The notes under the pieces: generated by a model
The model's database searches: none
Told to the model about the DNA's origin: nothing
What the model saw: only the letters and a program-made list of their open reading frames with translations
Made by a program: the position numbers and the translations under genes
Part shown: positions 1 through 36,076 of the stretch, one piece after another
Layout of the letters: each line of letters opens with the position of its first letter
Numbering within the stretch: position 1 is the first letter of the stretch
Assembly: GCA_030824585.1 (NCBI GenBank)
Contig: JAVBXM010000260.1
Location: 1 to 36,076, forward strand
Length of the DNA stretch: 36,076 bases
Direction of reading: 5' to 3'
Source: Phaeospirillum sp.
GTDB lineage: Bacteria; Pseudomonadota; Alphaproteobacteria; Rhodospirillales; Magnetospirillaceae

Positions 1-103
1 AACGGCAGGGGCTCCTTGCTTTGTGACGGGGTACGCCCAAGGCACTAACGGGCTCCCTGCCGGATGGCCACTTTGCCATGGCCAACACCGACTACATACA
101 AGG

Positions 104-295
104 CACCAAGGACACCAAGGGGACTTTCCCTTTCCTCGTCATGCCCGGGCTTGGTTCGGGCATCCACACCCAGCCGCCTATCTCGTAGCTTGACCCGGCA
201 TTCAGGCGGAGCCGCGTGGATGGCCGGAACAAGTCCGGCCATGACGGCAGGGATGCGGCCTCGTCACTTGCTTCGCCCTCTTGGTGTCCTTGGTG
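104..295. repeat. Nested inverted repeats in intergenic DNA
   Basis: A perfect 16-bp inverted repeat (CACCAAGGACACCAAG at 104-119, its reverse complement at 280-295) encloses a second, imperfect 30-bp inverted repeat (138-167 against 216-245, about 24 of 30 positions pairing). A further half-arm resembling the inner repeat lies near 394-419 (gtcaagcccggccatgacga). Sequences of this kind, reading like gtcatgcccgggcttg...catccac, are common dispersed intergenic repeats in alphaproteobacteria. I see no protein-coding gene anywhere in 1-460; short open frames here are repeat-derived. Confidence 0.7.
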
Positions 296-318
296 ACTTG
301 GTGGTTTATCCGTCTTTT

Positions 319-345
319 CCGCATTCCCGCGCGGGTGGAATGCGG
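319..345. other. 9-bp perfect hairpin, no T-tract
   Basis: CCGCATTCC (319-327) pairs perfectly with GGAATGCGG (337-345) around a 9-nt loop. It lies about 115 bp beyond the end of the minus-strand monooxygenase gene and could end or stabilise that transcript. Neither side has the T-run of an intrinsic terminator, so its role is open. Confidence 0.4.
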
Positions 346-460
346 TCAAGCCCAGGGGAACGAGGACGGTGTACCGATGTTAACCGGACACCAGTGGGTC
401 AAGCCCGGCCATGACGAGACAATGCCAACCTCTCTCGATCCAGGTTTAAGGCCCGATACT

Positions 461-2713
461 CTAACCCGACCGGGGCACGAAGCCGTCGATGGAGGCGTAC
501 TGTTTCGGCCAGGGCATGGCATAGCCCTGCTCGGCGGCGGCGTGACGGGTCCAGTAGGGATCGAACAGGTGGGTACGGGCCAGGACGCAAAGGTCGGCGC
601 GGCCCGCCGCCAAGATGGTGTTGACGTCGGCGTGGGACTGGACGTTGCCCACCGTCATGGTGGGGATGCCCGCCTCCAGCCGGATACGGTCGGCGAAGGG
701 GGTCTGGAACAGGCGGCCGTAGACCGGCTTCTGCTCGGCCACCACCTGGCCCGCCGAGACGTCGATGATGTCGCAGCCCAATTCCTTCAGGCGCCGCGCC
801 ACCTCCACGCCGTCCTCGGGAGTGAAGCCGCCCTCGGCCCAATCGGTGGCGGAAATGCGCACCGAAATGGGCTTGTCGGCCGGCCAGACGGCGCGCACCG
901 CCCGGAACACCTCCAGCGGAAAGCGCATGCGGTTCTCCAGGCTGCCGCCGTACGTGTCCTCGCGGCGGTTGGTCAGCGGCGACAGGAAGGTGGACAGCAG
1001 ATAGCCATGGGCGAAGTGGACCTCGACCATGTCGAAGCCGGCCTGATCGGCCATGACCGTCGCCTGGATGAAGTCCGCCACCACCTTGTCCATGTCGGCG
1101 CGATCCATGGCCCTGGGCGTCTGGTTGAGCTGGCGATAGGGGATGGGCGACGGCGCCATCACCGGCCAGTTGCCGTGGTCCAGGGGCTGGTCCATGCCCT
1201 CCCAGATCAGCCTGGTCGAGCCCTTGCGCCCGGCGTGGCCCAATTGAACGGCGATCCTGGCCTCGCTGTTGGCATGGACGAAGTCGCAGACCCGCTTCCA
1301 GGCCGCCACATGCTCGGGCTTGTAAAGACCGGCGCAGCCCGGCGTGATGCGGCCCTCCGGGCTGACATCGGTCATCTCGGCGATCACCAGGCCGGCCCCG
1401 CCCATGGCGCGGCTGCCCAGGTGCACCAGATGGAAGTCGCCGACGGTGCCGTCCTCGGCGGAGTACATGCACATGGGCGACACCACCACCCGGTTGGCCA
1501 GCGTCATGCCGCGCAGCCTGAACGGCGTGAACATGGGCGGCGTCGGCCGGTCGGGAACCGGCGTCCTCGATTGTTCGGCCGCCTGCCCGGCGAACCAGCG
1601 CTCGATGCCGTCCACGTACTGGGGATCGCGGAGCCGCAGGTTGTCGTAGGTGATGCGCAACGAGCGGGTCAGCATGGAGAAATTGAACTGCACCGGATCG
1701 AGGCGGCCGTGATAGCGCTCGGTCTGCTCGAACCATTCCATGCTGACCTGCGAGGCGCGCTGCAGGCTGTCGACCACCGGCCGGCGATCGCGCTCGAAGG
1801 CGTCAAGGGCGGAGTCGAGGCTGGGATTGGCCGCCAGAGCGGCGGCCAGGGCGATGCCGTCCTCCATGGCCAGCTTGGTGCCCGAGCCGATGGTGAAATG
1901 GGCGGTATGCAGCGCATCGCCCATCAGCACCACGTTGCCGTGGTGCCAGCGGCGGTTCCTGACCCGGGGGAAGCTGCGCCAGATGGAGTTGTTGGAGATC
2001 AGGCGGTGCCCCTCCAGCTCGGCGGCGTACAGGCGTTCGCAATAGGCGACGCTGGCCGCCTCGTCGGCGCGGTCCAGCCCGGCCTTGCGCCAGGTGTCCT
2101 CGGTGCATTCGATGATGAAGGTCGAGCGCCCGTTCTCGAACTGATAGCAGTGGGAGCGGAACAGGCCGTGCTCGTTCTCGCGGAAGAAGAAGGTGAACGC
2201 CCCGAACGGCCGCGTGGTGCCCAGCCAGATGAACTTGTTGGGCCGCAGGTCGATGTCGACGCCGAAATGCTCCTTGTGCTGGTCGCGCACCACGCTGTTG
2301 ATGCCGTCGCCGGCCACCACCAGGTCCCAGGAACGGTATTCCTCGATATCGGTGACATTGGCGTCGTGGATCACCTCCACCCCCAGTTCCCGCGCCCGTG
2401 CCTCGAGAATCTGCAGCAGTTTCAGCCGCGACAGGCCGGCGAAGCCGTGGCCGCGCGACACCAGGACGTGGCCCCTGTAGTGGGTCTCGATATCGTCCCA
2501 ATGGGCGAAGGATTCGGTGATCCGGCGGTAGGAATCCGGGTCGGCCTCGGCGAAATTGGCCATGGTGGCGTCCGAGAACACCACGCCGAAGCCCCAGGTG
2601 ACATTGGCCGGATTGCGCTCGATCACCCGGATGGTGGCGTCGGGGCGCTGCTTCTTCATGAGGATGGCGAAGTACAAGGACGCGGGGCCACCGCCGATGC
2701 AGGCTATCTTCAT
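461..2713 (-). CDS. 2-aminobenzoyl-CoA monooxygenase/reductase-like bifunctional flavoprotein
   Basis: This 750-residue protein fuses two flavin domains. Residues 1 to about 375 are an FAD aromatic hydroxylase domain: dinucleotide motif IGGGPAS at residues 6-12, the [12 protein letters not shown] motif, and [21 protein letters not shown] near residue 285. From about residue 390 follows an Old Yellow Enzyme FMN domain ([20 protein letters not shown], then [11 protein letters not shown] and TYGGSLENR). This architecture is known from 2-aminobenzoyl-CoA monooxygenase/reductase, which hydroxylates and then reduces the ring using O2 and NAD(P)H, and from bifunctional salicylyl-CoA 5-hydroxylases. 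The neighbouring operon is predicted to end in 2-aminobenzoyl-CoA, which favours the first. I chose the ATG at 2713 over the one at 2773 because GGGAGGG sits just upstream and the FAD motif then starts at residue 6. It follows the tetR gene on the same strand with its own likely promoter. The salicylyl-CoA alternative cannot be excluded by sequence reading alone. Confidence 0.85.
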
Positions 2714-2745
2714 CACACCCTCCCTGGCCGCCATGCGACGGCGAG

Positions 2746-2780
2746 ATAGTTTATGATTAAAATAATATGGCACAGGTCAG
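2746..2780. promoter_or_regulatory. Upstream element shared with the ridA promoter (copy 1)
   Basis: This AT-rich sequence matches 21364-21401 at 17 of 19 positions in the first block (atagttNatgNttaaaata) and 9 of 10 in the second (cNcaggtcag); the spacer is 6 bp here and 9 bp there. It overlaps the predicted -10 of the monooxygenase promoter. Relative to the downstream gene it is reversed compared with the ridA copy. A shared regulator site is the simplest reading; the binding protein is unknown. Confidence 0.45.
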
Positions 2781-2791
2781 TTTGTAGTCAA
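2762..2791 (-). promoter_or_regulatory. Sigma-70-like promoter of the monooxygenase gene
   Basis: On the minus strand TTGACT (2791-2786) is followed after 18 bp by TATTAT (2767-2762), a good -35/-10 pair about 50 bp ahead of the ATG at 2713. The -10 lies inside the element shared with the ridA upstream region. This suggests that the monooxygenase gene can be transcribed independently of tetR. Confidence 0.5.
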
Positions 2792-2814
2792 TCCAAATTC
2801 CCGGGACCCGGCCT

Positions 2815-3450
2815 TCAGTCCTTGGCGGCGGCCTTGCGCGTCCGGCGCGGCGCCTTCGCCGCCGCCGGGGGCTTGGCGCCGGGATCGACGATGCCGTGCG
2901 CCACCATGGTGAAGAAGATGTCCAGGATCTTGTCGATGGGAATGGATTTGCCGGGGTCGTACCAGCGCGACATCCAGTTGCACATGCCCAGGACGCCGTT
3001 GGCCACCATGCGGGCGTCCAGGCCGGGCTTGAAGATGCCCTGCTCCTGGCCGTCCTCGATCAGGCGGGTCCACAGGTGGGTGTATTCGTTCCACACCCCG
3101 CGCAGTTCGGCGGCCTTGCCCTCGTCCTCGAGGAAATGGTCCTCGCGCAGCGCCACCGTCATTTCGAGATAGTTGGGATTGAAGCGGTCCAGGTGGTTGC
3201 GGATGGCCGCCTCCAGCTTTTCCTCGGCCGGCAGGTTGGAGTTGATGATCGCCCCCAGCCCCATGACCAGCGAGGTGCTCTGCGGCAGGATGATCTTGAG
3301 CAGGATGTCGGCGCGGCTCTTGAAATAATAATAGATGGCCTCGCGCTTGATGCCGACCGCGTTGGCGATGTCCTCGATGGACGTGCGGTTGACCCCCTGG
3401 CGCTCGAACACCTCGGTAGCCCGCCTCAGTATCTGAATCCGTCGGCTCAT
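2815..3450 (-). CDS. TetR/AcrR-family transcriptional regulator
   Basis: This 211-residue protein has a typical TetR N-terminal helix-turn-helix at about residues 5-55 (SIEDIANAVGIKREAIYYYF, with the family hallmark YYYFKSR) and a helical C-terminal ligand/dimer domain. The tail (last ~20 residues) is rich in Ala, Lys and Arg, which is unusual but not disabling. It is divergent from the 14-gene degradation operon, and two tandem palindromes lie in the gap 3451-3671, so it most likely represses that operon and itself until a pathway intermediate, perhaps an aryl-CoA, binds. The iaa cluster of Aromatoleum uses a GntR-type regulator, so the control differs here. The start at 3450 is the only ATG that gives the complete HTH. 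Confidence 0.88.
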   Translation of the reverse strand: MSRRIQILRRATEVFERQGVNRTSIEDIANAVGIKREAIYYYFKSRADILLKIILPQSTSLVMGLGAIINSNLPAEEKLEAAIRNHLDRFNPNYLEMTVALREDHFLEDEGKAAELRGVWNEYTHLWTRLIEDGQEQGIFKPGLDARMVANGVLGMCNWMSRWYDPGKSIPIDKILDIFFTMVAHGIVDPGAKPPAAAKAPRRTRKAAAKD

Positions 3451-3519
3451 CCCTGCCCATTCCTAACGTCTTGCCCGAGGTCAGACCCTATCCCGAACCA
3501 CCGCAACGCACAATGGAAT

Positions 3520-3539
3520 TTTTTACAGGGCCGTAAAAA
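3520..3539. promoter_or_regulatory. Palindromic operator 1 (putative TetR site)
   Basis: TTTTTACAGGGCCGTAAAAA is a dyad with 7-bp arms (TTTTTAC/GTAAAAA) around a 6-bp centre. With operator 2 it fits the pattern TTTAC-N6-GTAAA, and the two centres are 23 bp apart, about two helical turns. It lies in the divergent gap between tetR and the first hydratase gene. Confidence 0.65.
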
Positions 3540-3544
3540 TCCTG

Positions 3545-3560
3545 TTTACGGGACTGTAAA
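3545..3560. promoter_or_regulatory. Palindromic operator 2 (putative TetR site)
   Basis: TTTACGGGACTGTAAA repeats the TTTAC-N6-GTAAA pattern of operator 1 and shares 13 of 16 bases with its core. Two matching dyads in tandem at a divergent promoter are typical of autoregulating TetR proteins. It lies 111 bp ahead of the GTG start at 3672. Confidence 0.65.
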
Positions 3561-3671
3561 ATTCTTTTAGCGTTCAAACAACGGCAGCACGCTGATCGGA
3601 CCCAGTCCGGCGGCGATGGAATCGGAGGAAACATCCGCGGCGGCCGCCATGAACAAGAGGGAGGAACCGCC

Positions 3672-4115
3672 GTGAAAGCCGAAGAGCTCGTAGGCAAAGT
3701 CTATGCCCCGTTCACCGTCGACGTGGAGAAGGGCCGCCTGCGGCTTTTCGCCAAGGCCATCGGTGAATCCAATCCGGTCTACCTGGACGACGACGCGGCG
3801 CGAAAGGCAGGCTATGCCTCGCTTCCGGCCCCGCCGACCTTCGCCTTCTCCATCGCCATGGACGCCGAGCAGCCGTTCAAGGTCCTCGAGGATCTGGGGG
3901 TGGACAAGACCCGCTCCATGCACGGCGAGCAGATTTTCGACTACATCGAGCCCATCTGCGCCGGCGACACCGTCACCGGCGTGCAGCGGGTGGTCGAGAC
4001 CTTCGAGAAGAAGGGCGGCGCCATGCGTTTCATCGTCACGGAAACGCTGCTGAAAAACCAGCACACCCGGCCGGTGGCGAATTTACGGACCGTAATAATC
4101 GTCCGTCAGGGGTAG
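3672..4115 (+). CDS. MaoC-type dehydratase, N-terminal-like hot-dog protein
   Basis: This 147-residue protein resembles the N-terminal half of MaoC-like (FAS1-type) dehydratases: VGKVYAPFTVDVEKGRLRLFAKAIGESNPVYLDDDAARKAG, then LPAPPTFAF and HGEQIFDYIEPICAGDTV. In such two-part hydratases this half lacks the Asp/His pair and pairs with a catalytic MaoC half, here the next gene 10 bp downstream. Together they probably hydrate the cinnamoyl-CoA-type double bond, giving a 3-hydroxyacyl-CoA. The start is GTG at 3672, supported by GAGGGAGGA immediately upstream. It is the first gene of the operon, behind the tandem operators. Partnership with the next gene is inferred from order and family. Confidence 0.82.
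   Translation: MKAEELVGKVYAPFTVDVEKGRLRLFAKAIGESNPVYLDDDAARKAGYASLPAPPTFAFSIAMDAEQPFKVLEDLGVDKTRSMHGEQIFDYIEPICAGDTVTGVQRVVETFEKKGGAMRFIVTETLLKNQHTRPVANLRTVIIVRQG
4083..4095. promoter_or_regulatory. Operator-like dyad inside the end of the hydratase gene
   Basis: TTACGGaCCGTAA is a perfect 6+6 dyad with one central base, within the last codons of the upstream gene and about 30 bp before the next start. It resembles the two upstream operators but has a 5-bp rather than a 6-bp centre between TTTAC and GTAA. It may be a weak third site or chance. Confidence 0.3.
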
Positions 4116-4125
4116 GGAGATGACC

Positions 4126-4545
4126 ATGAGCATCCGCTTCGCCGACATCGCGGTGGGGGACAGCATCCCCGAACTCGCCAAGCCGCCCATCGACCGCACC
4201 CAACTGGCCCTGTTCGCCGGTGCCTCGGGCGATCACAACCCCATCCACCTGGATGACGAGCAGGCCCGCTCGGGCGGGCTGCCCGGCGTGATCGCCCACG
4301 GCATGCTGTCCATGGCCTTTCTGGGACAGGTGCTGACCGGCTGGGTGCCGCAATCGGCCGTCCGGTCGTTCTCGGCCCGCTTCACCGCCATGGCCTTCCC
4401 CGGCGACACCATCACCTGCAAGGGGGTGGTCACCGCCAAGTCCGAGGAGAACGGCGAGATGGTGGTCGACCTCGACCTTTCCGCCGTCAACCAGGACGGC
4501 AAGCAGACCCTGGCCGGATCGGCCCGCATCGCCCTGCCCGCCTAG
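4126..4545 (+). CDS. MaoC-family (R)-specific enoyl-CoA hydratase
   Basis: This 139-residue hot-dog protein carries the hydratase motif AGASGDHNPIHLDD with the catalytic Asp36 and His41, followed by GLPGVIAHGMLSMAF. The family adds water to 2-enoyl-CoA to give the (R)-3-hydroxyacyl-CoA. In this operon the substrate would be 2-aminocinnamoyl-CoA. I prefer the ATG at 4126 to the one at 4120 because AGGGAG at 4114-4119 then has 6 bp of spacing; with 4120 there is none. It follows the non-catalytic MaoC half and precedes the thiolase, forming the beta-oxidation end of the route with the SDR at 19133. Confidence 0.87.
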   Translation: MSIRFADIAVGDSIPELAKPPIDRTQLALFAGASGDHNPIHLDDEQARSGGLPGVIAHGMLSMAFLGQVLTGWVPQSAVRSFSARFTAMAFPGDTITCKGVVTAKSEENGEMVVDLDLSAVNQDGKQTLAGSARIALPA

Positions 4546-4556
4546 GAGCGCCCCAC

Positions 4557-5768
4557 ATGGCCTATCTCGCCGAGATTCCCTATGGCTGCTACTGGTCCAC
4601 CCCCTTCGCCAAGTGGATGGGCAGCCTGGCGCGGCTCCATTCCCTGGAATTCGCCGCCCACGTCGCCAAGGCCGAACTGGCCCGGCGCGACATCCCGGCC
4701 GGAGGATTCGATTTCGGCGTGCTGGGCACCTCGGTGCCGCAGAAGCATTGCTTCTACGGCGCGCCCTGGCTGATGGGCATGATCGGCGCGCCCCAGGCCG
4801 GCGGCCCCTCGGTGTCCCAGGCCTGCGCCACCGGATTGCGCTGCCTGCTGACGGCAGCGACGGAGATTCAGGCCGGGCTGGCCACCATGGCCCTGTCGGC
4901 CACCTGCGACCGCACCTCCAACGGGCCGCACCTCTACTACCCCGATCCCGGCGCCCCCGGCGGCACCGGCACCGCCGAGGATTGGGTGATGCAGAACTTC
5001 TCGTACGATCCGTTCACCGCCAAGTCCATGCTGGCCACCGCCGAGAACGTGGCCGCCCGCTACAAGATCGACACCAGGCGCCAGCACGACGTGGTGCTGC
5101 GGCGCGAGGAGCAGTACGCCGCCGCCCTGGCCGACGACTGCGCCTTCCTCAAGCGCTTCATGACCCTGCCCTTCGAGGTCCCCACCCCCAATTTCCGCAA
5201 GACCGCCTCGGTCATGGCGGCCGACGAGGGCGTCACCCGCTCGACCCCGGAAGGGCTGGCGGCCCTGAAGCCGGTGATGGAAGGCGGCACCGTGACCTTC
5301 GGCGCCCAGACCCATCCGGCCGACGGCAACGCCTGCCTGATCGTCGCCACCCCGGGCAAGGCCCGCGAACTGTCCCGCGATCCCAAGATCAGGGTGCGGC
5401 TGAAGGGCTTCGGCCTGGAAAGGGTCGAACCCGCCTTCATGCCCCGCGCCACCGTCCCGGCGGCCAAGCGCGCCCTGGAGCAGGCCGGCATCGGCATCGA
5501 CAAGGTCAAGGCGGTCAAGCTGCACAATCCCTTCACGGTCAACGACATCGTCTTCGCCGAGGAAACCGGCACCAAGATCGCCGAGATCAACAATTACGGC
5601 TCGTCGCTGGTCTGGGGCCATCCCCAGGCGCCCATGGGCACCCGGAGCGTGATCGAACTGATCGAGGAACTGGTGATCCGCGGCGGCGGCTACGGCCTGT
5701 TTTCCGGCTGCGCCGCCGGCGACACCGCCATGGCCGTGGTGATCCTGGTCGATGAACGTCCGGCCTGA
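4557..5768 (+). CDS. Thiolase-family acyl-CoA acetyltransferase
   Basis: This 403-residue protein has thiolase landmarks: nucleophilic Cys90 in SVSQACATGLR, His323 in HNPFTVND, His355 in GHPQAPMG, and Cys385 in SGCAAGDTAMA in place of the usual CxGGG. It would cleave the 3-oxoacyl-CoA, here 2-aminobenzoylacetyl-CoA, with CoA to give 2-aminobenzoyl-CoA and acetyl-CoA. The altered C-terminal motif (CAAGD) puts it with the less standard, aryl-type thiolases rather than with acetoacetyl-CoA thiolases. AGGAG overlaps the stop of the preceding gene and sets the start at 4557. It corresponds by position to the thiolase beginning the Aromatoleum iaa order. Confidence 0.85.
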   Translation: MAYLAEIPYGCYWSTPFAKWMGSLARLHSLEFAAHVAKAELARRDIPAGGFDFGVLGTSVPQKHCFYGAPWLMGMIGAPQAGGPSVSQACATGLRCLLTAATEIQAGLATMALSATCDRTSNGPHLYYPDPGAPGGTGTAEDWVMQNFSYDPFTAKSMLATAENVAARYKIDTRRQHDVVLRREEQYAAALADDCAFLKRFMTLPFEVPTPNFRKTASVMAADEGVTRSTPEGLAALKPVMEGGTVTFGAQTHPADGNACLIVATPGKARELSRDPKIRVRLKGFGLERVEPAFMPRATVPAAKRALEQAGIGIDKVKAVKLHNPFTVNDIVFAEETGTKIAEINNYGSSLVWGHPQAPMGTRSVIELIEELVIRGGGYGLFSGCAAGDTAMAVVILVDERPA

Positions 5769-5789
5769 GCCCAACGGGGAAGCACGACC

Positions 5790-7316
5790 ATGAACCTGTC
5801 CGATTGGATCGAACGCTGGGCCGGATTTGCCGCCGACAAGCCGGCGCTGCGCTATGAGGGCGCCGAGCTGACCTATGGCGGCCTGGCCCGCCATATCGCC
5901 CGCATCGCCGGCGCGCTGTCCGGCACCCTGGGCATCCGCCGGGGCGAGCGGGTGGCGTGGCTGGGCCTCAACAACGCCGAGAGCATCGCCCTGCTGTTCG
6001 CCTGCGCCCGCATCGGCGCCATCTTCACTCCGCTCAACTGGCGCCTGACCCCGGTGGAGCATCTGGCGCTGATGACCGATTCCGAGCCGTCCCTCTTGGT
6101 GGTCGAGCCCGAATTCGCCGATGCCATCGCCGCCAAGCGGGTGGTGATCACCGGTCCCCGGCTGGCCTGCACCGGCGGCCCGCGCTCCGGCTGGCTGGAC
6201 TGGGATTCCATGGTCGAGGCCGCGCCGCTGCTGAGCGGCGGCGAGGGCCGCGCCGATGACCCGCTGCTGCTGTGCTACACCTCGGGCACCACCGGCCAGC
6301 CCAAGGGCGCCCTCCACACCCAGGACGGCATGCTGTGGAACGCCGTCAACAGCACCCAGATGCACGACCTGACCAGCCAGGACCGGGTGCTGACCACCCT
6401 GCCCATCTTCCACGTGGGCGGGCTGAACATCCAGACCATGCCGGCGCTCCATGCCGGCGCCACCGTCACCCTGCACCGCCGCTTCGACGCCGCCACCACG
6501 CTGGCCACCCTGGTGGAGGAGCGCACCACCCTGGCGGTGCTGGTTCCCACCCAGCTCGACCTGCTGCTGGCCGAGCCGGGCTGGGCGACCGCCGATTTGT
6601 CGAGCCTGCGCTGCATCACCACCGGCTCGACCATCATCCCCACCGGGCTGGTGCGCACCATCCAGGCGCGCGGCATTCCGGTGATCCAGATCTTCGGCTC
6701 GACCGAGACCGGCCCGGTGGCGGTGTTCCAGCGGGTCGCCGACAGCGGCAAGGTCGGCGTCGCCGGCCATTGCGCCGTCCATTGCGAGATGCGGCTGGTG
6801 GACGGCGACGGCAACGACGTGGCGCCCGGCCGGTCGGGCGAGGTGCTGATCAAGGGCCGCAACATCATGATCGGCTACTGGCGCGACGAGGTGGCCACCC
6901 GCGCCGCGCTGAAGGACGGCTGGTTCGCCACCGGCGACATCGGCCACCTGGACGATGACGGCGCCCTGATCATCGACGACCGCAAGAAGGAAATGATCAT
7001 CTCGGGGGGCGAGAACATCTTCCCCGCCGCCCTGGAAGCCATCCTGGGCGAGTGCCCCGACATCGAGGAGGCCGCCGTGGTCGGCCGCCCCGACGAGCGC
7101 TGGGGCGAGATCCCGGTGGCGGTGGTGGTGCCCCGGCCGGGCACCCGCCTGACCGAGGAGGGGGTTCTCGCCCTCTTCAAGGACAAGGTCGCCCGCTACA
7201 AGCACCCGCGCGCCGTGATCTTCACCGACCACCTGCCCCGCACCAGCATCGGCAAGCTGGTCAAGGCCGACATCCGCAAGCTGGCGCGGCAGACGCCGCC
7301 CTCTTCCTCCATCTAA
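5790..7316 (+). CDS. iaaB: Acyl-CoA ligase, probable indoleacetate-CoA ligase
   Basis: This 508-residue AMP-forming acyl-CoA synthetase has the P-loop LLCYTSGTTGQPKGA near residue 160, the FGSTETG motif, GWFATGDIGHLDDDG and the C-terminal hinge DRKKEMIISGGENIFP with a lysine near the end (TSIGKLVK). It forms an acyl-adenylate and then the CoA thioester in the cytoplasm. The Aromatoleum homologue in the same gene position, IaaB, was reported to be a specific indoleacetate-CoA ligase acting first in the pathway. By context this protein would activate indoleacetate; (2-aminophenyl)succinate or another aryl acid is the alternative. It lies 21 bp after the thiolase and 18 bp before the hydantoinase subunit. 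Confidence 0.85.
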   Translation: MNLSDWIERWAGFAADKPALRYEGAELTYGGLARHIARIAGALSGTLGIRRGERVAWLGLNNAESIALLFACARIGAIFTPLNWRLTPVEHLALMTDSEPSLLVVEPEFADAIAAKRVVITGPRLACTGGPRSGWLDWDSMVEAAPLLSGGEGRADDPLLLCYTSGTTGQPKGALHTQDGMLWNAVNSTQMHDLTSQDRVLTTLPIFHVGGLNIQTMPALHAGATVTLHRRFDAATTLATLVEERTTLAVLVPTQLDLLLAEPGWATADLSSLRCITTGSTIIPTGLVRTIQARGIPVIQIFGSTETGPVAVFQRVADSGKVGVAGHCAVHCEMRLVDGDGNDVAPGRSGEVLIKGRNIMIGYWRDEVATRAALKDGWFATGDIGHLDDDGALIIDDRKKEMIISGGENIFPAALEAILGECPDIEEAAVVGRPDERWGEIPVAVVVPRPGTRLTEEGVLALFKDKVARYKHPRAVIFTDHLPRTSIGKLVKADIRKLARQTPPSSSI

Positions 7317-7334
7317 GCCCGGAGACCCGTTCCC

Positions 7335-9446
7335 ATGACCACAAAGATCGGTATCGACGTCGGCGGCACCTTCACCGACTTCTTCGTCGCCGAGGCCGGG
7401 TGCGAACCGAGGATTCACAAGGTCCTGTCCACCCCCCATGATCCCTCCATCGCGGTGCTCACCGGCCTGGAGGAGATCGCCGCCAGCCGCAAGCCCGCCA
7501 TGGCCCTGGCCGACTACGTGCGGACCATCGACACCATCGTCCACGGCACCACGGTGACCACCAACGCCACCTTGACCCATACCGGGGCCAAGTGCGGGCT
7601 GATCACCACCGAGGGCGTGCGCGATGCCCTGGAAATGCGCAGAGGCATCCGCGAGGAGCAGTACAACAACCGCTACACCAACGTGCCGCCGCTGGTGGAA
7701 CGCTACCTGCGCGCCGGAACCGGCGGACGCATGGACCGCGCGGGGCGGGAGGTGGCGCCCCTGGCCCTGGCCGACATCGAAGCCGCCATCGCGCTGTTCA
7801 AGCGCGAAAAGGTCGAGGCGGTGGCCATCTGCTTCATGAACGCCTTCGCCAACCCGGCCCACGAGCGTCAGGCGGCCGAGCTGGTGCGCAAACATCTGCC
7901 CGAGGCCTACCTGACCGTCTCCACCGACCTGCTGCCGTCCATCCGCTTCTACGACCGCATCAGCACCACGGCGCTGAACTCCTATGTGGGGCCCAAGCTC
8001 AGCCGCTATCTCGACCAGTTGACCGGACGGCTGAAGGAGGTCGGCTTCGACGGATTGCTGCTGATCACCCAGTCCAACGGCGGCGTCATGGCCCCTGAAG
8101 TGGCGCGCGAGAAGGCGGCGCTGACCCTGCTGTCGGGACCGGCGGGCGGCCCCGGCGCCGGCCTGGCCTATGCCGCCGTCCACGGCCAGAACCGCTGCAT
8201 CACCACCGACATGGGCGGCACCAGCTTCGAGGCCTCCATGGCCGTCGACACCCCGATCATGGTCAATGACGGAGAGATCGCGCGGCACCGCATCGCCCTG
8301 CCCATGCTGGGCATCCACACCATCGGGGCCGGCGGCGGCTCCATCGGCTGGATCGACGAGGGCGGCATGCTGCGCATGGGGCCGCAATCGGCGGGCGCCG
8401 ATCCCGGCCCGGCCTGCTACGGCAAGGGGGGCACGAAGCCGACCTCCACCGACGCCAACCTGGTGCTGGGCTACCTCAACCCCGGCTTCTTCGCCGGCGG
8501 CCGCATGAGCCTGGACCTGGCCGCCGCCGAACGCGCCATCGCCGAGCACGTCGCCAAGCCGCTGGGCCTCTCGGTGGTCGAGGCGGCGGCGGGCATGTAC
8601 CGCATCATCTGCAACAACATGGCCCAGGGCGTCCGCGAGGTGACCATCAAGCGCGGCTTCGACCCGCGCGAGTTCCCGATGATCGTCGCCGGCGGCGCCG
8701 GCCCCATCCATTCCTGCCTGATCGCCGACGAGCTGGAGATGCCCTTCCAGATCGTGCCGCGCGAATCCTCGGTGCTGTGCGCCTACGGCATGCTGATGGG
8801 CGACATCCGGCACGACTTCGTGCGCACCTTCGTCTCGCGCCTCGACAGCCTGGACTGGCCCAGGCTCAAGGCGGTGATCGCCGAGATGGCCAAGGACGGC
8901 GACGACCTCCTGGACAGCGAGCGCATCTCCGCCGACCGCCGCCGCGTCGCCGTCAAGCTGGATTGCCGCTACCTCAAGCAATACCACGAGGTGTCGTTCG
9001 AGGTGCCCATGGCAAGCATCGAGGCGGGCGACACTGCCGCGATCACCCGGCTGTTCCATGCCGAGCACAACCGGCTCTACGGCTACTCGCTGGAGGAGCA
9101 GAAGGTCCCGGCCGAGATCATCAACGTGCGGCTGCAGGCGGTGGGCGTCACCGACAAGCCCTCGGGCCGAGCCGAGCCCTATGCCGGGCCGGACGGCTCG
9201 GCGGCCGTCAAGGGCGAGCGCATGGTCTACGTCCCCGAGGACAAGGCCTTCCGCTCGGTCCCCGTCTATGACGGCCACAAGCTGAAGCACGGCAACCGGG
9301 TCGCCGGCCCGGCCATGATCGAGGAAATCACCACCGCCATCTTCGTCTCGGCCTCGTATGACGGGGTCTGCGACCGCACCGGCTCGTTCGCGCTGTACCG
9401 CAAGGGGCGCGAGGACCTGGTGGCCAACATCCTGAAGGGGGCCTGA
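7335..9446 (+). CDS. Hydantoinase A-like ATPase subunit (ring-opening hydrolase)
   Basis: This 703-residue protein belongs to the HyuA / acetone carboxylase beta group with an ASKHA ATPase fold: phosphate loop IGIDVGGTFTDFFV at residues 5-18, HGTTVTTNATL near residue 63, and TDMGGTSFE and IGAGGGSIGWID near residues 294 and 332. Such enzymes use ATP to open cyclic amides or to activate substrates for carboxylation. Together with the next gene it would open the lactam of 2-oxoindoleacetate or its CoA ester to (2-aminophenyl)succinate. In Aromatoleum the equivalent pair is called IaaC/IaaE. The acetone carboxylase gamma subunit is absent, which favours hydrolysis over carboxylation. Confidence 0.87.
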   Translation: MTTKIGIDVGGTFTDFFVAEAGCEPRIHKVLSTPHDPSIAVLTGLEEIAASRKPAMALADYVRTIDTIVHGTTVTTNATLTHTGAKCGLITTEGVRDALEMRRGIREEQYNNRYTNVPPLVERYLRAGTGGRMDRAGREVAPLALADIEAAIALFKREKVEAVAICFMNAFANPAHERQAAELVRKHLPEAYLTVSTDLLPSIRFYDRISTTALNSYVGPKLSRYLDQLTGRLKEVGFDGLLLITQSNGGVMAPEVAREKAALTLLSGPAGGPGAGLAYAAVHGQNRCITTDMGGTSFEASMAVDTPIMVNDGEIARHRIALPMLGIHTIGAGGGSIGWIDEGGMLRMGPQSAGADPGPACYGKGGTKPTSTDANLVLGYLNPGFFAGGRMSLDLAAAERAIAEHVAKPLGLSVVEAAAGMYRIICNNMAQGVREVTIKRGFDPREFPMIVAGGAGPIHSCLIADELEMPFQIVPRESSVLCAYGMLMGDIRHDFVRTFVSRLDSLDWPRLKAVIAEMAKDGDDLLDSERISADRRRVAVKLDCRYLKQYHEVSFEVPMASIEAGDTAAITRLFHAEHNRLYGYSLEEQKVPAEIINVRLQAVGVTDKPSGRAEPYAGPDGSAAVKGERMVYVPEDKAFRSVPVYDGHKLKHGNRVAGPAMIEEITTAIFVSASYDGVCDRTGSFALYRKGREDLVANILKGA

Positions 9447-9451
9447 ACGCC

Positions 9452-11128
9452 ATGACCGCCGTCGATCCCATCCTGCTGTCGGTTTACGCCCGCACCTTCA
9501 AGTCGATCACCGACGAGATGAGCATCTCGGTGCAAAAGACCACCCGCTCGCCCATCCTGTGCGAGGCCAAGGACTTCGTCACCGGGCTCTACGACGCCGA
9601 AGGCAACATGCTGGAGCAGACCGAGAACCTGCCGATCCTGGCGTTCTCGCTGGCGCCGGTCTGCAAGTACATCCTGAAATACTTCGAGGGCGACATTCAT
9701 CCCGGCGACGTCATCTTCCACAACGACGTCTTCTCCATGGGCAACCAGAACAACGACGTCGCCGTCTACAAGCCCGTCTTCCAGGGCGAGACCCTGGTGG
9801 GCTGGACCGCCGTCAAGGGCCACCAGGCCGATATCGGCGGCAACGTGCCCGGCGGCTACAACCCCAACGCCAAGGAAGTATGGCAGGAGGCGCTGCGCAT
9901 CCCGCCGGTCAAGATCTATGACCGGGGCGTGTTCCGCAAGGACGTCTGGGACCTGATCTTCGCCAATATCCGCCTCGACATCGTCCAGCACGACATGCGC
10001 GCCCAGATGGGTGCCTGCACGGTGGGCGAGCGCCGCTTCCTGGAACTGCTCTCCAAGTACGGCCTGCCGAGCTTCAGGGCCCACAAGACGGCGCTGTTCG
10101 ACGCCACGCGGCGGATGATGGAGGCCGAGATCGCCAAGATTCCCAACGGCCGCTATTCCGGCGAGGGCATGGTCTATTACGACGGCCACCATGTGGGCAG
10201 CCAGTTCACCATCCGCGTCGACATCACCGTCGAGGACCGCAAGGTGCGTTTCGACTACACCCGCACCGACCCGCAGACCGACGGCTTCGTCAACGGCACC
10301 TTCACCTCGTCGGCCTCGGCCACGGTGCTGACCCTGCTGCAGATGGTCAACCCCGACATCCCCCACAACGAGGGCATGATCCAGCCCATCGAGATCATCA
10401 TCCCCGAGGGCACCATCCTCAACGCCAGCTACCCCAAGGCCACTACCTTCGGCAACCATCTGTGCCCGCCCAACGCCGACGCCATCATCCGCGCCCTGGC
10501 CCCGGTGATCCCCGACCGGGTCACCGCCGGCTGGAACAACCTCCTGTGCTCGCTCACCACCGGCATCGACCCGGAAAAGGGCGAGAAGTACGTGGATATC
10601 GGCTTCATGGGGCTCAAGGGCGGTTCGGGCGCCATGAACGGCACCGACGGCTACGACCATATCGGCATGATCGACGCCTCGGGCGGCCTCCTCGACCAGG
10701 ATTACGAGATGTTCGAGCAGACCACGCCGCATCTGCTGATCAAGCACGAATACCTCGTCGACTCGGCCGGCCCCGGTCAGTGGCGCGGCGGCCTGGGGGT
10801 GGAGACCATCTTCACCATCGGGTCCGACGACACCCAACTGGTGACCTTCGGCGACGGCGATTTCGAACCGGCCTTCGGCCTGTTCGGCGGCGGCGAGGGA
10901 ACGCTCAACCTGATCGAGCTGACCTATCCCGACGGCACGAGCGTGGTGCCGCGCAACAAGGACCTGATCACCGGCGTGCCCAAGGGCACCCGCTACCGCC
11001 AGTTGGCGGGCGGCGGCGGCGGCTATGGCCCGGCGGCCAAGCGCGACCGGGCGCTGCTGGGCCGCGAGGTCAGGGACGGCGTGATTTCGCCCGATGCGGC
11101 ACGCTCCGCCTATGGCTGGGAAGGCTGA
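9452..11128 (+). CDS. Hydantoinase B-like subunit
   Basis: This 558-residue HyuB / acetone carboxylase alpha-like protein follows its partner after 5 bp. Recognisable blocks are the N-terminal TDEMSISVQKTTRSPILCEAKDF, HNDVFSMGNQNNDVAV (residues 90-105), GHQADIGGNVPGGYNP (123-138) and the Gly-rich end LAGGGGGYGPAAKRD. In relatives the metal-site motif reads NDPYxGGTHxxD; here the aligned His is Gln99, while Asp102 and the second-motif His124 and Asp127 are kept. The pair is predicted to hydrolyse the oxindole ring in the cytoplasm, using ATP. The Gln change may tune or remove one metal ligand, so the exact chemistry is open. Confidence 0.87.
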   Translation: MTAVDPILLSVYARTFKSITDEMSISVQKTTRSPILCEAKDFVTGLYDAEGNMLEQTENLPILAFSLAPVCKYILKYFEGDIHPGDVIFHNDVFSMGNQNNDVAVYKPVFQGETLVGWTAVKGHQADIGGNVPGGYNPNAKEVWQEALRIPPVKIYDRGVFRKDVWDLIFANIRLDIVQHDMRAQMGACTVGERRFLELLSKYGLPSFRAHKTALFDATRRMMEAEIAKIPNGRYSGEGMVYYDGHHVGSQFTIRVDITVEDRKVRFDYTRTDPQTDGFVNGTFTSSASATVLTLLQMVNPDIPHNEGMIQPIEIIIPEGTILNASYPKATTFGNHLCPPNADAIIRALAPVIPDRVTAGWNNLLCSLTTGIDPEKGEKYVDIGFMGLKGGSGAMNGTDGYDHIGMIDASGGLLDQDYEMFEQTTPHLLIKHEYLVDSAGPGQWRGGLGVETIFTIGSDDTQLVTFGDGDFEPAFGLFGGGEGTLNLIELTYPDGTSVVPRNKDLITGVPKGTRYRQLAGGGGGYGPAAKRDRALLGREVRDGVISPDAARSAYGWEG

Positions 11129-11133
11129 GCGGC

Positions 11134-12267
11134 ATGGATTTCGATCTCTCCGAGGACCAGCGCGCCATCCAGGAGACCTTCGCCCGCTTCGTCGACCGCG
11201 AGGTGGCTCCGGCGGCGGCGGCGCTGGACGAGGCCCACCAGTTCCCCCGCGAACTGTTCGCCAAGTTGGGGGAACTGGGCTTCTTCGCCATGCGCTATCC
11301 CGAGACGGTGGGCGGCGCCGGGGTGGACCTCTCCACCTTCTGCCTGGCCCTGGCCGAAATCGCCCGCGGCTCCCTGTCGCTCGCCGGGGCGGCGGCCATG
11401 CAGGCGCTGATGGGCACCAACTTCCTGTGGCTGCTGGGCAACGAGGACATCCGCCGCCGCCTGCTGGAACCAGCGCTTCGGGGCGAGAAGATCGGCGCCA
11501 TCTGCATGACCGAGCCCAATGCCGGCTCGGACCTGGGCGGCATCGCCACCACGGCGGTCAAGGTGGACGGCGGCTGGAAGATCAGCGGCCAGAAGACCTG
11601 GATCACCTCGGCGCCGCTGGCCGATTTCTTCACGGTCTTCGCCCGCGCCGGTGCCGAGAAAAAGCTGACCATCTTCCTGGTGGAGAAGGGCTCGGCGGGC
11701 CTCACAATCGGCCGCTCCATCGAGAAGATGGGGGTGTGGGCGCTGCCCACCTCGGAAGTCGCCTTCGACGAATGCTTCGTCCCCGACTCCCACATGCTGA
11801 GCAAGGAGGTGGGCGACGGCGAGGGGCATCTGCGCAAGATCCTCTCGGAAATCCGCATCATCACCGGGGCCATGGCCAACGGCGTCGCCCGCGCCGCCCT
11901 GGCCGAGGCGGTCCGCTATTCCACCGAACGCAAGCAGTTCGGCAAGCCCATCGCCGCCTTCCAAGGCGTGTCCTTCAAGCTGGCCGAGATGGCCACCGAC
12001 CTGGAAGCCGCCGAGCAACTGGTCCGCTACGCCGCCTGGCTCAAGGACGCCGGGCGGCCCCACGCCCAGCAGGCGGCCATGGCCAAGCTGTTCGCCACCG
12101 AGGCGGCGGCCAGGACCTGCGACCAGGCGGCCCGCGTGCTGGCCTCCTACGGCTTCGCCATGGAGTACCCGGTACAGCGCTATCTGCGCGACATCCGCTT
12201 CACCCTGATCGGGGGAGGCACCAGCGAAATCCTCAAGCTCATCATCGGCAAGGAGCTGACGTCATGA
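11134..12267 (+). CDS. iaaF: Acyl-CoA dehydrogenase, probable decarboxylating (benzylmalonyl-CoA type)
   Basis: This 377-residue acyl-CoA dehydrogenase has the family blocks ICMTEPNAGSDLGGIATTA, ISGQKTWITSA and RKQFGKPIAAFQG. At the C-terminus the usual catalytic stretch YEGTSEI reads GGGTSEI (residues 360-366), so the Glu base is Gly361. The alternative Glu of the isovaleryl-CoA dehydrogenase type is also not in place; the segment reads LSEIRIITGA. The Aromatoleum counterpart IaaF oxidises and decarboxylates benzylmalonyl-CoA to cinnamoyl-CoA, where loss of the 2-carboxylate replaces proton abstraction, so no base is needed. The missing Glu fits that. The start at 11134 lies 5 bp after the hydantoinase B stop; the stop overlaps the next start (ATGA). 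Confidence 0.85.
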   Translation: MDFDLSEDQRAIQETFARFVDREVAPAAAALDEAHQFPRELFAKLGELGFFAMRYPETVGGAGVDLSTFCLALAEIARGSLSLAGAAAMQALMGTNFLWLLGNEDIRRRLLEPALRGEKIGAICMTEPNAGSDLGGIATTAVKVDGGWKISGQKTWITSAPLADFFTVFARAGAEKKLTIFLVEKGSAGLTIGRSIEKMGVWALPTSEVAFDECFVPDSHMLSKEVGDGEGHLRKILSEIRIITGAMANGVARAALAEAVRYSTERKQFGKPIAAFQGVSFKLAEMATDLEAAEQLVRYAAWLKDAGRPHAQQAAMAKLFATEAAARTCDQAARVLASYGFAMEYPVQRYLRDIRFTLIGGGTSEILKLIIGKELTS

Positions 12268-12659
12268 GTGAACGCCGTATCCGCGTCCTGCTCGCCAAGC
12301 CCGGCCTGGACGGCCACGACCAGGGCGCCAAGATCGTGGTGCGCGGCCTGATCGACGCCGGGTTCGAGGTGATCTACACCGGCCTGCGCCAGACCCCCAT
12401 CGCCGTGGCCAACGCCGCCCTGGAAGAGGGCGTCGACGTCATCGGCCTGTCCAGCATGGCCGGGTCCCACTTGCCCTTCTGCCGCAAGCTGCGGCCGCTG
12501 CTCGACGAGCGTGGCCTGGGCGACAAGGTCTGCCTGATCGGCGGCAACATTCCGGCCACCGATCACGCCGAACTGCGCGCCCTGGGCTTCACCGGGATCT
12601 TCCCCACCAGTTCGAAGATCGCCGCCATCGTCGACTTCATCAAGGAGGAGGTGCAATGA
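12264..12659 (+). CDS. B12-binding small subunit of acyl-CoA mutase
   Basis: This 131-residue protein is a stand-alone cobalamin-binding domain: KPGLDGHDQGAK at residues 12-23 holds the DxHxxG motif with His18 as the lower cobalt ligand, followed by LSSMAGSHLPF and LIGGNIPATD, which wrap the nucleotide tail. It completes the adenosylcobalamin-dependent mutase whose catalytic barrel is the next gene. Its start overlaps the dehydrogenase stop by ATGA and its stop overlaps the large-subunit start by ATGA, so the three proteins are translationally coupled. Split subunits are known in isobutyryl-CoA and 2-hydroxyisobutyryl-CoA mutases and in the iaa mutase; fused ones occur in methylmalonyl-CoA mutase. 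Confidence 0.9.
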   Translation: MSERRIRVLLAKPGLDGHDQGAKIVVRGLIDAGFEVIYTGLRQTPIAVANAALEEGVDVIGLSSMAGSHLPFCRKLRPLLDERGLGDKVCLIGGNIPATDHAELRALGFTGIFPTSSKIAAIVDFIKEEVQ

Positions 12660-14263
12660 GCGAGCGACAGACGAAGCCGCGCCGCGTGGTCAACGAATCC
12701 GGCATCGAGATCAAGACCGCGTACACCGCCGCCGACGTGGAGGCGACGGGGGGCTTCGATCACATCGGCGAGCCGGGCAAGTTCCCCTTCACCCGGGGCA
12801 TCCATGCCGAGATGTACCGCAAGCGCCCGTGGACCATGCGGCAGTATGCCGGCTTCGGCAACGCCGCCGACACCAACCAGCGCTTCAAGTTCCTGATCGC
12901 CAACGGCCAGACCGGCCTGAACGTCGCGTTCGACCTGCCCACCCAGATCGGCTTCGACTCCGACTCCCCCATGGCCGAGGGCGAGGTCGGACGCGTCGGC
13001 ATGGCGGTGGACACGCTTCGGGACTTCGAGGTGGCCTTCGACGGCATCGATCTCGAACAGATCACCGTGTCGCTGACCGTCAACGGTTCGGCCGCCATCC
13101 TGATCGCCATGTATCTGGTGATGGCCCAAAAGCGCGGCTACGACGTGGCCCGCTTACGCGGCACCGCCCAGAACGACATCTTGAAGGAGTTCATCGGGCG
13201 CGGCACCTGGATCTTCCCGGTGGAACCATCCATGAAGCTGGTGGGCGACACCATCGAGTACTGCGCCCAGCACGCCCCCAAATACAGCCCGGTCAGCGTC
13301 TGCGGCTATCACATCCGCGAATCCGGGGCCAACCCCGCCCAAGAGATGGCCTACGCCTTCTGCATCGCCAAGGCCTATGCCGACGAGACCCTGAAGCGCG
13401 GCCTGCACATCGACGAGTTCGCCGGGCGCCTGTCGTTCAACTTCAACATCTTCGGCAACATCTTCGAGCAGGTGGCCAAGTTCCGCGCCGCCCGCGGGCT
13501 GTGGGCGAAAATCATGAAGGAGGAATACGGGGCGCAGGACCCCGGCTCCATGTGGATGCGCATGATCGCCGCCGGCGGCGGCGGCGGCCTGACCAAGGAG
13601 CAGCCCGAGAACAACATCGTGCGCGGCGCCTATTACGCCCTGATCAGCGCGCTTTCCGGCACCCAGACCATGGCGCTGTGCTCCTACGACGAGGCCTACA
13701 CCATCCCCACCGAGCACTCGGCCCGCATCTCCTTGCGCACCATGCAGTTGCTGATCGAGGAAATGGGCCTGACCGAGACGGTCGATCCCCTGGGCGGCTC
13801 CTGGTACGTCGAGACGCTCACCAACCAGATGCGCGACAAGATGGTCGAGACCATGGCCGACATCGACCGTCGCGGCGGCATCGTCTCGCTGGTGGCCCAA
13901 GGCCTAGCCCAGGCGGCGGTTTCCGCCCAGGCCTACCAGATGCAAAAGCGCATCGAATCGGGCGACTTCCCCAAGGTCGGCGTCAATTGCTACCGCGAGG
14001 AGGAGGAAGAGGCCAAGGTCGAGTTCCACCCCTACGACGAGGACGACGCCAAGGCCCAGGTCGCCGCCCTGGATACCATCCGGGCCGAGCGCGACGGCCG
14101 CAAGGTCCAAGTGGCGCTCGACCGGGTCGAGGCCGACGCGCGGGCCGGAACCAACGTCATGCCGGCCCTGATCGAGGCGGTGAAGGCCTATGCCAGCGTC
14201 GGCGAGATCACCGACCGGCTGGTCACCGTCTACGGCCGCTATCGCGAACCCGTCGTGTTCTAA
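12656..14263 (+). CDS. Acyl-CoA mutase large (catalytic barrel) subunit
   Basis: This 535-residue protein matches the TIM-barrel half of methylmalonyl-CoA mutase (MCM). RPWTMRQYAGF at residues 57-67 keeps the Arg, Arg and Tyr of MCM positions 82, 87 and 89; TAQNDILKEFIGR keeps Gln172 and Arg182 (MCM 197 and 207), and GYH at 217-219 keeps Tyr243/His244. In isobutyryl-CoA mutase the Tyr and Arg become Phe and Gln, so a substrate with a free carboxylate is expected here. The MCM stretch RTHSQTSG is replaced by a run including GGGGG (307-311), and LHTNSLDEA by ALCSYDEA, consistent with a wider pocket. In context it would convert (2-aminophenyl)succinyl-CoA to (2-aminobenzyl)malonyl-CoA. Central propionate metabolism is unlikely given the neighbours. 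Confidence 0.88.
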   Translation: MSERQTKPRRVVNESGIEIKTAYTAADVEATGGFDHIGEPGKFPFTRGIHAEMYRKRPWTMRQYAGFGNAADTNQRFKFLIANGQTGLNVAFDLPTQIGFDSDSPMAEGEVGRVGMAVDTLRDFEVAFDGIDLEQITVSLTVNGSAAILIAMYLVMAQKRGYDVARLRGTAQNDILKEFIGRGTWIFPVEPSMKLVGDTIEYCAQHAPKYSPVSVCGYHIRESGANPAQEMAYAFCIAKAYADETLKRGLHIDEFAGRLSFNFNIFGNIFEQVAKFRAARGLWAKIMKEEYGAQDPGSMWMRMIAAGGGGGLTKEQPENNIVRGAYYALISALSGTQTMALCSYDEAYTIPTEHSARISLRTMQLLIEEMGLTETVDPLGGSWYVETLTNQMRDKMVETMADIDRRGGIVSLVAQGLAQAAVSAQAYQMQKRIESGDFPKVGVNCYREEEEEAKVEFHPYDEDDAKAQVAALDTIRAERDGRKVQVALDRVEADARAGTNVMPALIEAVKAYASVGEITDRLVTVYGRYREPVVF

Positions 14264-14279
14264 CCCCCCGAGGAAACGC

Positions 14280-15134
14280 ATGACCGCCATCGAACGCTAC
14301 CTCGCCCCCGCCGACCTGGACTCCGCGCTTGCCGCCCTGGCGGGCGGCAATGCCACCGTCCTGGCCGGCGGCACCGACCTCATGCCGCAAATCAATGCCG
14401 GCAAGGTCGCCTTCCGCCCCATCCTGCTCAACATCCGCCGCATTCCCGATCTCCGCGCGGTCGAGGTGGGCCAGGGCCGCATCACCATCGGCGCGCTGGT
14501 CACCATCACCGAGCTGAAGGACAACCCGGTCATCGCCAAGGCGGTGCCGCTGCTGGCCGAGGCCGCCGACCACTTCGCCTCGGACCAGGTGCGCAACATG
14601 GGCACCATCGGCGGCAACGTGGCCAACGCCTCGCCGGCCGGCGACACCCTGGTGCCGCTGCTGGTGCTGGACGCCCAGGTGGAACTGGCCTCGGCCACCG
14701 GACGCCGTTCCGTGCCCATGGCCGAGTTCTTCACCGGTCCGGGCCGCAGCGTACGCCGCCCAGACGAGCTGATCACCGGCCTGTCGCTGCCCCTGCCCCG
14801 GCTGCGCACCGTGTCGCGCTTCGTCAAGTTCGGGACAAGGCCGGCGCTCGACATCTCGGCGGTGTCCATCGGCTTTTCCGCCACCCTGGACAGCGGACGG
14901 CTGTCCGACGTGCGGGTGGCGTTCGGCGCGGTGGGGCCGACGCCCATGCGCGGCCGCGCCACCGAGGCCGTGCTGGAGGGCGCCCCCCTCGACGCCGGGC
15001 TGATCGCCAAGGCGGCGGCCACCGCCCAGGACGAGGTGAAGCCCATCGACGACCTGCGGGCCAGCGCCTGGTATCGCCGCGAACTGATCCACAACCTCCT
15101 GGGAAAGGTGCTGAGCGATGTCGTCTCTCGTTGA
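14280..15134 (+). CDS. FAD-binding medium subunit of molybdenum dehydrogenase
   Basis: This 284-residue protein is the CoxM/XdhB-type FAD subunit: AGGTDLMPQINAGK near residue 30 and the flavin loop RNMGTIGGNVANASPAGD near residue 108, then a C-terminal CO-dehydrogenase flavoprotein domain. It passes electrons from the 2Fe-2S subunit to NAD or another acceptor. The protein contains no cysteine at all, so it lacks the 4Fe-4S insertion that distinguishes the reductive enzyme 4-hydroxybenzoyl-CoA reductase; this argues for oxidative hydroxylation. The start at 14280 has GAGGAAA upstream. Its end overlaps the next gene by 17 bp. Confidence 0.9.
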   Translation: MTAIERYLAPADLDSALAALAGGNATVLAGGTDLMPQINAGKVAFRPILLNIRRIPDLRAVEVGQGRITIGALVTITELKDNPVIAKAVPLLAEAADHFASDQVRNMGTIGGNVANASPAGDTLVPLLVLDAQVELASATGRRSVPMAEFFTGPGRSVRRPDELITGLSLPLPRLRTVSRFVKFGTRPALDISAVSIGFSATLDSGRLSDVRVAFGAVGPTPMRGRATEAVLEGAPLDAGLIAKAAATAQDEVKPIDDLRASAWYRRELIHNLLGKVLSDVVSR

Positions 15135-15600
15135 GATCTCCTGTGTCGTCAACGGCACGCCCACCCGGCTGGCCGTGCCGCCCCAAACCAGCGCGCTCGC
15201 CCTGCTGCGCGACCACCTGGGCCTTTCCGGCACCAAGTACGGCTGCGGCGAGGGTGAGTGCGGCGCCTGCACCATCTTGGTGGACGGCGTCTCGGTCAAT
15301 TCCTGCCTGATGTTCGCCGTGGATTTCGACGGCCGCACCATCACCACCATCGAGGGGCTGGCGGTGGACCGCGCCTCCGACCCGCTGCGCCAGGCCTTCG
15401 TCGACAAGGGCGGCGTCCAGTGCGGCTTCTGCACCCCGGGCATGGTGGTGCAATCCCGCCACGTGCTGGACAAGCACCCCCACGCCGGCCCCGAGGAGGT
15501 CAAGCGCGGCCTCGAGGGCAATCTGTGCCGCTGCACCGGCTACAAGAAGATCGTCGAGGCGGTGGTCACCGCCGCCGCCGCCCAGTCAGCCGCCGAGTAA
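15118..15600 (+). CDS. 2Fe-2S small subunit of molybdenum dehydrogenase
   Basis: This 160-residue protein carries both iron-sulfur motifs of the xanthine oxidase family: a plant-type ferredoxin cluster with Cys43, Cys48, Cys51 and Cys63 (YGCGEGECGACTILVDG) and the helical cluster with Cys102, Cys105, Cys137 and Cys139 (CGFCTPGM and NLCRCTGY). It relays electrons from the molybdenum centre to FAD. It has no twin-arginine signal, so the complex is cytoplasmic. The start at 15118 lies inside the FAD-subunit gene, consistent with coupled translation. Confidence 0.93.
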   Translation: MSSLVEISCVVNGTPTRLAVPPQTSALALLRDHLGLSGTKYGCGEGECGACTILVDGVSVNSCLMFAVDFDGRTITTIEGLAVDRASDPLRQAFVDKGGVQCGFCTPGMVVQSRHVLDKHPHAGPEEVKRGLEGNLCRCTGYKKIVEAVVTAAAAQSAAE

Positions 15601-15612
15601 GGACCCGACGAG

Positions 15613-17910
15613 ATGAACGCTCCCCAGCACGCCAGCCTGATCGGCCAGCGCATCCCCAAGATGGACGCGCCGGAAAAGGTCGCGGGCAAGACCCGCTACA
15701 TCCAGGACCTCAACCTGCCGGGCCAGCTTTACGGCCTGATTCTCCGCACCGAGCGGGTTCATGCCCGCATCGTCTCCATCGACACCTCGGCGGCCAAGGC
15801 GCTGCCGGGCGTGCGCGCCGTGCTGACCGCCGCCGACGTTCCCATCCATCCCATCGGCGTCAACAAGGACAACCCGCCGCTCAAGGGCGACAAGGTGCGC
15901 TGCGAGCGCGACGAGGTCGCCGCCGTGGCCGCCGACAGCCTGGAGATCGCCCAGGCCGCCCTGAAGCTGATCACGGTGGAATACGAGGACCTGCCCCCCC
16001 TCTTCGACCCCCGCGATTCCATCAAGCCCGGCGCCCCGGTCATCCACGAGGCCAAGCCCGACAACGTGGCCATGGCCTTCGACTACGCCCACGGCGACGT
16101 GGAGCAGGGCGAGGCGGACTCCGACGTGGTGGTGGAGGACGAATTCACCCTGCACCGGGTGACCCATTGCTGCATGGGCGTGTCCGGGGTGATCGCCGAT
16201 TTCGAGCCGGTCTCGGGCAACCTGACGCTCTACTCCAACACCCAGGTGCCGTTCCTGCACAAGCGCGAGTTCGCCGAGGTGCTGGGCATGGACCCGTCGC
16301 GCATCCGCATCATCCAGCCGCCCATCGGCGGCGGCTTCGGCTCCAAGCTCGACATCTATCCCTTCGAGCCCATCGCCGTCTATCTCGCCCGGGCCACCCG
16401 CCGGCCGGTCAAGCTGATCTTCACCCGTGAGGAGGAGTTCATCGCCTCCCCCACCCGCCAGCCGGCCATCATCCGCCTGCGCTCGGGGGCCAAGCGGGAC
16501 GGCACGCTGACCTTCCGCACCGTCGACGTGCTGCTGGACAACGGCGGCTACACCTCGTGGGGCGCCACCATCCCCTTCGTGATGATGCAGACCTTCAGCT
16601 CGCTCTACCGGGTGCCCCACTGCCGCTACCACACCAAGGCGGTCTACACCAACAACCCCTTCGCCGGGTCGTTTCGCGGCTATGGCAACCTGCAGGCCAC
16701 CTTCGCCATCGAGCAGCAGATGGACAAGCTGGCCGACGCGCTGGGCATGGACGCCTACCAGTTCCGCCTCAAGAACGCCCAGGAAGCCGGCGAGATCACC
16801 GGCCAGGGCATGCACTTCAAGACCTGCGGCTTCAAGGACTGCCTGGAAACCGCCGCCGGACGCTCAGGGTTCGCCGAGAAGCGCAAGGCGCTGGGCGCCG
16901 CCAAGGGGCTGACCGGCATCCGCCGGGGCGTCGGCATGGCCTCCATGCTGCACGTGGGCGGCGGAGCCAAGATCTATCCGTCCGACGGCTGCGGCACCAT
17001 CCTCAAGCTCGACGATTTCGGCCACGTCACCATCATGACCGGGGCGTCGGAGATCGGTCAGGGCTCGGAGACCGTGCTGGCCCAGTTGGTATGCGAGGAA
17101 CTGGGCGTGCCCATGAGCGCGGTGACGGTGGTCAATAACGACACCGACATCACGCCGTGGGACGTGGGCGTGCACGCCAGCCGCACCACCTTCATCGCCG
17201 GCAATTCGGCCATCGGCGCGGCGCGCAAGGCCAAGGACAAGATCCTGGCCGCCGCCTCCACCGTGTCGAACATGAGGGCCGAGGAGCTGGACCTCAAGGG
17301 CGGCAATATCGTCCGCGCCGCCGATGGCGAGAAGGTCATGCCGCTGGCCAAGATGCTGCGGCAGTTGCACTTCTCGGACAAGGCCGAGCTGGTGATGACC
17401 ACCAATTACTACGAGCCCCCCTCGGTCCACCAGGACAAGGGCTTCAAGGGCGACGTCTCGGCCGCCTACGCCTGGGCCACCCAGGTGGTGGAGGTGGAAG
17501 TGGACACCGACACCGGCATCGTCAGGCTGCTCAAGGTGTGGGCCGCCCACGATGTGGGCCGCGTGCTGAACGAGATGGGCATTGAGGGCCAGATCGAGGG
17601 CGGCATCATCATGGGCCAGGGCTATGCCCTGTGCGAGGACATGCCGGTGGTGGACGGCCATCTGGTCAACCCGGCCTTCCGCGACTACAAGCTGATCACC
17701 GCGCCGGAAATCCCCGAGATGGACATCCAGTTCATCGAGACCATGGACGGCGAAGGCCCCCAGGGCGCCAAGGGCGTCGGCGAGGCGCCGTCCATCTGCA
17801 TGGCCGCCGCGGTGGCCAACGCCATCGAGAACGCCACCGGCGTACGCATCACCAGCCTGCCCTTCACTCCCGAGCGGGTCTACTCGGCGCTCAAGGGCAA
17901 GCTGCAATGA
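15613..17910 (+). CDS. Molybdopterin large subunit of xanthine-oxidase-family dehydrogenase
   Basis: This 765-residue protein has the aldehyde oxidase/xanthine dehydrogenase a/b hammerhead at about residues 20-130 and a molybdopterin-binding region: PIGGGFGSK (237-245), [30 protein letters not shown] and the catalytic glutamate Glu724 in [10 protein letters not shown]. With the preceding two subunits it forms an enzyme that inserts a water-derived hydroxyl next to a ring nitrogen or at an activated carbon, without O2. In the iaa scheme it hydroxylates C2 of the indole ring of indoleacetate or its CoA ester. Relatives include 4-hydroxybenzoyl-CoA reductase and quinoline-type oxidoreductases; substrate cannot be read from sequence. 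The stop overlaps the next start by ATGA. Confidence 0.9.
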
Positions 17911-19106
17911 AGCCGCGCGTCGTCCTGTCCATGGAACAGGCGCTGTCGCTGCCCTATGCGACCTTGCGCTTCGTCCATCTGGGCTGGCGGGTGATCCGTA
18001 TCGAATCCTTCGGTACAGGACCCGGCCTGCCGGGCGATCCCAACCGCTATATCGGCTCGGTGGTGGCCGACGACGACCGCCGCTCCTACTTTGTCGCCCC
18101 CAATGTGGGCAAGGAGGCGGTGGCCATCAACCTCAAGGAGCCCAAGGGCCACGAGGTGCTGCGCCAGCTGGTCCGCTCGCTCGACGCCGACGTGTTCTGC
18201 TCCAACACCCTGCCGTCGCGCTATGGGCAACTGGGCATCGACTACGAGACGCTGTCGGCGGCCAAGCCCGACCTGATCTGGGCGGGCATCTCGGCCATGG
18301 GGCCGGACTACCCCGACGTGCCGGGCTACGACCCGGCGCTGCAGGCCATGGCCGGCTACATGGAACTGACCGGCGAGACCAACGGCCCGCCCACCCTGGC
18401 CGGCGTGCCGATCATCGACCTGAAAGCCGGGGACGAGGTCTATGCCGGGGTGTGCCTGGCCCTGGCCGAGCGCGCCGAGACCGGCAAAGGCTCGCGCATC
18501 GACGTCTCCATGCTGCAGGCGGCGGCGTCGTGGCTGATCACCACCCTGCCGCTGGTGGATTTCGGCTGCGATCCCATCGAGATCACGCGGTGCGGCAACG
18601 AGCACCGCAAGTTCATCCCCACCAACGCCTATCCCACCAGGGACGGCTACATCTTCGTCGCCATCGGTTCGGACGTGCAGTGGCGGCGCCTCACCGAGCT
18701 GCCGCGCTTCGCCTCCGTGGGCAAGACGGGGCGCGAGACCAACCAGGGACGCCACGCCGACCGCGAGGCCATCCAGGCCGACATGCGGGCGGTGACGTCG
18801 GCCCACACCACCGCCGAACTGGCCGGCGACTTCCGCAAGGCCACCATCCCCAACGCCCCCATCAACGACATCAACCAGGTGCGCGCCATGCCCGCCCTGG
18901 CCGACAAGCTGACCGCCACCCGCCTGCCCGACGGTCGCCGGGTGCGCATGCAGCCCATGGCGGTGGACCTGGCCGGAAGGAACGGGGATTTCCCCTTCCC
19001 CGCCCATTACGGCGAACACACCCGCGCGGTGCTGGCTCAGGCCGGCATCCAGGGCGGCGATTACGACGACCTCGCCCGGTCGGGCATCGTGCCGGAATCG
19101 GCTTAA
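17907..19106 (+). CDS. iaaL: Class III (CaiB/BaiF) CoA-transferase, phenylsuccinyl-CoA-type
   Basis: This 399-residue protein belongs to the family III CoA-transferases. Visible marks are [21 protein letters not shown] near residue 70, [17 protein letters not shown], and the active-site Asp171 in [16 protein letters not shown], the residue that forms the anhydride and glutamyl/aspartyl-CoA intermediates in this family. The Aromatoleum homologue IaaL transfers CoA among C4 dicarboxylates such as succinate and phenylsuccinate. Here it would move CoA to the other carboxyl of (2-aminophenyl)succinate so that the mutase can act. It overlaps the molybdenum subunit gene by ATGA. Confidence 0.85.
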
Positions 19107-19132
19107 TCAACAAAAACCCGGGAGGACACATC

Positions 19133-19963
19133 ATGAGCAAGCTGAACGGCAAGGTGGCGCTGGTTACCGGATCGGGACGCGGCATCGGCCAGGCCATCGC
19201 CCTGAAGCTGGCCCGCGAAGGCGCCAAGGTGGTGATCAACGACCTGGACGAGGGCCCGGCGGCCGAGACCGTGGCCATGATCAAGGCCCTGGGCTCGGAC
19301 GCCCTGGCCGTGGTGGGCGACGTCACCGCCAAGGATTTCGGCGACCGCATCGTCGCCGCCACCCTGGAAGGCTTCGGCCGCCTGGACATCATCGTCAACA
19401 ACGCCGGCTATCCCTGGGACGGGGTGATCCAGAAGGTCAGCGACGAGCAGTGGTACGCCATGCTCGACGTCCATGCCACGGCGCCCTTCCGGGTGCTGCG
19501 CGCCGCCTCGGACTACATCCGCTCGGCCACCAAGGCGGAAAAGGAGAAGGGCGAGGTGGTGGCCCGCAAGGTGGTCAACGTCTCGTCCATGGGCGGCCTG
19601 TGCGGCAATCCCGGCCAGATCGCCTATGGCGCCGGCAAGTCGGCCCTGGTGGGCATCACCAAGACCATGGCCAAGGAATGGGGACGCTACGGCGTCAACG
19701 TCAATTGCGTCGCCTTCGGCTGGATCAAGACCCGCATGACCAAGCCGGCCGGGTCGGGCCAGGAGGAAAGCCACAAGACCCACGGCATCGAGATCAAGAT
19801 GGGGGTCAACCCCGACCTGCTCGACACCATGAGCAAGATGATCCCGCTGGGCCGCGGCGGCACCCCCGAGGAAGCCGCCGGCGCCGTCTATCTGCTGTGT
19901 TTGCCTGAAGCCGACTACATCACCGGCGAAGTGGTGATGTGCACCGGCGGCTTCATCATGTGA
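19133..19963 (+). CDS. Short-chain dehydrogenase, probable 3-hydroxyacyl-CoA dehydrogenase
   Basis: This 276-residue SDR has the Rossmann motif TGSGRGIG at 12-19, NNAGY near residue 87, the catalytic VSS serine near residue 152, and Tyr165/Lys169 in AYGAGKSAL. The insert XKAEKEKGEVVARK before the VSS strand resembles FabG-like 3-oxoacyl reductases acting on CoA esters. It would oxidise the (R)-3-hydroxyacyl-CoA made by the MaoC hydratase, using NAD(P), ahead of thiolysis. The ATG at 19133 follows GGGAGGA; longer upstream frames lack the motif and overlap the CoA-transferase. It is the last gene of the operon, followed directly by a terminator hairpin. Confidence 0.88.
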   Translation: MSKLNGKVALVTGSGRGIGQAIALKLAREGAKVVINDLDEGPAAETVAMIKALGSDALAVVGDVTAKDFGDRIVAATLEGFGRLDIIVNNAGYPWDGVIQKVSDEQWYAMLDVHATAPFRVLRAASDYIRSATKAEKEKGEVVARKVVNVSSMGGLCGNPGQIAYGAGKSALVGITKTMAKEWGRYGVNVNCVAFGWIKTRMTKPAGSGQEESHKTHGIEIKMGVNPDLLDTMSKMIPLGRGGTPEEAAGAVYLLCLPEADYITGEVVMCTGGFIM

Positions 19964-19965
19964 TG

Positions 19966-20003
19966 CCAGGCCCCGATGAGCAGGACTCATCGGGGCCTGG
20001 TTA
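19966..20003 (+). terminator. Strong hairpin closing the degradation operon
   Basis: CCAGGCCCCGATGAG (19966-19980) pairs perfectly over 15 bp with CTCATCGGGGCCTGG (19986-20000) around a CAGGA loop, 2 bp after the SDR stop. Only a short T-pair follows, so it may also protect the 3' end. Its strength and position mark the operon end. Confidence 0.75.
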
Positions 20004-20143
20004 GGCGCAACGCGCCGCGCGCCCGAGGGCGATCCCGGTGATCGGTTCCGGTCGCCGGGATATGGAGTAAAGGCCCAAGACCTGAAAAAGGCATGGCCGA
20101 GGACGAGGACCGAGAAATGAAATAAACACCACGGGAGGGAGAA

Positions 20144-21304
20144 ATGTCATTTCTGTCTAGGAAACGGATATTGCTAGGAACCGCCATCGTCATGATGGCG
20201 GCCTGGACGGGGACCGCTCGGGCCATCGAGCCGATCAAGATCGGCGCGGTGCTGAGCATTACCGGTCCGGCGTCGCTGTTGGGCGACCCCGAAGCCAAGG
20301 TCCTCAAGATGTACTCCGACCAGCTGAACAAGGATGGCGGGGTGCTCGGCCGCAAGATCGACCTGATCGTCTACGACGACGAAGGCAAGGCCGACAAGAC
20401 CTCTACCCTGGTCAAGCGCCTGATCGAGGCCGACAACGTCGACCTGATCATCGGACCGACGCTGACCGGCAACACCATGGCGGCCATTCCGCTGGCCGAG
20501 CGGGCGGAAATTCCGCTGATCTCCATCGCCGGCGGCGGCGTCATCGTCGACCCGGTCAAGAAGTGGGTGTTCAAGACCCCCCATACCGACAAGATGGCCA
20601 CCGAGAAGGTGTTCCTCGACATGAAGAAGCGGGGCATCACCAGCATCGCCCTGATCTACGGCAATGACGGCTATGGCAAGTCGGCCAGCACCGCCACCAA
20701 GGAACTGGCCCCGCTCCACGGCATGAACATCGTCGCCGACGAAACCTATTTCGCCTCCGACGCCGACATGACGCCCCAGCTCACCAAGATCAAGAACACC
20801 CCCGGCGTCCAGGCCGTATTCAACCTGGGCTTCGGGCAATCGGCGGCCGTGGTTACCAAGAACGCCAAGCAGCTCAACCTGGGACTGCCCTACTACGAAT
20901 CCCACGGGGTCAATTCCAAGAACTTCATCCAACTGGCGGGCATCGATGCCACCGAAGGGGTTCGCCTGCCCGCCTCGGCGGTGCTGGTGGCCGAGGCCCT
21001 GCCGGCCGACGATCCGCAGAAGGCGGTGACCATGAAGTTCAAGGGCGAGACCGAGGCGGCGTTCAAGACCGAGGTCTCGACCTATGGCGGCCATGCCTAC
21101 GACGCGCTGCAGATCGCCCTGAGCGCCATCATGCGGGCCGGTTCGGTCGACAAGCACAAGGTCAGGAATGAAATCGAGAAGACATCGGGCTATGTGGGAA
21201 CCAGCGGCATCGTCAACATGTCGCCCACCAACCATCTCGGCCTGGATCTCAACTCCCTGAAGCTGCTCGAGATCAAGAACGGGCAGTGGACCCTGGCCCA
21301 GTAA
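20144..21304 (+). CDS. ABC transporter periplasmic binding protein (LivJ/branched-chain type)
   Basis: This 386-residue protein has a signal peptide (basic SRKR, hydrophobic core, likely cleavage after TARA at residue 27) and a type I periplasmic binding fold: IKIGAVLSITGPASLLGDPEAK, then LIIGPTLTGNTMAAIPLAE and GNDGYGKSASTATKE. The family feeds high-affinity uptake of amino acids and aromatic acids. No permease or ATPase genes are in the window, so it must work with components elsewhere. The iaa cluster of Aromatoleum also contains a lone binding protein, so uptake of indoleacetate or a related aryl acid is a fair inference. GGGAGGGAG precedes the ATG. Confidence 0.88.
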   Translation: MSFLSRKRILLGTAIVMMAAWTGTARAIEPIKIGAVLSITGPASLLGDPEAKVLKMYSDQLNKDGGVLGRKIDLIVYDDEGKADKTSTLVKRLIEADNVDLIIGPTLTGNTMAAIPLAERAEIPLISIAGGGVIVDPVKKWVFKTPHTDKMATEKVFLDMKKRGITSIALIYGNDGYGKSASTATKELAPLHGMNIVADETYFASDADMTPQLTKIKNTPGVQAVFNLGFGQSAAVVTKNAKQLNLGLPYYESHGVNSKNFIQLAGIDATEGVRLPASAVLVAEALPADDPQKAVTMKFKGETEAAFKTEVSTYGGHAYDALQIALSAIMRAGSVDKHKVRNEIEKTSGYVGTSGIVNMSPTNHLGLDLNSLKLLEIKNGQWTLAQ

Positions 21305-21316
21305 CCCGCCGGTCCT

Positions 21317-21360
21317 GGAGGCAAGCCGGTGGAAGAGGGTTGCTCCTCCGGCTTGCCGCC
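21317..21360 (+). terminator. Hairpin after the binding-protein gene
   Basis: GGAGGCAAGCCGG (21317-21329) pairs with CCGGCTTGCCGCC (21348-21360), 12 of 13 positions, with an 18-nt loop. It starts 12 bp after the stop of the binding protein. No T-run follows, so termination strength is uncertain. Confidence 0.55.
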
Positions 21361-21363
21361 AAT

Positions 21364-21401
21364 ATAGTTGATGCTTAAAATATATTGTTGTCCCAGGTCA
21401 G
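21364..21401. promoter_or_regulatory. Upstream element shared with the monooxygenase promoter (copy 2)
   Basis: This is the second copy of the sequence at 2746-2780 (atagttNatgNttaaaata ... cNcaggtcag). Its right end merges with the Shine-Dalgarno AGGAG of ridA, so any protein bound here would sit right at the ridA start. The shared sequence links ridA to the monooxygenase in regulation. Confidence 0.45.
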
Positions 21402-21409
21402 GAGATATC

Positions 21410-21811
21410 ATGCACACCACCATTCTCCCCGAGGGCTGGAAGGCCCCCATCGGCTATGCCAACGGCGTCCTCGCCGAGCCCGGGCGGACCTTGTACCTGG
21501 CCGGCCAGGTGGGATGGAGCGCCCAGCAGGAATTCGAGAGCGACGCCCTGGTTCCCCAGTTCGAGCAGGCGCTGAAGAACATCCTGGCCATCCTGGAAAC
21601 GGCCGGGGGACGTCCCCAGCACATCGTGCGCATCACCGCGTTCTGCATCGTGCGCGACGAGTATCTGGCCTCGCGGCGCGAACTGGGCCGCATCTGGCGG
21701 ACCCTGATCGGCGACCACTATCCGGCCATGAGCATGATCTTCGTCGCCGATCTGCTGGACCACCCCGGCAAGATCGAACTGGAGGCGACGGCCGTCATCC
21801 CCCACCCCTGA
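21410..21811 (+). CDS. RidA/YjgF-family protein lacking the canonical arginine
   Basis: This 133-residue protein has the RidA fold pattern: LYLAGQVGWS near residue 28, a central helix region FEQALKNILAILETAGG, and the C-terminal strand GKIELEATAVIP (120-131). Archetypal RidA uses an Arg in PARS to hold the carboxylate of 2-iminoacids; here that position is Met107 (YPAMSMIF), so it is not a standard 2-aminoacrylate deaminase. The likely ATG is at 21410, preceded by AGGAG; an upstream TTG/ATG at 21368 is inside the shared regulatory element. Context suggests action on an enamine or imine made from 2-aminobenzoyl-CoA; this is inference. Confidence 0.85.
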   Translation: MHTTILPEGWKAPIGYANGVLAEPGRTLYLAGQVGWSAQQEFESDALVPQFEQALKNILAILETAGGRPQHIVRITAFCIVRDEYLASRRELGRIWRTLIGDHYPAMSMIFVADLLDHPGKIELEATAVIPHP

Positions 21812-21981
21812 CCCAAACGTCCGCCCGGCAAATCGCGCGGCTTCCGCCGCAAAAAGGGCGGGCCGCCATCCCCTTCACCCGGCCCGACGCCACTGTCGAT
21901 TGATCTGTGGATTGTGGGGTATGATCGTTGCGTTCGGATGCCCGCGATGGGCGGAAGACCATCCGCCGCAGGGAGCTGGGA

Positions 21982-23928
<1,947 letters not shown>

Positions 23929-24372
23929 ATGGAAAAAAGCGACTTCAAGCGACTGACCGTCATGGTGGTGGATGACGAGTTGTTCATCCGCAATCTGATC
24001 GCGCGCATGCTGCGCGACCTGGGGATCGGCGAGGTTCTCATGGCCAATGACGGCGCCGACGCCCTGATCAAACTGGAATCGGAATCGGGCCGGCTCGATC
24101 TGGTGGTGTGCGACCTGGAAATGCCGGGCATGGACGGCTTCGCCTTCGTCCGGACGCTGCGCGGCCTGGCTGACAAGCTGCTGGCCGGCTTGCCGGTGCT
24201 GATCCTGACCGGCCATGCCGAGCAGGAGAACGTGGAAATGGCCATAAGGCTCGGCATCCACGGCTTCATCGCCAAGCCGGTGTCGCTGAAGGTGCTGGAG
24301 AGCCGCATCGCCAAGGCGCTCAAGGAACCCGCCATCGACCCGGCGCGTCTCGGCCTCGCCAAGCAACGCTGA
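23929..24372 (+). CDS. Single-domain response regulator
   Basis: This 147-residue CheY-like receiver has the acidic pair at residues 15-16 (MVVDDE), phospho-acceptor Asp62 (VVCDLEMPGMDG), Thr94 (LILTGHAE) and Lys116 (FIAKPVS). There is no output domain, so it acts by protein contact or as a phosphate shuttle. Its ATG directly abuts the stop of the hybrid kinase, so the two are co-transcribed and probably function together with the kinase Hpt domain. The controlled process is not evident from the neighbours. Confidence 0.88.
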   Translation: MEKSDFKRLTVMVVDDELFIRNLIARMLRDLGIGEVLMANDGADALIKLESESGRLDLVVCDLEMPGMDGFAFVRTLRGLADKLLAGLPVLILTGHAEQENVEMAIRLGIHGFIAKPVSLKVLESRIAKALKEPAIDPARLGLAKQR

Positions 24373-24513
24373 TTCCGGAGGGATTACGGGCGCAGTCATG
24401 GCGCAACGGCACGGTAGGCACATCCCGGCCAAGGGCCGGAAATATGTAGAAAACTGATCGAATACCCCGGTTAGGGGCCTGATTATTCTTCATTATCGGC
24501 GATGGAAATCGCT

Positions 24514-24590
<77 letters not shown>

Positions 24591-24735
24591 GCGGGCCGCG
24601 AGCGGTTGGGCGGGTTATATCATCCCGGTGGGCCGGCGCGAAAGGGCGATCATCGGTCTGGCGGCAAAGGTGCCGGCAGGCTCGGCTTTACGCGGGTTTC
24701 CGGCATCGCGGCCCGCCCCACCTCCCATGGCCGGC

Positions 24736-24764
24736 TTGACGCTGGCGCGGGGGCTTTCTACAGT
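24736..24764 (+). promoter_or_regulatory. Sigma-70-like promoter of thioredoxin
   Basis: TTGACG (24736-24741) and TACAGT (24759-24764) are separated by 17 bp, about 93 bp ahead of the thioredoxin ATG. Directly downstream, at the expected transcript start, GATCG/CGATC (24765-24785) forms a dyad that could be an operator or a 5' hairpin. Nothing else is recognisable between the tRNA and thioredoxin genes. Confidence 0.5.
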
Positions 24765-24856
24765 GATCGTTCCCGTGGGACGATCATCCCGCGCGGTGAC
24801 GGGCGGGCGGACGCGTTTCCCCTGTCCGCCGTTCGAATTCGACAAGGAACCTGCCT

Positions 24857-25171
24857 ATGAAGATTGTGACCGATTCCTCGTTCGAGGCCGAGGTGCTCAA
24901 GGCCCCCGGCCCGGTTCTGGTGGATTTCTGGGCCGAATGGTGCGGCCCCTGCCGCCAGATCGCCCCGGCGCTCGAGGAACTCTCCAAGGACAGGGCCGAT
25001 AAGATCACCGTCGCCAAGATCAACATCGACGAGAATCCCGGCACCCCCGGCAAGTACGGTGTGCGCGGCATTCCCACCCTGATGATCTTCAAGAACGGTC
25101 AGGTCGCCGCCACCAAGATCGGCGCGCTGCCCAAGAGCAAGCTTTTGGAATGGGTGGATTCCAGCCTGTAA
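24857..25171 (+). CDS. trxA: Thioredoxin
   Basis: This 104-residue protein is a plain thioredoxin: [20 protein letters not shown] with the redox-active WCGPC at about residues 31-35, the buried Asp in VDFWA, and the cis-proline in [12 protein letters not shown]. It reduces protein disulfides in the cytoplasm with NADPH through thioredoxin reductase. It has no signal peptide. It is transcribed alone, with its own promoter and a strong terminator 30 bp after the stop. Confidence 0.96.
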
Positions 25172-25200
25172 GGGCCGGCTTTCCATTCAATCCCTGATCT

Positions 25201-25234
25201 CGAGCCCCGCTTCGGCGGGGCTCGATGCGCTTTT
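25201..25234 (+). terminator. Intrinsic terminator of thioredoxin
   Basis: CGAGCCCCGC (25201-25210) and GCGGGGCTCG (25215-25224) form a perfect 10-bp stem capped by a TTCG tetraloop, with TTTT at 25231-25234 a few bases downstream. Confidence 0.85.
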
Positions 25235-25254
25235 CATATCCGTGCAGGTTCGTC

Positions 25255-25485
25255 ATGGCCGTTTTCGACGAGCAGAGCCGCCAGCGGCTGTTCGACTATC
25301 TCCAGCAATCCTTCGACGACGACAACGCCGCCGACCTGGAGACCTTCGCCCAGAATTTCCTGCACAACGGCACGCTGTGGGACCGGCTGGCCGATCTTTT
25401 CCCCACCGCCTCGGCCTCGGCCATGCGGACCGCCATGACCGAGGCCTTCGCCGAGTGGCAAAAGGGCCGCCAGCGTCCGCACTGA
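25255..25485 (+). CDS. Small protein of unknown function
   Basis: This 76-residue, acidic, probably all-helical protein (MAVFDEQSRQRLFDYLQQSF...) is not one I recognise. It has no cysteine, membrane segment or signal peptide. I place the start at the ATG at 25255 because the longer frame from 25225 begins inside the thioredoxin terminator; the Shine-Dalgarno (CAGG) is weak. It stands between thioredoxin and the convergent dodecin gene. Codon use looks like that of its neighbours, so it is probably a real gene. Confidence 0.6.
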   Translation: MAVFDEQSRQRLFDYLQQSFDDDNAADLETFAQNFLHNGTLWDRLADLFPTASASAMRTAMTEAFAEWQKGRQRPH

Positions 25486-25492
25486 CCGGAAA

Positions 25493-25702
25493 TCAGTCGT
25501 CCAGGGTGAAGCCCACCTTGAGGACCACCTGCCAGTGGGCCACCTGCCCCTTGTCGATATGGCCCCGGGTCTCGGTGACCTCGAACCAGCGCAAATTGTG
25601 AATGGTCTGGGACGCCTTGGCCACCGCGTTGCGGATGGCGTCCTCGTAGCTCTTGTCCGAAGAACCGGCCAGTTCGGCGATCTTGTAGACATGCTCGCCC
25701 AT
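25493..25702 (-). CDS. Dodecin (flavin-binding protein)
   Basis: This 69-residue protein matches dodecins over its whole length: [20 protein letters not shown], then [13 protein letters not shown] with the flavin-stacking Trp39, and [14 protein letters not shown]. Dodecins form hollow dodecamers that bind pairs of flavins and buffer or store them in the cytoplasm. A GAGGGGG sequence precedes the ATG. It converges with the small unknown gene and is divergent from the ferritin-like gene. Confidence 0.93.
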
Positions 25703-25809
25703 GGCGATTCCCCCTCTTCCTGTTGCGGTTGTTTCCTGAATATGGGGGAGCCGGGCCGGGACCGCCAGTCCGCCCGCATAAATCGGTATTTGAATGCCGA
25801 ATTATGCGA

Positions 25810-25838
25810 TTGACGGCGGGATGGCCCCCCGATACCCT
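25810..25838 (+). promoter_or_regulatory. Possible promoter of the ferritin-like gene
   Basis: TTGACG (25810-25815) and TACCCT (25833-25838) are spaced 17 bp apart, 32 bp before the ATG at 25870. The -35 is identical to that of thioredoxin; the -10 is weak. Confidence 0.35.
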
Positions 25839-25869
25839 CGACTCGAACCTTCCCTGACGAGAGGCGACG

Positions 25870-26370
25870 ATGGGCTACACCCTGGCAGAATTCCTGGCGC
25901 ACGCCATTGCTTTGGAGAACGAGGCCGCCGAGCGGTATGCGGAGCTGGCCGACATGATGGAGGCCCACAACAACCTCGACACCGCCTCCGTCTTCCGCGA
26001 CATGGCGCGCTTTTCCTCGCTGCACGGCGACGAGATCAAGCAGCGTTCCCGCGCCCTGGAGCTGCCCAAGCTGATGAGCTGGCAGTACCGCTGGAAGACC
26101 CCGCCGGAGGTGGGCGACGAGAACGACGTCCACTACCTGATGACGCCCTATCACGCGCTGCGCTATGCCCGCGACAACGAGATTCGCGGCATGGAGTACT
26201 ACAAGGACGCCGCCGCCAATTCCTCGGACCCCGAGGTGCGGCGCCTGGGCACCGACTTCGCGGCGGAAGAGGCCGAGCACGTGGTGGCGCTGGACAAGTG
26301 GATCGAGAAGACGCCGCGCCCCTCCATCACCTGGAGCGAGGACAGCGATCCCGCCCAGTCGGTGGACTGA
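25870..26370 (+). CDS. Ferritin-like (rubrerythrin-type) di-iron protein
   Basis: This 166-residue four-helix protein shows the di-iron carboxylate pattern of ferritin-like proteins: IALENEAAERY (residues 13-23), SSLHGDEIKQR (48-58), ARDNEIRGMEYYKDAA (about 99-114) and AAEEAEHVVALDKW (about 135-148), supplying paired Glu and His ligands. There is no C-terminal rubredoxin domain, so it is not a full rubrerythrin. Such proteins handle iron or peroxide in the cytoplasm. It is monocistronic, with a strong terminator after it. Confidence 0.87.
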   Translation: MGYTLAEFLAHAIALENEAAERYAELADMMEAHNNLDTASVFRDMARFSSLHGDEIKQRSRALELPKLMSWQYRWKTPPEVGDENDVHYLMTPYHALRYARDNEIRGMEYYKDAAANSSDPEVRRLGTDFAAEEAEHVVALDKWIEKTPRPSITWSEDSDPAQSVD

Positions 26371-26393
26371 GGCCGGAGCAATCCACGGAACGG

Positions 26394-26423
26394 GGAAAGG
26401 GGGCTTCGGCCCCCTTTCCTTTT
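26394..26423 (+). terminator. Intrinsic terminator after the ferritin-like gene
   Basis: GGAAAGGGGGC (26394-26404) and GCCCCCTTTCC (26409-26419) form a perfect 11-bp stem with a TTCG loop and a TTTT tail. It also abuts the stop of the convergent prophage holin gene, so it separates chromosome from prophage transcription. Confidence 0.85.
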
Positions 26424-26941
26424 CAGGGGCGCAGGGTCTTGTCGTGGCTGCGCTTGACCACGGCGACGCCCAGCACCCCCAGCGCGATGCCCCAGATGGG
26501 CGAGGTATTGACCAGGGCGGCGATGATGGCCGGCGCCTGGGCGGGATCGGCGATCACCGCCCAGGACACCGCAAGCATGGTGGTCGTCCAGGTCAGCGCC
26601 ACCGCATAGCCGAAGGTGGGGCGCCAGCACCGGACATAGCCGTCGTCCGAGGCGGCTTCGGCCCGCATGGTGGCGTTGATCTCGGCCAGTTGGCGGGTTT
26701 CCTCCCGCGACAGCTCGACCTCGTGGGCCAGCCAGGCCTGCTGCAGCTGCAGCGCCAGGGCCGGGTCGGCCTTGACGGCGGCCAGGGCGTCCTCGCCGCT
26801 GGCCTTGCCGGTGACGGTCCGGGCCACGCCGACCACCTGATCGGCGACCTTGGCCGCCGTCTCGGCATCGTCGCCGCCGATCCAGCGGATCAGGCCGGGC
26901 ACGAACTGGGCGAGGCCCAGGGCAATGGTGATGGGGTCCAT
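26423..26941 (-). CDS. Phage holin of the 3-TM (GTA-holin-like) family
   Basis: This 172-residue protein begins with an amphipathic/hydrophobic stretch (IALGLAQFVPGLIRWIGG), has a helical charged middle (EVELSREETRQLAEINATMRAEA) and then two clear membrane segments (FGYAVALTWTTTMLAVSWAVI and IWGIALGVLGVAVV), ending in basic residues. The layout and the motif WRPTFGYAVALTW are those of the 3TM holin family found in gene transfer agents and phages. It would permeabilise the inner membrane during lysis. It is the last gene of the prophage module; no endolysin is next to it. Confidence 0.82.
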   Translation of the reverse strand: MDPITIALGLAQFVPGLIRWIGGDDAETAAKVADQVVGVARTVTGKASGEDALAAVKADPALALQLQQAWLAHEVELSREETRQLAEINATMRAEAASDDGYVRCWRPTFGYAVALTWTTTMLAVSWAVIADPAQAPAIIAALVNTSPIWGIALGVLGVAVVKRSHDKTLRP

Positions 26942-27060
26942 GGTTGAGGTCTCCTGGAAGGGCGGGCATCAAATCCGATGCGCGCCACGACTTGCGGCCA
27001 TTGAGGCCGTGGCCCGACGCGCAAGGGCGCGAGGCCGCGTCGATCTATTGTCATCGCGCC

Positions 27061-27360
27061 TTAACGCGCGGCACTCTGGACGCCGTCCAGCTTGCCTTCG
27101 ATGCGGACCAGATGCTCGGTGAGCCGCTGCTCCACGTCCTTGAGATAGCCGGTGGTGGCATAGCTCTTGGCCACCTCCAGCTTATAGGCGGCCAGGGCTT
27201 CACGGGCCTGGCCCATGCCCACGTCGAGACGGTGCTCCAACTCGTCGATACGATGGTCGGCCTCGTGGCGAACCCGCCAGACGGTCATGGCCATGGCGCC
27301 CAGCACGGGCAGCTCGACGGCGGTGACCCACCAACGGGGGTCGAAAGCGATGGAATCCAT
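27061..27360 (-). CDS. Membrane-anchored coiled-coil phage protein
   Basis: This 99-residue protein has one N-terminal membrane segment (VTAVELPVLGAMAMTVW) and then a long charged helix (HRIDELEHRLDVGMGQAREALAAYKLEVAKS...), ending near DVEQRLTEHLVRIEGKLDG. This is the layout of phage lysis accessory or spanin-like proteins, but I do not recognise the family. The start at 27360 follows AGGAGA; upstream extension of the frame overlaps the terminase gene out of phase. Its place between terminase and holin supports a lysis role. Confidence 0.65.
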   Translation of the reverse strand: MDSIAFDPRWWVTAVELPVLGAMAMTVWRVRHEADHRIDELEHRLDVGMGQAREALAAYKLEVAKSYATTGYLKDVEQRLTEHLVRIEGKLDGVQSAAR

Positions 27361-27377
27361 GGAATGTCTCCTGAGAG

Positions 27378-28862
27378 TCAGAACTCGAAATCGTTGGGAG
27401 CCACCACCGCCCGGCCGCCGGGGCGCCAGTCGGGGCGGGCGCCCATGATTCCCGAAGGCCGCGACAGGCGCACCGGCTGGGACAGCAGGCAGCCGGCGAC
27501 GGCGTCGAGACCGTCGTCGCGGCCCTTGGCCCCCGGCTGCCATTCGCGCATCTCGGCGATGAAGGGAGTGTCCCAGACGCCGCGGTGGACGTGCAGCGCG
27601 CCGGCGGCCAGCACCGTGTCGAAGGCGTCGATGATGCGCTGGTCCTTGGCGCGCTTGCTATTGGCCTCGATGACGGCGCAGGCGATGCCGGCGCCCCCCA
27701 GTTCGCGGCGCAGCAGGCCGGGCAGGAAGCGGCCCAGCCCGTTGGTCTCCAACTGCACCGCCGGCAGATGGAGATCGGCCGCGAAGCGCGCCACCTGCCG
27801 GCACAGTTGGGTGGCCTCGTCGGTCTCGGTGCGGGCGGGATCGTGCTCGAGATAACGCACGCCATGCAGCCAGTAGAGACCCTCCTCGTCGGTGAACAGC
27901 GCCGCCACCACCGAGGCATCGCCCTTGCCGGGCGCGCCATAGGCCGGGTCCCACCAGCACGAGGCCGAGACCATGCGCCTGCCGCCGATGGTCAGCAGCG
28001 GGATGCCGTTGCCTTCGCCATAGGCCAGCTCGGCCTCGTAGAGACGCAGGCGGTCGGGATCGAGACGGCCGTCGGCGATGTTGACGGGCCGCAGCATCAT
28101 CTGGCTGTCGAACTTGTTGGGGCCGGAGCGCTTGCGGATGGCGCCGATGCGCTCGGCCGGAAAACGCTCGGGCCAGGCCGAGCGGCCCTTGCCATCGATC
28201 AGCGGCAGTTCCAGGCGATGGAAGCCGTCGAGGAACGGACGGCTCTCGCCGGTCTCCAGCCGGGGACGGTCGGCATAGATGGTGTAGTAGGAATGGGGGG
28301 TGCCCACGTAAAGCTGGGTGCCGCCCGGCACCATCACGTACTCGATCTCGGCCAGGCGCTCGCGCAGATCGGCCCGCTTGGGCGCCGTGTCGCAGGTGTT
28401 GGGCACCTCGACATCGTCGCAGATGACCATCTCGGCGCGCGAGCCGGTGATGTTGGCGCCGAGGCCCTTGGCGACCATGGAGGGATCGCGCAGTTCGCCC
28501 GGCCGGTTGACGGTGAACTGGTCGGCGGCCCATTGGTCGCGGCGCCGGGGCTTGAGCCCCTGGGTCAGGGGATGGCGCTCGACGATGCGCTTGACGTTTC
28601 TGACCATCTTCTTGGCCAGGGCCAGATCGGCGGCCAGCACCATGATGCGCAGGTCGGGATCGCAGGCCAGCGCCCAGGCGCAGAACAGGCCGACGATGGT
28701 CGACTTGCCGCTGGAGCGGAAGGCCATCAGCAGCAATTCCCGCTCGCGCCCGTGCCAGCGGGCGGCCAGCCAGCGGGCCATGCGCAACTGATGCCGGGGC
28801 GTGCCCAGGCCGAGGCGCTGGTTCCAGATCCAGACGAATTCGGGAAAGTTGGCGGTCTTCAT
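27378..28862 (-). CDS. Phage terminase large subunit
   Basis: This roughly 494-residue DNA packaging motor has a variant Walker A (AFRSSGKST, near residue 48), a Walker B (EMVICDDVEV) and a C-terminal RNase H-like nuclease domain with acidic residues in WWDPAYGAPGKGDASVV, QLETNG and DDGLDAVAG. It pumps phage DNA into proheads and cuts it, working with a small subunit. Two ATGs (28865 and 28862) overlap the stop of the upstream gene; I prefer 28862 because AGGAGG then has 5 bp spacing. Its position matches gp19 of T7. Confidence 0.93.
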   Translation of the reverse strand: MKTANFPEFVWIWNQRLGLGTPRHQLRMARWLAARWHGRERELLLMAFRSSGKSTIVGLFCAWALACDPDLRIMVLAADLALAKKMVRNVKRIVERHPLTQGLKPRRRDQWAADQFTVNRPGELRDPSMVAKGLGANITGSRAEMVICDDVEVPNTCDTAPKRADLRERLAEIEYVMVPGGTQLYVGTPHSYYTIYADRPRLETGESRPFLDGFHRLELPLIDGKGRSAWPERFPAERIGAIRKRSGPNKFDSQMMLRPVNIADGRLDPDRLRLYEAELAYGEGNGIPLLTIGGRRMVSASCWWDPAYGAPGKGDASVVAALFTDEEGLYWLHGVRYLEHDPARTETDEATQLCRQVARFAADLHLPAVQLETNGLGRFLPGLLRRELGGAGIACAVIEANSKRAKDQRIIDAFDTVLAAGALHVHRGVWDTPFIAEMREWQPGAKGRDDGLDAVAGCLLSQPVRLSRPSGIMGARPDWRPGGRAVVAPNDFEF

Positions 28863-29161
28863 CATTCCTCCTCGTCGGACTCGTCGAGAGCGTCGAGCGC
28901 CGCCCGGGCACCGGCCAGCAGACGTTCCATGCCGGCATCCCCGTCGGGCTCGGCGGAGCCCTCGGCCCAGCGGGCCAGCTTGACCAGCAGGTCCACATGG
29001 GCCAGCGCCGCCTTGGCCGCCGCGTGCCAGGCGGCAAAGCCCCTGGCGTCGGCGGGAGGCGAGGCGGCGGTGAAGTCCTCGTACCCGGCCAGCGCCGCCG
29101 CCACGCGATCGGGCAGCACGGCGGCCAGCCGGACACGCAGGCCGGACAGGTCCTCGGCCAT
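28862..29161 (-). CDS. Small protein in the small-terminase position
   Basis: This 99-residue, Ala-rich, mostly helical protein ends in an acidic tail (DALDESDEEE). I do not recognise a domain. Its gene overlaps the large terminase start (ATGA) and follows a terminator, so it opens the packaging transcript where T7-like phages carry the small terminase subunit. That role is inferred from position only. Confidence 0.6.
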   Translation of the reverse strand: MAEDLSGLRVRLAAVLPDRVAAALAGYEDFTAASPPADARGFAAWHAAAKAALAHVDLLVKLARWAEGSAEPDGDAGMERLLAGARAALDALDESDEEE

Positions 29162-29187
29162 GGTTGGTCTCCTCGTGGCGATTGGTG

Positions 29188-29224
29188 AAAAAAGAAACCC
29201 CGCCGCCCGGGGAAGGCGGCGGGG
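29188..29224 (-). terminator. Intrinsic terminator after the collar-type fibre gene
   Basis: On the minus strand CCCCGCCGCC (29224-29215) pairs with GGCGGCGGGG (29207-29198) over 10 bp, followed by TTTCTTTTTT. It ends the fibre transcript 13 bp after the stop at 29237. Confidence 0.88.
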
Positions 29225-29236
29225 AACAGCACTGAA

Positions 29237-30622
29237 CTAGGTCTTGATGATGTAGTGGAGGACCAGGGAGGGCTGCATGTTGTTGTGGCTGGCGCCGCCG
29301 CCGGCCGAGGAGGACATGGCGCTGCCAGGATGGGCGACACTTTCTCCCCCCACGTCACCCCAGCCATAGCCGCCAGACGAAGAAATGGGCACGGTGTGGG
29401 TGTGGCTCGGTATCTCGGCCGTGGTCAGAGTATGAGTCTCCTCGCCGACGGTCCCACCCAGCATCCTGTTGGCCAGACTACTACCCTGGCCGACGCCGAT
29501 GACGGTACGCCCCCGTAGGTCTGGCAAGTTAAAGGTCGTGGTTCCATTGCCGGCGCCATAGATGGTTCCGAGCACCGTGAACAGCGCGGCATAGGTGCTT
29601 CGGCTAACCGCCGAGCCATCGCAGGCCAGCCATCCTGCGGGGGCGGAGGCGCCGGCAAAAGGCGATACCAAGCCGGTAGGGGCCGCCCCCAGGCCGGTGA
29701 GCGCCGAACCGTCCACTGCCGGCAGCTTGGCATTGTCATCGAGCATTACCACTTGGCCAGCGGCGACACCCACATCCTTGGCGGCAGCGCTCCCCAGGAC
29801 GGGCTTACCGGACAGGTCAACATAGGCGCCCGATGAAGCCACAATGGCGAGGCCAAGCGTCGCCCGCTGGGCACTCGCATCGGCATCATCTATCAGGGCG
29901 CGGCCGGCGGTGGTGAGATTGGCGGCGACCCAATCCAGATCGCCGTCATGGGCCTGAACCGAATTGCCGATATCCGAGGACTGCAAGGCACTGTCGGCCC
30001 TGGCGCCCTGGGCGGCGGTGGCGAAATCGCCCTCGGCGCGAAGGGCGGCGCTGCCCAGGCCCAGATTGTTCCGCGCCGTCACCGTGTCGGGCAGATCGGC
30101 CAGATTCTGGCTCTTGCGGAGAAAATCCGGCACGTCGGCCTGGGCCAGATTGACCAGGGCATCGGCCGAACCGTTCCAGCCGATCGCCTTGCCGGCTTCG
30201 GGGGCCGGCAGGCTGAGGTCCAGCGGCTGCGACAGGTCGGCCGACAGCGGGCGCCGGACCGAGCGCGACACCTGCTCGTCCAGTTCCTGCAGGGCCGCGA
30301 CGTTGCGGTCGACCGCGTCGTTGAGCTCGTGCGGGGTGGGGGCGCGCTCATCGAGGAAGTCGTCGGTGCGGGCATAGGTCTGCCTGCGCCGCAGGGTGAT
30401 GCGCACCCCGCTGGCCGGAGCGTCGGTGAAGATCACCGCGCCGCCGGTGCTCGAGCCCTCGCCCACCACGGTGTAGCCGGTGGCGACCAGGGTGGAATTG
30501 GCCCGAACCTCGATGTCGCCGGCCTGGAAGATGGGGAAGGAAAAGGGAAAGACGCTCCTGGCGCCGTCGGCCAGGGCCTGCGTCACCGGCGAGACGTCGG
30601 GAATACGGATGTGAGACGTCAT
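29237..30622 (-). CDS. Phage tail fibre with collar domain
   Basis: This 461-residue protein begins with a T7-fibre-like particle-binding domain (residues 1-150: VFPFSFPIFQAGDIEV, GVRITLRRRQTYARTDDF, APTPHELNDAVDRNVAALQEL), has a central rod with TARNNLGLGSAA and GRALIDDADASAQRATLGL, and ends with a phage tail-collar domain (PAGWLACDGSAVSRSTYAAL, GNGTTTFNLPDLRGRTVIG, IPSHTHT). It should form a trimeric receptor-binding fibre. The N-terminal domain is paralogous to that of the fibre at 32087-33379. Terminators flank it on both sides, so it may be expressed independently. Confidence 0.88.
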   Translation of the reverse strand: MTSHIRIPDVSPVTQALADGARSVFPFSFPIFQAGDIEVRANSTLVATGYTVVGEGSSTGGAVIFTDAPASGVRITLRRRQTYARTDDFLDERAPTPHELNDAVDRNVAALQELDEQVSRSVRRPLSADLSQPLDLSLPAPEAGKAIGWNGSADALVNLAQADVPDFLRKSQNLADLPDTVTARNNLGLGSAALRAEGDFATAAQGARADSALQSSDIGNSVQAHDGDLDWVAANLTTAGRALIDDADASAQRATLGLAIVASSGAYVDLSGKPVLGSAAAKDVGVAAGQVVMLDDNAKLPAVDGSALTGLGAAPTGLVSPFAGASAPAGWLACDGSAVSRSTYAALFTVLGTIYGAGNGTTTFNLPDLRGRTVIGVGQGSSLANRMLGGTVGEETHTLTTAEIPSHTHTVPISSSGGYGWGDVGGESVAHPGSAMSSSAGGGASHNNMQPSLVLHYIIKT

Positions 30623-30643
30623 GGGACATTCCTTTCGGACATG

Positions 30644-30674
30644 AAAAAGCCCGCCGGTCGGAATGACCGGCGGG
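30644..30674 (-). terminator. Intrinsic terminator between the two fibre modules
   Basis: On the minus strand CCCGCCGGTC (30674-30665) pairs with GACCGGCGGG (30659-30650) around ATTCC, then CTTTTT. It sits between the short protein ending at 30702 and the collar-type fibre gene starting at 30622. Confidence 0.88.
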
Positions 30675-30701
30675 TCGGCTTTCCCTTTGGGGGAAACGGG
30701 T

Positions 30702-31049
30702 TCAGGGGATCAGATCGGCCCGAAGCGCGTCCGCCTGGGCCTTCAGGTCGCCCAGATAGGCCACGTCGCCGGAATCCGGCGCCAGGCCGGCGATCTGGGC
30801 GTCGAGAATCGCCCGCAGCGGACGGACGCTCCTGGCGTCGAGCTGGGCCAGCCTGGCGTGGATGGCGGCGTTGATCCGTTCGCCGGGAAGGTCCGGAGAA
30901 ACAAACGCCCCGCCGTCCCAGGCATCGCCGATGGCGGCGGTATCGGAGGCAACGGCGGTGGCTCCTTCCGGTGGCGCCCAACCGTTGTCGGGGGCGAACA
31001 TCACCACATTGGTCACCACCCCGGCTTCGATGATTGCTGTGCGAATCAT
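30702..31049 (-). CDS. Fibre-associated phage protein (possible chaperone)
   Basis: This 115-residue protein begins MIRTAIIEAGVVTNVVMF, followed by DNGWAPPEGATAVASDTAAIGDAWDGGAFVSP, a beta domain often seen at the N-terminus of tail-fibre assembly proteins, and then a helical C-terminus. The start at 31049 is 2 bp from the stop of the Gly-rich gene, with GAGG upstream. It is likely to help fold or attach the fibre tip; I am not sure of the family. Confidence 0.65.
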   Translation of the reverse strand: MIRTAIIEAGVVTNVVMFAPDNGWAPPEGATAVASDTAAIGDAWDGGAFVSPDLPGERINAAIHARLAQLDARSVRPLRAILDAQIAGLAPDSGDVAYLGDLKAQADALRADLIP

Positions 31050-31051
31050 GG

Positions 31052-31654
31052 TCAGTACCTCACGATCACAATGCCTTGCTGTCCGCTGGTCGCGCCCCAG
31101 GGGCCCGCGCCGCCGGCCGCGCCGATCGTCACGGGGATGACCTGGCCCGGCGTGACCGGAAGAATCGCCATGGTTTGACCGCCGCATCCCCCGGCAATCG
31201 GCCCTCCGCCATTGCCGTAATTGGACCCGGCTCTGGTCGCCGCGCCATTGACGGCGATTGCGCCGGCCGGCGACATTTCGGCTATTTGCGTGACGTGCCC
31301 GCACGGGCCCGCCCCGCTGCTGCCGTTGTCATACCAGCCGGCGGTGCCGCCGGACGCACCGATCAGGGAACCAAACGACGACGAGCCGCCGCTGCCGCCG
31401 AAGCTGCTGCCGTTGGGAAAGGCTCCGCCGCCGCCGCCGCCCGTGACCTGGACGGCAACCATCGTCACGCCGGCCGGGACGGTAAACGACCCGGACGCGG
31501 TGAAGGACTGGACGTTGGAGAACGGAACCACCGACAGCGCCGCCCACGCCCCATCGCCGCGCAGATAGGTGCTGGCGGACGGGCTGCCCGTACCCAGCCC
31601 GGCGAACCGGGGCGCCCCGCTCAGGGGAGCCCCGAGCAGACCAAGGGGCCGCAT
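31052..31654 (-). CDS. Glycine-rich phage tail tip protein
   Basis: This 200-residue protein opens with GTGSPSASTYLRGDGAWAAL, a motif common at fibre rod ends, then FTASGSFTVPAGVTMVAVQVTGGGGGGAF and long Gly-rich stretches, ending in GIVIVRY. Glycine-rich domains of this sort form receptor-binding tips with polyglycine helices in several phages. It lies directly after the structural gene at 31656 (1-bp gap), in one transcript with the first fibre, and is probably its distal tip. Confidence 0.78.
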   Translation of the reverse strand: MRPLGLLGAPLSGAPRFAGLGTGSPSASTYLRGDGAWAALSVVPFSNVQSFTASGSFTVPAGVTMVAVQVTGGGGGGAFPNGSSFGGSGGSSSFGSLIGASGGTAGWYDNGSSGAGPCGHVTQIAEMSPAGAIAVNGAATRAGSNYGNGGGPIAGGCGGQTMAILPVTPGQVIPVTIGAAGGAGPWGATSGQQGIVIVRY

Positions 31655-31655
31655 C

Positions 31656-32075
31656 CTAGTAGTCCTTGCGCTGGGCGCTGACCACCACGCCGCCCGCCAG
31701 GGCGATGCCGATGGCGGCGTAGAGCTTCCAGCCCGGCTGCAGGCGCAGCGGGTTGAACTCGGTGATGGCGGTGCCGTCGATATGGGCCAGCGTGGTCGGG
31801 ACGCAGGCGGTGGTCTGGGCCATGGTGTAGGCGGGCATCAGGGCCGAGGCGATGAACCAGTAGCCAACACCGTCATGGGCGTAAAGCTGTACCTGGGTGG
31901 CGGTCACCGTGGCGCGGGGCAGGGCGGCGACATGGGTGTATTCGGAACCGTTGGTTCCGGCGGAAGACAGCAGCACGGCGTTGACGCCGTCGCCATAGCT
32001 GGTCTTGGCGGCCGTGCAAAGACAAACGTCGAGCGCCATGCCCTGGGCGAAGGCGGCGGTATTGGTCACGGTCAT
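31656..32075 (-). CDS. Phage structural protein of unknown function
   Basis: This 139-residue, beta-rich, Ala/Thr-rich protein (VTNTAAFAQGMALDVCLCTAAKTSYGD...) has no domain that I recognise. AAGGAG precedes the ATG. It sits between the first fibre and the Gly-rich tip protein and may be part of the fibre or its connector. Confidence 0.65.
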   Translation of the reverse strand: MTVTNTAAFAQGMALDVCLCTAAKTSYGDGVNAVLLSSAGTNGSEYTHVAALPRATVTATQVQLYAHDGVGYWFIASALMPAYTMAQTTACVPTTLAHIDGTAITEFNPLRLQPGWKLYAAIGIALAGGVVVSAQRKDY

Positions 32076-32086
32076 TTGAGGTCTCC

Positions 32087-33379
32087 TTAGCTGGCGAGAG
32101 CCGCCGCCATGGCATGCAGGGCGGCGGTGTTGGGCAGGTTGGCGGCGGCATTGCCGCTGTTCTTGGTGGCGGCGCTGCCGAGGCCGAGCGTCGTCCGCTG
32201 GGCGGCGGCGTCGGCATCGCCGATCAGGGCGCGGCCGGCGGCGCTCAGGCCGATCAGGGCTTCCACCCCGCCCTGGTCGACGGCGATGGTCACGGTGTCG
32301 CCGGCCGCATCGGTGGAGATGGACAGCGCGGTCCCCGCCATCAGGTTCAGCGTGTCGTCGGCCTGGTCGGCGGAAAGGGTGTCCTGGCCGGCCACGGCCA
32401 CATGGGTGAAGGTATAGATTCCGACGGCCGCCTGGGCCTGGGCGGCCGACAGCGCCGCCGACGAAGCGGACCCCGCCGCGCTCAATTCCGAGGCATGGGC
32501 CGAGGACCGGCTGGCCGAGGCGGCACTGGCCGCCGCCTGGGTGGTCGCCGCGTCGGCGGCGGTAGTGGTCTGGGCGGCGGCGGCGGCGGCGGCCGAAAGG
32601 GTGGCGGCGGCCTCGCTCGCCTGGGCGGCGGTCTGCGACAGGGCGGCGGCGGCGGCCGAGGCTTCGGCGACGGCGCGGCTGGCCTGCACCACCGCCCGGT
32701 CATCGGCCACCCCGGCCTTGTCGGTCGCCACGGCGGCACGGTCGGCGCCGGTCACCACCACGTCGGCATCGCAGACCGCCCGGGCCGTCACCGCGCCGGT
32801 GGCCGAGGTCGCGGCCAAGGCCTGGCTGGCCAGGGCGGCGGCGGCACTGTCGGCGGCGGCCCGGGCCTGGGTGTTGGCCTGGGCCAGGATGGCATCCATG
32901 TCGGCGACGCTGTTGACCAGGCCGTCGCCGGAATCGTTCCAGCGGATGGCCCGGCCCGGCGTCGGCTCCGGCAAGGTCAGGTCGGCGATGGACAGGCTGC
33001 GGAACGACCGCTTCACCGTCAGGGCGGCATCGTCGGCCACCTGCTGCAGCGCCGCCATCTGGTAATAGAGGGCGTCGTTGAGCGGCTTGGCCTCGACGGC
33101 GGTGTCGGGAAACTCGGCGGTGCGCTTCAGCGTCATGCGCCGCCGCAGCGTCACCAAGGTGGAAGCGGGCGGCGGGACGATGAAGATCACCGTGCCGCCC
33201 ACCGCCACCCCGACCCCGGACACCGAATAGGCGCCGGCGGCCTGCTGCACATGATCGACCCACACCTCCATGTCCTGGGCATCGAAGATCGGGAAGGTGA
33301 AGGGAAAGGCGGTCTGGATGCCGTTGGCCGAATAGTGGGCGCGCGGCACGACGTCGATGACCTGGGTATATGTGGTCAT
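32087..33379 (-). CDS. Phage tail fibre with T7-like N-terminus and Ala-rich coiled coil
   Basis: This 430-residue protein has an N-terminal particle-binding domain (FPFTFPIFDAQDMEVWVDHVQ, LVTLRRRMTLKRTAEFPD, PLNDALYYQMAALQQVADDAAL), then about 150 residues of Ala/Ser/Thr-rich helical repeat suited to a trimeric coiled coil, and an end reading GRALIGDADAAAQRTTLGLGSAATKNSG. It lacks a receptor-binding head, which the following small structural and Gly-rich proteins may supply. It follows the nozzle gene after 21 bp, where T7 would instead have internal virion genes. Confidence 0.85.
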   Translation of the reverse strand: MTTYTQVIDVVPRAHYSANGIQTAFPFTFPIFDAQDMEVWVDHVQQAAGAYSVSGVGVAVGGTVIFIVPPPASTLVTLRRRMTLKRTAEFPDTAVEAKPLNDALYYQMAALQQVADDAALTVKRSFRSLSIADLTLPEPTPGRAIRWNDSGDGLVNSVADMDAILAQANTQARAAADSAAAALASQALAATSATGAVTARAVCDADVVVTGADRAAVATDKAGVADDRAVVQASRAVAEASAAAAALSQTAAQASEAAATLSAAAAAAAQTTTAADAATTQAAASAASASRSSAHASELSAAGSASSAALSAAQAQAAVGIYTFTHVAVAGQDTLSADQADDTLNLMAGTALSISTDAAGDTVTIAVDQGGVEALIGLSAAGRALIGDADAAAQRTTLGLGSAATKNSGNAAANLPNTAALHAMAAALAS

Positions 33380-33400
33380 GGTTTGTTCTCCATTATTTTG

Positions 33401-35302
33401 CTAATCCGTGCCCTTGACCTCGGTGGACACCGAAATCACCGTGCAGGGCAGCGGCAGGTCCTGTTCGATCCGCCACAGGGGCTGCATGGCATCGCGGGTC
33501 CAGCCGATGGCGCGGACCCTGACATCGCCGGAAAAGGCCGGCGGCCGGGTGGTAAACCGCTCGGCGCCGCGCCGCCGGAACGGGATCGGCGTGGCGCCGC
33601 GCCCGGTGTCGATGAACAGCGCCTTGGTGTCCAGCACCCGGAAGCAGGCCTGGACCAGGCGGACGGCCCGACCGGCCGCCATGGGCTGCCCGGCCGAGGC
33701 CTGGGGCGGCAGCGGTTCGATACGGTGGGCATAGGCCAGCCCGGCCTCGATAGCGGCGGCCGGCTGCGGCAGGGTGATCTGTCCGCCCTCCACCGTCACC
33801 TCGGCGACGGACGTTCCATCCATCAGCACCCGTATGCTCCGGCCGTTCAGGTGATCGAGCCCGCTCCACACCGTGGCCGGGGCTTGGCGGGTTCCGGCCA
33901 GGGCGGCGTCCAGGTTGAGGGCGTCGTCAAAGCATTCGATGACGTGGCTGCCGTTCCGCTCGACCAGCACATGGGTCTCGCCGTCCACCACCGCCACCGA
34001 GCGGAACGCTCCCGCCGTCTCGAACACCGTCCAGGCGGTGACCTTCTCGGCGCGGTAGACGGTCAGCGTCGCCATGAGGCCGTCCGCCATGACCACGTGG
34101 AACAGGCGGCGGCCGGAATCGTAGTCCTGGTCCACCGGGCGGCTCATCAGGTGCTTGGCCACCATGGCGAGGTCGTTGGCCTGATAGGCCTGGTCCACGT
34201 CGGCGAACAGGAATTCGCGCAGGTCGCGGCCGCTGCGCGAGATGAAATGGGTGGCGCCGTCCACGTCGCGGGGCGGCACCGAGCGGTCCACCGGCGACCC
34301 CACCCGGGTCTGGCGGTTGAGCTGGATCTTGGTGGGGGTGAGCGGCGCTCCCACCACCATCCATTCCGCCCCCGAGGTAAAGACCTGCAGGTGGCGGCCG
34401 GAAAACACCGCCCGGATGGCGTCCACCTGGGTGGACAGCAGGCTGAACTCGATGGCCTCGTCGTCCAGCCCGGTGCCCAGGTCGAAGTTGAACAGGTCCA
34501 TGGATTTGGACAGCCACAGCCGGTTGGGCAGATCGCGCGAGCCGCCGATGGCCAGCCGCCCCTGGTGGAAGCAGGCCGAGACCGGCCAGCCGCGCAGGGA
34601 CGAGAAGGATTGCTCCTCCCAATCCTTGGTGGCGGCGGTGCCGCCCAGGGTCTGCTTGACCTCGGCGCCGGCCTGGGTGGCCGAGGCGACCGAGGTGATC
34701 AGCACCTGCTTGCCGCCCACCCGGAAGCGCAGCCCCACATGGGCGGCCTGAAACACCGCCGCCGAGGCAAAGAGCGTGATGGACCCGCCGGTGCCGCTGG
34801 GGGTCAGGGTCACCGCGTCCTCGGCGAACTTGTGGCTGGGGAGGTGGAGAACGCCGCTCTCCTCGTAGTAACTCCACTCGGCGATGGTCCAGGTGTTCAG
34901 CCCGGTCCGGGTGATCCTGCGCGGCGCCACGTCGGGATGGACGACCAGCAAGGTGTCGGCGCTCTGGGTCCAGTTCAACTGGGCGATCTGCGCCGCGCTC
35001 CACGGCGTCGCCAGCCCGGCCACCTTGTCGCCCTCGGCGTAGATGTCGAGCCAGCCGTCGGAGAGCGCCAGCAGGTAGGTCTGCTCGGTATTGAACTCGA
35101 AGGCGATCAGACGGCCGGCCCCACGGGCGCCGGCCACATGGCGCAGGCCGGGACGGCGGCGGACGCCGCCGATGGGGGCCACCACCACGTTGCGCAGGCA
35201 TCGCGCCCCGTTGGCGTAAAGCGCCAGGTCGCCACGCCCGGCCAGGTCCACGTCGACCTCGCCGGCAGTGAAGCTGGTCTTGGTGAAGATCGGCAGGCTC
35301 AT
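33401..35302 (-). CDS. Phage tail nozzle protein (gp12-like tail tubular protein B)
   Basis: This 633-residue protein begins MSLPIFTKTSFTAGEVDVDL..., has the RNVVVAPIGGVRRRPGLRHVA motif and beta-propeller-like segments (FHQGRLAIGGSRDLPNRLWLS, FISRSGRDLREFLFADVDQAY), and matches podovirus nozzle proteins. It forms the hexameric tail tip through which DNA passes. I set the start at 35302 because it overlaps the adaptor stop (ATGA) and gives the family N-terminus; upstream frame extension overlaps the adaptor gene. Confidence 0.85.
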   Translation of the reverse strand: MSLPIFTKTSFTAGEVDVDLAGRGDLALYANGARCLRNVVVAPIGGVRRRPGLRHVAGARGAGRLIAFEFNTEQTYLLALSDGWLDIYAEGDKVAGLATPWSAAQIAQLNWTQSADTLLVVHPDVAPRRITRTGLNTWTIAEWSYYEESGVLHLPSHKFAEDAVTLTPSGTGGSITLFASAAVFQAAHVGLRFRVGGKQVLITSVASATQAGAEVKQTLGGTAATKDWEEQSFSSLRGWPVSACFHQGRLAIGGSRDLPNRLWLSKSMDLFNFDLGTGLDDEAIEFSLLSTQVDAIRAVFSGRHLQVFTSGAEWMVVGAPLTPTKIQLNRQTRVGSPVDRSVPPRDVDGATHFISRSGRDLREFLFADVDQAYQANDLAMVAKHLMSRPVDQDYDSGRRLFHVVMADGLMATLTVYRAEKVTAWTVFETAGAFRSVAVVDGETHVLVERNGSHVIECFDDALNLDAALAGTRQAPATVWSGLDHLNGRSIRVLMDGTSVAEVTVEGGQITLPQPAAAIEAGLAYAHRIEPLPPQASAGQPMAAGRAVRLVQACFRVLDTKALFIDTGRGATPIPFRRRGAERFTTRPPAFSGDVRVRAIGWTRDAMQPLWRIEQDLPLPCTVISVSTEVKGTD

Positions 35303-35868
35303 GACCGGACCTCCACCAGGGGGAAGTCGGTGATGGCCGACGGCGTGTGCTGCTGGGCATCGATCAGCTTGGCGCGGCGGAACTCGTCCTCGGCCAGACG
35401 AAACAGGAACTGGGCCCGCGTGGTGCTCTCGGTGAGCGGGATGCAGAACTCGGCGGTCAGGCGCGCCATCAGCATCTGGTCGAAATAGGGGGGAAAGGCG
35501 CTTTCGTCCGGGCGATAGATGTAGGTCAGCGTCACCCCGTCGGCATCGCACAGCAGGCGCGAACCGCTGATGCGGAACACCAGCCCGGCTCCCCGCCCGC
35601 TGGTCCCGGCCGACAGGACCCGCAGGAAGTCGGTGGGCAACTGGTAGGCATGGGCGAAATCGGCCAGGGGCTCGCCGGCCAGTTGGGCCAGGGGGATATG
35701 CCCGGTGGCGAAACTCCACGGATGGGACGACAGCACACCGTCGCGCAGCGGCGGATAGAGATTGGCCGCCACTTCCGACTCGGCCGAACCGTCGTCGAAG
35801 CCGGCGATGGGGGTGGCCCCCAGGCGGATCAGGGCGCGCGAACACAGGGCGATGGCGGACAGGGCCAT
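35299..35868 (-). CDS. Phage tail adaptor (gp11-like tail tubular protein A)
   Basis: This 189-residue protein has the helical N-terminus of podovirus adaptors (SAIALCSRALIRLGATPIAGFDDGSAES), then LYPPLRDGVLSSHPWSFAT, LPTDFLRVLS and the C-terminal helices (MLMARLTAEFCIPLTESTTRAQFLFRLAEDEF). Twelve copies would link portal to nozzle. AAGGAG precedes the ATG at 35868. It is the most upstream prophage gene in the window. Confidence 0.9.
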   Translation of the reverse strand: MALSAIALCSRALIRLGATPIAGFDDGSAESEVAANLYPPLRDGVLSSHPWSFATGHIPLAQLAGEPLADFAHAYQLPTDFLRVLSAGTSGRGAGLVFRISGSRLLCDADGVTLTYIYRPDESAFPPYFDQMLMARLTAEFCIPLTESTTRAQFLFRLAEDEFRRAKLIDAQQHTPSAITDFPLVEVRS

Positions 35869-35894
35869 GGCGGTTTCTCCTTGGGTCTTGGCTC

Positions 35895-35926
35895 GTCCCT
35901 TTTCGGGCTATGGCCCGAGAAGGGAC
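35895..35926. other. 14-bp hairpin ahead of the tail adaptor gene
   Basis: GTCCCTTTTCGGGC (35895-35908) pairs with GCCCGAGAAGGGAC (35913-35926) at 13 of 14 positions, with a 4-nt loop. No T-run follows on either strand. It lies 27 bp upstream of the adaptor start and could be a processing site or attenuator. The rest of 35927-36076 shows no recognisable gene. Confidence 0.45.
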
Positions 35927-36076
35927 GGCGGCATGATTCCTATCCCCGCCCCCGCTGCGTGAGAGGATCGCGCGGGGGCGGGGCGGCGGCCGGCGGCTGA
36001 CACGGCGGGGCGAGGAAAAACCCGCCGGAGCGCCAGGGCCGGAATTATGAAGGAGGCCTCCCCCGGATCATCGCTC

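Follow-up and report, generated by a model that had tools for sequence, protein, structure and literature searches.

The biochemistry of anaerobic auxin breakdown has, in the literature examined, been worked out in Aromatoleum, whose operon is given as iaaABCDEFGHIJKLMPQR in the available sections of PMC8360864 and PMC9613470. The former also reports that an IaaF orthologue of Rhodopseudomonas palustris is encoded with other iaa genes. This type of operon is thus already published, an alphaproteobacterial case included, and the alphaproteobacterial host, which an earlier note on this DNA had offered as a novelty, is not new; the interest of the locus described here lies in its variant form. 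The aerobic iac and iad clusters, which would act on the same substrate, have other genes and in most cases MarR regulators, unlike our locus, and the iaa genes are termed highly divergent and set aside in the available text of PMC9613470. In the accessible parts of PMC4207700 and PMC11231019, Magnetospirillum and indoleacetate are named in legends or references only. The literature searched, whose reach stops short of Ebenau-Jehle 2012 and Schuhle 2016, held no description of a MaoC/SDR version of iaa or of a Magnetospirillum iaa operon.

A fifteen-gene run and its Aromatoleum counterparts

The window, the 36,076-nucleotide stretch of Phaeospirillum sp. DNA analysed here, holds a run of 15 genes at positions 3672-21304, 12 of which match the iaa operon. 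All genes named in the earlier note were recovered on the + strand where it had placed them; its observation as a whole is confirmed and its iaa-like interpretation supported, with indole-3-acetate as the presumed substrate. From MaoC1 through the SDR, genes overlap or are spaced by at most 26 bases, 180 bases separate the SDR from the binding protein, and a TetR gene lies immediately beyond the span. Our references were Aromatoleum evansii KB740 and a second genome that we presume to be A. aromaticum EbN1 (percentages below are identities to the latter unless stated).

461..2713, - strand: candidate 2-aminobenzoyl-CoA monooxygenase/reductase (NF006101; N-terminal FAD monooxygenase, C-terminal OYE domain)
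2815..3450, - strand: TetR-family regulator, predicted operon repressor (PF00440, PF17932)
3522..3537: predicted TetR operator 1, TTTACN6GTAAA
3545..3560: predicted TetR operator 2, 23 bp from operator 1
3672..4115, + strand: MaoC1, resembling HadA; partner subunit in which the catalytic positions are degenerate (PF13452)
4120..4545, + strand: MaoC2, resembling HadB; catalytic subunit and predicted (R)-specific hydratase (PF01575)
4557..5768, + strand: thiolase in the IaaA position; predicted products 2-aminobenzoyl-CoA and acetyl-CoA (68%)
5790..7316, + strand: putative indoleacetate-CoA ligase (IaaB orthologue; 53%, reciprocal best)
7335..9446, + strand: HyuA, hydantoinase/oxoprolinase A-type subunit, predicted ATP-dependent lactam hydrolase (74%)
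9452..11128, + strand: HyuB, hydantoinase B-type subunit (PF02538, 481.8 bits; 82%)
11134..12267, + strand: putative decarboxylating (2-aminobenzyl)malonyl-CoA dehydrogenase (IaaF orthologue; GGG motif; 76%)
12264..12659, + strand: putative (2-aminophenyl)succinyl-CoA mutase, B12-binding subunit (IaaG; TIGR00640, 131.3 bits; 74%)
12656..14263, + strand: mutase catalytic (large) subunit (IaaH; TIGR00641, 605.7 bits; 78%)
14280..15134, + strand: Mo hydroxylase FAD subunit (58%)
15118..15600, + strand: Mo hydroxylase 2Fe-2S subunit (64%)
15613..17910, + strand: Mo hydroxylase catalytic subunit, predicted indoleacetyl-CoA 2-hydroxylation (74%)
17907..19106, + strand: class III CoA-transferase (IaaL orthologue), predicted to shift CoA between aminophenylsuccinate carboxyls (71% to KB740)
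19133..19963, + strand: SDR, predicted (R)-3-hydroxyacyl-CoA dehydrogenase (PF13561)
20144..21304, + strand: orphan branched-chain-type periplasmic binding protein, IaaM-like by position (PF13458; 30%)

Eleven operon genes are 53-82% identical to those of KB740 and the presumed EbN1 genome, and the binding protein about 30%. As the earlier note had claimed, content and order are those of Aromatoleum: both have thiolase, ligase, HyuA, HyuB, IaaF, IaaG, IaaH, the Mo subunits, IaaL and then the binding protein. The thiolase-to-CoA-transferase order is the same in both reference genomes, which excludes chance, and the core set and order are those of L048 and L132/L133. The dehydrogenase, mutase and Mo catalytic subunits follow this order at 74-78% identity to the presumed EbN1 genome. 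The ligase check that the note had proposed returned reciprocal best matches. With the window ligase as query, the top hit in the presumed EbN1 genome is an iaa-type ligase (576.8 bits, against 212.2 for the runner-up), and in KB740 two iaa-type copies lead with 586.6 and 572.9 bits, ahead of 236.1; in the reverse search of the host genome, the EbN1 ligase scores highest with the window ligase (574.8, against 293.6). Curated families do not suffice for naming, since no operon proteins other than the two mutase subunits reach an NCBIfam cut-off, and these do so at the level of a subfamily domain; the assignment therefore rests on orthology and order. We consider it highly probable that the operon serves to degrade indole-3-acetate by the Aromatoleum route, CoA-dependent and without need of oxygen, except that one module has been replaced.

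Enzyme hallmarks are consistent with this assignment. The GGG motif, which replaces YEG and is the IaaF hallmark according to the available text of PMC8360864, stands at residues 360-362 and is present in 77 of 77 rows. The same source states that the physiological electron acceptor of IaaF is not known even in EbN1, which we count against our reading. All 71 mutase rows keep Tyr 64 and Arg 182, the pair expected of an enzyme with a dicarboxylic substrate; human methylmalonyl-CoA mutase has the same pair. The window mutase is 77-78% identical to the Aromatoleum proteins, versus 38-49% for other mutases of 60 related genomes, and we class it as of the iaa type and not a methylmalonyl-CoA mutase. 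Its nearest solved protein by score is 2-hydroxyisobutyryl-CoA mutase (540 bits), and the nearest curated models of HyuAB are caprolactamase (684 and 387 bits), as though the locus belonged to another pathway that combines a B12 mutase with a Mo hydroxylase, for example one that degrades 2-hydroxyisobutyrate or caprolactam. However, the cut-off of 1000 bits is reached by neither caprolactamase model, the Ile and Gln that 2-hydroxyisobutyryl-CoA mutase has at the Tyr 64 and Arg 182 positions are absent from the window mutase, and the full set agrees with the iaa operon in gene order and at 53-82% identity, which makes this very improbable reading largely refuted.

A different entry substrate feeding the same internal chemistry, for instance another indolic or oxindole acid such as a ring-substituted indoleacetate, would fit the comparatively low conservation of the proteins that meet the substrate first: the ligase at 53%, the FAD subunit of the Mo enzyme at 58% and the binding protein at about 30%. 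However, the same pattern is seen between EbN1 and KB740, for both of which indoleacetate degradation has been reported (ligase 77%, the lowest of ten genes; FAD subunit 82%; HyuB 95%), so the low conservation looks like a rate effect, and its value as a sign of another substrate is weakened. The gene at 461-2713 also resembles an enzyme for unsubstituted 2-aminobenzoyl-CoA. We regard a different entry substrate as quite unlikely.

The MaoC/SDR module in place of the fusion

Aromatoleum has a crotonase/HCDH fusion and a GntR regulator, whereas in the window these are replaced by the MaoC pair, the SDR and another type of TetR, which has a predicted operator of its own. Neither mark of the Aromatoleum sub-type, the fusion or the GntR, had a tblastn match within the window (E 1e-3). 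The best NCBIfam models for MaoC1 and MaoC2 are HadA and HadB, respectively, each scoring under its cut-off, and solved HadA and HadB chains are among their best PDB matches. MaoC2 has the Asp-His pair of the hydratase 2 core in 15 of 15 rows, whereas none of the 15 MaoC1 rows has both residues; the window departs from the published motif of hydratase 2 at one position, with Ala for LIVG. The (3R)-hydroxyacyl-ACP dehydratase HadAB, as described in the accessible text of PMC4491049, likewise pairs two proteins of the MaoC fold, of which one has the Asp/His core and its partner lacks it, but its substrate is ACP-bound, whereas a CoA substrate is expected for the window pair. All 13 SDR rows keep YxxxK as well as the Ser in the SSM/SIA stretch.

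The exchange of the fusion for two MaoC proteins and an SDR, pointed out in the earlier note, is real and recurrent. Among 80 named loci, the MaoC pair occurs in 13, the fusion in 25 and both in none. These counts leave out L022, L031 to L034 and L132, which came from other searches (L032 has the MaoC pair), as well as L027 (mutase 49%, no operon) and L035 (HyuAB 29-39%; the tree outgroup). The MaoC count rose from 12 to 13 after L044 alone was lengthened; the tree predates this and leaves L044 unlabelled. The clusters of Paramagnetospirillum caucaseum SO-1 and Magnetospirillum sp. SS-4, and those of Rhodospirillales, Rhodobacteraceae and Hyphomicrobiales MAGs, have the MaoC pair, the SDR where in view, the TetR and a palindrome placed as in the window.

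At 42 of the 80 loci neither module is in view, and 24 of these loci are at least 21 kb long; other solutions or distant genes must therefore exist. Unlinked enzymes are thus possible in some hosts, and the MaoC pair and SDR could merely flank the operon and serve another pathway, with general beta-oxidation enzymes handling 2-aminocinnamoyl-CoA. Against this, MaoC1 and MaoC2 stand immediately before the thiolase and the SDR right after the CoA-transferase across distantly related hosts, the module and the fusion do not co-occur among the loci, and the second iaa cluster of P. caucaseum also has the MaoC module. We find a merely flanking module unlikely; the pair, the SDR and the thiolase lie within the operon and would convert 2-aminocinnamoyl-CoA to 2-aminobenzoyl-CoA.

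The TetR regulator and its predicted operator

The earlier note had proposed a TetR in place of a GntR. The window does have a TetR and lacked a GntR match, but the contrast is incomplete, as Aromatoleum has a TetR too, beside its GntR: it is divergent and near the operon, as in the window, and 28% identical to ours over 187 residues. A TetR of the window type is found in 13 of the 80 named loci, GntR in 51 and both in none. Regulator type largely tracks module type. The coupling is not strict, given three TetR loci with no MaoC pair in view (L074, L097, L105) and two MaoC loci with GntR (L056, L084).

An exact TTTACN6GTAAA palindrome lies between the TetR gene and the operon in all 14 TetR relatives; it is absent from the 52 GntR loci, and no further locus among the 86 has it. 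The only two exact copies in the host genome are those at the predicted operator sites. We dropped genome-wide uniqueness as an argument for the operator, because 13 same-genus genomes without the operon contain 0 to 4 copies each; the palindrome by itself is not rare, and position and conservation carry the argument.

Proposed pathway and the fate of 2-aminobenzoyl-CoA

We propose that indole-3-acetate would be converted to 2-aminobenzoyl-CoA, acetyl-CoA and CO2. After uptake via the binding protein, the ligase would form indoleacetyl-CoA, which the Mo enzyme would hydroxylate at C2; the hydantoinase-type pair may then open the lactam ring at the expense of ATP, and the CoA-transferase would shift CoA to the other carboxyl. 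A B12-dependent carbon-skeleton rearrangement by the split mutase would yield (2-aminobenzyl)malonyl-CoA, and oxidative decarboxylation by the acyl-CoA dehydrogenase 2-aminocinnamoyl-CoA. A MaoC1/MaoC2 heterodimer with one active site is predicted to hydrate the latter, followed by SDR oxidation and thiolysis to 2-aminobenzoyl-CoA. This route probably proceeds via an (R)-3-hydroxy intermediate, whereas the Aromatoleum fusion would use the (S) form. The divergent TetR may repress both transcripts at the tandem TTTACN6GTAAA sites, with auxin or a CoA ester of auxin as the ligand that releases it.

Two features of the host were absent from the earlier note: the gene at 461-2713 beside the operon, and a benzoyl-CoA reductase (bcrCBAD), whose four subunits all score over cut-off. 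The former lies 101 bp behind the TetR gene on the same strand and encodes a full-length fusion of FAD monooxygenase and OYE domains, scoring 1173 bits with NF006101 (cut-off 1078), a model named for salicylyl-CoA, from which context alone separates the 2-aminobenzoyl-CoA assignment. Over 744 residues the product shares 58% and 57% identity with the two KB740 copies, each on a contig with an iaa-type ligase; 2-aminobenzoyl-CoA monooxygenase/reductase has been studied in A. evansii, according to the available part of PMC4539516. In KB740 the gene lies about 7 kb beyond the iaa operon. In the window it adjoins the operon; among the 80 loci it is adjacent, within view, only in P. caucaseum. 2-Aminobenzoyl-CoA may be processed by the adjacent enzyme with oxygen and by benzoyl-CoA reductase without it.

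We lean slightly towards a broader view, in which the lower half of the pathway is exchangeable: the (R)-type cassette of MaoC heterodimer and SDR would have been swapped several times for the (S)-type fusion, usually together with a change between GntR and a dedicated TetR that senses auxin or auxin-CoA, and the TTTACN6GTAAA operator of this TetR would drive the oxygen-independent upper pathway and, here, the oxygen-dependent branch for 2-aminobenzoyl-CoA.

In summary, the locus points to an alternative assembly of the pathway among Alphaproteobacteria, magnetotactic ones included. The predicted stereochemical switch could be decided by a single enzyme assay, and the TetR, with a defined and conserved candidate operator, is a possible oxygen-independent auxin sensor. 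Gene linkage further ties the pathway to the known oxygen-dependent fate of 2-aminobenzoyl-CoA.

Comparison with the Aromatoleum iaa operons

The window (contig C229) belongs to a host genome of 4.94 Mb in 262 contigs and holds 15 co-directional genes spanning 17.6 kb, with overlaps or gaps of at most 26 bases as far as the SDR gene. Family scans gave the following features:

461-2713, behind the TetR gene and on its strand: gene for a 750-residue fusion protein
2815-3450, divergent from the operon: TetR gene
3672-21304, plus strand, the operon, first part: HadA-like MaoC (MaoC1), HadB-like MaoC (MaoC2), thiolase, AMP-forming CoA ligase, hydantoinase A and B types (HyuA, HyuB)
the same operon, middle: acyl-CoA dehydrogenase, B12-binding and catalytic mutase subunits
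the same operon, last part: xanthine-dehydrogenase-type FAD, 2Fe-2S and Mo subunits, class III CoA-transferase, SDR, periplasmic binding protein (20144-21304)
24514-24590: tRNA-Arg (CCT)
about 25150-36076, minus strand: prophage-like block of phage-like reading frames running to the contig end

One product of the prophage-like block scores 454.9 bits as a phage terminase large subunit (NF033889, cut-off 150), and the tRNA gene could be the attachment site of this block.

A HyuB pattern scan of one genome per species (84,980 species) turned up relatives at E 1e-3 in 417 stretches. Our 80 named loci are the best-matching of these, all at 80% identity or more and including A. evansii KB740 (L048); the other 337 may include other hydantoinases. 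We take genome G802 to be that of A. aromaticum EbN1. Its operon was located with the iaaF primers given in PMC8360864, both of which match G802 exactly, as they do A. buckelii (G804). The earlier note had described the content and order of the window operon as iaa-like, and this comparison bears it out: gene order is identical to that of EbN1 except for the MaoC pair before the thiolase and the SDR between the CoA-transferase and the binding protein. Identities to G802 were 68% for the thiolase, 53% for the ligase, 74% for HyuA, 82% for HyuB, 76% for the acyl-CoA dehydrogenase, 74% and 78% for the mutase, 58%, 64% and 74% for the Mo enzyme, and 30% for the binding protein; the CoA-transferase, incomplete in the compared stretch of G802, is 71% identical to that of KB740. 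The protein search proposed in the note returned the window and presumed EbN1 ligases as reciprocal best matches. Between EbN1 and KB740, too, no gene of the ten compared is less conserved than those for the ligase (77%) and the FAD subunit (82%), so that their lower identity in the window looks like a rate effect. The best solved relatives of the binding protein are 3sg0 and 4dqd (153 and 149 bits), presumably aryl-keto acid binders.

PMC8360864 sets the IaaF subclass apart by a GGG at the position where YEG is usual. The GGG is present in each of the 77 aligned acyl-CoA dehydrogenase rows, including the window. Among solved proteins, the mutase scores highest against 2-hydroxyisobutyryl-CoA mutase (540 bits), which has Ile and Gln where the window mutase, like human methylmalonyl-CoA mutase, has Tyr 64 and Arg 182. 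Tyr and Arg at these positions bind a free carboxylate, and both are kept in 71 of 71 rows, which fits a dicarboxylic acyl-CoA substrate such as (2-aminophenyl)succinyl-CoA. The Mo catalytic subunit (CoxL) falls into two types, with 20 of 62 near-full rows at 54-64% identity to the window and 42 at 70-96%. Its type does not track the rest of the operon (57% in A. buckelii versus 74% in the presumed EbN1 genome; L041, L043, L044, L047 and L100 stand against L048, L080 and L132), and this subunit is perhaps a second exchangeable module.

The exchanged module, a predicted hydratase and dehydrogenase

In KB740 and EbN1, a divergent 3HCDH/ECH fusion lies behind their TetR gene; the window carries the MaoC pair and SDR instead. 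On the basis of its domain content, the genes listed in PMC9613470 and the account in the earlier note, we infer that the Aromatoleum fusion is IaaP, performing hydration and dehydrogenation. The proposed replacement of the fusion by two MaoC proteins and an SDR was upheld, as these genes are present and tblastn found no match to the fusion within the window. The MaoC pair occurs in 13 of the 80 loci (12 as fetched, plus L044 after that locus was extended) and the fusion in 25, of which 21 show both halves and four are cut by locus ends; no locus carries both modules. Neither module was in view in 42 loci, 18 of them under 21 kb long and 24 at least that long.

The Asp and His of the hydratase 2 core are kept by MaoC2 in all 15 rows. 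MaoC1 has Glu, Asp, Ser or Thr at the first of these positions and Tyr, Trp or Phe (His once) at the second, and no row of the 15 has both catalytic residues. The best PDB matches include solved HadB chains for MaoC2 and solved HadA chains for MaoC1. In the HadAB enzyme, the catalytic dyad resides in HadB and the binding channel in HadA (PMC4491049). By this analogy, MaoC1 and MaoC2 are most likely the two subunits of a single enzyme. An (R)-specific route is expected for MaoC hydratases paired with SDRs and an (S)-specific one for crotonase/HCDH fusions, which predicts a stereochemical difference between the modules.

In a HyuB tree built from 88 rows by a quick method, the module label requires four changes, and well-supported branches force at least three of these. 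Examples are L038, a fusion locus whose sister L040 has MaoC, and the betaproteobacterial loci L084 and L056, which bear MaoC.

Regulators and a candidate operator

Module type and regulator type largely go together. The 80 loci comprise 51 with GntR orthologues, 13 with the window-type TetR and 16 with neither. TetR accompanies 10 of the 13 MaoC loci (GntR in two, neither in view in one), and GntR accompanies 22 of the 25 fusion loci (TetR in none, neither in view in three), an association with a Fisher p of 5e-7 in a test that ignores relatedness. The earlier suggestion of a TetR instead of a GntR regulator holds in part: the window has a divergent TetR, and no locus of the 80 combines GntR with the window-type TetR, but EbN1 has a divergent TetR in addition to the GntR gene immediately before its thiolase.

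Two exact copies of the palindrome TTTACN6GTAAA lie 23 bp from each other in the gap between TetR and the operon; this is a predicted TetR site, for which 0.03 occurrences with up to one mismatch are expected across the whole window. At least one exact copy lies in the gap of all 14 TetR-type relatives (13 of the 80 loci, and L022, whose TetR is cut). In 8 of 15 TetR-type loci, window included, another copy with no more than one mismatch follows 22-23 bp further along. Exact copies were absent from all 52 GntR loci (51 and the presumed EbN1 locus, L132) and from every other one of the 86 loci. The host genome has the exact motif only twice, both in this gap. Every copy in the same-genus genomes G016 and G007 lies in the corresponding gap, as do two of three in P. 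caucaseum, whose third precedes MaoC1 of a second iaa cluster. Genomes G026 and G039 also have it at other places, and 0 to 4 copies occur in each of 13 same-genus genomes that lack the operon, so the motif by itself is not rare.

This second P. caucaseum cluster, also MaoC-type, additionally has a MeaB-type mutase chaperone, two tandem CoA-transferases, and branched-chain-type permeases with a binding protein.

Neighbouring genes and distribution

The 461-2713 protein matches the bifunctional salicylyl-CoA 5-hydroxylase model (1173 bits against a cut-off of 1078) and, over 744 residues, shares 57-58% identity with two proteins of KB740. Work on 2-aminobenzoyl-CoA monooxygenase/reductase was done in A. 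evansii (PMC4539516). By coordinates, one of the two KB740 genes sits some 7 kb past the iaa operon on its contig, and the other roughly 20 kb from a further iaa-type ligase; KB740 contigs C264 and C266 each appear to carry one such ligase and one monooxygenase/reductase gene. Within view of the 80 loci, only P. caucaseum has this gene adjoining the operon. It lies far from the operon in G016, and G007 has only a 55% homologue on another contig. The host also has a bcrCBAD cluster, with all four subunits above cut-off, and a second bcrD; we infer that bcrCBAD would serve anoxic conditions. In P. caucaseum (L140), the monooxygenase/reductase is followed by NnrS, a benzoyl-CoA reductase subunit B paralogue, a RidA-type protein and a benzoate-CoA-ligase-family protein (360.6 bits against a cut-off of 375.25). 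DNA similarity between the window and this contig stops at window position 465.

Of the named relatives listed, Paramagnetospirillum caucaseum SO-1 has the operon closest to that of the window (HyuB 97%), in a listing from which entries highly similar to the window may be missing. In a 60-genome search, iaa-type mutases were 76-97% identical and every other mutase 38-49%, two groups set apart. The iaa-type mutase occurs in 3 of 16 other same-genus genomes searched (G010, which is SO-1, G016 and G007) and, at E 1e-170 or better with the host counted, in 2 of 398 genomes drawn evenly from the phylum and 8 of 385 from the class. Locus L035 has an iaa-type mutase (68%), a GGG dehydrogenase and a CoA-transferase, but its HyuAB pairs are all distant (29-39%) and a Mo enzyme is absent within view; it perhaps encodes an arylsuccinate pathway of another kind.

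Judged by its sequence, the window operon is of the known iaa kind in another arrangement, in which the upper pathway, with its most diagnostic enzymes, is conserved and the beta-oxidation pair and regulator are replaced; its substrate, stereochemistry and ligand are predictions.
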